NCBI GenBank assembly: GCA_948470905.1
Contig: CAOKQK010000016.1
Span: 1-49,852, forward strand
Origin: an uncultured Lachnospiraceae bacterium
Lineage (GTDB): Bacteria > Bacillota > Clostridia > Lachnospirales > Lachnospiraceae
Direction of reading: 5' to 3'
Length of the DNA: 49,852 bases
In this document: positions 1-49,852 of the stretch, one piece after another
Layout of the letters: the number at the start of each line of letters is the position of its first letter
Numbering within the stretch: the first letter of the stretch is position 1
Translations under genes and position numbers: made by a program
Notes under the pieces: model-generated
Seen by the model: the letters and a program-made list of their open reading frames with translations, nothing else
What the model was told of the DNA's origin: nothing
Database searches by the model: none

Positions 1-2
1 TG

Positions 3-305
3 CGTATGCTGAGAGCCCTGGGAGGGGACACTGATGTGGAAGATACGCCTCAGATTCTGAAAGAGATGTATGTGAAAGAGGAGGATGAAATCAAAGTGTG
101 CGAATTGTTTGAGCAGTATGAAAGGCGAGGCCGTAAAGAAGGCATAAAAACAGGTATCAGCGAGGGGATCCAAAAGGGGCTGCAGGCCCTGATCTCCACC
201 TGCCGGGAGCTAGGGATTTCTTATGATGTGACTGCAGCCAAGGCGAAAGAGAAATTTCTCCTTGGAGAAGATGAAGTCCGGGAAAAAATGCGGCTTTTTT
301 GGTAA
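3..305 (+). CDS. Rpn-family nuclease/putative transposase, C-terminal part (cut by window edge)
   Basis: The reading frame is open to the left edge, so the 5' part of this gene lies outside the window. The visible tail of about 100 residues is highly charged, with a GRKEG and GIKTG-SEGIQKG stretch followed by a short helical end. This resembles the C-terminus of the Rpn (PD-(D/E)XK, recombination-promoting nuclease/transposase_31) proteins that are common and multicopy in Clostridia. The catalytic PD-(D/E)XK core is not in view, so activity cannot be judged. The assignment rests on overall resemblance of the tail only. A hairpin follows at 329-375. Confidence 0.6.
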   Translation, partial: RMLRALGGDTDVEDTPQILKEMYVKEEDEIKVCELFEQYERRGRKEGIKTGISEGIQKGLQALISTCRELGISYDVTAAKAKEKFLLGEDEVREKMRLFW

Positions 306-328
306 GAGCTTTCCTGACCCTGGGGAAT

Positions 329-375
329 GGGGCTGCTGCACCTCACTTCTTTTGAAATGTCAGTGCAACAGCCCC
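329..375. terminator. Hairpin between convergent genes
   Basis: Arms 329-341 and 363-375 pair as GGGGCTGCTGCAC with GTGCAACAGCCCC (one mismatch) around a 21-nt loop. It sits between the convergent Rpn-type gene and the lipoprotein gene. The T-run is poor on both strands, so its role as a terminator is inferred from position and stem strength. Confidence 0.4.
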
Positions 376-381
376 CGCCCC

Positions 382-807
382 TTATTCATAGATCACTGTC
401 TGCTCCAGGCATTCCGTCTTGATAACGATAAAAGGGTATGAAGGCGTCTTATTATTTTTTTCGGCAGCGTCCGGTCCCAGCAGGCTGGTGCTGACACAGA
501 TGTTGGTGTCCGTCAGGTACAGCTCATTTACCGCGATACTGTAGCCGCCTGTCTCCTGCTCGCCATAGCCTATGCATATGTACAGATTCTGCTTATCAGT
601 ATAAGTGATCTGAAAGGGAGCCGCTTTCTTTTCTTCAATAATCGTCTTTAATTGTTCCGGTATCTTTTCCTCACCAAGAACAGTGAAATCCAGATCGCGC
701 AGCTTGATCTTTTCCTCACTTAAAAGGGTACAGCCCGACACGGCAAATATGCCGAAGATCAGGACAAAGCATAATAATACCCTCACGAATATCTTATTTT
801 TTCTCAC
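382..807 (-). CDS. Lipoprotein with PrcB-like C-terminal domain
   Basis: A predicted secreted lipoprotein of 141 residues. The N-terminus is basic (MRKNK), followed by a hydrophobic stretch and a lipobox ending VSGC at about residue 26. The mature part ends in a region (YICIGYGEQETGGYSIAV, then a stretch ending PSYPFIVIKTE) that resembles the PrcB C-terminal domain, seen in small surface proteins and in the treponemal protease-complex protein PrcB. The family does not define a reaction, and the likely role is protein-protein contact at the cell surface. The start codon is GTG with a weak AAGG-type site. It is transcribed towards the Rpn-type gene and away from the MITE at 897-1089. Confidence 0.7.
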   Translation of the reverse strand: MRKNKIFVRVLLCFVLIFGIFAVSGCTLLSEEKIKLRDLDFTVLGEEKIPEQLKTIIEEKKAAPFQITYTDKQNLYICIGYGEQETGGYSIAVNELYLTDTNICVSTSLLGPDAAEKNNKTPSYPFIVIKTECLEQTVIYE

Positions 808-896
808 CCCTGAATACCTTAAAACCTTTTTATGTTTTGTTTTATTCTATGTACAGTTCAGCATTTCTATGCTAAAATGGTAATTATTCGGAGTGA

Positions 897-1089
897 GGAG
901 CTGTATATAAACCTTTACAATTGACTTGCCTGAATTCCCAAATGCTGCGTTGGTTTCCGCCCCGCTTCGGTCCGTGCTGGCTGTGCCACTGACACACAGC
1001 GCCCTCCGTCGCCGCACCCACGCACCGACTTCTTCCGTCTTGTCTTTGTGGATTCATTCTGCGCCAATTGCAAAGTTATTGATAACTCC
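897..1089. mobile_element. MITE-like element, copy 1
   Basis: A non-coding stretch of about 193 bp bounded by imperfect terminal inverted repeats of roughly 30 bp. The left end begins GGAGCTGTATATAAACC and the right end, read on the minus strand, begins GGAGTTATCAATAACTTTG. The interior ends with CTTGTCTTTGTGGATTCATT and CTGCGCC, closely matching the equivalent part of copy 2 at 13952-14111 (CTTGTCTATGCGGATTTATC). It has no coding capacity. It lies immediately upstream of plsC, and its right end could contribute promoter sequence. Confidence 0.65.
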
Positions 1090-1125
1090 TAATGCCTGAA
1101 ATATTTTGCGACAGGAGATTGAGCT

Positions 1126-1863
1126 ATGATTCGTCTGATCCTTGCAGTTACTTATCTGATCTTATTTCTGGTGCTGGGAATCCCGGCAATGGCTGTGCTC
1201 TGGATAATCGGCAGATTCAATCCCGGCACAAGGGACAAAGCTGCCAAGGCGCTTGTGGGCTGGGGCTTTGGCTGCATCCGGGTCCTTGCGGGCACAAAGC
1301 TCATTGTAAAGGGCATGGAAAACATCCCCTCAGACAGCGCCGTCCTCTACGTGGGCAACCACCGGAGTTACTTTGACATCGTACTGACCTGCCCCATTTT
1401 CCCCGGCCTCACCGGCTATGTTGCAAAGCTCGAAATGAAAAAGTGGCCCCTCCTGAGTACATGGATGAAATATATCCACTGCCTGTTCCTGGACCGAAAA
1501 GATATCAAGCAGGGCTTAAAGACCATCCTCCAGGGCGTGGAAGAAGTCAAAAACGGAATCTCCCTGTGCATTTTCCCGGAGGGCACTCGCAATAAGGTAA
1601 ATGACACCTTCCTCCCCTTTCATGAGGGCAGCTTTAAGATAGCGGAAAAAGGCGGCGTCCCCGTGATCCCCATGGTCATCGTGAACTCCGCCGACGCCTT
1701 TGAAGACCATCTCCCCAAGGTGCGCAGGACCACCGTTGTCATCGAATTCCAGCCTCCTGTATATATCGACAGGCTGGACAAAGAAACCCGGAGAAACCTT
1801 GGAGGTTATGTCTCAAAGCTTATCTCAGACAGATATTTTGAGTTAAAAAAGGAATATTATTAA
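1126..1863 (+). CDS. plsC: 1-acyl-sn-glycerol-3-phosphate acyltransferase
   Basis: PlsC/LPLAT family enzyme that acylates lysophosphatidic acid to phosphatidic acid at the inner face of the membrane. The 245-residue protein has a hydrophobic N-terminal helix (residues 3-27), the acyltransferase block I motif NHRSYFD (the H-x4-D pair) around residue 84, and FPEGTRN (block III) around residue 148. Length is normal for the family. The start is supported by AGGAG eight bases upstream. Base composition matches the housekeeping genes further right rather than the AT-rich cassette that follows. The next gene starts 26 bp later, so read-through into the regulator is possible. Acyl-chain specificity cannot be read from the sequence. 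Confidence 0.9.
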   Translation: MIRLILAVTYLILFLVLGIPAMAVLWIIGRFNPGTRDKAAKALVGWGFGCIRVLAGTKLIVKGMENIPSDSAVLYVGNHRSYFDIVLTCPIFPGLTGYVAKLEMKKWPLLSTWMKYIHCLFLDRKDIKQGLKTILQGVEEVKNGISLCIFPEGTRNKVNDTFLPFHEGSFKIAEKGGVPVIPMVIVNSADAFEDHLPKVRRTTVVIEFQPPVYIDRLDKETRRNLGGYVSKLISDRYFELKKEYY

Positions 1864-1889
1864 TTTACTTCTGCAAACGAGGTGATACT

Positions 1890-2609
1890 ATGTTGAAGAT
1901 AGCTGTTTGTGATGATGATAAAACAGCTGTACAAACCCACAAAAAAATAACAGAAGTTTGTCTAAGGCAATGCGGAAGTGCTGGAAAAATAGAACTATAC
2001 ACTGACAGTGATAATCTGCTTTATGATATTACCAAAGACAGTTTTTTCTTTGACCTGATTTTATTGGATATAGAAATGCCGGGAAATACAGGTATGGAAA
2101 TTGCAGAAAAAATAAAGCCCTTTCTGCCAAATGTGAAAATAATTTTTATCACATCTCATATTGAATATGCAATAGACGCTTTTGAATTATCCATTTTCCG
2201 GTATGTGCCGAAAAACGATATAGATAAACGACTTTCTGCCGCGATACAAGACGCGGTAAAGCTGATTGAATTAGAAGATGGGAAAACATACACAATACAG
2301 ACAAATAACCGCCTTGAAAAAATCCCCTGCCGGGATATTTACTATATTGAGCGTGAGGGGAAAAACGCTGCCATAACTGCTGTTGGCGGTATATCCAAGG
2401 TGCGTAAAAGCCTGCAGCAGGTTTATGAAGAATTGAATGCAGACGAGTTTATTTATATTGACCGGGGCTGTATTGTAAATATGATACATCTTATGCAGAT
2501 TAAAGACGGAATGGCAATACTGAAAAATGGCAGTCCGCTCCCTATAAGCCGTTCTCATTTACAAGAGGTTAAAATACAGGTCAACAATTATTGGGGGACA
2601 CATATATAA
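1890..2609 (+). CDS. LytTR-family response regulator (AgrA type)
   Basis: Cytoplasmic two-component response regulator, 239 residues. The receiver domain (about 1-120) has the acidic pocket CDDD (residues 7-10) and phosphoacceptor D60 in LLDIEMPG. The C-terminal half (about 135-235) is a LytTR DNA-binding domain, recognisable by IYYIEREGK, the FIYIDRGCIVN segment and the final SRSHLQEV helix. LytTR regulators bind paired short direct repeats, and such repeats lie before the ABC genes of this cassette (3950-3979). A GAGGTGAT site precedes the ATG. Its TAA stop overlaps the ATG of the histidine kinase (TAATG), which indicates translational coupling. No promoter of its own is obvious in the 26 bp after plsC. 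Confidence 0.92.
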   Translation: MLKIAVCDDDKTAVQTHKKITEVCLRQCGSAGKIELYTDSDNLLYDITKDSFFFDLILLDIEMPGNTGMEIAEKIKPFLPNVKIIFITSHIEYAIDAFELSIFRYVPKNDIDKRLSAAIQDAVKLIELEDGKTYTIQTNNRLEKIPCRDIYYIEREGKNAAITAVGGISKVRKSLQQVYEELNADEFIYIDRGCIVNMIHLMQIKDGMAILKNGSPLPISRSHLQEVKIQVNNYWGTHI

Positions 2610-3922
2610 TGGAGCGGCTTATCTTAATCTCAAACATTATCACAGGAAGCATAAGGACCATTATATGTTTGTTCCTTATTTTTCGATTGCTGTCTACGGA
2701 AAAGCCTAAGAAAACCAGCATTACAGCTGCATTGTCCGGCATTCTGATTATTTCGATTATATTATCCGCACTGAGTTTATCAGACTTTTACCGTATGATT
2801 TTAGAAACGCTCTGGATTGCTGTATGTGCCTGTCGTTTTCAAAGCGCAGATGCAAGAATGAGCCTGTTTATCGGGATATTCTATGAAATTGCAATGTCTT
2901 TTTGGCAGTTTCTGCTTGCAGCATGGGTTGGCATATTGTTTCACTCCCCGAATTTTATGAATTTTCATACATGCCGCGGCCAAATTTCCGTGTGGCTGCT
3001 TCATGTATCGGTAATTGCTGTTGCATTTTATCTTCATAAACGTCCCAAAATGGAAGGCAAAAAAGCGTTTCGCTTTGCGTCATTAATTGTTGTAATGGGT
3101 TTTGTTGCTGTTATTACCTTATCACAGCAGACTATACTTTTAATCCCAGATGATACACTGGATATGTGGACAATTTTAGCAGTTGTTTTGATGATGTCTG
3201 TCCTGGTATTTAATATGAACCGGCAATATGAAGTTGAAAAGGAGCTGGCAAGGTTAAAAACAGAACAGGCTGAATTATTAGAACGGGACTATACTACTAT
3301 CAATCGTGCCTATGAAATTAACGCAAAATTATTCCACGATTTTCATAATCATATTGGAATTCTGCATCAATTTCTTTCTCATGAAAAAACAGAGGAAGCG
3401 ATGCAGTATTTGGACGAATTACAGTCTCCTGTAAAAGAAATGACCGACACAGTATGGACAGGTGATGAAACGGTCGATTATCTGATTAACAGCAAGGCTG
3501 TAAAAGCACAGGCCAGCGACATACAATATCAGATACATGTTGAGTTTCCCCGTCATACAAATTTAAGAAATATAGATTTATGCGCAATATTGGGAAACCT
3601 TTTAGATAACGCTTTGGAAGCAGCACAGCAAGTACCGGAGAAAGACCGGCGTTTTGTCCGGCTTACGATCCGCCGCATCAATCAAATGTTAATCATAAAG
3701 GTAGAAAATAGTTTTTCAACGCTTCCCCTTCAAGAAAACGGTGCATTAAAAACCTCAAAGGCAGAAAAAGGACTGCATGGCTGGGGCTTAAAAAGTGTCC
3801 AGACTGCTGCCGAAAAATATGACGGTATTCTGCAAACTTCTTATGCAGACAATACATTTCGTGCGGTTGCCACTTTGTCTTATCAAGGTGCAGCAACAGT
3901 GCAAACTGATCATAAGCTGTAA
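2609..3922 (+). CDS. GHKL-domain sensor histidine kinase (AgrC type)
   Basis: Membrane sensor kinase of 437 residues and partner of the upstream LytTR regulator. The first ~200 residues form six or seven hydrophobic segments. A coiled coil (ELARLKTEQAELLERD) follows, then the H-box region LFHDFHNHIGILHQFL, the N-box LGNLLDNALEAAQQ and a glycine-rich GLHGWGLKS loop. This is the layout of the AgrC/BlpH class, which usually senses a peptide or a membrane-derived cue. A TTG 18 bp upstream is in frame, but the ATG overlapping the regulator's stop is the natural coupled start. The stop codon lies inside the terminator at 3914-3950. Confidence 0.9.
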   Translation: MERLILISNIITGSIRTIICLFLIFRLLSTEKPKKTSITAALSGILIISIILSALSLSDFYRMILETLWIAVCACRFQSADARMSLFIGIFYEIAMSFWQFLLAAWVGILFHSPNFMNFHTCRGQISVWLLHVSVIAVAFYLHKRPKMEGKKAFRFASLIVVMGFVAVITLSQQTILLIPDDTLDMWTILAVVLMMSVLVFNMNRQYEVEKELARLKTEQAELLERDYTTINRAYEINAKLFHDFHNHIGILHQFLSHEKTEEAMQYLDELQSPVKEMTDTVWTGDETVDYLINSKAVKAQASDIQYQIHVEFPRHTNLRNIDLCAILGNLLDNALEAAQQVPEKDRRFVRLTIRRINQMLIIKVENSFSTLPLQENGALKTSKAEKGLHGWGLKSVQTAAEKYDGILQTSYADNTFRAVATLSYQGAATVQTDHKL

Positions 3923-3950
3923 AGCATGTCAATTGCTTTACAGCTTTTTT
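3914..3950 (+). terminator. Intrinsic terminator after the LytTR/GHKL pair
   Basis: A perfect 12-bp stem (3914-3925 with 3935-3946, AAGCTGTAAAGC and GCTTTACAGCTT), a 9-nt loop and a T-run to 3950. The stem contains the kinase stop codon. It separates the regulator/kinase transcript from the ABC transporter transcript. Confidence 0.9.
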
Positions 3951-4016
3951 CGCGGTCAAAAACCTCCCGATTGCGGACATTTGCGCACCAGCTCTGTTTT
4001 TCCGCTATGATATAGA
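3950..4016 (+). promoter_or_regulatory. Putative LytTR-controlled promoter with direct repeats
   Basis: The 9-mers TCGCGGTCA (3950-3958) and TTGCGGACA (3971-3979) are imperfect direct repeats 21 bp apart, two helical turns, which is the spacing seen for AgrA/ComE-type LytTR binding sites. A third related word, TTGCGCACC, follows at 3981. A good -10 (TATGAT, 4006-4011) lies downstream, placing the second repeat just above a poor -35. That is the arrangement of an activator-dependent promoter. Control by the adjacent regulator is an inference. Confidence 0.6.
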
Positions 4017-4054
4017 CACAACAAAGCAAATATAACTTTTAGGAGGTAACTGAT

Positions 4055-4225
4055 ATGCGTCATGTATATGTTCGTGGGATTTTAAGTTTGATTTGGATAG
4101 TGGCAGCGGTTGTCAGCGGAATATCCGGCAATTTTGAAATGGCTGCCCTCTATCTTGTTTTAGGCGGCGTATTTTTATATTCTGCTTACGCAACATGGAA
4201 AAAAGAAAAAAAGGGGGACAAATAA
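4055..4225 (+). CDS. 56-residue membrane protein of the ABC cassette
   Basis: A small ORF encoding 56 residues, beginning MRHVYVRGIL and ending KKEKKGDK. It has two hydrophobic segments (about residues 8-22 and 29-46), a short polar turn (GISGNFE) and a positively charged cytoplasmic end. A strong AGGAGG lies eight bases before the ATG, and the stop is one base before the ATG of the ABC ATPase, so it is the first gene of that transcript. No function is known to me. Position suggests an accessory subunit of the transporter or a membrane modulator of the sensor kinase. It is too hydrophobic and lacks a GG-type leader to look like a typical bacteriocin precursor. Confidence 0.8.
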   Translation: MRHVYVRGILSLIWIVAAVVSGISGNFEMAALYLVLGGVFLYSAYATWKKEKKGDK

Positions 4226-4226
4226 A

Positions 4227-4934
4227 ATGAAAACCCCTCTCTTGATCATCAAAAATATGAGTGCGTGGTATCAAAAAAACAAAAAGGTACTTTCTGATTT
4301 TTCCTTAGAGTTAAGCGAACATGAAGTAGTAGGTTTGATTGGATTGAACGGAGCAGGAAAAACAACATTTTTGAAAACCCTGTCCGGCCTGCTCCCTACA
4401 TTCTGCTCCGATGGTATCTGGTTTTATGGCCAATCTGTCAGTCCCAGAAAACCAGCTTTCAAAATCTACCGTTATACTGTGTTTGCCGAGGATAATTCTT
4501 TTCAATATTTCACATTCAGAGAATACCTGTCTTATGTGTTCTCTGCATATAAAAAGGAATTGCCTGATATTTCGGAATTGGTACACGGCTTCCACTTTAA
4601 AGATTATACAGATATTTTGTTAAAGGATTTATCAACCGGCAATAAGAAAAAAGCTTTTTTGATTACAGCCTTTGCGTTAAAGCCAGAACTCCTGCTATTA
4701 GATGAACCCGTCAATGGCCTGGATTTTACCAGTACGGAGTTTCTGTATCAAATGATTTCCAGTTATAAGGAGCATGGAACTGTTCTTTTTTCCTCTCATA
4801 TTTTGGAAAGCATTACTTTGACCTCTGATAAAGTGCTTGTATTAGAGGACGGTAAAATCCGGCAAAGTTTCATGGGTGAAGAAATTGACGCTGCACAAAT
4901 CCGGGAGGCATTACATGACAAAAAACATTTATAG
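4227..4934 (+). CDS. ABC transporter ATP-binding protein
   Basis: Cytoplasmic ATPase subunit, 235 residues, of a drug/peptide-type ABC exporter. Walker A is GLNGAGKTT (around residue 38), the signature is LSTGNKKK rather than the usual LSGGQ, Walker B with its glutamate is LLLLDEP, and the switch histidine is in SSHI. The altered signature (STG, with lysines following) is common in two-component export and immunity systems of Firmicutes. The gene follows the small membrane protein by one base and overlaps the permease by 20 bp, so the three genes should be made together. The substrate is unknown. Candidates are a peptide, a lantibiotic-like compound or a membrane-active drug. Confidence 0.9.
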   Translation: MKTPLLIIKNMSAWYQKNKKVLSDFSLELSEHEVVGLIGLNGAGKTTFLKTLSGLLPTFCSDGIWFYGQSVSPRKPAFKIYRYTVFAEDNSFQYFTFREYLSYVFSAYKKELPDISELVHGFHFKDYTDILLKDLSTGNKKKAFLITAFALKPELLLLDEPVNGLDFTSTEFLYQMISSYKEHGTVLFSSHILESITLTSDKVLVLEDGKIRQSFMGEEIDAAQIREALHDKKHL

Positions 4935-6129
4935 TGCATTTACGAAAAAGCTGTTCGGTGTGAAATATGAACGTGTCGGACGAACACTTTTAATCTGCCT
5001 TACCGTATTTTGGGGGTTGCATATATCTGAACTTCAAATTAAGATTGCTCCGTTTATCCTGTATTTGATGACATCAACCTTTACTGCCAGTGTAATGTGG
5101 CAGGCACTTTCTTCCACTGACAATGCCGAGTATCTCAAAAATATGCTCATGCTGCCTTTTGATGGAGCTCAATTTACTTTTGCGTATATAGGCGCTTTAG
5201 GGAGCTACACCCTTCTTACCAAGACATCCATGCTTTGGGCTGTGGTATTTGCAGTGTGTTCATGGAATGCAGCACAAATCTGGAGCAGTTTATTGTGTGC
5301 AATCAACGCAATCCTGCTTACAAGTATAATCTACTCCATGAAAAAGTATAGGATTGCAGGATTTATTTGGAGCGTTGGAATAGTCACAACCTTTGTTCTA
5401 TTTCATAATCAGCTGTTAATTTTGAGTTTACTGTTTGCAAATGCTCTTTTTTCAGTAATCTATCTAAACTTTTCTGATGGATATTGCTTTTATAGACAGG
5501 CAGTTCCAACAAAACAATTTAGAGGGCACCATCATGCGTCTGTGGGCAGATACTTTTTTCGTTATTTAATGGCACACAAAAATTATCTCATAAACTCTGT
5601 AGCCATGTGCTGCGTTGCGTGTGTACTGCCTTTTATTTTCCAGAAAACAGAAAGCAGTTTTGCCTTGCCGATTGGCTTTGCTGTTCTTTCTTTAAATACG
5701 CCTCTTTGCATTTTGATTTCCTGCGACCCGGCATTAGAACAGGCTGTTCGTTTTCTGCCAAAGCAGAAGCAGCATTTTTGCATACCATACTGTATTTTCA
5801 TTTTCGCATTTAATATCTTCCATGATGCTATCTTTATAAGCAGTTGGCAGATTCAAGCCGGGGGGCTTACACTTGATTCGGTTATAATCGCATTATTCTT
5901 TGCATTGCAAAGCGCAATTTGTTCCGTACTTTTAGAATGGTTTCGACCTATCCGAAACTGGAAAATCGAAAGCGACTTATGGCACCATCCCCGTAAATAC
6001 ATTGTACCTGTAACTATGTTGCTGCTTGCGGGGGCAATAGGGATACTACCAGGACTGATCACTGTGTTAGCTATTTTATTGATACTTGAAATAGCAGTGT
6101 TAGTAATTTACTGCCGGAGGCATGTGTGA
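4915..6129 (+). CDS. ABC transporter permease subunit
   Basis: Integral membrane protein of about 404 residues with many hydrophobic segments spread over its whole length and no soluble domain. It is the evident membrane partner of the overlapping ATPase. The preferred start is the ATG at 4915, which has GGGAGG about six bases upstream. A GTG 39 bp earlier is in frame but lacks such a site. No family-specific motif was recognised, so the substrate cannot be inferred beyond the cassette context. Codon use is AT-rich like its neighbours in the cassette. A hairpin at 6152-6197 closes the operon. Confidence 0.82.
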   Translation: MTKNIYSAFTKKLFGVKYERVGRTLLICLTVFWGLHISELQIKIAPFILYLMTSTFTASVMWQALSSTDNAEYLKNMLMLPFDGAQFTFAYIGALGSYTLLTKTSMLWAVVFAVCSWNAAQIWSSLLCAINAILLTSIIYSMKKYRIAGFIWSVGIVTTFVLFHNQLLILSLLFANALFSVIYLNFSDGYCFYRQAVPTKQFRGHHHASVGRYFFRYLMAHKNYLINSVAMCCVACVLPFIFQKTESSFALPIGFAVLSLNTPLCILISCDPALEQAVRFLPKQKQHFCIPYCIFIFAFNIFHDAIFISSWQIQAGGLTLDSVIIALFFALQSAICSVLLEWFRPIRNWKIESDLWHHPRKYIVPVTMLLLAGAIGILPGLITVLAILLILEIAVLVIYCRRHV

Positions 6130-6151
6130 AGATAAAGCCCAATCAATAACA

Positions 6152-6200
6152 AAACCTTCAGGCTGAGTTATCTTACCTTACATCAGCCTGAAGGTTTATT
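6152..6200. terminator. Terminator-like hairpin after the ABC cassette
   Basis: A perfect 15-bp stem: AAACCTTCAGGCTGA (6152-6166) pairs with TCAGCCTGAAGGTTT (6183-6197). Short T-rich sequence follows on both strands, so it could serve both the ABC operon and the convergent chemoreceptor gene. Confidence 0.75.
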
Positions 6201-6237
6201 CGCAAATAGTTCCCAAGTTCCATGACAGCCGCTTAAG

Positions 6238-6336
6238 CCGCCGTATCTCCAATTCCGTTCCAGCTGGAAGCCGCCGCCTCTCTAATTCCGTTCCAACTGA
6301 GAACCGCTGCCTCCTTAATTCCGCTTCAACTGGAAA
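6238..6336 (-). repeat. 33-bp tandem repeat spanning the MCP stop codon
   Basis: Three consecutive 33-bp units (6238-6270, 6271-6303, 6304-6336). Read on the minus strand, the first unit is the end of the chemoreceptor gene, coding for GFQLKRN and the stop. The next unit would read GSQLERN-stop and the third GFQLERN without a stop. The copies have diverged but keep length and frame. Confidence 0.85.
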
Positions 6337-7967
6337 CCGCTGGTCTGGTTCTTCAGAAGGTTGACCTGTTCAAACAGTTCTGTACTTACAGTTGCAAACT
6401 CCTCACTGTTGGCAGAATTTGTCTGTACCACGTCCGAAATCTGACCAAGCCCCTCTGCTGCCTGTGAGATAGCAGTAGCTTCCACCTGGACCGCATCTGT
6501 AATGTCATCAATTGCCTGGTTGGAGCGTGTAACCAGGTTGAGGGTTTTCTCTAACGATTCTGAAACCTCTTTTACAATCTTGTTCCCACGTTCCGCCGCC
6601 TGTACAGAATTTTCAATCAGCTCCTTGGTAGCCTTTGCCGCCTGGTCAGACTTGGACGCGAGACTGCGGACCTCCTCAGCCACCACCGCAAAGCCCTTTC
6701 CGGCTTCCCCGGCGCGGCTGGCCTCCACAGCGGCATTCAGTGCAAGGATATTGGTCTGGAATGAAATATTCTCAATGGTGGAAATAATCTTCTCTATCTG
6801 CTGGGAGGTCGCGCTGATATCCAACATGGCATTGACAAGGTGTTCCATCTGCTGGCTGCTCACGCTCACCTGATTTCCAGTGAGATGGGCATTATTACGC
6901 ATCTCAGACGCCATCTGAATATTCTGCTTTGCGCTCTTGGAGAGATCCTCCAAAGTAGCGGAAATCTCCTCCACCGCGCTTGCCTGTTCGGTCGCACCCA
7001 TCGCCAGCGTCTGAGAACCGTCAGAAAGCGTCTTGGCATACTCAAATGCCTTACTTTCTACCTGATGGATATTGCCCATCACGGAAGAAAGTGAACTGGT
7101 AAAGCTGTCAATGGATTCCGAAATAGAGCTGAAATCCCCAATGAAAGGCACTGACGCGGCCACATCGAAATTGCCCTGGGAAAGCTGCGCCATAATGCGG
7201 TTGATATCCTCTATGTACCGGCAGATCATGTCGATGGAGCCTTTCAGATTTTTGGACAGATCCCCCACCTCGTCGTTGGCGCTGTAGTTTAACTCCAGCT
7301 TCATGTGCCCTTCCTGTAAAGGCTTGGTATTTTCAGTAATGATAAGGATCGGCTTTACCACACGTCCCATGATATAAACTACCAGACCCACAAGGCACAC
7401 CAGAACCAGTGCCAATCCTCCAGCCGTGACCCTGTGCATGATCATTACTGTCCTCTGCATCTCTTTCTGACCGGCTTCGTTGAGCACCGTGCTGCGTTCC
7501 ACCACCTGGTCCAAAAGCCCTACCAGGCCACTCAGATTATTCTGAATCGTCCCCTGATAATATTCCTGCGCCTGCCTCTGGTTTGTCTTCATCAGATCCA
7601 GCACATAGGTTGCCGACTGGTGGAGTTCCTTATGCATCGGCTCCATCTGGCTGCGCAGATTCAGTATCGTCTGATCATCCGTGCCCGCCTCGCCGTAAAG
7701 CCACTGGCCCAGGACACAGCTTGTATGGTCCGTACTGCCCGTAAATGTCGTGCCGCTATACAACGCGCTGCTGAGATTGCTTGCCCATTTGTAATGAGCC
7801 GCCTCCGCTTTCTGCGCCCTCTGCAAAACAGCGTTCACCTCCACATTATACTGTTGGGAATCATCAATGTTCAAGATATTTATCGTCGTCGAAACGCTAA
7901 ACATCAACACTGATAAAAAAGTCGCCACCACCAGAATCCCAACTATCACCTTAACACTTTTCCTCAT
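6315..7967 (-). CDS. Methyl-accepting chemotaxis protein with extracellular CZB-like domain
   Basis: Transmembrane chemoreceptor, about 550 residues. TM1 spans roughly residues 7-27 and TM2 roughly 190-212. The extracellular part contains H58, the C84 motif CVLGQWLY, H112 and H116. This is the three-His/one-Cys set of the chemoreceptor zinc-binding (CZB) domain. One or two HAMP-like segments follow, then a signalling hairpin whose tip reads [20 protein letters not shown]. It should control CheA via CheW at the membrane. The start at 7967 is chosen because AAGGAG lies seven bases upstream; an in-frame ATG 36 bp earlier has no such site. The gene's last codons are tandemly repeated downstream. 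No CheA, CheW or flagellar genes are in the window. Confidence 0.9.
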
Positions 7968-8153
7968 CCCTTTTCTCCTTTCTTGAATTGCTGCTGACTG
8001 CATTTAATTTTGTTGCCTGCAGCATAGCTACTGATTGTAAACAACAATTATACTATTCGCGGCAATTCTTTCCGTCCCTACGCTGCAGATATCCCCGGCA
8101 ATGCGTCTGAAAGTACTCAAAAATACGGCACTTTGTCCTGAGTTTAAAAAATT

Positions 8154-8243
8154 CCAGTCACTTTCCATGGTGAACCAGACCATAATCCCGGCTGAAAACG
8201 GCCGAATGACCATCCTTGCTATGAAAGCGCTCACTTTCATAGC
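8154..8243 (-). repeat. Structured intergenic element, copy A
   Basis: Read on the minus strand, this begins with the hairpin CTATGAAA-gtgagcgc-TTTCATAG (8218-8243), continues AAGGATGG-CAT-CGGCCG and ATGGTCTGGTT, and ends with CCATGGAAAGTGA. It matches copy B at 45897-45989 over nearly its full length with only a 1-nt gap. It lies about 190 bp upstream of the chemoreceptor gene in the same orientation. The rest of 7968-8577 holds no convincing gene. A second short repeated motif lies at 8371-8441. Confidence 0.65.
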
Positions 8244-8370
8244 AACATAGCCGTATAGGGTTATCCTGCCATAAAATAAAGCTGAAATAGTTTATTTCGG
8301 AAAATCTCTGTTTATGCACCTTTGCAAAACGATAATCAACCCCCCCAGCAAGCTGACGGAGTTTTTAACC

Positions 8371-8441
8371 CTCGCGGCATTCGTCAAGGTCCCAAAGAAA
8401 TAAACCTCTCGGACTATGATTCATTGCCCGCAGGAATAAAG
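8371..8441. repeat. Short interspersed motif (CTCGCGGCATTCG family), copy 1
   Basis: The segment starts CTCGCGGCATTCGTCAAGG and ends CATTGCCCGCAGGAATAAAG. A similar pair of end motifs occurs at 34994-35051 (CTCGCGGCATTCGCCAGGA and CTCATTGCACGCGGGAGT). A third, more diverged pair flanks the 17-bp array at 8884-9049 (GGCTTTGCCAAGACCTC and CTCATTATCCGCAGGGATTA). It is non-coding and its function is unknown. Confidence 0.4.
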
Positions 8442-8577
8442 ACAGCAGCTTTAGGTTCAGTTTAGCATAATTGCCGCTTTATTGCAACAATATTCTGCGT
8501 TTATGAAATGCCAAAACTTCCCGATCATTACTGTTCAGACAGACCGCTAACCGTTGTTCCCGAACGATATGGTTCGC

Positions 8578-8820
8578 TCATTCTATACTTTCATCAAAAC
8601 CACTGTATCCATGCAATGCAATCGTCGCCTGCTTTGCTTCCGCAGAAAAGACAACCCGGTCCCAATAATCTTTTACCTTAATCTCAATAACCTCCTCCGG
8701 CACGTTTTCCTGAAATGACACATACTGCCAGCCGTCTATTTTCTTAAACCCATCTGCCTTGACCTTATATACATATCCCCTGCCGTTGAAATCTAAAGTA
8801 CCCTGAAGAATTTTTACCAT
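8578..8820 (-). CDS. Small hypothetical protein (80 residues)
   Basis: A compact soluble ORF with balanced composition: a beta-rich start (VKILQGTLDFNGRGYVYKVKAD), then KKIDGWQYVSF, an acidic stretch and a final HGYSGFDESIE. Nothing in it was recognised. A GGAG occurs about 14 bases before the ATG, further than ideal, so translation is uncertain. It stands alone, with the 17-bp repeat array starting 80 bp upstream and the chemoreceptor gene more than 600 bp downstream. In favour of a real gene is the lack of any overlapping better ORF and the protein-like composition. Against it are the weak ribosome binding site and repeat-rich surroundings. Confidence 0.45.
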   Translation of the reverse strand: MVKILQGTLDFNGRGYVYKVKADGFKKIDGWQYVSFQENVPEEVIEIKVKDYWDRVVFSAEAKQATIALHGYSGFDESIE

Positions 8821-8900
8821 TCACTATATCTATATCACTCCACAGCCTTTAAATATTGTTCTGTGAATATTATCCTTTGAGTCGGCTTTGCCAAGACCTC

Positions 8901-9002
8901 AGAGAAGTAAAATTCTCAGAAAAGTGAACTTCTTAAAGAAATAAATCTCTTAGAAAAATAAACTTTTTAGAGAAGTAAACTTCTTAGAGAAATAAATTTA
9001 TC
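8901..9002. repeat. Six-unit 17-bp tandem array of near-palindromes
   Basis: Six head-to-tail units of exactly 17 bp (8901, 8918, 8935, 8952, 8969 and 8986) follow the consensus AGARAARTAAACTTCTT. The core AGAAGTAAACTTCT is itself a palindrome, complete in unit 5 and degraded in others. It lies between the histidine kinase gene (ends 9138) and the small ORF at 8578-8820, on the upstream side of the latter. The remaining sequence to 9137 holds no gene. Confidence 0.85.
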
Positions 9003-9137
9003 TGGAAATTTACTCCCATGGGCCTTGGCTCATTATCCGCAGGGATTAAAGTGCCATTGTCCAGTGAAGCTTTTCACTTGATTATCTGGCTCATTGCCCT
9101 TGGAAGTCAAAGACCAGACAGCGTAGGGACTCCCTCC

Positions 9138-10511
9138 CTATATACCCTGGGCAGGCAGCTCCACAGTAAACACTGTCACCTCGTTTTCACTTTCAGCAAA
9201 AATAGCGCCCCCATGTAGGGTGACAATCTCCCTGGCGATGGCAAGCCCCAGACCCGCGCCTCCGGAATCCGTGGTCCTCGCCTCATCCAGCCGGAAAAAT
9301 TTCTCAAAAATCGAATCCAGCCGCTGTCTTGGAATAGTCTTACCGTGATCGGAGAATGTCACTGTCACCTTCTCCTGTCCTGTCATAACTCCTGTCTGCT
9401 TTTGCACATTCGGGACAATATCCGCTGCTATGACAATCTCTGTGCCCGGATAACTGTAGGCAACCGCGTTTTTCAGGATATTGTTAAAGACCCGCGCCAG
9501 CTTCTCCGGATCTGCATAAACCTGTATGCCCTGCCCTACGGCAGCACAGCTCCCTGCACTTCCTTCCCGCTCTACGGCGGCACGGCTCCCCGCACTTCCT
9601 TCCCGCCCCACGGCGGCACGGCTCCCCGCACTTCCCTCCTGCTCTGCGGCAGCACGGCTCTCCGTATGAGCCCCCTGTCCGCTGTAATCTCTCCCCGCGA
9701 AGCGAAGCCGGACAGTGTTGCCGCGCTCCTGGAGGATCGGATAAAACTCATCCGCCAGCTGTACCAGCATGAATTCCAGATCCACGGTTTCTTTTTCCAG
9801 CACGATCTGCTGCAGGTTATACCTTGTGATCTCAAAGAATTCATTGATGAGCTTCTCCAGACGAAACGCCTTGTCAAGGGCGATATGCACATACTTTGCC
9901 TTCTGTGCGGGAGGCATGTCCGGCGCCTCCTCCAGAAGGCTCAGATACCCCACAACCGACGTCAGCGGCGTCTTTAAGTCATGGGCAAGATAAGTGATCA
10001 GGTCATTTTTCCTGCCCGCCTCCACTTTCAGCATCTGCTCATGTATCTGCATATCGGCTCTGACTTCCGCGAGCTGTACGGAGATTTCCGCATATTCTCC
10101 CGGAAAGACCTCTGTCACATTTCTTGTGCCAGACTGCCTGTGGGGCGACATATAAGTTCCGATCATCTGACCGATCCGCCGGACCAGCCTTTTCTCCTGA
10201 TAGGATGCATGTAATGCAGAAATCAGTCTCACAGATAAGATCCAGACCGTAACCAGGAAGACCAGGCCGACAAACGCAAAGCTTTTCAAATCGCCCCACT
10301 GGATCTCCCGATAATAGGTCATCACCCCGCCCGGACCGGTTCTTTCCTGGAAATACATAAAATTCTGCTCAAACCAATCCAGCAGATAACCGTTCAGTAC
10401 TTCGTCGCAGAAGAACCATATAATGATGCAGAAGGCGCCTCCCACAAGCACCGCTGCCGCCGTAACCAAAAACCACCTGATCAGCTTACCTGCCTTCAAT
10501 TTTGTATCCAC
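9138..10511 (-). CDS. Sensor histidine kinase (VanS-like)
   Basis: Membrane histidine kinase paired with the upstream OmpR-type regulator. TM segments sit near residues 23-46 and 89-111 (numbered from an in-frame TTG at 10547) with a short extracellular loop between. The H-box is YLAHDLKTPLTSV (H189), followed by a long dimerisation helix, N-box NNILKNAVAYS and G-box GLGLAIAREIV. A tandem insertion of about 36 residues (12-residue units close to SRAAVxREGSAG) lies at residues 297-333, just before the N-box. The start is unresolved. The TTG at 10547 would overlap the regulator by 62 bp, and the GTG at 10511 used here has only GGGGG close by. VanS-type kinases respond to cell-wall stress; that link is an inference. 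Confidence 0.85.
   Translation of the reverse strand: MDTKLKAGKLIRWFLVTAAAVLVGGAFCIIIWFFCDEVLNGYLLDWFEQNFMYFQERTGPGGVMTYYREIQWGDLKSFAFVGLVFLVTVWILSVRLISALHASYQEKRLVRRIGQMIGTYMSPHRQSGTRNVTEVFPGEYAEISVQLAEVRADMQIHEQMLKVEAGRKNDLITYLAHDLKTPLTSVVGYLSLLEEAPDMPPAQKAKYVHIALDKAFRLEKLINEFFEITRYNLQQIVLEKETVDLEFMLVQLADEFYPILQERGNTVRLRFAGRDYSGQGAHTESRAAAEQEGSAGSRAAVGREGSAGSRAAVEREGSAGSCAAVGQGIQVYADPEKLARVFNNILKNAVAYSYPGTEIVIAADIVPNVQKQTGVMTGQEKVTVTFSDHGKTIPRQRLDSIFEKFFRLDEARTTDSGGAGLGLAIAREIVTLHGGAIFAESENEVTVFTVELPAQGI
9549..9656 (-). repeat. 36-bp in-frame tandem repeats inside the kinase gene
   Basis: Three exact-length 36-bp units (9549-9584, 9585-9620, 9621-9656) with partial units on either side. 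They code for 12-residue repeats rich in Ser, Ala, Gly and charged residues. Being a multiple of three, they keep the kinase frame open. Confidence 0.9.
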
Positions 10512-11187
10512 ACCCCCAGACTGTCTTAATGTATCTGGGATTTTCAAAGGAATCTCCCAGTTTTTCCCTCAGATGCCGGATATGGACCGTGATCGTATTG
10601 TTGTTCTTGGTATAATACTCATCCTCCCATATGAGGTGAAAAAGCTCCTCTGCGCTGACCACCTGCCCCTGTCTCTGACATAATATCTTCAATATGGCGA
10701 ACTCTGTGGGCGTCAGGTTCAGAGGCTTTTCGTCCAGTGTACACTCGTGAGTGCTGCTGTTCAGCACCAGCCCCAAAACCGTCAGTACCTCCTCATTGGG
10801 GGCAGAACCCGTGTTATATCTCTTGTATCTGCGCAGCTGTGCCTTCACTCTTGCCACCAGCTCCAGCGGCAGGAAAGGTTTTGTCATGTAATCGTCCGCC
10901 CCCAGGGTCAGCCCCGTGACCTTGTCCAGCTCCTCCCCCTTGGCCGTCAGCATGATCACCGGATAAGTATGGTTCTCCCGGATTTTCCGGCACAGCTCCA
11001 GCCCGCTTACCCCCGGCAGCATGATATCCAGGACACACAGATCCAGGTCTCCCTTCCCTTCCATCAGCTCCAGCGCTTCTTTTCCGTCATAGCACACCGC
11101 CACCTGAAAGCCCTCGTTCTCAAGATAAAGTTTAACCAAATCCGCAATTTCCTTTTCATCGTCCACGACCAGAATCTTCTCGTTCAT
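10486..11187 (-). CDS. OmpR/PhoB-family response regulator (VanR-like)
   Basis: Cytoplasmic DNA-binding response regulator, 233 residues. The receiver domain has acidic pocket VVDDE (D9, D10), phosphoacceptor D54 in VLDIMLPG and the conserved K in MTKPF near residue 104. The C-terminal winged helix (about 130-231) has TPTEFAILKIL and the recognition segment ITVHIRHLREKLG. It ends TVWGCGYKIEGR, typical of the family. Length is standard. The partner kinase follows immediately with overlapping frames. There is no vanH/A/X set nearby, and the ddl in this window is about 5 kb away, so a resistance role should not be assumed. Confidence 0.92.
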   Translation of the reverse strand: MNEKILVVDDEKEIADLVKLYLENEGFQVAVCYDGKEALELMEGKGDLDLCVLDIMLPGVSGLELCRKIRENHTYPVIMLTAKGEELDKVTGLTLGADDYMTKPFLPLELVARVKAQLRRYKRYNTGSAPNEEVLTVLGLVLNSSTHECTLDEKPLNLTPTEFAILKILCQRQGQVVSAEELFHLIWEDEYYTKNNNTITVHIRHLREKLGDSFENPRYIKTVWGCGYKIEGR

Positions 11188-11410
11188 CTTTTACATCCCC
11201 GCACTCTCAATCATCCTTAAAATCTTACCCTATTTTCTCACAATCCGACAGAGAAAAGATTAAGATTCCATAAATTTTTAAGAGAATCCGGCAACAGCTC
11301 ACACAGCACTGAACTGTTGCCCTGATGTACGCAAACCGCAGGAAGAATGGGTTTTGGCGCCTGCCCGCATGTGGAATCAACGAACAATATCACATATACG
11401 ATCCCGCACA

Positions 11411-11462
11411 TAAAAAGCAGGGCATGGCCCACAACTCTGCCGCACCCTGCCCTGCTTTTTTA
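11411..11462. terminator. Terminator between the MCP and regulator regions
   Basis: TAAAAAGCAGGGCA (11411-11424) pairs with TGCCCTGCTTTTTTA (11448-11462). The stem ends in A/T runs on both sides, so it works in either direction. It follows the chemoreceptor stop at 11478 by about 15 bp. Confidence 0.85.
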
Positions 11463-11477
11463 TGTCAATATGGCTCC

Positions 11478-13187
11478 TTATACCCGCCGAAGCACAAACT
11501 TTCCTACGATATCATCCAAAGTAATGGATTGTGCTGCCAGCTCCTGGCTGGTAGCGGACGTCTCCTCTGCAGTGGCAGAATTGTTCTGCACTACCTCTGA
11601 GATCCGGATGACTCCCTGATCCGCCTGCTCTACGGATTCGGCCTCATATTTTACCATCTGGCTGATCTCCTTGGAACTGTCGGCAATGGAATGTATCAGC
11701 TCTACCACATTCATCAGCGACTCTGATGTTTTTACCGCTACCTGGTTTCCCAAGTCAACCTTGCTCAGGGATTCCTCAATCAGCTTTTTCGTGCTGACTG
11801 CTGATTGCGCGCTCTGGTCCGCAAGATTGCGGATCTGATCTGCCACAACCGCAAATCCCTTGCCGGCTTCTCCGGCGCGGGCCGCCTCAATTGCCGCATT
11901 TAACGAAAGCAGGTTGGTCTGACTTGCGATATCCTCGATTTCTACGATAATGTTAGCAATGTTCTTTGAGGTCTCGCTGATCTTGTTCATGGCATCCAGC
12001 ATGGTCCCCATTTCATCACGGCTCTTCTTCATTTCCCCGGCGCAATGCATTGCCTTCTCATAAGCGCTGTCCGCATCACCCGATGTCTTGCCAAGATTTG
12101 AGGAGATTTCGGAAACCATAGCCTGCAGTTCCTGGATGGATGCCGCCTGGTCCGTTGCACCCTCCGCCAGAGCCTGGGAAGCTTCCGCAAGGTTTGTGGC
12201 ACCTGCGGAAACCATATCCGAAGAACTCTTAATATCCTGCAGGGTAGCGCTCATCTGATGGTTCATCTTCCTTATTGCACTCAAAAGACCGTTGAACTCG
12301 CCCACATATTCCTCGGAAGAAGATGAGTGAATGTCAAAGTTCCCGCCTGCCATCTCTCCCAGGAGCCCGCCCATATCGTCAACTATCATCCTGATCTTTG
12401 CGGTAGTGCTGCTGACTGCATTTGCCATATCGGCTATCTCATCATCATTTCTGTTCTCCGGAAACGGTGACGAGATGTCTCCCTGTGCAAATTCGTTGAG
12501 CCTCTTGATAAGCCTGTCCATCGGCTCCGTGATCCCCTTAGCCGTCATGCTGTTCAGCCTGCTGGAGATAACGAAGGCAATCACGATAACTACGACAATC
12601 ATTCCAATACATATACAGGATAAAACAAGCATCCGGCTCTGTTCCGTATCGCCCTTTTGTACATTGACCTCCATCAATTCAGCAAACGCCTCATCCGCCG
12701 CATCATAGAGAGGAGTCAGCTCATTGATCGCCATATGCTGCGCAAGGGCACACTGTGCAGCATCCGTGCTCTTTCCAATCTCGACAATTTCCGCATCCTT
12801 TACGATATAGGCATCCAACGCAGCCCTCATCCTGTCAAAGGCTGCCTCCCCCTCCGGCGTGACCAGGGTCCCGCGGATCTTGTCCATATATACTTCCACT
12901 TCCCTCAACGCCTCATCATGCTGCTCCAAAACCTTTTTGATATCAGCTTCATCCTCATATCCGATGATTGCCCGTGTAGCACTCCTCACCTCTGCATATT
13001 CATTCATTGCCAACGCGATATCCCCCTGTGGAAATGCATAATATGTAAGGGTATAATTGTACCGGACGATCAAAATTCCTATAACAACAAGTGCCAGTAC
13101 CGTTGTGAGGCTTGCCAGCAGCAACGTGAACATTGAGCTTGCTTTTAATCTCTTCTGAATTCTTAAACTTTGTAATTTTTTAAACAT
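11478..13187 (-). CDS. Methyl-accepting chemotaxis protein (4HB-type)
   Basis: Transmembrane chemoreceptor of about 569 residues. TM1 (about 17-40) is followed by an extracellular four-helix-bundle-like sensor of about 140 residues, TM2 ([20 protein letters not shown]), a HAMP domain ([19 protein letters not shown]) and a cytoplasmic signalling coiled coil with hairpin tip [20 protein letters not shown]. The ligand is unknown. The start at 13187 is supported by AGGAG and a good spacer. The longer frame reaching to 13307 has no site. The Shine-Dalgarno region belongs to the repeated leader module described at 13196-13230. It is a single-gene unit closed by the terminator at 11411-11462. Confidence 0.92.
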
Positions 13188-13195
13188 TTTTCCTT

Positions 13196-13230
13196 CTCCT
13201 ATTACAGTTCCGTCTCTACACTGCGAGACT
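13196..13230 (-). repeat. Leader repeat, partial copy at the second MCP start
   Basis: On the minus strand this reads CAGTGTAGAGACGGAACTG, then TAATAGGAG, eight bases before the ATG. The same sequence with the Shine-Dalgarno at its edge occurs before the genes starting at 21169, 24550 and 40024. Only the 3' linker part is present here; the long hairpin is missing. Confidence 0.75.
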
Positions 13231-14455
13231 AACACATCACCGCTTTGATAAACAAACAACAGGTATCTGTCTGACACAAAATTCAGGCACATACATCCCA
13301 GGATCAACGCAGTGCTGTACTAATCAAATCAACTATGGTTTATGGTTCCAAAAATGGATCGGCTTAGAAATCCATTTCCGCTCGCGAAGCCTCAGTCGCG
13401 TGGCAGATAAAGAATTAGTCCCCAACTGTATTAGTCCACATTGGTATTTATAGCTGCACTTATATTCAAAAAACCCAACTGTCCTGCAGACCGGCTGCAC
13501 TGTCAGACATCAGGGATAAGGATCTGTCCATAAACGAACTGTAAAAAAGATTTGTGGAATATGCCGAAATTAAAGCCTGTCCGGCGGAGAAATCTTCGAT
13601 GCCATGTAGGACCAGGGAATTTTCATCCTGATTTTTTCATCGAAGACTGTGAAAGAAGAAACATTTCCCATTGCTAATATGAGAGACCAGGTATAAAAAA
13701 TCTATGAAACATGCAGGCAGGAAAGGAAAACCCTCCCACTAAAAATAATTTCTTACAGACTGGCAAAGCGCCATTCATAACAAAACCCATGTAAATGAAT
13801 TTACATGAACAACATACCGCCGCGTGATAACAGATTCATTACCACAGGGGCTGCACACGATACTGTCAAAGCATACAAATCGCCCAACTCAAACACCCGG
13901 CAGTCGTTACTCGAGCTACATAATAATGCAGACATAATTACCATCAAGAACTAAGGATCTGTCGATAAATAATCTTTCAATTTGACTTGTCTAAAGCCAC
14001 ATAAAACTGCGTCGTTATCAGTCAGCGTACCCCAGTACGCCTCCTTCTTCCTCCTTGTCTATGCGGATTTATCCTGCGCCAAATTAAAAGTTATTTCCTG
14101 ACAGCTCCTAAGGATTATGTCATACGTCAGCAATCACTCCCCTCTCCATCACGGCACGCCTGAAATGGCGTGTACAATTATTAGTCGACATTCTTAATGT
14201 CAACATTATTGTAACACAACTTTCTGTAAAAGTCACCCAAAATATTTATAAAATGTATTACGGATATAACCATTCACATATGGTTTGGATAGACATTATG
14301 TGACGGCCGCTCATGATGCAGGTATCTAACATGTACGCGGCCAGCGCTCCATGCCCTGTACGGCACCTGCACCAAAAGCGGCCTGAAATCCACTTGTGTT
14401 AAATGATCTGTGAACTATGACAACAGGTACAGAAACATATTTTTTCAATAGCTTC
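13231..14455. other. Long non-coding region between MCP and murF
   Basis: About 1.2 kb without a convincing gene. It contains a lone end motif AAGGATCTGTCCATAAA at 13518-13534 that matches the left end of the MITE at 13952. It also holds an inverted repeat TCTTCGATG/CATCGAAGA (13593-13655), a palindrome around CATGTAAATGAATTTACATG (13789-13808), a CACGCC-tgaaat-GGCGTG hairpin near 14155-14172 and a dyad GTCGACATTCTTAATGTCAAC near 14184-14204. The mix looks like accumulated repeat debris. No tRNA or ncRNA family was recognised. Confidence 0.55.
13952..14111. mobile_element. MITE-like element, copy 2
   Basis: About 160 bp with terminal inverted repeats. The left end reads TAAGGATCTGTCGATAAATAA and the right end, on the minus strand, TTAGGAGCTGTCAGGAAATAA, each followed by a related TTT-AATTTG block. 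The core GTCAGCGTACCCCAGTACGC with CTCCTTCTTCCTCCTTGTCT matches the core of copy 3 (17092-17252) on the opposite strand. It is non-coding. Confidence 0.75.
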
Positions 14456-15985
14456 CTAACGTTTGACAGGGATTATCGGGGCCTGTGCCTGCTTTGCGCC
14501 CCTGCACAGCATTTCCACCACTCCTGCAAACTCCATGGCATGGGATGCTTTCACGAGAATGGTACACCCCCCGGGAAATTCCGCCACCGCCTGCTCCAGG
14601 GCCTCCAGCAGCGCATCCCTTGTGGGAAAATAACAGATTTCACCCGCGCTCCCTGCCTTTTCTGCCGCCTCGTACATGTGCCGCGACCGCTCTCCCACAC
14701 AGAACAGCTTCTGCAGCCCTGCCCGGACGGCATACTCCCCAACCTCCGCATGTAGTCTGTCGGAATTTTCGCCCAGCTCAAACATATCTCCCAGAATCGC
14801 TATTTTATCCGTGTCTGCCATGGAGAGTAGGTCAATGGCGGCTTTCATACTGGCGGGATTAGCATTATAGCAGTCGTCGATCAGGGTATACCTGTCGAGA
14901 CGGATCAGGTGGTTGCGCCCGCTTACAGGGACAATCCCGCCCACCCCGGCGGCAATCTCCTCCGATGTCAGCCCCAGCAGCCGCCCTACACATGCCGCTG
15001 CCGCCGCATTGCGCACCATATGTACGCCTGGCAGGGGAACATGTACCCTGACCTGGGCATCTGTGCCGCCCGACACTTCCCCGCACTCCGGAGCCCCAAA
15101 AAGGGGCTCTGCACCTCTCCCCGCACTCTCCCTGAACACCAGCACGGCGTCACTTCCCCAGAGCCCTCTGCTCTCAATGCGCAGTGCGCTGACTTCTTCC
15201 CTGGGATTCTCTCCCAAGCCAAAAAAATGAGGCTCATGCCCTTTTATTGTAGTCAGCTCAGAGAGCTTGTCATCACCGCCGTTCAGACAGATCTGGCCGT
15301 CTTCTGCCATAAAGTCAAAAATTTCTGATTTCGCCCTTAAAATGCCCTCCCTGTCTTTCAAATTTTCCAGGTGGCTCTGGCCAATATTGGTCATGACACA
15401 TATGTCAGGTCTTGCCATCCTGCTCAGCCGGTGCATTTCACCAAAATTGCTGATGCCCATCTCCACCACAGCAATCTCATGCTCCTTTCGGATACGCAGC
15501 AGCGTCAGGGGCACTCCGATCTCGTTGTTAAAATTACCCTCTGTTTTCAGCACCTTATACTTTTGTGCAAGCACTCCTGCGATAAATTCCTTTGTGCTGG
15601 TCTTGCCCACACTTCCGGTAATGCCAACCACTTTCACCTGCAGCTTTCTGCGATAGCACTCTGCAATATCCTTCAATGCCTGCAGCGTATCCTCCACCAG
15701 AAGATAGCTTCCCCACTCAGACGCCTTGCAGCCATGCTCCGCCTCCACCTGCTCCGGCTTCTTCTGGGTGATCACCAGCGCGGCGCCCTTGGCAAATACT
15801 TCTGTGATAAATTTATGTCCATCCACCCGCTCTCCCACGGTGGCAAAGAAAACGCCCCCCGCCTCCACCTTCCTGGAGTCTAATACCGCAGAGGTGACAC
15901 CTGCGTCGCCATCGGCTCCTCCTCCCAGCACAAGGGTCCCGCCTGCTGCCGCCGCAATTTCCTTTATATTCAGATCCATAATCAT
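14456..15985 (-). CDS. murF: UDP-N-acetylmuramoyl-tripeptide--D-alanyl-D-alanine ligase
   Basis: Mur ligase that adds the D-Ala-D-Ala dipeptide (made by the adjacent Ddl) to the UDP-MurNAc-tripeptide in the cytoplasm, using ATP. The N-terminal domain is of the MurF type (DSRKVEAGGVFFAT). The P-loop is GITGSVGKTSTKE (about residues 121-132), and the central domain has NEIGVPLTLL and VVEMGISNFGEM. The C-terminal domain contains DDCYNANPASMKAAI. At about 509 residues it is longer than usual, because of an extra loop around GRGAEPLFGAPECGEVSGG and an alanine-rich C-terminal end. The start at 15985 has GGAG six bases upstream. Upstream in-frame ATGs lie inside the repeat at the ddl-murF junction. 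Likely co-transcribed with ddl. Confidence 0.95.
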   Translation of the reverse strand: MIMDLNIKEIAAAAGGTLVLGGGADGDAGVTSAVLDSRKVEAGGVFFATVGERVDGHKFITEVFAKGAALVITQKKPEQVEAEHGCKASEWGSYLLVEDTLQALKDIAECYRRKLQVKVVGITGSVGKTSTKEFIAGVLAQKYKVLKTEGNFNNEIGVPLTLLRIRKEHEIAVVEMGISNFGEMHRLSRMARPDICVMTNIGQSHLENLKDREGILRAKSEIFDFMAEDGQICLNGGDDKLSELTTIKGHEPHFFGLGENPREEVSALRIESRGLWGSDAVLVFRESAGRGAEPLFGAPECGEVSGGTDAQVRVHVPLPGVHMVRNAAAAACVGRLLGLTSEEIAAGVGGIVPVSGRNHLIRLDRYTLIDDCYNANPASMKAAIDLLSMADTDKIAILGDMFELGENSDRLHAEVGEYAVRAGLQKLFCVGERSRHMYEAAEKAGSAGEICYFPTRDALLEALEQAVAEFPGGCTILVKASHAMEFAGVVEMLCRGAKQAQAPIIPVKR

Positions 15986-16001
15986 CCCATTCTCCATTAT
16001 T

Positions 16002-16060
16002 GTGCCGCTCACTCTCTTAACCGTGCCGCTCACTCCCCTTAATCGTGCCGCCGCATGCGC
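16002..16060 (-). repeat. 21-22-bp tandem duplication at the ddl-murF junction
   Basis: GTGCCGCTCACTCTCTTAACC (16002-16022) is followed by a 22-bp near copy (16023-16044) and a partial third (from 16045). The ddl stop codon (16017-16019) lies inside the first plus-strand unit. Because one unit is 22 bp, the frame shifts between copies and the second copy is read to a stop. Confidence 0.75.
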
Positions 16061-17078
16061 CTACCGCATAGGTTATGATCCGCTCACACAGCTCCGGGAA
16101 GTCAATCCCCAGAGCCGCCGCCTCCTGGGGGAGCAGCGACGTGGACGTCATCCCCGGCAGACTGTTTGCTTCCAGACAGAAGATTTCCCCCGCCTCGCTC
16201 ATCCGGAAGTCCATGCGGGCATAGCTTTGCATCCGCAGCGCCGCGAACACGCGCTCCGCAATATCCTGCAGCTCCCTGGTCTTCTCCGGGGAAATCTCCG
16301 CCGGACAGGTTTCCACGGTGCTGCCTGCCTGATATTTATTTTTGTAATCGTAGAAGCCCTGTTTTGGCGCCATTTCAATAACCGGCAGCGCCTTGCCGTC
16401 CATGACCCCGACAGAGAATTCCCTGCCCTTTATGTACTGTTCCACAATGACCTCATTGCCGTAGCAAAACGCTTCCTGCTTCGCCCTGGCATATTCGTCC
16501 TCGCCGGCTGCTATGCAGACGCCCACGCTGGAACCGCCGCAGCACGCCTTTACCATACAGGGAAAAATTACCTTTTGTGTCTCCTCCTCCCCTGCCTTCA
16601 GCCGGAAGCCCGGAGGGGTTGGGATGCCGTATGCCCTGAAAATATCCTTGGTGATCCCTTTGTCCATAGCCATGGCGGAGCTGACAGAATCTGTTCCCGT
16701 ATAAGGGATTCCCATCAGCTCGAAACATGCCTGGATCTTGCCGTCCTCGCCGTTTGGCCCGTGGAGCGCTATGAACACCACGTCCGCCATACCGCAGACC
16801 GCCAGCACATTTGGGCCAAAAAAGCTTTTCCCTCCGTCCTTTCGCAGCGACTTCACCGCCTCCAGGTCAGGAGTCTGCTCGCTGACCGCGCCTATCTGCG
16901 CCGCCCAGTCCGTCTCCCGTTCAAAGATATCTTCTATATCCCCTTCATAGCCAAGATACACATCCAGCAGGATTGCCTGATGCCCTTTTTTCTTGAGCGC
17001 CCTGTAGATCATGCCGCCGGAACTCAGTGACACGTCCCTCTCCGTACTGATACCCCCTGCCAATACTACTATCTTCAA
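16017..17078 (-). CDS. ddl: D-alanine--D-alanine ligase
   Basis: ATP-grasp enzyme joining two D-Ala molecules for peptidoglycan, cytoplasmic, 353 residues. The N-terminal LAGGISTERDVSLSSG has the conserved Glu and Ser. HGPNGEDGKIQ, GTDSVSSAMAMDKGITK and the C-terminal MDFRMSEAGEIFCLEANSLPGMTSTSL provide the ATP/Mg and substrate sites. The omega loop GFYDYKNKYQAGS keeps the Tyr of ordinary D-Ala-D-Ala ligases, which argues against a VanA/B-type (D-Lac) enzyme. The start is TTG at 17078 with AGGAGG seven bases upstream. That Shine-Dalgarno abuts a MITE (17092-17252). The gene lies 31 bp upstream of murF. Confidence 0.93.
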   Translation of the reverse strand: MKIVVLAGGISTERDVSLSSGGMIYRALKKKGHQAILLDVYLGYEGDIEDIFERETDWAAQIGAVSEQTPDLEAVKSLRKDGGKSFFGPNVLAVCGMADVVFIALHGPNGEDGKIQACFELMGIPYTGTDSVSSAMAMDKGITKDIFRAYGIPTPPGFRLKAGEEETQKVIFPCMVKACCGGSSVGVCIAAGEDEYARAKQEAFCYGNEVIVEQYIKGREFSVGVMDGKALPVIEMAPKQGFYDYKNKYQAGSTVETCPAEISPEKTRELQDIAERVFAALRMQSYARMDFRMSEAGEIFCLEANSLPGMTSTSLLPQEAAALGIDFPELCERIITYAVGACGGTIKGSERHG

Positions 17079-17091
17079 TCTTACACCTCCT

Positions 17092-17252
17092 AGTACATCG
17101 AAAAATAAGTTTCTGGCTATATCGCGCAGAATGATTTTTGCATAGACAAGGCGGAGGAAGGAGGCGATGCGGTGGCATCGTTGACTGACGACAACGAAGT
17201 ATATGCAAAATCAGGCAAGCGATATGGCTAGTTACTTATTATTCGATGTACT
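17092..17252. mobile_element. MITE-like element, copy 3, inserted in the ddl leader
   Basis: Terminal inverted repeats of about 50 bp. The left end reads GTACATCGAAAAATAAGT and the right end, on the minus strand, GTACATCGAATAATAAGT; both continue into an ATATCGC and TTTTGCATA block. TA dinucleotides flank both ends, consistent with a TA target duplication as made by IS630/Tc1-mariner-type transposases. The core (GGCGGAGGAAGGAGGCGATG, then TTGACTGACGACAACG) matches copy 2 inverted. It has no coding capacity. Confidence 0.85.
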
Positions 17253-17255
17253 AGT

Positions 17256-17360
17256 CCAGTTCCGCCCCTTCTCTCCTACGCCCCCACTGGCTGGAAGAAA
17301 TTTCACACGCTTCCGCGTCTTCATTTCCTTCCGGGGGCGTTTCCGTTTCGCGGCTGTTTT
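17256..17360 (-). repeat. Leader repeat, full copy (ddl), separated from its gene by the MITE
   Basis: On the minus strand, a long hairpin has ACGCCCCC pairing with GGGGGCGT and GGAAGGAAAT pairing with AATTTCTTCC, capped by ACGC-GGAA-GCGT with a GNRA-type loop. The linker GGGGCGGAACTGGA follows, where the MITE interrupts. Removing the MITE restores GGAACTGGACTAGGAGG, matching the intact leader before 24550. The following 200 bp to 17556 contain no supported gene. Confidence 0.8.
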
Positions 17361-17556
17361 AAGCATCAATCCAAAATTTGGAAGCCTGCCTCCAAATTTA
17401 CCCTCATGCCGCTCAATCTCCTCATAGGATACATATTCCGCATAAAGCCGGCACATGACAATCCTGAGACACTTTAATCATGAATCTATGGTCCACGACC
17501 GCCATTCGCCGCCTGCGGAATGAGCACGCCCATTTTTCTCACCAACGCTCATTATA

Positions 17557-18747
17557 TCATATTTTATCCATATAACAAGTCTTTCTGCCGTCAAAGACAA
17601 CTTCCCCGCCGATTATGGTGTAAAGCGTTTCAGTGAAAACCTCCATGGGATTTCCGCTGAAAATGGCAATGTCCGCATCCTTGCCCACCTCCAGGCTGCC
17701 TACCCTGTCCGCTACCCCGCAGATGATCGCAGGATAAATGGTAATCGCCTTATAGCCCTCCTCCATGGGCAGGCCGGATTTGACTGCCAAGCCGGCGCAC
17801 AGAGGCAGGGACTGGATCAGAGAGACGGGATGATCCGTGGTGACGGCGGTCATCAATCCTGCGCGGTTCAATACCCCTGCGGTCTTGAATGCCACATTCT
17901 GCACCTCTATCTTGCTCCGGCTGGCAAGATCCGGCCCAACAATGGCTGGAAAGCCCTCCCTCGCCAGCTCATCCGCGATAAGATGTCCTTCCGAGCAGTG
18001 GTCCAGAGTCATTTTCAGGTTAAATTCCCTGGCGATCCTGATTGCCGTGAAAATGTCGTCCACCCGGTGTACATGCGCCTTTAGGGGGATTTCCCGGCGC
18101 AACACAGGCAGCCAGCACTCCAGGCAGAAATCTTCCTCGAAATCCTCGCCGTTATCCTGGGCCTTTTTCTTGTTCCGGGCATATTGCGAAGCCCGTGTCA
18201 GTTCCTCCCGGAGCATGCCTGCAATCGCCATTCTCGTGGAAGGGCTTTTCCCCTGGCCGGAGTAATTAACCTTGGGATTTTCCCCGAAGGCGACCTTCAT
18301 TGCCGCCGGCGCCTTCACTACCAGGTCATCCACCCTGCGCCCCTTTGTCTTGAGGAAGGCAAACTGGCCGCCCACCACATTGGAGCTGCCCGGCCCTATC
18401 ATTGCCGAGGTGATCCCCGCCCTCACAGCATCGTCAAATGCCGCGTCCATTGTATTGATCGCGTCAATTGCCCTGAGATAGGGCGTCAGAGGTTCGACTG
18501 TCTCATTACAGTCATCTCCCTCCATACCTTTCTTTTCCTCCGTGATTCCCATGTGGCAGTGGGCTTCTATCAGCCCCGGCATGACAATGCCATCCGCCGC
18601 CTGGATTACCTGCTCATGACCAGCGGGATGAATTTTGATTTCATCCCGCCGCCCTATTTCTGCTATTTTGCCGTTTTCAATATGAATACAGCCGTCCTGG
18701 ATATCCGGACCCGCCATAGTCTTGATCGTTCCACCCAAAATATACAT
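17557..18747 (-). CDS. Amidohydrolase (imidazolonepropionase-related)
   Basis: Metal-dependent hydrolase of the amidohydrolase superfamily, about 396 residues, predicted cytoplasmic. The pattern is an N-terminal beta sandwich (ILGGTIKTMAG...GKIAEIG), metal site HCHMGI after DGIVMPGLIEA, further metal-site candidates HVHRVDD and LDHCSEG, and the aspartate in TTDHPV. It ends with a second sandwich half (GSLEVGKDADIAIFSGNPMEV). Related proteins act on cyclic amides or dipeptides, and the substrate cannot be named here. The start at 18747 has AAGGA seven bases upstream. An ATG at 18762 is also possible. It follows the M23-like gene closely and is likely in the same transcript. Confidence 0.85.
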   Translation of the reverse strand: MYILGGTIKTMAGPDIQDGCIHIENGKIAEIGRRDEIKIHPAGHEQVIQAADGIVMPGLIEAHCHMGITEEKKGMEGDDCNETVEPLTPYLRAIDAINTMDAAFDDAVRAGITSAMIGPGSSNVVGGQFAFLKTKGRRVDDLVVKAPAAMKVAFGENPKVNYSGQGKSPSTRMAIAGMLREELTRASQYARNKKKAQDNGEDFEEDFCLECWLPVLRREIPLKAHVHRVDDIFTAIRIAREFNLKMTLDHCSEGHLIADELAREGFPAIVGPDLASRSKIEVQNVAFKTAGVLNRAGLMTAVTTDHPVSLIQSLPLCAGLAVKSGLPMEEGYKAITIYPAIICGVADRVGSLEVGKDADIAIFSGNPMEVFTETLYTIIGGEVVFDGRKTCYMDKI

Positions 18748-18768
18748 ATGCCTGTCCTTCATACCATT

Positions 18769-19791
18769 CTACTGAAACAGGGGTTCCGGATCTACCGGTT
18801 TCCCGTCCTTTGTCATCTCAAGATACAGATTGCTGCCCTCCACACAGTAATATTTTGTCGGAGCCGCCACGGAAGCTATCATGTCACCCTTGTCCACGTA
18901 GCTGTTCAATGTCACATTGATGCCTTCCAGCTGCCCATAGGTGATCTGATATCCATTTCCCAGATCCATGGTGATCGCATGTCCAATCTCCTCGTTGCTG
19001 AAAATACTGATCACCTTGCCTGAAGCACATGCCAGGATCCGGCTTCCCGCCTCAGCCTCCAGCACCAGCGCCGGATTGTACCTGTAGTCCCGCATTGTGG
19101 AGAAATAGATACTGCGGTCCATGCTGTAAGGCATTAGTATCGCACCGCTCACAGGACGCAGCAGGCCTTCATTCTCTGTGAAATGAAAAGTTTTTGCCAC
19201 CACGCTTCCCTCTGTGGGCTTCGTCTTCTCCTGCTGGTCATCCTCCTGCCGGGCCTTCTCCTGTTGATCACCCTCCTGCTGGTCATTAACCTGCTGACTA
19301 TCGTCCTTCTTGTCCGCTGTCTTATCCTGCCCGGGTTCCACAACTGCAGCCGGTTTCTGTGTCGCCGCGGGAGGAGCCGGCGTCTCCTTTGGAAGTATCA
19401 CTCCCTGAGAGGGCGTTTCCTCCTGAATCACGCTGCCATCAGTGAGTCCCGGGATCTCCACCAGCCCGGAGCCAGCCTCCTCCATGGGCAAATAGTCAAG
19501 ATCGGAACCGGAGTCCGCTATCGTGTTATACTCATTGGCCTCACCCCCAAAAGAATAGGGGAAGTCAATACTGTCATCTACCTGATCATTCTGTGCGATC
19601 TCATTTAATTTGTCGTCCGCATTGTCCTCAAACGCCGTGAAATCTATCATGTAGCCGTCATCCTGTTCCTCCCGGTTGGCGGTCTTCATATAAATCCCTG
19701 TGAGCGTCAGCGCCGACAGCACAAAGACTGCGGAAGCGACCATGATAACACGTTCTTTTTTTGCATTGTCTCTCTTATTATTTTTCCTCAT
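18769..19791 (-). CDS. Degenerate M23/LytM protein, SpoIIQ-like
   Basis: Single-pass membrane protein of about 340 residues. A basic cytoplasmic start (MRKNNKRDNAKKER) and a TM helix (about 17-37) are followed by an acidic linker, a Pro/Ala-rich region and a QQE/DQQEK low-complexity segment. The C-terminal LytM-like domain includes LACASGKVISI and GHAITMDLGNGYQITYGQL. The usual zinc ligands are not seen: NPALVLEA replaces the HxxxD motif, YGQL replaces YAHL and LYLEM replaces HLHFE. This suggests a non-catalytic scaffold such as sporulation SpoIIQ, which docks SpoIIIAH across the engulfment septum. No SpoIID or SpoIIIA gene is adjacent, so a spore role is inferred. AAAGGA lies seven bases before the start. 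Confidence 0.75.
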   Translation of the reverse strand: MRKNNKRDNAKKERVIMVASAVFVLSALTLTGIYMKTANREEQDDGYMIDFTAFEDNADDKLNEIAQNDQVDDSIDFPYSFGGEANEYNTIADSGSDLDYLPMEEAGSGLVEIPGLTDGSVIQEETPSQGVILPKETPAPPAATQKPAAVVEPGQDKTADKKDDSQQVNDQQEGDQQEKARQEDDQQEKTKPTEGSVVAKTFHFTENEGLLRPVSGAILMPYSMDRSIYFSTMRDYRYNPALVLEAEAGSRILACASGKVISIFSNEEIGHAITMDLGNGYQITYGQLEGINVTLNSYVDKGDMIASVAAPTKYYCVEGSNLYLEMTKDGKPVDPEPLFQ

Positions 19792-19957
19792 ATCTGCATC
19801 CTTTCCTTTTTTTGGCTTAAAGCTGGTAAATCTGCAAGCCCCGGGATTTGCGCGCAAAACACTTCTGTGCGCTTCAAGCCTTTGGGCATTGCCAAATATT
19901 ACTTCGCTATCATTTTGCCCGCATAGGAAAAAATTATGCAGAATATTTTAATTATGG

Positions 19958-19988
19958 CAAAAAAACAAGAGGGCATTACGCCCCCTTG
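19958..19988 (-). terminator. Intrinsic terminator after the EF-hand gene
   Basis: On the minus strand ACAAGGGGGC pairs with GCCCTCTTGT (one mismatch) around a 4-nt loop and is followed by seven T. The stem overlaps the stop codon at 19976-19978. Confidence 0.88.
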
Positions 19989-21169
19989 TCATACTTTGCT
20001 ACATCCACATGCTGTACTGTCCCCGCAAGCCCGTTTTCATAGAGAAAAATGCCGCTGTTGCGGATCGCCCCGTTGGTTCGCCCGTCCTGCCCTGTGAGCG
20101 TGAAATCTGTGGAAACATTCTGCAGGCAGATAGCTCCCACGCCCTTGTCCGCAAGCCTGTAGAGCACATCCTTCCCATTTTCATCCTTCGTCCATATCTT
20201 CAGCCTGCTCCATATGGCATCGTTCTCATCAATCCAGCCGTTGCCGTCCTCGTCATATTCTGCCAGATCTGCAAAGCCGTTGCCGCTGGCTGTGCCAAAA
20301 AGCTCGCTCCCGTCATTGATGACGCCGTCGCCGTTTTTGTCCAGGGCAAGATATCCGCTGCCTGAGCCCAGCTGCGACACTTCATCAAGCTCCCCGTCCC
20401 CATCGATATCAAAATAAAAAGTCTGGTCGGAAAGCGACGCCACATCCGTATCCAGATTGATCACAAGCGGATCGCACATGCTGAAGGAGGCAAGCTCCAG
20501 GTCTTCCCGAAAGGTCTGCTGGAACCGCCTGCTCATCTCCACATTCACCTGGAAGCTGATCTCCCTGCCGTCAGCGGTGCGCACCTTTCCCACTGTGGAA
20601 AAAGACGTGTCCTCCGCCTCCCTCTGGAAGGTTTCCTGACTGTAATTCAGGACCCTGGTACGGACAGCCGGATCCCTGAGCCCCACATTCAGGGAAGCGC
20701 TTTCATAGCTCATCTGCATACTGCTCTGAGAATAACTCATCAATCCGCCCTGACCAGGCTGTGCTGCCGCTCCGGGATTGCCCATCTGCATCCCCCGGTC
20801 CTCCATCCAGCGGTTGAAGCGGTCTTTTCTGTTTGAAAAAAGCAGGTCAAAGATGTAGCGGATCGTGGTCTGGCGGAAGTCCTCCGCCGTCCTGCCGGCG
20901 GAGCTGCGGATATTCACCCTGGTACTTGCGGTCTGAAAGCGTGCCTGCCAGTTCTGGAACGTATTTTGATCCTGCGCCGCCTTTCCTCCCCCCTTATTCT
21001 CCGTGGTCGTCTGACCCTGGGCATTCTCTCCCACTGCTGCATTCAGGGCGTCATTGCCCTGGGTCGGTCCGTCTTGATAATCCGTTATCACAAACCGACG
21101 TATTGATACAGAAGCTTTCCTGTAGCTTCTGGCGGATTCCATTCCTACTTTGCCGGAATCAATTACCAA
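19976..21169 (-). CDS. EF-hand-containing protein of unknown function
   Basis: A 397-residue protein with no signal peptide. It opens with VIDSGKVGMESARSYRK, then a variable Gln/Gly-rich middle region including GMQMGNPGAAAQPGQGG. It ends with three EF-hand/dockerin-like calcium loops: DIDGDGELDEV (near residue 256), DKNGDGVINDGSE (near 280) and DEDGNGWIDENDA (near 308). The C-terminal 90 residues are probably a folded calcium-dependent domain. Similar proteins seem frequent in Lachnospiraceae but I know no assigned role. The start is TTG with AGGAG nine bases upstream, and that Shine-Dalgarno belongs to a leader repeat. It is a monocistronic unit with its own terminator. Confidence 0.8.
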   Translation of the reverse strand: MVIDSGKVGMESARSYRKASVSIRRFVITDYQDGPTQGNDALNAAVGENAQGQTTTENKGGGKAAQDQNTFQNWQARFQTASTRVNIRSSAGRTAEDFRQTTIRYIFDLLFSNRKDRFNRWMEDRGMQMGNPGAAAQPGQGGLMSYSQSSMQMSYESASLNVGLRDPAVRTRVLNYSQETFQREAEDTSFSTVGKVRTADGREISFQVNVEMSRRFQQTFREDLELASFSMCDPLVINLDTDVASLSDQTFYFDIDGDGELDEVSQLGSGSGYLALDKNGDGVINDGSELFGTASGNGFADLAEYDEDGNGWIDENDAIWSRLKIWTKDENGKDVLYRLADKGVGAICLQNVSTDFTLTGQDGRTNGAIRNSGIFLYENGLAGTVQHVDVAKYDKGA

Positions 21170-21181
21170 TCTCTTATTCTC

Positions 21182-21289
21182 CTATTTAAGTTCCGTCTCT
21201 GCACTTCTTCGCCCCATGATCTGGAAGAAATTTCTGCCGCTGCGCGTCATAAATTCCTTCCGGGGCGTCTCCGTTCCGAGACTGTTTTT
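21182..21289 (-). repeat. Leader repeat, full copy before the EF-hand gene
   Basis: On the minus strand CGCCCC pairs with GGGGCG and GGAAGGAATTT pairs with AAATTTCTTCC, followed by GCAGAGACGGAACTTAAA and TAGGAG, nine bases before the TTG start. A second, partial copy (TTCCCGCTTCGGGA, then GTTCCGTCTCTACACTTCTA) lies just beyond at 21286-21332. From there to 21612 there is only the terminator at 21453-21494. Confidence 0.8.
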
Positions 21290-21452
21290 CCCGCTTCGGG
21301 ACCTGTTCCGTCTCTACACTTCTACGCCCCCCATGTCCACCCATTCTTCGCCGCCTGAGCCTCCCACCTTCCCTGGTGCAGACGCTCCCGCAGGCTGGAA
21401 CTTTTTACCGGCAACCTCCTGTCGCCCCCCCTGTCCCCCAGACAGGGTCTCA

Positions 21453-21494
21453 TAAAAAAACGGCATCTATACGGAGAAATCCTTTCTCCGTATA
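21453..21494 (-). terminator. Terminator downstream of the SseB-like gene
   Basis: A perfect 12-bp stem TATACGGAGAAA/TTTCTCCGTATA (21468-21494) with a 3-nt loop. On the minus strand it is followed by GATGCCG and seven T. Confidence 0.75.
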
Positions 21495-21612
21495 AATACC
21501 ATCCGTGGTGTCCATGCTATGTCACGGTACAGAAATATTGTACCATAAGGCAGTCGGCCTAACTGCCCCCTTGTATACATTATATCGGCATAAAATCTGA
21601 TTGCTTTAGCTT

Positions 21613-22107
21613 TCAGGTAAATTTTGCCATATCCTTCTGCATCTGTGCCAGCTTGGCGGTGAAAATGCCTACAAGCATTTCCTTGGGCAGGATAATATTC
21701 GCGCCATAGGGATTAATCGCCACACCCAGCGCCGCACATTCACCGCCCTGGGGATCCCTGCGCATCAGCATCGCCGAATAATCATCCAGATTGAGGGCAA
21801 ATTTATACAGCTTTTCGGAAGCCTTTTCCAACCATTTGCCGTACTCTCCCTCATCGGTAAACGCCATAAAGAAATATTTCCCGTCCCCGGTTGCGATCAT
21901 GGGAAACTGCACTTTGCTCTCCGGCAAAATAGCAAGCTTTCCCTCCTCATTTTCCTGAGGCTCCGGCTCAATGACCGCCGGCGCGATAAACAACGCCTTT
22001 GTCACTTCCTCCATAAACATCCCTCGATGCTCCGGCGTGTCCTCCGCCTTCATAAGTTCAATGGAACCTACCAACATAGGGTTGGATACCGACTTGTTAA
22101 ACTCCAT
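21613..22107 (-). CDS. SseB-family protein
   Basis: A 164-residue cytoplasmic protein. The opening (SVSNPMLVGSIELMKAEDTP) and the following helix plus strand FIAPAVIEPEP, with FPMIATGDGKYFFMAFTDEGEYGKW, match the SseB N-terminal domain layout: a short helix, a 'values or parameters' strand and a FTD-x-E segment. In enterobacteria SseB relatives are regulators or secretion-linked proteins. In Firmicutes the family is widespread but functionally undefined. It stands 150 bp downstream of the hydratase and may share its transcript. Confidence 0.75.
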   Translation of the reverse strand: MEFNKSVSNPMLVGSIELMKAEDTPEHRGMFMEEVTKALFIAPAVIEPEPQENEEGKLAILPESKVQFPMIATGDGKYFFMAFTDEGEYGKWLEKASEKLYKFALNLDDYSAMLMRRDPQGGECAALGVAINPYGANIILPKEMLVGIFTAKLAQMQKDMAKFT

Positions 22108-22261
22108 CTCTTTGTCCTTTCCGGGTTAGGAACCGTTCCTAAATCTTCTTTCTATCAGCTGCCTGCATTTTTCAGATCGTATCTGCTGCATACCTTATCC
22201 TCACGTGGATCCCGCATACCTGTCAGGCTTCGGAACCGTTCCTTAACCTTATACGTCCGAT

Positions 22262-24550
22262 TTACACACGGTTGTAATTGATCAGGCAGCCCCTGAGGAT
22301 AATCCGGCGCTCCTCATCAGTGAGCTCGCCCAGACGAAGTTCAAACTCCTTCAAGCCGCCGTCCTTTACCACATATGCAGGAATTACCTCCGCCTTTTCC
22401 TCCACAGCCTTCTTGATGCCAGGAATGAACAGGTAATCCAGGTTATGGAAGGGCAGTTCGCCCTCTTTAATCAGGAAGGGCAGCATACCCCAGTTGATCA
22501 GGTTGGAGCGGTAACGCTTGGTGGCGTACTCATTGGCGATGTTCGCCCAGCCCCCCAGCACCTTCTGACAGGACGCCGCCTGCTCCCTGGCGGAGCCGTC
22601 TCCTGGCTTCACAGCAAATATCGTGGAGCCAAAGCCTGTATTCTCGTGTCCCACCTCCGGGAACTTCTCCTTGATGGGCGCCATCACCTCCCGGATGGCG
22701 GGCATGACATGGCAGGGATGCCCTCCCTTCATGCGTTCTTCCTCCAGGGCATGGATCGCCTTGGCGCGTCCCACATATTCAGGATCCTTACGGCTCAGAG
22801 TGAACTCCGCCAGCCCCAGCGGATTGGAGCGGTAGGAGGAAGTCTCGCCGGAGGGAATCAGCTCATCCGTAGTCGTCACAGGGTCATGGATCTCGCTGAC
22901 TACCTGCAGCAGGAGATTTTCCGGCAGCTCTCCCATGGCAGGCCAGTCCTTGATGTTGGGGCCGAACTGGATCTCCGTGTCAGGATCCGCCACACCGTGG
23001 GAATCAAACACCCTGTTGGCATAAATCTTACTGTCAAAATGATACTTATATTTGCCGATCTCCCCCTCAAAGTCCGTTGCCGGAGTCAGCACGCCCTTGT
23101 TTGCTGCAGTTGCCGCAATGGAGCGGGCGTCCATCAGCGCGACGGAGGAAATCTGTCCGTTCTGCAGCTTGCTCCCCTCACGGTTGGGGAAGTTCCTGGT
23201 GGAATGCCTGATGCTGAACGCGTTGTTGGCAGGGGTGTCGCCCGCGCCGAAGCATGGTCCGCAGAACGCTGTCTTCATGACTGCTCCAGTCTCCATGATC
23301 GCCGCCGCACAGCCGTTTTTGATCAGCTCCATATAAACAGGCATGGATGCAGGATATACGCTCAAGGTAAAGCCGTCCATGCCGATACTGCTGCCCTTTA
23401 AAATATCCGCCGCCGCACAGATATTCTCAAAGCCGCCGCCCGCACAGCCCGCGATGATGCCCTGGTCAACCATGAATTTCCCGTTCTTTATCTTATCCCT
23501 TAAATGGAACTCCACTGCGCCGTCCAGGCTTACCTGGGCGCGCTTCTCCGTCTCGTCCAGGATGTCCTCCAGGTTTGCGTTCAGTTCCTCTATAGTATAA
23601 GTATTGCTGGGATGGAAAGGCATTGCGATCATGGGGCGCACCTTTGACAGGTCCACCTGGATCATGCCGTCATAATAAGCCACCTCCCCGGGATTTAACT
23701 CCTCATAATCCTCCTGGCGTCCATGGATCTCATAAAACTCTTTGATCTCGTCATCCGTCTTCCAGATGGAAGAAAGGCAGGTGGTCTCCGTGGTCATGAC
23801 ATCAATGCCGATACGGAAGTCCGCGCTCAGGGACGCCACGCCGGGTCCCACAAACTCCATCACCTTATTTTTCACATAGCCGTTTTTAAATACCGCCCCG
23901 ATAATGGCAAGCGCCACATCCTGCGGTCCTACGCCCTTCACAGGCGCTCCGGTCAGATACACGCCCACGACCTCCGGCATATTGATATCATAGGTCTGAT
24001 TCAAAAGCTGCTTTACCAGCTCGGGTCCGCCTTCGCCCACCGCCATGGTGCCAAGGGCTCCGTAACGGGTATGGGAATCAGATCCAAGAATCATCCTGCC
24101 GCCTCCGGCAAGCATCTCCCTGGCAAACTGATGGATGACCGCCTGGTGAGGAGGCACATAGACTCCCCCATACTTTTTCGCACAGGTAAGTCCAAACATA
24201 TGGTCGTCTTCATTGATGGTGCCGCCCACCGCGCAGAGGGAATTGTGGCAGTTGGTGAGCACATAGGGCATGGGAAACTTCTGCAGCCCTGACGCCCTGG
24301 CAGTCTGTATGATACCTACAAAGGTGATATCATGGCTGGTCAGCTTGTCAAACCTGATCTTCAGCTTGTCCATGCTGCCCGATGTATTATGGCTTTTCAG
24401 GATACGGAAACAAATGGTCTGCTCCGCCGCCTCTTTTCTGGTGATTCTTTTCCCCGTTTTGCTCAGGACTGCCGCTTCCGCCTCCGGGCTGTCGGGAATG
24501 ATCTCGTTCCCTCCCACCAGATATGCGCCGCCATCCAATAATGTTACCAT
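22262..24550 (-). CDS. Aconitase-family hydratase (YbhJ-like)
   Basis: A 762-residue enzyme with the three-domain aconitase core plus swivel domain, predicted cytoplasmic and carrying a [4Fe-4S] cluster. Candidate cluster cysteines lie in [12 protein letters not shown] and [38 protein letters not shown] and [17 protein letters not shown] are substrate-site blocks of the superfamily. Overall it resembles E. coli YbhJ, annotated only as a putative hydratase, more than classic citrate aconitase. No citrate synthase or isocitrate dehydrogenase is nearby, so the substrate (citrate, methylcitrate, homoaconitate or other) is open. AGGAGG precedes the ATG and is part of a leader repeat. Confidence 0.85.
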
Positions 24551-24552
24551 TT

Positions 24553-24672
24553 TGATCCTCCTATTCCAGTTCCGCCCTCTACGCTTCTACGCCCCCTTGT
24601 CTGGGAGAAATTTTCAGCTGCCAAGAACGCATCTGAAAATTCTCCCGGGGCGTATCCGCTACGCGGCTGTTT
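24553..24672 (-). repeat. Leader repeat, full copy before the hydratase
   Basis: On the minus strand ACGCCCC pairs with GGGGCGT, and GGGAGAATTTTCAG pairs with CTGAAAATTTCTCCC. Linker and site follow: GGAACTGGAATAGGAGGA, seven bases before the ATG. Compared with the ddl and EF-hand copies, the stem base A-T at the third pair of GGAAG/CTTCC becomes G-C (GGGAG/CTCCC). This is a compensatory change that keeps the pairing. Confidence 0.85.
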
Positions 24673-24717
24673 AAAATCGCTGCGCGAGCAGCACAAATTG
24701 CCACAAGTGGCAATTTG

Positions 24718-24808
24718 GTAAAGTCACTTCGACGCACACTTTATGAGAGAAACTTTCATTCGCAAACGCGCTCATGAAAGTTCCTCTCGTGCGCCTTCGA
24801 GACTTTAC
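24718..24808. repeat. Imperfect long inverted repeat
   Basis: Arms of roughly 40 bp. The left arm starts GTAAAGTCACTTCGACGCAC and the right arm, on the minus strand, GTAAAGTCTCGAAGGCGCAC. Both continue into GAGA/GAGG-AACTTTCAT. It is preceded by the perfect palindrome AAATTGCCAC-aa-GTGGCAATTT (24696-24717). It lies between the metallophosphoesterase stop and the leader of the hydratase, and may act as a terminator or be another repeat family. Confidence 0.6.
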
Positions 24809-24842
24809 CTGGACTGCCACATATTATTCCTCCGGGGGCGTA

Positions 24843-25799
24843 TCACTCTGCTGCCCTGATGTGGAGCAGCATGACGCTTCCTTCATATCCCGCCGCCCCT
24901 GTCAGCTGCAGTACCTTTTTTTCTCCGTCAATACTGTCTCTGTCATAAAAATGCACATGCCCTGTCAACACCAGCTCCACCGGGCTGTCCGCCGCCGTGA
25001 GCATGTCCACAAAGCGGCTGGAATTCTCATTGGGATAGATGCCGCCGTAATTTCCTCCGCCGATCACCACAGGGCTGGTCCAGACCTCCCGGGCATGCCC
25101 CAGCACCGACTGTGTCAAAAAAGGCACATGCGCCATGACCAGCATCGGCTTACCCTGTCCGTACAGCCTCTCAAACTCCGGAAAGACCTCGTCGCTCACC
25201 TGGTTTGTGCTGTCGTTGATCCCCACCGCCACGAACTCTCCAAAGTCCAGGGAATTGATCTCTGTATTCCCCTGCGTAAAGGGCTCCAGCTGTGTCAGAT
25301 AATCCTGCCTGCCCTTCTCGCTCATATATTCCCAGGGATAAGTCCAGTCATGATTGCCCGGCACATACAGATAAGGCATGTTAAGCTGCCCCAACTGCCC
25401 TGCCAGCCACGCGAGGTTTGCCGCCGAAGGCGAGTCTATGATATCACCGCCCAACAGCACGCCGTCCACCTGCCGCTCGTTGGCATAGCGGATGTATGCC
25501 TCGAACTGCGCCTGTGAGTCCATGCCCTCCCCGTTGCAAAACTGGGAATAGCGCTCCTGGGCATACGCCGCCACCGCTTCCTCTGCCTCTCCGTCACGGA
25601 TCACCCCATGAGTGTCCGTGATAAACAGCAGCTCATATTCTTTTTCTATGCCCTTGAATATGACTGTCTCTTCCAAAATATTCGTCTCTTTCAAAATGCC
25701 TGCCGGCTCGGCGCCTTTCCCACAGCCTGCTGCCAGAAGCAGCATCAGTGCGGCAAGGGCGCCGGAAACCGTCCTTTTTATCACGCCATTTACCTTCAT
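24843..25799 (-). CDS. Metallophosphoesterase lipoprotein
   Basis: Calcineurin-like phosphoesterase exported as a lipoprotein, 318 residues. The signal sequence ends LLLAAGC (lipobox, Cys at about 26). Metal-binding blocks follow in order: ITDTHG, GGDIIDSP, PGNHDWTYPW, VMAHVPF and LTGHVHFYD, which is the complete two-metal set. It should act outside the membrane on a phosphoester or nucleotide, with substrate unknown. It is 40 bp downstream of glycogen phosphorylase, but a shared function is not evident. The closest alternative is a general extracellular phosphatase. Confidence 0.87.
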   Translation of the reverse strand: MKVNGVIKRTVSGALAALMLLLAAGCGKGAEPAGILKETNILEETVIFKGIEKEYELLFITDTHGVIRDGEAEEAVAAYAQERYSQFCNGEGMDSQAQFEAYIRYANERQVDGVLLGGDIIDSPSAANLAWLAGQLGQLNMPYLYVPGNHDWTYPWEYMSEKGRQDYLTQLEPFTQGNTEINSLDFGEFVAVGINDSTNQVSDEVFPEFERLYGQGKPMLVMAHVPFLTQSVLGHAREVWTSPVVIGGGNYGGIYPNENSSRFVDMLTAADSPVELVLTGHVHFYDRDSIDGEKKVLQLTGAAGYEGSVMLLHIRAAE

Positions 25800-25838
25800 C
25801 CGTTTTTTTATCCGCTGTATCTTATGGCACCTTATCCT

Positions 25839-28349
25839 TTATTTCAAAGTCACCTTATCCAGATGCCAGATCTCATCCACATACTGCTGGATCGTCCTGT
25901 CAGAGGTGAACTTGCCGGAGCACGCCACATTTAAAATGGCGCTCTTTGCCCATCCCTCTTTATTCCTGTAGGCAGCCTCCACCTTCCTCTGTGCCTCCGC
26001 GTAGGACTTGAAATCCTTCAGGATAAAATAAGTATCCGCCCTGGAAGTGCTCAGGGTATTCAGCAGTGAATTATACAGCGGGCGGAACATCTCCCTGTCA
26101 GCCGCATAGGTCCCGTCGATGAGCTGGTCCACTACCTTCCTGATATCGCTGTCACTGTTGTAGATATCCATGGGATTATAGCCGCCATGATTCTCAAACC
26201 GGATGACCTCGTCGGAGGACAGACCGAAGATAAACGCATTCTCCTGCCCTACTTCTTCCACGATCTCCACATTTGCGCCGTCCATGGTCCCCAGGGTCAG
26301 CGCGCCGTTGAGCATGAACTTCATGTTGCCGGTTCCGGATGCCTCCTTGCTGGCTGTGGAAATCTGCTCGGATACATCCGCCGCCGCAAAAGTAATCTCC
26401 GCATTGGATACATTGTAGTTCTCAATGAACACTACCTTCAGCTTACCCTTGATCGAGGCATCCCTGTTGACCACATCAGCCACGGAGTTAATCAGCTTAA
26501 TGGTCAGCTTCGCATTGCGGTAGCCCGCTGCCGCCTTGGCGCCGAAGATAAAGGTCCTGGGATAAAATTCCATGTCAGGCTTTGCCTTCAGCTCATTGTA
26601 GAGATACATCACATGCAGAATGTTCATAAGCTGTCTCTTATACTCATGGAGACGCTTTACCTGCACGTCAAAGATAGAATTGGGATCCACCTCGATACCG
26701 TTGTGTTCCTTGATATATTTTGCAAGGCGCACCTTGTTCTGGTGCTTGATCTCCATAAACTCCTTCTGCGCCGTCTTGTCACCTGCAAGCTCTTTGATCT
26801 TGCCGATCTGAGGCAGGTCGGTAATCCATCCGTCCCCTCCGATCTTCTTTGTGACCCAGTCAGCCAGCAGCGGGTTGCCATGGAGCAGGAAACGCCTCTG
26901 CGTGATGCCGTTGGTCTTATTGTTAAAGCGCTCCGGGAACATCTCATAGAAGTCCTTGAGCTCCTCCTTCTTCAGGATTTCCGTGTGCAGCCTTGCCACA
27001 CCGTTTACGGAATAGCCGGCAACGATAGCCATGTGAGCCATCTTCACCTGTCCATCGTACAGGATAGCCATTTTGCGGATCTTCTCCTGGACGTCCACGC
27101 CGTACTCATTGGCATACTTCTGCTCTATCTGCAGCAGGAAGCGGCGGTTGATCTCCTCCACGATCTGGTAGATACGGGGAAGCAGCCTCTGGAACAGGTC
27201 GATGGGCCATTTCTCCAGCGCCTCCGCCATAATGGTATGGTTGGTGTAGGCACAGGTCTTCGTGGTGATCTCCCACGCCTCCTCCCAGGAAAGCCCATAC
27301 TCATCCAGCAGGATACGCATCAGCTCCGGCACAGCCACCGTAGGATGGGTGTCATTCAGCTGGAATGTAACCTTCTCATGGAACTTATGTATATCATCAT
27401 GGGTTCTCATGTACTTTTCCACTGCCTCCTGTACGGAGGCGGAAATGAAGAAATACTGCTGCTTTAAGCGCAGCTCCTTGCCTGCATAATGGTTGTCGTT
27501 GGGATAGAGCACCTCCACAATATTCCTGGCCAGATTCTCCTGCTCCACCGCCTTGCGGTAATCGCCCTTGTCAAAGGAATCCAGCTGAAACGCCTCTATG
27601 GGCTCCGCATCCCAGATACGCAGCGTATTCACGATCCGGTTGCCATAGCCGACGATAGGCATGTCGAAGGGCACAGCCTTCACTGCCTGATAGCCTTCCT
27701 GATTGAAATGGCTCCTGCCGTTCTCGTCACAATACATGGAAATGTAGCCGCCGAACTTCACGGTCTTGGCATATTCCGGCCTGCGCAGCTCAAAGGGATT
27801 GCCGTCCTTGAGCCAGTTGTCCGGCACTTCCACCTGATAGCCGTCCCTGATCTCCTGCTTAAACATGCCGTAGCGGTAGCGGATGCCGCAGCCGTAGGCG
27901 GGATATCCCAGAGTCGCCAGGGAATCCATAAAGCATGCCGCAAGACGTCCCAGACCGCCGTTGCCCAGCGCTGCGTCAGGCTCCTGATCCTCCACCACAT
28001 TCAGATCCAGCCCCAGCTCCTCAAGAGCCTCCTTCACAGGCGCATAGCCCTGGAGGTTGATGATATTATTACCCAGGGCACGCCCCATAAGGAATTCCAT
28101 GGACATATAATACACCATCTTGGGGTCTTCCTTCTCATATGCGCGCTGAGTGTCAATCCAGTTGTCCATCACCTGATCCTTGATGGCATAGGACACCGCC
28201 TGGAAGATCTGCTGCGGAGTCGCCTCGTCCATATCCTTGCGGTATAATGTTTTTACGTTATATACCACGCTTCTCTTAAACAGATCCTTGTCAAACTTCG
28301 ATCTCTTTGTAACAGCTGACTCTGTGGTCTTTTGTGCCGTATTCTTCAT
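25839..28349 (-). CDS. glgP: Glycogen/starch phosphorylase
   Basis: Cytoplasmic PLP enzyme that releases glucose-1-phosphate from alpha-1,4-glucan ends, 836 residues, normal for the family. Recognised blocks include YYMSMEFLMGRALGNN, AALGNGGLGRLAACFMDSLATL and, in the C-terminal half, VQVKRLHEYKRQLMN. The PLP-lysine region EASGTGNMKFMLNGALTLGT lies around residue 670. AGGAG is nine bases before the ATG. No other glg genes are near. It lies just downstream of lysS with a 48-bp gap. Confidence 0.96.
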   Translation of the reverse strand: MKNTAQKTTESAVTKRSKFDKDLFKRSVVYNVKTLYRKDMDEATPQQIFQAVSYAIKDQVMDNWIDTQRAYEKEDPKMVYYMSMEFLMGRALGNNIINLQGYAPVKEALEELGLDLNVVEDQEPDAALGNGGLGRLAACFMDSLATLGYPAYGCGIRYRYGMFKQEIRDGYQVEVPDNWLKDGNPFELRRPEYAKTVKFGGYISMYCDENGRSHFNQEGYQAVKAVPFDMPIVGYGNRIVNTLRIWDAEPIEAFQLDSFDKGDYRKAVEQENLARNIVEVLYPNDNHYAGKELRLKQQYFFISASVQEAVEKYMRTHDDIHKFHEKVTFQLNDTHPTVAVPELMRILLDEYGLSWEEAWEITTKTCAYTNHTIMAEALEKWPIDLFQRLLPRIYQIVEEINRRFLLQIEQKYANEYGVDVQEKIRKMAILYDGQVKMAHMAIVAGYSVNGVARLHTEILKKEELKDFYEMFPERFNNKTNGITQRRFLLHGNPLLADWVTKKIGGDGWITDLPQIGKIKELAGDKTAQKEFMEIKHQNKVRLAKYIKEHNGIEVDPNSIFDVQVKRLHEYKRQLMNILHVMYLYNELKAKPDMEFYPRTFIFGAKAAAGYRNAKLTIKLINSVADVVNRDASIKGKLKVVFIENYNVSNAEITFAAADVSEQISTASKEASGTGNMKFMLNGALTLGTMDGANVEIVEEVGQENAFIFGLSSDEVIRFENHGGYNPMDIYNSDSDIRKVVDQLIDGTYAADREMFRPLYNSLLNTLSTSRADTYFILKDFKSYAEAQRKVEAAYRNKEGWAKSAILNVACSGKFTSDRTIQQYVDEIWHLDKVTLK

Positions 28350-28397
28350 ATCATGCTCTCCTTTTCTTCCCTGATGGGTAAACTATTCTTTACACAC

Positions 28398-29912
28398 TTA
28401 ATCAACTGTCCGCATTGTCGGGAACAGCAGAACATCCCTGATTGCAGGCGAGTTGGTCAGAAGCATCACCAGCCTGTCGATGCCGTAGCCGATGCCGCCT
28501 GTGGGCGGCATGCCGATCTCCAGGGCATTCATGAAGTCCTCATCTGTGGTGTTGGCTTCCTCGTCGCCCTTTGCCAGGGCTGCCTCCTGGGCCTTAAAGC
28601 GCTCTCTCTGGTCAATGGGATCGTTGAGCTCGGAATAGGCATTGCACATCTCCCATCCGTTGATAAAGAGCTCAAAACGCTCCACATAATCCGGCTTGTC
28701 CGGCTTCCTCTTGGTAAGCGGGGAAACCTCCACCGGATGGTCCATAATGAAGGTGGGCTGTATTAAATGCTCCTCCACAAACTCCTCAAAAAACAGGTTC
28801 AGGATATCGCCCTTCTCATGGCGCTCCTCAAACTCCACATGATGCTCCCTTGCCAGGGCTTTTGCCGCAGCGGTGTCGGGCACCTGGTCAAAGTCCACGC
28901 CCGCGTACTTTTTAACGGCATCCAGCATGGTCATGCGCTCAAAGGGCCTGCCCAGGTCGATGGTATGCTCGCCATAGGTGATGGTCATGCCGCCGCACAC
29001 CTGGTCCGCAAGATAGCGGAACATGTTTTCCGTCAGTTCCATCATGCCAAAATAGTCTGTATATGCCTGATAGAGCTCCATCAGGGTAAATTCCGGGTTG
29101 TGCCTTGTGTCCACGCCCTCATTGCGGAAGACACGCCCGATCTCATACACCTTTTCCAGCCCGCCCACGATCAGCCTTTTCAGATAAAGCTCCAGTGAAA
29201 TACGCAGCTTCACATCCTCGTCCAGGGCATTGTAATGGGTCCCAAAAGGCCGCGCCGCCGCGCCGCCGGCATTCGCCACCAGCATGGGAGTTTCCACCTC
29301 CATGAAGCCCTGTCCGTCCAGGAACCGTCGGATAGACTGAATGATCCTGGAGCGCTTGATAAAAGTATCCTTAACCTCCGCGTTCATGATCAGATCCGTA
29401 TATCTCTGGCGGTAGCGCAGATCTGTGTTGGTCAGGCCGTGATACTTCTCAGGAAGGATCTGCAGGCTCTTGGACAAAAGGGTGACATTGGAGGCATGTA
29501 CGGAAATCTCGCCGGTCTTTGTGGTAAAGACCTCCCCCTCTACACCCAGGATGTCCCCCACGTCATACTTTTTGAAATCGGCATAGGGCTCCTCTCCGAT
29601 GCTGTCCCTTGCCACATAACACTGGATATTGCCGGGCAGATCCTGGATATTGCAGAAGGACGCCTTGCCCATGATGCGCTTGGACATCATGCGGCCCGCA
29701 ATGCGGACGCTTTTTCCCTCAAGCTCCGCGTAATTATCCTTAATGTCCGTGCTGTGGTGCGTCACTTCATATTTTGTGATCTTAAAAGGATCCTTTCCCG
29801 ACTCCTGCCAAGCGGCAAGCTTCTCCCGCCTGATCTGCAGCAGCTGGTTCAGATCCTGTTCCTTTGCATTTGTGTTTTGTGCGTTTACGTTTTGTGCTTC
29901 CGCCACTCTCAT
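28398..29912 (-). CDS. lysS: Lysine--tRNA ligase, class II
   Basis: Class II aminoacyl-tRNA synthetase charging tRNA-Lys, 504 residues. The N-terminal OB-fold anticodon domain (about 60-170) contains VRIAGRMMSKR. Motif 1 is FMEVETPMLV, motif 2 is RVFRNEGVDTRHNPEFTLME, and motif 3 is GIGYGIDRLVMLLTNS, ending IRDVLLFP. The first ~20 residues are an asparagine/alanine-rich extension (QNVNAQNTNA) that contains a short duplication. It lies 75 bp downstream of greA, an arrangement common in Firmicutes that suggests a greA-lysS operon. Confidence 0.97.
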   Translation of the reverse strand: MRVAEAQNVNAQNTNAKEQDLNQLLQIRREKLAAWQESGKDPFKITKYEVTHHSTDIKDNYAELEGKSVRIAGRMMSKRIMGKASFCNIQDLPGNIQCYVARDSIGEEPYADFKKYDVGDILGVEGEVFTTKTGEISVHASNVTLLSKSLQILPEKYHGLTNTDLRYRQRYTDLIMNAEVKDTFIKRSRIIQSIRRFLDGQGFMEVETPMLVANAGGAAARPFGTHYNALDEDVKLRISLELYLKRLIVGGLEKVYEIGRVFRNEGVDTRHNPEFTLMELYQAYTDYFGMMELTENMFRYLADQVCGGMTITYGEHTIDLGRPFERMTMLDAVKKYAGVDFDQVPDTAAAKALAREHHVEFEERHEKGDILNLFFEEFVEEHLIQPTFIMDHPVEVSPLTKRKPDKPDYVERFELFINGWEMCNAYSELNDPIDQRERFKAQEAALAKGDEEANTTDEDFMNALEIGMPPTGGIGYGIDRLVMLLTNSPAIRDVLLFPTMRTVD

Positions 29913-29987
29913 CTACCTCTTTCCCAACTTTCCCAAAAGAATTCCCTCAGTCAACATTCCTGCCTCTTTCGGGAAATCCCTCCGCAG

Positions 29988-30470
29988 TCAGTTGCTTCTC
30001 TGAATTTCCAATACCCTGTATGCAAATACTCCCGCTGATGTCTCCACCTCCACGGTATCTCCCGCCTTGCAGCCGATCAGCGCCTTCCCCACCGGGCTTT
30101 CGTTGGAAATCTTGCCATTAAGGCTGTCCGCCTCCGTGGAGCCCACAATCTTATACTCAATCTCCTCGCTGTATTCAATGTCCAGCAGCTTGACACGGCA
30201 GCCGATGTTGATCTTATCCAGATCCACTTCATCCTCCACCACGACCTCCGCGTTTTTGAGGATCTTCTCCAATTCTTCGATCCTTGCCTCAATATCGCGC
30301 TGCTCGTCCTTTGCCGCATCATACTCGGCATTCTCGGACAGGTCGCCCTGCTCCCTTGCCTCTTTGATCTTCTGGGCGACCTCCTGGCGTTTTACCACCT
30401 TCAGCTCATGCAGCTCGTTCTCATACTTTCTCAGGCCCTCGTAAGTCAGAATATTTTTTTTCTCCTGCAT
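29988..30470 (-). CDS. greA: Transcription elongation factor GreA
   Basis: Binds the RNA polymerase secondary channel and stimulates cleavage of backtracked transcripts. At 160 residues it is standard length. The N-terminal coiled coil starts [17 protein letters not shown] and contains the acidic tip [15 protein letters not shown]. The C-terminal FKBP-like domain includes [19 protein letters not shown]. The consensus promoter at 30598-30626 lies 128 bp upstream, so greA should be the first gene of this transcript, followed by lysS. Confidence 0.97.
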
Positions 30471-30597
30471 TTCCTTTCATCCTTCCATTTCTTTGTTTGA
30501 TCCAATGTCTGTTCTTACTTTTTCTATATCTGTTTTTCTGAAAGAAGAATATTTATCAGCTGTATTCCGCCGTAAAACACTCATTTCCGGCAAGGGT

Positions 30598-30626
30598 ATT
30601 ATACCCATTTTTGCCGACAGTGTCAA
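30598..30626 (-). promoter_or_regulatory. Consensus sigma-A promoter for greA-lysS
   Basis: On the minus strand, TTGACA (30621-30626), a 17-bp spacer and TATAAT (30598-30603), a perfect match to the vegetative consensus. The -10 lies inside the 13-bp palindrome GGGTATTATACCC (30594-30606). Confidence 0.85.
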
Positions 30627-30663
30627 GGAAATACCAATCTTTTATGCCCATGCCCGTAACAGA

Positions 30664-31593
30664 TCAGACACCCCTTTTCCACCTCTCCTTCAGCGAAAAA
30701 TAACGGATCCCCGTGCTGCGTCCCCCGATCCTCCGGCACTTTTCCTCGGAAGACCGCATATCCAGCCAGACGCTTCCCTCCGCGATCCCGGATACGGGGA
30801 TGCCTGTTTCGTCTGTAAAATCAAGTATGTTCGCAGGCTCCGGGCATATGGGGCGCAGCTTCCTGTACGCCGCCCTCCCGGGCACTGTCCACAGGGCAAT
30901 GGCAATCCCGTATTCCTCGCAGAACATCTCCACAAAGTCCCTGCGCGCAGGGGTATATTCCTGCTCCTTCAGGATCCATTTCACGGACTTCATCCTGTGG
31001 GCGCAGCTCTCGATCAGGTCTTCAATGCCTTCACAGGCGCCAAGTATGGCAAAATGCGGATGCACTGCCTGGGGCAGCAGCTGCCTGACCCAGAATTCCT
31101 GCCCATATCCGTCAAATTCCTTTATGGGAAAATGTTCCAGCCACGCTCCCCATGCCGTACACTTTTTCAAGTCCCCCTGGCACACATAGCTGCAGTCCCC
31201 TTCCCTGTCCGCTCTTTTCAGGATCCTCTCCGCCGCCAGCAGCATCTGCCTTTCCGTAACTTTAAGCTGTTCCTCCCTGGCAGCCAGCGCCTGTTCCAGC
31301 CTCAGCTGCGCTTCTACCCGGCGCTTCATCTGCTGCCTGTCCTGCCGGATGCGCTGCAGCACTCCCGCGATCCCTCTCCTGCAGGGTTCATCCGGTTCTT
31401 CCGCCTCCAGGAGCAGCTGCGTTTCCTCCGGCACAGTCTGTCCCAGATCCTGCCCGAACCACCGCTCGCCTTTCAGGTCAAAGCCCACACGGATCAGGGT
31501 ATATTTCCCATCCTCTGTCACAGCTTCTGTCCTGGTCTCTATCTCCGGCTCACGGATCTCTCTTTTTGGATAAAAATAAATTATGGTATTCAT
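30664..31593 (-). CDS. Hypothetical protein with coiled coil
   Basis: About 309 residues and not recognised. It starts MNTIIYFYPKREI. It has a middle helical segment rich in Glu, Gln, Arg and Leu (about 75-130, including RIRQDRQQMKRRVEAQ) that is a likely coiled coil. The C-terminal half has many aromatics (WGAWLEHFPIKEF, GIAIALWTVPGR) and several cysteines. No signal peptide or TM segment is seen. The ATG at 31593 lacks a good ribosome binding site. An in-frame TTG at 31620 would overlap the dus stop, and translational coupling to dus would explain the missing site. It probably belongs to the coaX-dus transcript. Confidence 0.7.
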   Translation of the reverse strand: MNTIIYFYPKREIREPEIETRTEAVTEDGKYTLIRVGFDLKGERWFGQDLGQTVPEETQLLLEAEEPDEPCRRGIAGVLQRIRQDRQQMKRRVEAQLRLEQALAAREEQLKVTERQMLLAAERILKRADREGDCSYVCQGDLKKCTAWGAWLEHFPIKEFDGYGQEFWVRQLLPQAVHPHFAILGACEGIEDLIESCAHRMKSVKWILKEQEYTPARRDFVEMFCEEYGIAIALWTVPGRAAYRKLRPICPEPANILDFTDETGIPVSGIAEGSVWLDMRSSEEKCRRIGGRSTGIRYFSLKERWKRGV

Positions 31594-31612
31594 GCAGACA
31601 ATATATGCATGT

Positions 31613-32578
31613 TCAGGCAAAAATAGTCTCTATTCCTGCCGTCAGCTCCTCCATGCTTTCCATGGAATTGATCATCTGCCGGAAACGGGCAGAATGAGGC
31701 ATTCCCGCAGTGTACCACGCCAGGTGCTTACGCATCTCCCTCACCGCTGTATACTCGCCCTTGTACTGCAGCTGCAGCCCTGCGTGTTCCAGCACCATTC
31801 TCTTTTTCTCCTGTTTGTCCGGCTTCGCCGCAGAAGTGCCGTCCTCCAGATAACGCGCCACCTCCCGGAATATCCAGGGGTTCCCCTGGGCTGCACGCCC
31901 GATCATCACCCCGTCGCAGCCCGTTTCGTCCAGAAGCCGCCTCGCCGCCTGGGGGCTGTCCACGTCGCCGTTTCCGATGACAGGGATCTTCACCGCCTCC
32001 TTCACCTGCCGGATGATCTCCCAGTCCGCCCTGCCGCTGTAATACTGCTCCCTGGTCCTGCCGTGTACCGCGATCGCCGCCACGCCGCAGCTTTCCGCTA
32101 TTTTGGCGATTTCCACCGCATTGACGGAACCCTCGTCAAATCCCTTGCGGATCTTGACCGTGACCGGTTTGCTGACCGCCCTCACCAGCGCTGTCAATAT
32201 CTCCTCCGCAAGCTTCGGGGCCTTCATCAGGGCGGAGCCCTCGCCGTTATTTACCACCTTGGGCACCGGGCAGCCCATGTTGAAATCAATGACGGCAAAG
32301 GGGCGCTCTTCAATACGCTTTGCCATATCCGCAATGATCTGCGGGTCGGAGCCGAAAAGCTGCAGGGACGCCGGCAGTTCCTCTGGATGTACCTGCAGCA
32401 GTTCCTCCGTATTTTTGTTGTTGTAATAGATTGCCTTGGCGCTGACCATTTCCATACAGACCATTCCTGCCCCCTGCCGCCTGCACAGCAAACGAAAAGG
32501 CAGGTCTGTCACGCCTGCCATGGGAGCCAATATCACATTATTATCCAAGGTAACATTTCCGATTGTCAGTTGTTCCAT
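31613..32578 (-). CDS. dusB: tRNA-dihydrouridine synthase
   Basis: FMN-dependent reductase making dihydrouridine in tRNA D-loops, about 321 residues. The TIM barrel starts LAPMAGVTDLPFRLLC. The catalytic Cys is in FNMGCPVPKVVNNGEGSALM, the FMN-phosphate segment is GDVDSPQAA and GVMIGRAAQGNPWIF is typical of the DusB group. The start at 32578 (MEQLTIGNVTL) has GGGAGG close upstream. The longer frame to 32662 would add a non-homologous 28 residues. Which Dus subtype it is cannot be settled without a tree, and DusB is the usual Firmicute form. Confidence 0.93.
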   Translation of the reverse strand: MEQLTIGNVTLDNNVILAPMAGVTDLPFRLLCRRQGAGMVCMEMVSAKAIYYNNKNTEELLQVHPEELPASLQLFGSDPQIIADMAKRIEERPFAVIDFNMGCPVPKVVNNGEGSALMKAPKLAEEILTALVRAVSKPVTVKIRKGFDEGSVNAVEIAKIAESCGVAAIAVHGRTREQYYSGRADWEIIRQVKEAVKIPVIGNGDVDSPQAARRLLDETGCDGVMIGRAAQGNPWIFREVARYLEDGTSAAKPDKQEKKRMVLEHAGLQLQYKGEYTAVREMRKHLAWYTAGMPHSARFRQMINSMESMEELTAGIETIFA

Positions 32579-32707
32579 AATCCTCCCGCCCCTGAGGCAG
32601 CCAAGCTCAGGCTCTGTCCCTAACAGCTTAGCCTTACACCTTTTGCCTTCCTGCATTTTCATACGTTGTATTGTGGTCAGATACGCCTCATTCCTCCGCC
32701 CTGTGCT

Positions 32708-33490
32708 TTATCTGGCTTTTCTGTCCGCATTCTTGTCGTATATGATCCGCAGCCCGTCCAGTGTCAGGGAGCTGTCATAAATGTCAATATCGGAAGTCTC
32801 GTCCGCGATCAGCCTGCCCAGCCCCCCGGTGGCGACCACCTTGAGGTCTGGGATGCCGCTCTCCTCCTTGACCTTCCTGATAATGTATTCCGTCTGCCCG
32901 ATCTGGCCGTACACAAGCCCTGCCTGCATGCTGGTGATGGTTTCCTGGGCCAGGATGGATTTGGGCTTGCGGATCTCAATATTGGGCAGCTTTGCCGCCT
33001 GGGTCCAGAGCGCCTCCGAGCTGATGCGGATGCCCGGCGCCGTGATGCCCGCGGCAAATTCCCCGGCCTCCGTGACCAGGTCATAAGTGGTGGCTGTTCC
33101 AAAATCCAGAACCAGCACAGGGCCGCCGTACTTTTCATAGGCGGAGACTGCGTCCACGATCCTGTCCGCACCGATGGCTCTGGGGTCCTCGGTGATGATG
33201 CGGATGCCTGTCTTCACGCCCGGTCCCACATTCATGGGCCTGGTGTCCGTATAGCGCACCAGGGCAGAGATCAGGGAATGCATCACGTCCGGCACCACGC
33301 TTGCCACAATGGAGCCCTCCAGCTCCATTGCCTCGATCCCCTTATTTTTCAAAAGCTGTGTGATAATGACGCCGTATTCGTCAGAGGTCCGGGGAGTCTT
33401 GGTGGTCAGGCGGAAAGTCGCCTTCAGCTCCTGTCCCTGATAGACCCCAAAGGTCATATTTGTGTTGCCCACATCAATCACAAGAATCAT
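32708..33490 (-). CDS. coaX: Type III pantothenate kinase
   Basis: Phosphorylates pantothenate as the first step of CoA synthesis, 260 residues, cytoplasmic. The ASKHA-fold phosphate loop is [50 protein letters not shown] and [14 protein letters not shown] are characteristic of CoaX. The ATG at 33490 is preferred to the GTG two codons earlier. It is packed with birA and the DUF6145-like gene upstream and dus downstream, a recurrent cofactor/tRNA cluster. Type III kinases are not feedback-inhibited by CoA. Confidence 0.95.
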
Positions 33491-33498
33491 ACCCACAC

Positions 33499-33882
33499 CT
33501 ATCCTGTCCTGTTAATCTCATTGCCGTCTAAACCCCGCTGCCCTGCAATATCTTCTTTCAGGATAAAGACCCTGTAATAAAGGCTCAGGGCTTCAAAGAG
33601 CTCCTGCCTGTTCCTGCGGATCTCCGACACCAGCAGCCCGCTGCTGATCTCGTCATAATAAATATCATCGGTATCCGCATCCGTCTCCATCACCACGTTT
33701 CCTTCCTCGTCAAAGCCGATGGTGAAGACGCCGCCCACCTCCTCCGTAAAGAGGACGCAGATTATATGCAACTCATTTTTGATGGATTCCGGGATCCTGT
33801 CAAACTGTCCGTTAAAATAGTATTTCATCTCATACGCGTTCGCGCCGCAGAGCACCGTTTTTTTCCTCTCAGACATATCCAT
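33499..33882 (-). CDS. DUF6145-like conserved protein
   Basis: About 127 residues, acidic, soluble. Features are [18 protein letters not shown] near the start, [29 protein letters not shown] in the middle, and [18 protein letters not shown] at the end. It resembles the small Clostridia proteins grouped, to my recollection, as DUF6145, with no known function. The start at 33882 overlaps the birA stop by 14 bp, with AGGGGG as a close ribosome binding site. This indicates coupling to birA, and coaX follows within 10 bp. Confidence 0.75.
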
Positions 33883-34849
33883 AAATCCCCCTGACCGAAA
33901 CCTCTCCGGCATATACTTCCGTCACGCTGCCGTCCGCAAGCTCCACCAGCAGCTCACCATGGGCGTTGACCCCTCTGGAAATCCCCCGGTATTCCCCCTT
34001 TGGGTCAAGGACGCAGACCTCTTTATCCCGGCTCACCAGAAGTGCGTTATATTGCTCCAAAAGCCCTGCCAGGCTGTGCTCCTGTTCAAAACGGCCATAA
34101 TATTCTTCAAAGGCCTTCATCACATGGGCAATCAGCTGCGCCCTGGAGATCTTTTTCCCACAAAGCTGCTCCAGGCTCACCGCAGTCCGGGCAATCTCCG
34201 GCGCAAACTCCTGCCGTCTTACGTTAATGCCCGCCCCCACAACCACATGGTGGACATAATCCCTCTCCATGCTCATCTCCGTGAGCATGCCGCAGAGCTT
34301 TTTCCCCTCCGCCACAATATCGTTGGGCCACTTGATCCCCGCCCGGACGCCGCAGGCGGCGCGTATGCCCTCAGCCACAGCAAGCGCCATGACAAGCGTC
34401 ACCATGGAGACGCAGTCGGGGTCGTACTCCGGCTTCAGTATCAGGGTGAAATAGGCATTGGTCCCCGGGGGGCTGCTCCATGCCTTTCCCCTGCGCCCGC
34501 GTCCTGCAGTCTGCATATCCGCCACGATCAGCGTTCCCTGGCCGCAGCCTGCCTCCGCACTGCGCTTCGCCTGCTGGTTGGTGGAATCCACCGACTCATA
34601 ATAAAAGACCGGATGCCCTGCCCAGCGGGTTTCCATGCGGCTCTCCAGCTCATGCCGGCCGAACACGTCTCCATCTCCTTTTAACTGATAGCCCCTGTTC
34701 TGAACCGCCTCTATCTCATAGCCTTCCTTTTTCAGCTGCCCGATTGCCTTCCAGACCGCAGTGCGGGATACCCCGAAATGTTCACACAGCTCCTGGCCGG
34801 AGACATAGTCCCCTCTTTCCCTCAAAAAAGATAAGATTTCTGATTTCAT
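33869..34849 (-). CDS. birA: Biotin--[acetyl-CoA-carboxylase] ligase/repressor
   Basis: Bifunctional BirA of about 326 residues. It attaches biotin to carrier proteins and, through an N-terminal winged helix (SGQELCEHFGVSRTAVWKAIGQLKKEG, about 15-40), represses biotin genes. The catalytic domain contains QTAGRGRRGKAWSSPPG, KWPNDIVAEGKKLCGMLTEM and VVGAGINV. The C-terminal SH3-like domain ends VTEVYAGEVSVRG. The start at 34849 has AGGGA at suitable spacing. It overlaps the next gene and so starts a birA-DUF6145-coaX-dus run. Confidence 0.94.
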   Translation of the reverse strand: MKSEILSFLRERGDYVSGQELCEHFGVSRTAVWKAIGQLKKEGYEIEAVQNRGYQLKGDGDVFGRHELESRMETRWAGHPVFYYESVDSTNQQAKRSAEAGCGQGTLIVADMQTAGRGRRGKAWSSPPGTNAYFTLILKPEYDPDCVSMVTLVMALAVAEGIRAACGVRAGIKWPNDIVAEGKKLCGMLTEMSMERDYVHHVVVGAGINVRRQEFAPEIARTAVSLEQLCGKKISRAQLIAHVMKAFEEYYGRFEQEHSLAGLLEQYNALLVSRDKEVCVLDPKGEYRGISRGVNAHGELLVELADGSVTEVYAGEVSVRGIYGYV

Positions 34850-34993
34850 GGTAATCCCTTTATAACCGTTCCAAAGCGCGGACCATGGATCCACCCATAA
34901 GCGCTGTGGTATGTTGCCCCCGCTGTAAGCAACGGGGCATCAAGCTTGCAACGCTGCAGAGCGCAATGCGTCCAGGGGACGCTATGGAATGCG

Positions 34994-35051
34994 ACCCTCG
35001 CGGCATTCGCCAGGACCTTACAGGCTCACAGCTCATTGCACGCGGGAGTCA
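34994..35051. repeat. Short interspersed motif (CTCGCGGCATTCG family), copy 2
   Basis: CCTCGCGGCATTCGCCAGGA and CTCATTGCACGCGGGAGT echo the ends of the segment at 8371-8441. A strong hairpin lies nearby at 34910-34940 (ATGTTGCCCC/GGGGCAT). It occupies the gap between argF and birA. Confidence 0.4.
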
Positions 35052-35057
35052 TGATAT

Positions 35058-36041
35058 TCACAGTGTCGCCGCCATTACAGCCTTGATGGTGTGCATGCGG
35101 TTTTCCGCCTCCTGGAACACAAGAGACTGTGGCGATTCAAACACCTCGTCGGTGACTTCCATTTCCGTGATGCCAAAACGCTCCCCCATCTGTGCGCCCG
35201 TCTTGGTCTTCAGGTCGTGGAAAGCCGGCAGGCAGTGCATAAAGACTGCCTTCTCCCCTGCGTTTTCCATGACTGCCCGGTTCACCTGATAAGGGGAAAG
35301 CTCCCTGATACGCTCCGCCCACACCTCATCCGGCTCGCCCATGGATACCCACACATCGGTATAGATCACATCCGCAGCCCTTGTGCCCCCCATTACATCC
35401 TCGGTAAGCGTAATGCTGCCGCCGGTCCGGGACGCAATCTGCCTGCACTGGTCCGCCAGAGCTTTCTCCGGAAAATATTTGGCAGAGGTACATGCCGTAA
35501 AATGCATCCCCATCTTGGCGCACGCCACCATCAGGGAATTGCCCATGTTGTAGCGGGCATCCCCCATGTAGGTGAGCCTGATCCCCTCCAGATGCCCGAA
35601 ATGCTCCCGGATGGTCAACAGGTCCGCAAGCATCTGGGTAGGGTGGAACTCATTGGTCAGGCCGTTCCACACCGGCACCGCAGCGTACTCCGCCAGTTCT
35701 TCCACGATATCCTGCCCGAAACCGCGGTATTCGATTCCCTCAAACATGCCGGAGAGCACCCTTGCCGTATCTGCAATACTCTCCTTTTTGCCGATCTGTG
35801 AGCCGGAAGGATCAAGATAAATGGTCCCCATGCCAAGGTCGTGTGCGGCAACCTCAAAAGCGCACCGTGTGCGGGTACTGGTCTTTTCAAAGATCAACGC
35901 CACATTTTTCCCCCGAAGGGTATCCACAGGGATCCCCCTTTTCTTTTTATCTTTCAGCTCCGCCGCCAGATCCACCAGATATGCAATCTCCTCCTGGGTA
36001 AAATCCAGCAGCTTTAAAAAATCACGTCCCTTTAAATCCAT
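35058..36041 (-). CDS. argF: Ornithine carbamoyltransferase
   Basis: Converts ornithine and carbamoyl phosphate to citrulline, about 327 residues. The carbamoyl-phosphate loop is [33 protein letters not shown] and the catalytic HCLPAFHD are in place, and DVWVSMGE marks the ornithine loop. The start at 36041 ([14 protein letters not shown]) fits the family. A promoter (TTGAAA, 17 bp, TATAGT) lies about 60 bp upstream. No other arginine biosynthesis or deiminase genes are in the window, so the anabolic assignment follows the usual default. Confidence 0.95.
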
Positions 36042-36099
36042 GCCTGTCTTCCGCCTTTCCCGCAGCATCACTTTTCCCGCGTATCATATTCCTGATCCT

Positions 36100-36128
36100 A
36101 CTATAACTTATCTTTCCCAGTTTTTCAA
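36100..36128 (-). promoter_or_regulatory. Sigma-A promoter for argF
   Basis: On the minus strand TTGAAA (36123-36128), a 17-bp spacer and TATAGT (36100-36105), ending about 60 bp upstream of the argF start codon. Confidence 0.7.
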
Positions 36129-36137
36129 CCCTTCCGC

Positions 36138-36191
36138 AAAAAAACAACGCCACGGGCGGGAAGCCTAGGGAGAAGCTTCCTTTCCGTGGCG
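36138..36191 (-). terminator. Terminator of the NfeD-SPFH operon
   Basis: CGCCACGG (36148-36155) pairs with CCGTGGCG (36184-36191), with an inner GGAAGC/GCTTCC stem. On the minus strand it is followed by TTG and a seven-T run (36138-36144). Confidence 0.85.
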
Positions 36192-36270
36192 CATTCAGTT
36201 TCATGACCTGATTTCGGACTGGGACATGCTTGATAAAACTTTCCCTCAAACACGCCCTGACACTGCCCTC

Positions 36271-37188
36271 TTATTGTTTCGCAGTCTCTTTCAACGTCGC
36301 CGCAATACTTGCAATTCCCTGCAGTTCTGCGGGCAGAAGTATGGTTGTCGCCTTGCCGTCCGCAACCTTCTCAAACGCCTCAAGGCTCTTAATCTTCAGA
36401 ACCGCCTCGTCCGCCCCGGCCTCTTTCAGCATCCTGATACCGTCTGCATGAGCCTGCTGCACTTTGAGGATTGCTTCCGCTTCACCTTCCGCCTCACGGA
36501 TCATTTTTTCCTTCTGTGCTTCCGCACGAAGGATCGCTGACTGCTTCTCAGCCTCCGCGCGCAGGATCGCGGACTCTTTCTCACCTTCCGCCACAAGGAT
36601 CTTGGACTTCTTCTCGCCTTCCGCCCTGGTGATCGATTCACGCTTCTCGCGCTCCGCCTTCATCTGCTTCTCCATGGCGTTCTGGATGTCTGCGGGAGGA
36701 ATGATATTTTTCAGCTCCACACGGTTGACCTTGATGCCCCAGGGATCGGTAGCCAGATCCAGCGCTGCGCGCATCTTGGTATTGATAGTCTCACGGCTGT
36801 TCAGGGTCTGGTCAAATTCCAGCTCACCGATAAGGTTACGGAGAGTCGTCGCCGTCAGGTTCTCGATCGCCATCATGGGATTCTCAACGCCGTACGCAAA
36901 GAGCTTGGGATCCGTAATCTGGTAGTAAACTACCGTGTCAATCCTCATGGTCACGTTATCCTTGGTGATAACGGGCTGGGGCGGGAAATCCGCCACCTGT
37001 TCCTTCAGGTTGACCTTTCTGGCAATCTTATCCAGGAAAGGGACCTTCACATGAAAACCCACCGACCATGTACCCTGGTAAGCGCCCAGGCGCTCAACCA
37101 CGTACGCCTGTGCCTGAGGAACGACTTTCAGGCAGGACGCCAGGATCAAAAGAACGATGAACACAAGTGCAATTACAATATAGATCAT
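36271..37188 (-). CDS. SPFH/band-7 (stomatin-like) membrane protein
   Basis: A 305-residue protein with one N-terminal TM helix (about 2-22) followed by the SPFH domain (VVPQAQAYVVERLGAYQGTWSVGFHVKVPFLDKI). A long charged coiled coil with repeated AEGEKESAILRAEAEKQSAILR units follows. Stomatin-like proteins oligomerise on membranes and scaffold proteases or microdomains. An NfeD gene lies immediately upstream, the classic partner arrangement, so the two probably form one complex. The QmcA/YbbK type is the nearest known group. Confidence 0.92.
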   Translation of the reverse strand: MIYIVIALVFIVLLILASCLKVVPQAQAYVVERLGAYQGTWSVGFHVKVPFLDKIARKVNLKEQVADFPPQPVITKDNVTMRIDTVVYYQITDPKLFAYGVENPMMAIENLTATTLRNLIGELEFDQTLNSRETINTKMRAALDLATDPWGIKVNRVELKNIIPPADIQNAMEKQMKAEREKRESITRAEGEKKSKILVAEGEKESAILRAEAEKQSAILRAEAQKEKMIREAEGEAEAILKVQQAHADGIRMLKEAGADEAVLKIKSLEAFEKVADGKATTILLPAELQGIASIAATLKETAKQ

Positions 37189-37289
37189 TTGATACCTCTT
37201 TCTGCCCTGTTTTACAGGGCGTGTATTTTTTACTGTTCACCCGTCATTTCCGCGAAACATTTCCGCGCATTTTATGCCGTCTCCCGCCG

Positions 37290-37808
37290 CTACGACGGAG
37301 ACTGTGCATCCTCCATCTGTGAGACGCTCATGGGGATCGGTTTCCCCTCATCCGGGCTGTTGCCCTTTAAATTGTCATCCAGCCTCACGATCAGCTTGAC
37401 CCCGTTGATCGCCACCACCTTCACAACGGCTCCCGCCGGAATCCGAACCTTTTGGTCACTGCTTCTGGCAGTCCATTCCTGGCCGCCCACAGTCACCTGG
37501 CCAATGCCCTGGATATTGTCGATCTCACTGACAACGATTGCCTGACGCCCAACCATGCTCTCCACATTGGTCTTGACACGGTCCCTGTTAAAATATTTTA
37601 CAGCCACCGGCCTTGTAAAGAACAGGAGCAGCAGAGACACCGCAAAGAACAAGATTATCTGCAGCCATACGGGCGCGCCCAAAAGAGACGCGATCACCGC
37701 CACCAGGGCTCCTCCGGCAAACCAGATCGTAGTCAGCCCCAGTGTCAGCACCTCTATCACAATCATCAAGATCAGCAAAACCAACCAGAAAATCATTATC
37801 TCATTCAT
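37290..37808 (-). CDS. NfeD-family membrane protein
   Basis: About 172 residues. Three to four hydrophobic segments (about 5-80, e.g. IFWLVLLILMIVIEVLTLGL) are followed by a C-terminal OB-fold domain (VGRQAIVVSEIDNIQGIGQVTVGGQEWTARS). This is the short (NfeD1b-like) form without the ClpP-type protease domain. Adjacent SPFH genes are its usual partners. The start at 37808 is supported by GGGAG eight bases upstream. A possible promoter (TTGCGG, 17 bp, TACACT) lies about 70-100 bp further up. Confidence 0.88.
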   Translation of the reverse strand: MNEIMIFWLVLLILMIVIEVLTLGLTTIWFAGGALVAVIASLLGAPVWLQIILFFAVSLLLLFFTRPVAVKYFNRDRVKTNVESMVGRQAIVVSEIDNIQGIGQVTVGGQEWTARSSDQKVRIPAGAVVKVVAINGVKLIVRLDDNLKGNSPDEGKPIPMSVSQMEDAQSPS

Positions 37809-37943
37809 CCAATCACTCCCTTCACCTGCAGACTGTAACACAGTCACTATTTTTCTGGTATCTATATGCTTAGTGTACTACATTTAGACCCCCACCGCAA
37901 TCTTTTTCTTTACGCAATGCCCTTTATCACTGTATAAAATATT

Positions 37944-37983
37944 TCCAGGGGGCGGCAATGCTTCCGCACTGCCGCCCCCTGGA
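37944..37983. terminator. GC-rich terminator after the SleB-like gene
   Basis: A perfect stem TCCAGGGGGCGGCA/TGCCGCCCCCTGGA (37944-37957 with 37970-37983). On the minus strand it is followed by AAATATTTTAT, a weak T-tract. Confidence 0.75.
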
Positions 37984-38015
37984 GCTTATGATCATTTATA
38001 TTTTATTTCCGCAGT

Positions 38016-39107
38016 TTAATAGAACACATGGTTGCCGATAACCAGCCCTGCACGTCCGTTGTTTCTTCTAAAGTGCGTTCTGTCACCTACGTTAGACTTG
38101 CCCGACAAAGCTTCCTTCGCCGCCTCGATACAGCTGGGGTTGATCTTTCCGGACTGTAATACCTGATCCACCTTTCCGGACATTGCCGGCGTGAACTGGC
38201 CCGAAGCATAAATGACACCCTGTATCGTATTCGGATACGCCGAACTCCTGACACGGTTCATGACCACCGCACCCACAGCTACCTGGCCCTCGTAGCTCTC
38301 TCCGCGGGCCTCACAGTGGATCAGCGCTGCCAACAGCATCATGGTATCTGTATCAACAGTAAATTCGCCGTAATTCACAAAGCGCTTTGCTTCTTCCTCC
38401 TGCTCCTTCTTCTCGCGCGCCGCAATCTCCTCCACGGTTTCCCCGGCGTCGATAACGAAATCAAGAGTCACATAGTCCGCCTGCACATAACCGTCATGCC
38501 CATCATAGTCTACGCACACCCAGCCTTCCGTATCCTGGTTTATGACCTCGACGATTTCCCCCTTTGGCAGCAGGCCGCAGACTGCCGCGTCCTTTTGGGG
38601 CATCTCCCTGACGCGGAGAGATTCCGTATTGATGGTCGCCACCATCTTGCCCACATTATTTGCCGCGGTAACAGCTTCGTCCCCGAACAACAGATACTCG
38701 TCGGAACACCATCCGATGACATTGCCGGACTGCAGCTTCGTCCATCCGTCCTTCCTTTCCAGGATCGTGCCGCCGCAGTCTCCATACAGCTTGCCGACCT
38801 TCCTGGCAGTCACTGCCGCATCGCTCCTGACATTCAGGGCATTGGTCACGTTCGCCATGACCAGCCTGCTCTCTGGCTCCTCCTTCTTTTCCATCTGTAA
38901 TACAAGGTTTAACTCCCGGGCAGTGGCATATACCGCCTCTGTGGAGCTGGAATTTTTGGGGTTCAGTACTGACGCAATACCGCCGCACAGTTGATCTGGG
39001 GAATCGTCATAGTCCTCAGCCTGAACGCTCACACCTGCCTGCAGGAACAGGACCATGGACAATACCACGCCCAGCACTGCAGCAAACAGCCTTCTGCTTT
39101 CTGCCAT
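38016..39107 (-). CDS. Secreted SleB-type cell-wall hydrolase with two SH3 domains
   Basis: A 363-residue exported protein. The signal peptide (MAESRRLFAAVLGVVLSMVLFLQAGVSVQA) is followed by two bacterial SH3 domains (LNVRSDAAVTARKVG and LRVREMPQKDAAVCG blocks). A linker rich in Glu and Lys comes next, then a C-terminal hydrolase_2/SleB domain with LIHCEARGESYEGQVAVGAVVMNRV and GQFTP. SleB-type enzymes are lytic transglycosylases acting on spore cortex or vegetative wall, and the SH3 domains probably bind peptidoglycan. GGAGG lies eight bases before the ATG, with a strong promoter at 39195-39223. Confidence 0.9.
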   Translation of the reverse strand: MAESRRLFAAVLGVVLSMVLFLQAGVSVQAEDYDDSPDQLCGGIASVLNPKNSSSTEAVYATARELNLVLQMEKKEEPESRLVMANVTNALNVRSDAAVTARKVGKLYGDCGGTILERKDGWTKLQSGNVIGWCSDEYLLFGDEAVTAANNVGKMVATINTESLRVREMPQKDAAVCGLLPKGEIVEVINQDTEGWVCVDYDGHDGYVQADYVTLDFVIDAGETVEEIAAREKKEQEEEAKRFVNYGEFTVDTDTMMLLAALIHCEARGESYEGQVAVGAVVMNRVRSSAYPNTIQGVIYASGQFTPAMSGKVDQVLQSGKINPSCIEAAKEALSGKSNVGDRTHFRRNNGRAGLVIGNHVFY

Positions 39108-39194
39108 TTTCTTTACCTCCAAAACAATCTTCCCGAAATTATTTCATTTTCTAAATAAAATTATTACGAACTTATTAAATATGTTACGGAAGTT

Positions 39195-39223
39195 ATCATA
39201 GCAGATGCAAAAAGTTTTGTCAA
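39195..39223 (-). promoter_or_regulatory. Sigma-A promoter for the SleB-like gene
   Basis: On the minus strand TTGACA (39218-39223), a 17-bp spacer and TATGAT (39195-39200), lying directly after the proC stop. Confidence 0.8.
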
Positions 39224-39226
39224 GTG

Positions 39227-40024
39227 TCACATGTTTCTGGATTTGTTGATACAAGCCTCCACCGCATCCATCACTGCGGCGCGCATGCCCTTTTCCTCCA
39301 GCACCTTCACTGCCTGTATCGTGGTGCCGCCCGGCGAACACACCATATCCTTGAGCTCGCCGGGATGCTTCCCGGTCTCCAGCATCAGCCTGGCGCTGCC
39401 CATCACGGACTGCGCTGCAAATTCATACGCCTGCTTTCTGGGCATGCCTCCCGCCACTGCCGCGTCCGCCATGGCCTCAATGAACATGAACACGTACGCG
39501 GGAGAGCTGCCGCTGACCCCCACTACCACATCCATCAGCCTCTCGGGCACTACACTGGCCGTCCCGAAAGCGCGCAGGAGCGCCAGCACCCTGTCCACAT
39601 CCTCCTGGGGTACTTCCTCCCCCGCGCACACACCGGTGCATCCTTCCATCACCAGCGCCGGTGTATTGGGCATACAGCGGATAATCTTTAATTCCGGCCT
39701 GCCGAACGCCTTCTTTAAATAATCCAGGTCCCTGCCCGCCGCGATGCTGACCACCAGGGCGTCCGGCCTCACCGTCTCCCTGATTTCCTCTATAACCTCC
39801 GGAAAAAAGGCCGGCTTCACCGCAAGGAATAAAATGTCCGCCTGCCTGGCCACCTGTACGTTATCGGTCACAGCCGTTATGCCAAATTTTACCTCCATTT
39901 TCTGTGCAGTTGATTCTGTTTTTGAAGACCCTGCAATCTCTTCCGGCTTCACAAGCCCCTTGCCCAGCATGCCGCCGATCATCGCCGCCGCCATGTTCCC
40001 CAGGCCAATAAATCCTACCTTCAT
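39227..40024 (-). CDS. proC: Pyrroline-5-carboxylate reductase
   Basis: Last step of proline synthesis, NAD(P)H-dependent, 265 residues. The Rossmann motif is IGLGNMAAAMIGGML. CMPNTPALVMEGCTGV and the C-terminal GSSPAYVFMFIEAMADAAVAGG and PGGTTIQAVKVLEE are standard ProC motifs. AGGAGG lies seven bases before the ATG, within a leader-repeat sequence identical over 18 bases to that before the hydratase gene. No proA or proB is nearby. Confidence 0.95.
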   Translation of the reverse strand: MKVGFIGLGNMAAAMIGGMLGKGLVKPEEIAGSSKTESTAQKMEVKFGITAVTDNVQVARQADILFLAVKPAFFPEVIEEIRETVRPDALVVSIAAGRDLDYLKKAFGRPELKIIRCMPNTPALVMEGCTGVCAGEEVPQEDVDRVLALLRAFGTASVVPERLMDVVVGVSGSSPAYVFMFIEAMADAAVAGGMPRKQAYEFAAQSVMGSARLMLETGKHPGELKDMVCSPGGTTIQAVKVLEEKGMRAAVMDAVEACINKSRNM

Positions 40025-40027
40025 TCT

Positions 40028-40088
40028 GCTCCTCCTATTCCAGTTCCCGCTTGCGGGAACTTTTCCGCCCTCTTAGCTTCTACACCCC
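40028..40088 (-). repeat. Leader repeat, partial copy before proC
   Basis: On the minus strand GTTCCCGCAAGCGGGAAC (a palindrome) runs into GGAACTGGAATAGGAGGA and the proC start. The upstream part resembles GAAG-TAGA-GGCGG of the full copies but the long hairpin is absent; that position is the end of the TrmH-family gene. Confidence 0.7.
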
Positions 40089-40874
40089 CTGCTTCCGCTG
40101 TCTGCGCGCCTCGTACATCAAAAGAGCCGCTGCCACAGACGCGTTCAGGGACTCCACCTGACCCTCCATGGGAATCCTCAAATAGCCATCCGCAAGCGCG
40201 GACAGTCCCTCCGACAACCCGTTTCCCTCATTGCCTATCATAAAAGCCGTCCCCCCGCCATAAGACAGCTCATCATAATTTTTGTCTCCCCCAAGATGAG
40301 CCGCATAAGTACGGATCCCACTGACCCGCAGCCGCTTTACCGTCTCCTGCAGGTCATCCTCACAGACGAAGGGCACACGGTAGACAGAACCCATGGTGGC
40401 GCGTATGGTCTTGGGATTGTAGACGTCCACAGTGTCCCGGTTCATGATAACGCCCGTTATCCCAGCGCCCTCCCCGGTCCTGATGATAGTTCCCAGGTTG
40501 CCGGGGTCCTGGAGGTTTTCCAGCACCATCAACAGCGGCTTCTCCGCCCGGAGCAGCTGATCCAGGCTGTACTCCGGACGGCTCACCACGCACAGGATTC
40601 CCTGGGGTGCCTGCGTGTCAGACATCCTGGAGAACAAATCCTCTGCCACAGTCTCGTAGCCTGTCCGGGAGAGCTTCTCCCATATCGCCGGCTGCCTTTT
40701 CGCCTTCTCGGCTGCACCTTCCGAGACGTACACCTCCCTGATATCTTCCTCCGGCGCCTCCTGATACATTTTAAAGCCCTCCGCCAGGAAAATGCCGGCG
40801 CTCTTTCTCTCCTTCGCCTTTGCCTGCCACTGTATAACCTGCTTTACTTTTGGATTTGCCCTGCTGGTGATCAT
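40080..40874 (-). CDS. TrmH/SpoU-family RNA methyltransferase
   Basis: A SAM-dependent 2'-O-ribose methyltransferase of about 264 residues acting on rRNA or tRNA. An N-terminal L30e-like substrate-binding domain precedes the SPOUT core: motif 1 NLQDPGNLGTIIRTGEGAGI, motif 2 FMIGNEGNGLS and motif 3 IPMEGQVESLNASVAAALLMYE. The target nucleotide is unknown. The start at 40874 (MITSRANPKVK) fits homologues; a GTG one codon upstream is possible. It follows pfkA with a weak terminator between them. Confidence 0.9.
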   Translation of the reverse strand: MITSRANPKVKQVIQWQAKAKERKSAGIFLAEGFKMYQEAPEEDIREVYVSEGAAEKAKRQPAIWEKLSRTGYETVAEDLFSRMSDTQAPQGILCVVSRPEYSLDQLLRAEKPLLMVLENLQDPGNLGTIIRTGEGAGITGVIMNRDTVDVYNPKTIRATMGSVYRVPFVCEDDLQETVKRLRVSGIRTYAAHLGGDKNYDELSYGGGTAFMIGNEGNGLSEGLSALADGYLRIPMEGQVESLNASVAAALLMYEARRQRKQGV

Positions 40875-40897
40875 CACGCCAACCATTCCTTTCTGCG

Positions 40898-40936
40898 AAA
40901 ACAGCTGCCCCCGTATCAGGAACAGCTGTCTTTTTT
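40898..40936 (-). terminator. Possible terminator after pfkA
   Basis: Arms ACAGCTG (40901-40907) and CAGCTGT (40923-40929) pair around a 15-nt loop. There are short T-rich flanks on both strands. Confidence 0.45.
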
Positions 40937-40973
40937 AACAGCTCAAACAGCTTGTCTGAACTGCTGCGTCTTT

Positions 40974-41948
40974 TTAAATTGCAAGCATATGCGCCACTTC
41001 AAACTGATATTCATCAATACTCTTCTGCATGTTCAATGCTTCCTCGATGTCAAAATCCTCAAACCTGCCGTGCTTATAACCTACTATCCTGTTGGTCTTG
41101 CCCTGCAGCATGATATCCACCGCATACGCCCCCATGATGGAAGCATAATAGCGGTCCATTGCAGTAGGATTGCCGCCGCGCTGCATGTAACCCAGAATAG
41201 TCGCCCTGGTTTCAACCCCGGTAGCCGCCTCGATCCGCCTCGCCATGGAAGTAGAATGTCCGATTCCCTCCGCATTGATGATCAGGTGATGGGTCTTTCC
41301 CCTCTTACGGCTTTCGATAATGTGATTGATGATCTCCTGCTCATTGTACTGATATTTCTCAGGCAGCAGGATATCCTCCGCGCCGTTTGCCACACCGCAC
41401 CAAAGGGCGATATAACCCGCATGACGGCCCATTACTTCTATAATACTGCATCTCTCATGAGAAGAAGACGTATCCTTTACCTTGTCTATCGCCTGCATCG
41501 CCGTGTTCACTGCCGTGTCAAAGCCGATGGTGTAATCCGTACACGCGATATCCAGGTCAATGGTGCCGGGAAGCCCCACCGTGTTGACCCCCAATCTGGA
41601 AAGCGCCTGCGCCCCACGGTAAGAGCCGTCGCCGCCAATGACGATAATTCCGTCAATCCCATGCTTTGCACAGATTTCAGCGCCTTTTTGCTGATATTCC
41701 GGCTTCTTGAACTCCAGGCAGCGCGCCGTGCCCAGCACCGTACCGCCGCGCTGAATGATATCGGACACATGACGCGCCTGCATGTCAATAATATCCTCAT
41801 TCAGCAGACCATTGTACCCTTTCTTGATCCCCTTTACCTTCAGACCGCGTGATATAGCAGTGCGGACAACCGCACGGATCGCCGCGTTCATCCCCGGTGC
41901 ATCGCCGCCGCTTGTCAAAACGGCAATTGTCTTTATCTCATCTGCCAT
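40974..41948 (-). CDS. pfkA: ATP-dependent 6-phosphofructokinase
   Basis: Commits fructose-6-phosphate to glycolysis, 324 residues, cytoplasmic tetramer in the family. Motifs are LTSGGDAPGMNAAIRAVVR, IGGDGSYRGAQAL (the GGDGS form of ATP-PFK) and PGTIDLDIACTDYTIGFDTAVNT, plus MGRHAGYIAL. The Gly after GGD indicates ATP rather than pyrophosphate use. The start at 41948 has GGAG six bases upstream. A promoter lies at 42032-42060. The gene follows dnaE, an arrangement found in many Firmicutes. Confidence 0.96.
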   Translation of the reverse strand: MADEIKTIAVLTSGGDAPGMNAAIRAVVRTAISRGLKVKGIKKGYNGLLNEDIIDMQARHVSDIIQRGGTVLGTARCLEFKKPEYQQKGAEICAKHGIDGIIVIGGDGSYRGAQALSRLGVNTVGLPGTIDLDIACTDYTIGFDTAVNTAMQAIDKVKDTSSSHERCSIIEVMGRHAGYIALWCGVANGAEDILLPEKYQYNEQEIINHIIESRKRGKTHHLIINAEGIGHSTSMARRIEAATGVETRATILGYMQRGGNPTAMDRYYASIMGAYAVDIMLQGKTNRIVGYKHGRFEDFDIEEALNMQKSIDEYQFEVAHMLAI

Positions 41949-42031
41949 ATTTATCTCCATTCCCGCCGCACATGGAATTCAGCACTATTCCCTGCAGCCA
42001 TACATTGTCAGGATAAACCTGCCAGTTTTTT

Positions 42032-42060
42032 ATTTTAATCTATTTTTTCAGGCATTTCAA
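42032..42060 (-). promoter_or_regulatory. Sigma-A promoter for pfkA
   Basis: On the minus strand TTGAAA (42055-42060), a 17-bp spacer and TAAAAT (42032-42037). Confidence 0.7.
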
Positions 42061-42096
42061 TAGTTATCATTACGTATTTTAACATATTTTTGCGTT

Positions 42097-45000
42097 CTAC
42101 ACCTTAATATTTACATTTTCCCTGCCAAACATACCACTCAGTTTCTCCCGGAGCGCCTCGTCAGCGCAGACACGTAAGTTTCGCGCCAGCACCTTGTAAG
42201 CCTTTGTATTCCGCAGATAAATGACCACATCGTCATTGCCGTCGGAATCCGCGATCGCCGCCAGCAGCTCCTGTTCCCTGGCACGATAGCTTTCCTCGTC
42301 AGGGAACTGGACCCAGATGCCGCAGGGAATCTTCCGTGCCTGAGGCGCAGAGCCGCCGCAGCCTGCGCTTCCGTTCCCGCTTCCACCGCAGCCTGCATTT
42401 CCGTTCCCGCCGCTGCCGCCCGCACTTCCGCCACCTGCACTTTTGCTGCGCCCCATGCTTCCAATCCCGCTTCCGCCGCGCCCATATCTTCTTCTAAAAA
42501 GCTCCTCCCCATTTGACTGTGCCGCTTCTTCAAAGGTGACGATCTGATCGCAGATCAGCTTCCCGTCCTTATCCTCCTCCACAGCGGCGTGTCCCCTGAT
42601 AAATACCTTTGCGTCCTCCATAAGGATACTGCCGTATTTTTCGTAATCTCTGGGGAACACTATGACCTCCACATTGCCTACCAGATCCTCCAGGTTCAGG
42701 AATGCCATCACTTTGTCGTTTTTGGTGTACTTGACCCTCTTGTCCACGATCATGCCCCCTGTCACCACGTTCGCCCCATCCATCAGCGGCGGAGATCCCG
42801 TCTCCTCGTCCACGGCAAAATCGTTTGTGTTGTTGGTGACATATTTCTGCCAGAGCTCCTGATATTCCTCCAGCGGATGCCCGCTCAGATAAAAGCCCAG
42901 CACTTCCTTTTCAAACGCCAGCAGCATCTCCTTGGGATATTCCTCCAGTTCCGGCATACGAAAGTCAAATTCCGCCTTGCGGGAATCATCCACAATATCA
43001 AACAGGGACATCTGCCCTGCCAGGTTGTTCCTTTTATCCTTGGTGACACGGTCCAGCATCTGCGCATACACGCTCATGAACTGTTTCCTCGTACCGCCCA
43101 GGCTGTCCAGCGCCCCCGACTTAATCAGATTCTCAATGGCATGCTTGTTCATATTCCGTTCTGCCAGCCTGGTGATAAAATCATTCAGGCTCTTAAACAG
43201 GCCGCCCGCCTGCCGTTCCTGCACAATCTCATCCACCAGCGGCTTGCCGATGCTTTTCACCGCCGTCAGCGCATAACGGATACTCTTTTCCCCGCACACG
43301 GAGAAATATGCCTGCCCCTCGTTCACATCCGGCGGCAGTATGGTGATCCCCACGCTGCGGCAGGTCATAATATATTCGCATACCTTCTTGGGGAAGTCAA
43401 TCACCGAAGTCATCAACGCCGCCATGAATTCCACAGGATAATAATATTTCAAATATGCCGTCTGCACGGCGACCACCGCATAACACGCCGCATGCGCCTT
43501 GTTAAAGGCGTACTTTGCAAAATCCAGCATATCATCATAAATACCGCTGGCAACCTGCTCGCTGATGCCCTTTGAAATACAGCCCGGGACATTCTCCTCC
43601 TGATTCCCGTAGATGAAATTGGCGCGCTCTTTCTCCATCACCGACTGTTTCTTCTTGCTCATGGCGCGGCGCACAAGGTCGCTGCGCCCCATGGTATAGC
43701 CGCCCAGATCCCGGACGATCTGCATGACCTGCTCCTGATAGACGATACAGCCATAGGTGGGCGCCAGGATTGGCTCCAGCTGGGGGCAGGAATATACCAC
43801 GGCATCATGGTTATTCTTCCCCTTTATATACTTTGGTATGAAATCCATGGGACCCGGACGATACAGCGAGATGCCGGCTATGATATCCTCCAGGTTCCGG
43901 GGACGCAGCTCCTTCATAAAGCTCTTCATGCCCCCGCTTTCAAGCTGGAATATGCCGTCCGTACGCCCTGTCCCGATGGAGGCAAGCACCGCGGGATCAT
44001 TGTAATCAATATTGTCAATATCGATATGCACTCCCCTGATCTGCTCCACAAACTCCACCGCGTCATGGATCACGGTCAGAGTGCGCAGCCCCAGGAAATC
44101 CATCTTTAACAGCCCCAGCTCCTCCAGCGTTGTCATGGTAAACTGCGTGGTTATGGAGCCGTCGCTGCCCCTGGAAAGCGGCACGAACTCATCCGCCGCC
44201 TTCGGGCAGATGACCACCCCCGCCGCATGCATGGACGTATGCCTGGGAAGCCCCTCCAGACGCCTGCTCATATCGATCAGGCGGTGCATCTGCTCGTCCT
44301 CCTGATACATTTTCCTGAACTCCGGATTCAGCTCCATAGCGCGGTCTATGGTAATGTTCAGCTCATTCGGTATCATCTTGGCAATAGAATCCACATAGGC
44401 ATAAGGCAGGTCCATCACCCTACCCACATCCCGTATGACGCCCTTTGCCGCCATGGTTCCGAACGTGACAATCTGCACCACCTTGTCTGCGCCGTACTTC
44501 CTGCTCACATAGTCAATGACCTCCTGCCTGCGGTTAAAGCAGAAGTCAATGTCGATATCCGGCATGGTCACACGCTCCGGATTCAGGAACCGCTCAAAAA
44601 CCAGGCTGAATTTCACCGGATCGATCTTGGTGATCTTCAGGCAGTACGCCGCAATGCTCCCGGCTGCGGAGCCCCGCCCCGGCCCCACCGGTATGCCGTT
44701 CATCCTGGCATAATTAATAAAATCCCACACGATCAGGAAATAATCCACATAACCCATGTCCTTAATGACACCGAGCTCATAATCCAGACGTTCCCGCAGA
44801 GTCTGGCCGCTCTCCCCCACAGGCATGTTTTCATCCTCATAGCGTTCCGCCAGCCCGTCATCACACAGTTTATTGAGATAACTCCACGAGTCATATCCTT
44901 CCGGCACTTCATAGTGAGGCAGTTTCGTGACGCCGAACTCAATCTCCACATTGCAGCGGTCCGCGATCCGCTGGGTATTTTCCACTGCCTCCCAGGCGTA

Positions 45001-45768
45001 AGGGAAAAGCCCCTTCATCTCCTCCTCGCTCTTGACATAATACTGCCCGCCCTCATAGCGCATCCTGTCCGTGTCTGTAAGCTTCTTGTTGGTCTGCAGG
45101 CAGAGCAGGATATCATGGGAATCCATGTCCTCCGCATAGGTATAATGGACATCATTGGTGGCGACCAGGGGGATCTCCAGCTCCCTGCTCATCTTCAAAA
45201 GCTCCGTATTGACCAGCCGCTGCTCCGGCAGACCGTGATCCTGAAGCTCCAGGAAGAAATTCCCCTTCCCAAAGCAGGCCTCATACTTTCTCGCCGCCTT
45301 CCGCGCCTCGTCCAACAGCCCCTTGACAATATAGCGCTGCACCTCCCCCGCAAGACAGGCAGACAGTGCAATGATGCCTTCATGATAGCGTTCCAGTATC
45401 TCCATATCTATCCTGGGCTTATAATAAAACCCCTCCGTAAATCCCTTGCTCACAAGCTTCACCAGGTTCGCATAACCGGTGTTATTCTCCGCCAGGAGCA
45501 CCAAATGGTAATATCTGTCCTCTCCCCCGTTTAACTCCTTGTCAAAGCGGGAGTTCGGCGCCACATAGACCTCACAGCCCAGCACAGGTTTAATGCCCGC
45601 TTCCCTGGCAGCCCTGTAGAAGTCGATCACACCGTACATGACACCGTGATCCGTGATCGCGGCGCTGTCCATGCCCAGCTCCTTTACGCGGGCGACATAT
45701 TCTTTTATTTTATTGGAACCGTCCAGGAGCGAATACTCCGTGTGGACATGAAGATGTGCGAATGCCAT
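42097..45768 (-). CDS. dnaE: DNA polymerase III alpha subunit (DnaE)
   Basis: Replicative polymerase catalytic subunit, 1,223 residues. The PHP domain is N-terminal (FAHLHVHTEYSLLDG, AITDHGVMYG). The palm has the catalytic aspartates in PDIDIDFCFNRRQEV (around residue 404) and GPGRGSAAGSIAAYCL before it. A helix-hairpin-helix/fingers region and an OB fold (VVTGGMIVDKRVKYTKNDK) follow. A glycine/serine/cysteine-rich insertion of about 50 residues (about 1095-1143), made partly of 10-residue repeats, separates the OB fold from the last domain. There is no N-terminal exonuclease insert, so this is DnaE, not PolC. GAGGAG precedes the ATG. pfkA follows downstream. Confidence 0.96.
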   Translation of the reverse strand: MAFAHLHVHTEYSLLDGSNKIKEYVARVKELGMDSAAITDHGVMYGVIDFYRAAREAGIKPVLGCEVYVAPNSRFDKELNGGEDRYYHLVLLAENNTGYANLVKLVSKGFTEGFYYKPRIDMEILERYHEGIIALSACLAGEVQRYIVKGLLDEARKAARKYEACFGKGNFFLELQDHGLPEQRLVNTELLKMSRELEIPLVATNDVHYTYAEDMDSHDILLCLQTNKKLTDTDRMRYEGGQYYVKSEEEMKGLFPYAWEAVENTQRIADRCNVEIEFGVTKLPHYEVPEGYDSWSYLNKLCDDGLAERYEDENMPVGESGQTLRERLDYELGVIKDMGYVDYFLIVWDFINYARMNGIPVGPGRGSAAGSIAAYCLKITKIDPVKFSLVFERFLNPERVTMPDIDIDFCFNRRQEVIDYVSRKYGADKVVQIVTFGTMAAKGVIRDVGRVMDLPYAYVDSIAKMIPNELNITIDRAMELNPEFRKMYQEDEQMHRLIDMSRRLEGLPRHTSMHAAGVVICPKAADEFVPLSRGSDGSITTQFTMTTLEELGLLKMDFLGLRTLTVIHDAVEFVEQIRGVHIDIDNIDYNDPAVLASIGTGRTDGIFQLESGGMKSFMKELRPRNLEDIIAGISLYRPGPMDFIPKYIKGKNNHDAVVYSCPQLEPILAPTYGCIVYQEQVMQIVRDLGGYTMGRSDLVRRAMSKKKQSVMEKERANFIYGNQEENVPGCISKGISEQVASGIYDDMLDFAKYAFNKAHAACYAVVAVQTAYLKYYYPVEFMAALMTSVIDFPKKVCEYIMTCRSVGITILPPDVNEGQAYFSVCGEKSIRYALTAVKSIGKPLVDEIVQERQAGGLFKSLNDFITRLAERNMNKHAIENLIKSGALDSLGGTRKQFMSVYAQMLDRVTKDKRNNLAGQMSLFDIVDDSRKAEFDFRMPELEEYPKEMLLAFEKEVLGFYLSGHPLEEYQELWQKYVTNNTNDFAVDEETGSPPLMDGANVVTGGMIVDKRVKYTKNDKVMAFLNLEDLVGNVEVIVFPRDYEKYGSILMEDAKVFIRGHAAVEEDKDGKLICDQIVTFEEAAQSNGEELFRRRYGRGGSGIGSMGRSKSAGGGSAGGSGGNGNAGCGGSGNGSAGCGGSAPQARKIPCGIWVQFPDEESYRAREQELLAAIADSDGNDDVVIYLRNTKAYKVLARNLRVCADEALREKLSGMFGRENVNIKV
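42350..42420 (-). repeat. 30-bp in-frame tandem repeat inside dnaE
   Basis: Two 30-bp units, read on the plus strand as CCGCAGCCTGC-n-TTCCGTTCCCG, code for the 10-residue words NGNAGCGGSG and NGSAGCGGSA. Shorter degenerate copies continue to about 42465. Confidence 0.75.
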
Positions 45769-45896
45769 ATCAAAACTCCTCTGCTGCTTTGGTTTTCCAC
45801 TCGTTTCTATCCGTCTTTACCCGTCCTAATTTATCCGGCCGTTATCTTTTCCCAAAATATCCATATTAATCATCTTACCATAACCTTCCACAAATT

Positions 45897-45989
45897 ACTA
45901 TGAAAATTAAAGATTTTCATAGTAAGGATGGCCATCCGGCCGCTTTCTGCCGAGACTATGGTCTGGTTTACTATGAAAATTAAAGATTT
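45897..45989 (+). repeat. Structured intergenic element, copy B
   Basis: The hairpin CTATGAAAAT-taaag-ATTTTCATAG (45898-45922) is followed by AAGGATGGCCATCCGGCCG and ATGGTCTGGTT, then a direct repeat of the first 20 bases (45970-45989 repeats 45897-45916, offset 73 bp). It matches copy A at 8154-8243. It lies between the dnaE start and the metK terminator. Confidence 0.7.
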
Positions 45990-46056
45990 CCCAGAGCGTG
46001 TTTGAAAATGCTTCCTTCCGGATGTGCGTCACAGTTTGCAGGAGATTAAATTAAAA

Positions 46057-46082
46057 CGGCAGCCCTTTTTTGAAGGCTGCCG
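46057..46082 (-). terminator. Terminator of metK
   Basis: CGGCAGCC (46057-46064) pairs with GGCTGCCG (46075-46082) around a 10-nt loop. On the minus strand it is followed by TTTTAATTTAAT. Confidence 0.8.
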
Positions 46083-46113
46083 CTCTGTCATTATTATGCA
46101 ATTGCCCTGTCGC

Positions 46114-47319
46114 TTACAGGTATTTCTTCAATGTGTCCACGCGATCCGTCGCCTCCCAGGGAAGGGACACGTCGTCGCGCCCGAAATGTCCATACGCCGC
46201 CGTGGCCTTATAGATAGGCCTGCGCAGGTCGAGCATTTTGATGATGCCTGCGGGACGCAGGTCAAAGTTCTCGCGGATAATCTCCACCAGCCTGTCATTG
46301 CTCACTTTTCCGGTACCGAAAGTGTCCACCATGATCGATGTGGGCTGTGCCACACCGATGGCATAAGAGAGCTGGATCTCACATTTCTCCGCAAGCCCTG
46401 CTGCCACAATGTTCTTCGCCACATAGCGTGCCGCATATGCCGCGCTCCTGTCCACCTTGGTGCAGTCCTTGCCGGAGAAGGCGCCGCCGCCGTGACGGGC
46501 ATAACCGCCGTAGGTGTCCACAATAATCTTGCGCCCGGTCAGCCCCGCGTCTCCCTGGGGCCCTCCGATGACAAACCTGCCGGTAGGGTTGATAAAGAAC
46601 TTAGTGTTCTCGTCCACCATTTCCGCAGGGAGAATCGGATCGAACACATACTTCCTGATATCCTTATGTATCTGCTCCTGGGTGACGTCCTCATCATGCT
46701 GGGTGGAAAGCACCACTGCCTCCAGGCGCACGGGCCTTCCGTTCCCGTCATACTCTACAGAAACCTGGCTCTTGCCGTCGGGGCGCAGATAAGGAAGCGT
46801 GCCGTCCTTACGCACCTTAGCCAGCTGCCTGCAGAGCTTATGGGCAAGTGAGATCGGATAAGGCATCAGCTCCGGCGTCTCGTTGGTGGCATAGCCGAAC
46901 ATCATGCCCTGATCCCCTGCGCCGATGGCCTCCAGCTGCTTATCGCTCATTTTAGCTTCCGAGGAAGCTGATGCTTCCTTTGCCTCCAGCGCCTTGTCAA
47001 CGCCCATGGCAATGTCGGGGGACTGCTTATCCAGCGCCACCATGACCGCGCAGGTATTGCCGTCAAATCCCACTGCCGAACTATTGTAGCCGATCTCGTT
47101 GACCGTCCTGCGGACAATGCCTGCAATATCCAGGTTCGCCTTGGTAGTGATCTCGCCTGTCACAAGCACAAAGCCTGTACAGCTTGCTGTCTCACATGCC
47201 ACACGGCTCATGGGATCCTGCTCCATGCAGGCATCCAGGATCGCATCAGATACTGCGTCGCACAGTTTGTCAGGATGTCCCTCTGTCACCGACTCCGATG
47301 TAAATAAGTGTTTTTCCAT
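46114..47319 (-). CDS. metK: S-adenosylmethionine synthetase
   Basis: Makes SAM from methionine and ATP, 401 residues. Motifs are [17 protein letters not shown] at the start, [16 protein letters not shown] (methionine/ATP site), [21 protein letters not shown] and [22 protein letters not shown]. The start at 47319 has AGGAGG nine bases upstream. The frame extends 36 bp further up without a site. A SAM-I riboswitch and terminator (47356-47509) precede it, so expression should drop when SAM is plentiful. Confidence 0.98.
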
Positions 47320-47355
47320 AAATATATACCTCCTTAGTTGAAAGATTTTACACAT

Positions 47356-47381
47356 AAAAAAACCGCTTACAAAATAAGCGG
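47356..47381 (-). terminator. Riboswitch-controlled intrinsic terminator
   Basis: On the minus strand CCGCTTA-ttttg-TAAGCGG (47363-47381) is followed by seven T (47356-47362). An outer AAAGATTTT/AAAATCTTT pairing flanks it and may form part of the switch. Confidence 0.9.
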
Positions 47382-47406
47382 ACTCAAAATCTTTCGATAT
47401 GCAATC

Positions 47407-47509
47407 CTCTTATTGTTCGACTTTTATTCGCTCAGGAGGGCACCTTCCCAACAGGGGGGTTGCCGTGGCTTCACAGATCCTATGTATCTCCACCAACTCT
47501 GAATAAGAG
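47407..47509 (-). ncRNA. SAM-I (S-box) riboswitch
   Basis: Read on the minus strand: P1 CTCTTATT (47502-47509) pairs with AATAAGAG (47407-47414). Conserved S-box elements occur in order: CAGAG-TTGGTGGAG, then GTGAAGCCACGGCAACC, and GGAAGGTGCC-CTCCTGAG. It is followed by an intrinsic terminator and then metK, a standard target. It should promote termination when SAM is bound. Confidence 0.95.
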
Positions 47510-47531
47510 AAAATATTTAGTTGCTACATAC

Positions 47532-47560
47532 ACAATACTATGAATGTGCCCTTCTGTCAA
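47532..47560 (-). promoter_or_regulatory. Sigma-A promoter for metK
   Basis: On the minus strand TTGACA (47555-47560), a 17-bp spacer and TATTGT (47532-47537), about 20 bp above the riboswitch. Confidence 0.8.
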
Positions 47561-47643
47561 CAGTATTTTTCATTTATCTTTCATTTTGTATTTTGTCAAT
47601 AGTTTTGCGACAAGTTTTTAAAAAATTTTAACTATCATTTTAC

Positions 47644-47684
47644 AAAAAAACGCAACAGTCCAGACAGATTCACCAAACTGTTGC
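47644..47684 (-). terminator. Terminator of murA
   Basis: GCAACAGT (47652-47659) pairs with ACTGTTGC (47677-47684). On the minus strand the stem is followed by G and seven T (47644-47650). Confidence 0.88.
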
Positions 47685-47717
47685 CAATAAACACCAGAAC
47701 TGTCAGCCCACGACAGT

Positions 47718-49010
47718 TCAGCCCACCCTCAGCTTAAACTTCTGGAACTCCTTCTCCGTCTCCACCAGCTCGATATGCGCGCCCAGATTCTGCAGTTTCA
47801 GGTGAAAATCCTCGTAACCGCGCTCAATATACCTGATGTCATCCACCAGGGTAAAGCCCTCGGCCGACAGCGCCGCTATCACAAGCGCCGCGCCTGCCCG
47901 AAGGTCCGGGGCAGAGATGCTGGCGCCCGTATACCTGCCCACCCCGTCTATGATCGCCGTGTTGCCCTCCACCTTGATATTTGCGCCCATACGCGTCAGC
48001 TCGTCAACATATTTAAAGCGATTTTCAAATATGCTCTCCGTCACGATGCTGGTGCCCCTGGAAAGCGCCAATGCCGCCGTGATCTGGGGCTGCATATCCG
48101 TGGGGAACCCGGGATATGGCAGGGTCTTCACATGAGTGTGCAGGAGAGGCTTGGAAGATACCACACGGATACAGTCCTCCGCCTCCTCCACCTCACAGCC
48201 AATCTCCAGGAGCTTCGCCGTGATAGACTCCAGGTGCTTTGGAATAATATTTTTGACCGTCACATCCCCCCTGGTAACAGCAGCGGCGAACATAAACGTC
48301 CCTGCCTCTATCTGGTCGGGGATAATGGTATATTCCGAGCCATGGAGCCTGCTCACGCCCTTGATACGGATCACATCCGTACCGGCGCCCTTGATATTTG
48401 CCCCCATGCTGTTCAGGAAATTAGCTACATCGACCACATGGGGCTCTTTCGCCGAATTTTCGATAATAGTAAGGCCCTCGGCAAGCGCCGCCGCCATCAT
48501 TACATTGATGGTAGCTCCCACGCTTACCACATCCATATAGATATGGCTGCCCGTGAGCCGCGCCGCCTTTGCCTTGATCAGCCCGTGTTCGATGACCACC
48601 TCGGCGCCAAGGGCACGGAAACCCTTGATATGCTGGTCGATCGCCCGACAGCCGATATCACAGCCGCCGGGAAGCGCCACCTCGGCGCAATTATACTTTC
48701 CCAGGAGAGCTCCCATGAGATAATAAGAAGCCCGAATCTTCTTGATCGTCTCGTTTTCAGCCACCAGGCTGTGAATGTTGCCGGCATTTAAGATTACCTT
48801 ATGCCTGCCCGCGTGACGCACTGCCACGCCGATGTCCTGCATTGCATTCAACATCACATTGATGTCCCGCACATCAGGAACGTTATCTATATATACGGTT
48901 TCGTCCGTCATGGCAGAAGCGGCGAGGATAGGCAGCGCTGCATTTTTTGCGCCCCCTATTTCCACGTCACCCACCAATGGATTTCCGCCTTTGATCGCGT
49001 ATTGTTCCAT
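47718..49010 (-). CDS. murA: UDP-N-acetylglucosamine 1-carboxyvinyltransferase
   Basis: First committed step of peptidoglycan synthesis, transferring enolpyruvate from PEP, 430 residues. The opening YAIKGGNPLVGDVEIGGAKNAALPILAA has the invariant KN pair. The active-site loop is LPGGCDIGCRAIDQH with the fosfomycin-reactive Cys present, so intrinsic target-based resistance is not indicated. PGFPTDMQPQ and the final DIRYIERGYEDFHLKLQNLGA are typical. A promoter (TTTACA, 17 bp, TAAGAT) lies just upstream at 49045-49073. The following gene to the right encodes an envelope M23 peptidase, in keeping with a cell-wall neighbourhood. Confidence 0.97.
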   Translation of the reverse strand: MEQYAIKGGNPLVGDVEIGGAKNAALPILAASAMTDETVYIDNVPDVRDINVMLNAMQDIGVAVRHAGRHKVILNAGNIHSLVAENETIKKIRASYYLMGALLGKYNCAEVALPGGCDIGCRAIDQHIKGFRALGAEVVIEHGLIKAKAARLTGSHIYMDVVSVGATINVMMAAALAEGLTIIENSAKEPHVVDVANFLNSMGANIKGAGTDVIRIKGVSRLHGSEYTIIPDQIEAGTFMFAAAVTRGDVTVKNIIPKHLESITAKLLEIGCEVEEAEDCIRVVSSKPLLHTHVKTLPYPGFPTDMQPQITAALALSRGTSIVTESIFENRFKYVDELTRMGANIKVEGNTAIIDGVGRYTGASISAPDLRAGAALVIAALSAEGFTLVDDIRYIERGYEDFHLKLQNLGAHIELVETEKEFQKFKLRVG

Positions 49011-49044
49011 TCTTATACCCCTGCTTAAGGTTTTTGGTAAAGCA

Positions 49045-49073
49045 ATCTTAACATAGTTTCCACCTTTTGTAAA
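49045..49073 (-). promoter_or_regulatory. Sigma-A-like promoter for murA
   Basis: On the minus strand TTTACA (49068-49073), a 17-bp spacer and TAAGAT (49045-49050), about 35 bp from the murA start codon. Confidence 0.65.
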
Positions 49074-49105
49074 CGGAACGGGTGTTCCAATCCGCTTACG
49101 CCTGA

Positions 49106-49852
49106 TTACCTCGGCACATATTTCAGAGGATCAACCTTTTTGCCGTTTATGATCATTTCAAAATGAAGGTGGGGACCCGATGTGACTCCCGTGTTGCCGC
49201 TGAGCGCTATCCTGTCTCCCTGCTTCACCTTCTGGCCGGCCTTCACAAGTATCTTGCTCAGATGCGCATACCTGGTCTGCCTGCCGTCCGGATGGTTGAT
49301 ATAGACTGCGTAGCCGTAGCTCCCTATCCAGCCTGCCCTCTCCACAGTCCCGCCTGAGGATGCATATACGGGCGTACCCGTAGGCGTAGCCCAGTCTACA
49401 GCCTGATGATAGGTGGACGCACCTGGAACAGGCTGCGCGCGGTTGCCAAAGGTGGACGTCACCCTGCCGCCGTTGATAGGCTTGATATAGGTAGGCGGAA
49501 CCTGGGTTCCCCGCTCCACGATCTTGGAAACTGCCTCCTGGGCGACTTCTTCCTTTATGATCTCCCGCGCCACCTCTTTGTCATTGACATACCATACCCT
49601 CGCCACCACCTTGCGTGCGCCTGCAGAAGGCTGCCTGCGCACCACCACCTTGCTGGTGTACCAGTTGGGATTGTCGATATATTCAATTTCGGCATCATAT
49701 ATTTCGTCGTAATACTTGTCCTCAACCCTGGTCACGGAAAGCTCCGGCTCCGGTACGGTAATCAGAAGCTGATCTCCGATATGCAATATAGTATTGACAT
49801 CTTCCAGGATATCATTCATCTCTACGATCTGTTCCATGGGAAGATTTACCCT
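49106..49852 (-). CDS. LysM-G5-M23 cell-wall peptidase, C-terminal part (cut by window edge)
   Basis: The frame is open to the right edge, so the N-terminus is missing. From the visible part: the second half of a LysM domain (VNTILHIGDQLLITVP), a G5 domain (TRVEDKYYDEIYDAEIEYIDNPN... to KEEVAQEAVSKIVERGT), then a complete M23 peptidase domain. The zinc ligands are all present: HQAVD (HxxxD), YAHLS and HLHFE. It should be exported and cleave peptidoglycan cross-bridges or stem peptides, in contrast to the degenerate M23-like protein at 18769. The last residues (DPLKYVPR) are usual for the family. Confidence 0.9.
   Translation of the reverse strand, partial: RVNLPMEQIVEMNDILEDVNTILHIGDQLLITVPEPELSVTRVEDKYYDEIYDAEIEYIDNPNWYTSKVVVRRQPSAGARKVVARVWYVNDKEVAREIIKEEVAQEAVSKIVERGTQVPPTYIKPINGGRVTSTFGNRAQPVPGASTYHQAVDWATPTGTPVYASSGGTVERAGWIGSYGYAVYINHPDGRQTRYAHLSKILVKAGQKVKQGDRIALSGNTGVTSGPHLHFEMIINGKKVDPLKYVPR

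Follow-up and report, generated by a model that had tools for sequence, protein, structure and literature searches.

A structured, dispersed repeat in sense orientation upstream of Shine-Dalgarno sequences in gut Lachnospiraceae

Copies of the repeat in the window

The window, a 49,852-nt stretch of DNA from an uncultured Lachnospiraceae bacterium, carries on its minus strand copies of a repeat of about 105 nt, which reads, in order, AAACAG, a hairpin, CGGAACT, and often GGAAT. The genes behind these copies are functionally unrelated and include those for an aconitase-family hydratase, an MCP, ddl, and proC; elsewhere, murD is an example (read from the sequence). An earlier note on this DNA had described a shared leader at five places, with a long hairpin at three of them and an interruption before ddl. 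All five places read as described, the three hairpins are full copies, and the interruption is an insertion with inverted arms. The features, all on the minus strand, are as follows.

24568 to 24672, minus: full copy before the aconitase-family hydratase gene (start 24550); 117.5 bits, model R1
24553 to 24567, minus: linker GGAAT and Shine-Dalgarno (SD) sequence AGGAGG behind the hydratase copy; read from the sequence
24712 to 24810, minus: divergent second copy, upstream of the full hydratase copy; 37.4 bits, E 6.6e-7
21189 to 21287, minus: full copy before a 397-aa ORF (TTG start, 21169); 95.2 bits
21285 to 21331 (ends approximate), minus: remnant, comprising the 3' arm of another copy and then a small hairpin; read from the sequence
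17258 to 17359, minus: full copy upstream of ddl, parted from the gene by an insertion; 78.2 bits
17090 to 17254, minus: 165-nt insertion between the repeat copy and ddl, with 36-nt inverted arms; inverted repeat I2, 86% complementary
13206 to 13230, minus: mini copy before the second MCP gene, with the outer ends joined and the central hairpin missing; read from the sequence
40041 to 40090, minus: 3' half of a copy and a small hairpin before proC; read from the sequence

The wider stretch around the remnant (21304 to 21406) scored 14.1 bits only. At the proC site, the small hairpin stands between GGCGGAA and CTGGAATAGGAGG, and the ORF upstream (40080 to 40886) has its stop codon inside the element.

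Spread, fold, and placement of the family

The proposal of a structured repeat before the starts of unrelated genes was borne out on a larger scale than stated, with at least 138 copies detected in the 3.7-Mb host genome by a covariance model at an E value of ≤0.01. It also withstood the refuting checks that the note had set out, on placement and strand, covariation, and Rfam. The pattern GAACTGGAATAGGAG occurs 36 times genome-wide, versus 0 times for the same pattern read backwards. Relatives of the repeat are patchy in other Lachnospiraceae; their hosts are gut bacteria related to Acetatifactor, and within the genus, 15 of 61 genomes are element positive. For 95 of 133 copies, the nearest nontandem copy sits in the same genome (shuffled mean, 30). 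In the same genomes, other, unrelated repeats also adjoin SD sequences upstream (J5, J6, J15, and J26; read by eye).

Comparison with Rfam returned no family over the repeat copies at the gathering score across the whole window, and none at threshold on copies when hits were listed at E values of ≤3 over window positions 12000 to 41000 and ≤0.5 over 20 loci; the one subthreshold match was a group II intron model over a copy in L288 (27.8 bits; cutoff, 32). Viral contigs searched with one pattern, and phages and plasmids searched with one copy as the query, gave no match. A search of the literature, in a collection with few of the subscription journals, turned up no account of an element of this kind.

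Covariation within the hairpin is strong. The compensatory change singled out in the earlier note, GGAAG/CTTCC versus GGGAG/CTCCC, is real, with 65 A-U and 57 G-C pairs among 132 distinct copies. In alignments that were fitted to the structure and thus favor it, two-sided changes occur at 25 of 25 modeled pairs over 136 copies, 95.6% of cells are paired, and covariation amounts to 0.431, versus 0.154 for shuffled and at most 0.093 for slid alignments. Conserved too are the ends AAACAG and CGGAACT and, within the fold, two GNA/GNA internal loops. Among 14 orthologous copies, likewise aligned to the structure, 27 changes at pairs were compensatory, 8 were one sided with the pair kept, and 10 broke it; 13 of the 27 come from three pairs of copies only 72 to 74% alike, which are possibly replaced copies. 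In that comparison, mini copies were excluded by hand, one pair was identical, and one match within an array, that between L394:12951 and L412:12780, is a guess. In three ortholog pairs, picked after the counts had been seen, stems showed 0 changes in 148 positions, versus 25 in 153 for loops. Because stems are conserved at orthologous sites, these comparisons suggest that the fold is kept as RNA.

Placement is also far from random. Arrays were co-oriented with the called downstream gene in 169 of 172 cases, and the start lay 0 to 100 nt downstream in 153, as judged with a gene caller that rewards the presence of an SD; for 13 of 185 arrays, the locus ended before any gene was called, and one array (L064) was flagged as lying within a gene at a contig edge. 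Within 400 nt, no array (0/172) is followed by a gene on the opposite strand, and at the three opposite-strand calls (466 to 785 nt off), a sense SD and ATG are present that the caller missed. In a scan for an SD and an ORF start no more than 100 nt away, 158 of 180 terminal copies qualified in sense, compared with 1 of 180 on the opposite side and 890 of 5,000 random positions; 39 of 219 copies were left out of this count because another copy followed or less than 160 nt of room remained, and L174, which contains one array twice in inverted orientation, is counted twice. The 22 misses comprise 6 tandem copies divided among overlapping loci (L034, L036, L037, L043, L049, and L016), 2 copies interrupted by insertions (the ddl copy and L030), 1 that runs into N (L210), and 13 that show, variously, a short or unscored ORF, an SD that is weak, additional repeats, or no apparent start. 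From the end of the element to the start codon, the spacing is 13 to 23 nt in 99 arrays and 35 to 48 nt in 34, with the SD between. Operon-internal sites are not enriched (145/171 element sites versus a baseline of 85/93; P = 0.18).

Could such a pattern arise without any RNA function? If the repeat were a neutral DNA palindrome, arm-to-arm DNA repair would generate the covariation, and selection against insertions at other places would by itself generate the placement. Tandem copy number does differ between related species, indicating gain and loss, and the unrelated repeats just upstream of SDs mentioned above fit this idea as well. However, it leaves the near-absolute orientation unexplained, the bulges and GNA/GNA loops have been retained instead of giving way to perfect pairing, and the contrast between stems and loops in the three selected ortholog pairs also speaks against it. 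We regard this explanation as very improbable.

Relation to the Shine-Dalgarno sequence and presumed mobility

The earlier note had further proposed the repeat as the source of the ribosome-binding site, possibly as a mobile cassette that carries the SD and hands it to the gene behind. Several observations are in keeping with this idea. The most frequent ending of repeat copies is GGAATAGGAGG, and in some inner copies of tandem arrays, the final bases form part of an SD (AATAGGA, for example). Also, a perfect SD is found in 29 of 55 element genes versus 9 of 78 others, and TA precedes GGAG in 28 of 49 versus 2 of 25. Site comparisons nevertheless place the 3' limit of the repeated part at about CGGAACTGGAAT, with the SD outside. 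At J7, J31, and J38, where the element is present in one of two species that are about 91% alike, GGAGG and the start codon occur in both; J31 involves two full copies and J7 and J38 short or degenerate ones, and at J7, one spacer base differs between the species. The bases after CGGAACT vary, with GGAAT in 47 of 127 parsed copies, and at murD, a noncanonical AGAAAGG is kept behind the element and is found in several relatives. The single-species sites and murD weaken a strict cassette, which we consider improbable; this part of the earlier interpretation is mostly unsupported, while the structured sense element before unrelated starts stands. Since TA before GGAG is more common in element genes, the bases that immediately precede the SD may come from the element, or the element may favor strong SDs. 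In predicted folds, the SD is unpaired at 0.550 with the native element, compared with 0.452 when the element is shuffled (P = 2e-5); the difference in SD exposure between element genes and genes without the element is not significant (0.550 versus 0.491; P = 0.20).

Comparison of two species revealed 12 common sites and 9 in one species only, of which 3 are strong (>85 bits) and 6 score 24.7 to 43.8 bits; two B_C3 arrays, whose partner contig was unscanned, and two unmappable A arrays were excluded. Because distribution is patchy and sites turn over, we infer that the repeat is mobile. Site comparisons found no clean insertion with a target duplication, and an empty site may reflect loss; by eye, no target-site duplication was seen at J7, J31, J34, or J38, none of which is a clean single insertion. 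Use of the aconitase gene as an empty-site test was uninformative as to boundaries, with relatives about 80% alike in DNA and some starts misplaced. No mobilizer was found. Mobilization by RAYT/Y1 enzymes was rejected, as Y1_Tnp shows no association with the element (6/15 element-positive versus 14/46 element-negative genomes of the genus). Within 551,415 own-genome bases, all fetched around repeat matches, the ends of the repeat did not bound any larger element, and the lone ends there (5 lone 5' and 37 lone 3') look like remnants or chance matches.

We think it fairly probable that these copies form a nonautonomous, dispersed, RNA-structured repeat family that settles in sense directly 5' of existing SDs and forms an mRNA hairpin that leaves the SD open. 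Copies would insert just upstream of a preexisting SD and be transcribed within the 5' leader or intergenic gap; the transcribed copy would then fold on itself, so that the SD may stay free and expression may survive. Most likely, the fold would serve as a barrier, insulating or protecting the cistron behind it.

Two other readings invoke a cellular factor that can read the element. In the first, a shared regulatory RNA, one cellular factor would read the hairpin and control more than 100 genes. Covariation together with the conserved unpaired ends and loops, the stem constraint at orthologous sites, and several GGA triplets close to the SD would suit such a reader, but the presence of the repeat is patchy within one genus and the downstream genes appear unrelated. 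CsrA, tried as a candidate reader, does not separate the genomes (present in 13/15 element-positive versus 37/46 element-negative genomes) and is uninformative. We doubt that the repeat is such an element. The second, which we find conceivable though unlikely, is a mobile RNA module. Here, a structured element of the 5' leader would spread by homing on the few bases before SDs and would provide more than 100 unrelated genes with a common leader, readable by a single cellular factor, be it an RNase, some RNA-binding protein, or the 30S subunit.

Comparison with known systems

Small dispersed repeats are usually viewed as debris of DNA transposition. The family described here, from gut Lachnospiraceae, covaries like a dedicated structured RNA, runs almost without exception in sense, and keeps a fixed place beside the SD. 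It makes testable the question of whether a mobile repeat can rewrite many leaders at once, be it as a tolerated passenger or as a posttranscriptional regulator, and it is relevant to the annotation of these genomes and to expression control in gut clostridia. Unlike those of a riboswitch or a dedicated cis-regulatory leader, the genes downstream are not functionally related.

For ERIC, the accessible part of PMC2229807 describes repeat RNA that in one orientation affects mRNA stability, acting on upstream transcripts via an RNase E site; the SD-proximal, sense placement seen here is not mentioned for ERIC in that part. REP/BIME sequences are 20 to 40 bp, bear a GTAG or CGTC tag, and lie mostly downstream of coding regions, according to PMC3733652. 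Our repeat likewise consists of high-copy-number intergenic palindromes; unlike REP/BIME as so described, it is about 105 nt, lies upstream of starts, and has no link to Y1 transposase genes.

Mycobacterial interspersed repetitive units (MIRUs) occur as tandem copies, as does this repeat. PMC12548453 characterizes them as small, apparently mobile repeats whose insertion at start codons has little influence on the gene concerned and whose internal ORF is coupled, at −4 nt, to the gene downstream. The repeat shares with MIRUs so described the sense orientation near the start. It differs in that the start codon is not overlapped and no −4-nt coupled ORF is present; the unit is a hairpin, with the start mostly 13 to 23 or 35 to 48 nt behind, after the SD. 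The TAACTGA repeats of Beggiatoaceae, according to PMC4679880, lie mostly forward, within a few nucleotides upstream of the start codons of unrelated genes, with a proposed translational role; these direct repeats are 7 nt long, have no fold, and overlap the expected ribosome-binding site, and an SD is missing from most of the genes that follow them. Sense placement upstream of unrelated starts is common to both families, whereas here an SD is present, behind the element. In position, the repeat resembles MIRUs and TAACTGA repeats, and it is a member of neither.

The repeat unit and its copies in the window

Direct reading of the sequence confirmed a repeated leader at all five minus-strand places proposed in the earlier note, which lie before the second MCP gene, the EF-hand protein gene, the hydratase gene, proC, and ddl. 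Three places have full copies of one unit, a ~105-nt hairpin repeat that mostly stands just 5' of the Shine-Dalgarno (SD) sequence, and the MCP and proC sites have partial copies:

MCP site, minus strand: mini copy, outer ends only (direct reading)
proC site, minus strand: 3' half plus a small extra hairpin (direct reading)
ddl copy, minus strand: complete; split from its gene by an insertion of 165 nt whose inverted arms measure 36 nt (17090-17254)

An internal 27-nt stretch of the ddl-leader insertion recurs inverted at 14038-14064, and the insertion may thus be another dispersed repeat. Other features of the window are as follows:

47407-47509, minus strand: SAM riboswitch (RF00162, 63.9 bits)
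9530-9673 and 6235-6333: short direct-repeat arrays with 36-nt and 33-nt units, ~67-86% alike
8162-8226 and 45915-45979: 65-nt inverted repeat pair, 85% complementary, ~38 kb apart

At 30 loci, the module order is AAACAG, the long hairpin, CGGAACT, often GGAAT, and then the SD and start codon, and copies occur singly or as tandem runs. Between CGGAA and CTGGAAT there is often another, small hairpin, AGTTCCCGCNNGCGGGAAC, which shifts the start codon by ~20 nt; its 35 forward and 35 reverse matches include many cases of one palindrome counted on both strands. Directly before the copies at three loci (L003, L023, and L031) stands a conserved stretch of ~34 nt, AGTCCAGC...AAGAGGAAATTTA, which may be a second module. 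The murD leader at locus L255 (genome G059) has several CGGAACTGGAAT-like tails, each after a different small hairpin, and such a tail may be common to several hairpin families.

Distribution and placement before genes

With the hydratase copy as query, the source genome gave at least 54 matches (40 of 128 first-look candidates scored). A covariance model built from 27 copies raised this to at least 138 copies in 3.7 Mb at an E value of ≤0.01 (150 of 2381 candidates scored); several matches are at the ends of contigs, where draft assemblies commonly break at repeats. Counting the source genome, 15/61 genomes of the genus and at least 6/299 in a family sample (at most 13 candidates scored per genome) were positive. 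A pattern scan of named genomes found at least 99 stretches, and the titles among the matches listed were Lachnospiraceae, Blautia sp., Acetatifactor muris, Bacterium D16-50, and uncultured bacterium. Neither viral contigs (one pattern searched) nor phages and plasmids (one copy as query) matched the repeat. Similarity among copies is higher within genomes than between them: for 95/133, the nearest nontandem copy was from the same genome, versus 30 on average and at most 47 after the labels were shuffled.

Placement was examined for 219 copies from 17 genomes, comprising 138 from the source genome and 81 from 16 relatives, the latter drawn mostly from better-scoring matches. An open reading frame start with an SD lay within 100 nt on the sense side of 158/180 terminal copies and on the other side of 1/180, while 890/5000 random positions had one. 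The proposal that the leader precedes start codons in the sense direction was borne out by genes called with a home-made codon-usage caller, which rewards an SD: a downstream gene was called for 172 of 185 arrays (single copies or tandem runs), and 169 of these were co-oriented, with none on the opposite strand within 400 nt. Start distances were 0-100 nt for 153 of the 172 arrays, including 99 at 13-23 nt and 34 at 35-48 nt. The source genome alone has 122 arrays, of which 114 had a called gene, 111 co-oriented and 101 at 0-100 nt. Co-oriented upstream genes (145/171 arrays) were not above the baseline of 85/93 genes.

Conservation of the RNA fold

In a model-fitted alignment that covers 17 genomes and 136 copies, 132 of them distinct, 95.6% of cells pair, two-sided changes occur in 25/25 pairs, and the covariation score is 0.431, versus 0.154 when shuffled and at most 0.093 with the structure slid, in line with the claim that the stem is kept by compensatory change. 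One copy plus its start codon has a fold z of -5.4 against shuffles. Conservation extends to unpaired parts, namely, AAACAG, CGGAACT, and two internal loops. Both sides of each loop read G-N-A, a pattern suggestive of sheared G-A pairs. No Rfam family reached threshold over any copy checked, in keeping with the first impression that no described element is known to have this form. At L288:5247-5426 in Acetatifactor muris, a copy is overlapped by a match to the group II intron D1-D4 model that scores 27.8 bits, below the cutoff of 32.

Among 14 orthologous copies, there were 27 compensatory pair changes, against ~7 two-sided changes expected under independence, with 8 one-sided pair-keeping changes and 10 broken pairs. 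Differences were fewer at paired (76/697) than at unpaired (129/706) positions (p = 1e-4). Thirteen of the 27 come from three ortholog pairs, each 72-74% alike, in which one copy may have been replaced by a different one. Repair between the arms of the palindrome is a rival explanation, although under it the conserved bulges and loops would be expected to disappear.

Relation to the Shine-Dalgarno sequence and to known repeats

The claim that the leader carries the SD finds little support in a comparison of two related species, G389 and G391 (~91% alike, ~240 kb of aligned DNA compared). At junctions J7, J31, and J38, the element is in one species only, while GGAGG, the spacer (one base apart at J7), and the start codon are in both; at J31 the element is a pair of full copies, and at J7 and at J38 it is short or degenerate. 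At J34, where one species has two copies and the other has none, there is no clear SD. Comparable sites number 12 common to both species and 9 in one only (3 strong matches at >85 bits and 6 at 24.7-43.8 bits), and tandem copy number differs too. No clean target duplication was seen at the one-species junctions, where loss is not distinguishable from gain on sequence comparison. Weaker evidence comes from the mraY-murD gap, which is 145 nt in the source genome, element included, and measurable in 24/29 relatives (18 at 10-76 nt and 6 at 87-257 nt); an AGAAAGG-like sequence precedes murD in the source genome and several relatives.

Perfect SDs are found at 29/55 element genes versus 9/78 other genes (p = 4e-7), and TA before GGAG is commoner at element genes (28/49 versus 2/25), so the element would either prefer strong SDs or supply bases just before them. 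In folds of leader plus gene start, the unpaired probability of the SD is 0.550 over 55 element genes, versus 0.452 with the element shuffled (p = 2e-5); compared with 36 genes without the element (0.491), the difference was not significant (p = 0.20). In the likeliest picture, the repeat is tolerated because its closed hairpin would stop before the SD. Hairpins can act as barriers to 5' exonucleases, and by analogy this one may serve as a barrier that insulates or protects the downstream cistron. Other, unrelated repeats, read by eye, lie just upstream of SDs at junctions J5, J6, J15, and J26 (within L381-L415), each in one of the two species, so the position just 5' of the SD may be a general landing place for repeats. 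Even so, the strict orientation of the ~105-nt repeat would call for either insertion in a set orientation or selection acting on the RNA.

MIRUs are inserted at start codons and contain an open reading frame coupled to the downstream gene (PMC12548453), TAACTGA repeats occur in forward orientation ahead of start codons (PMC4679880), REPs are short elements found mostly 3' of genes (PMC3733652), and ERIC RNA can affect mRNA stability in an orientation-dependent manner (PMC2229807). The ~105-nt repeat occupies a MIRU-like place but lacks tested features of both MIRUs and REPs. We file it among the small dispersed bacterial repeats, as a new variant.
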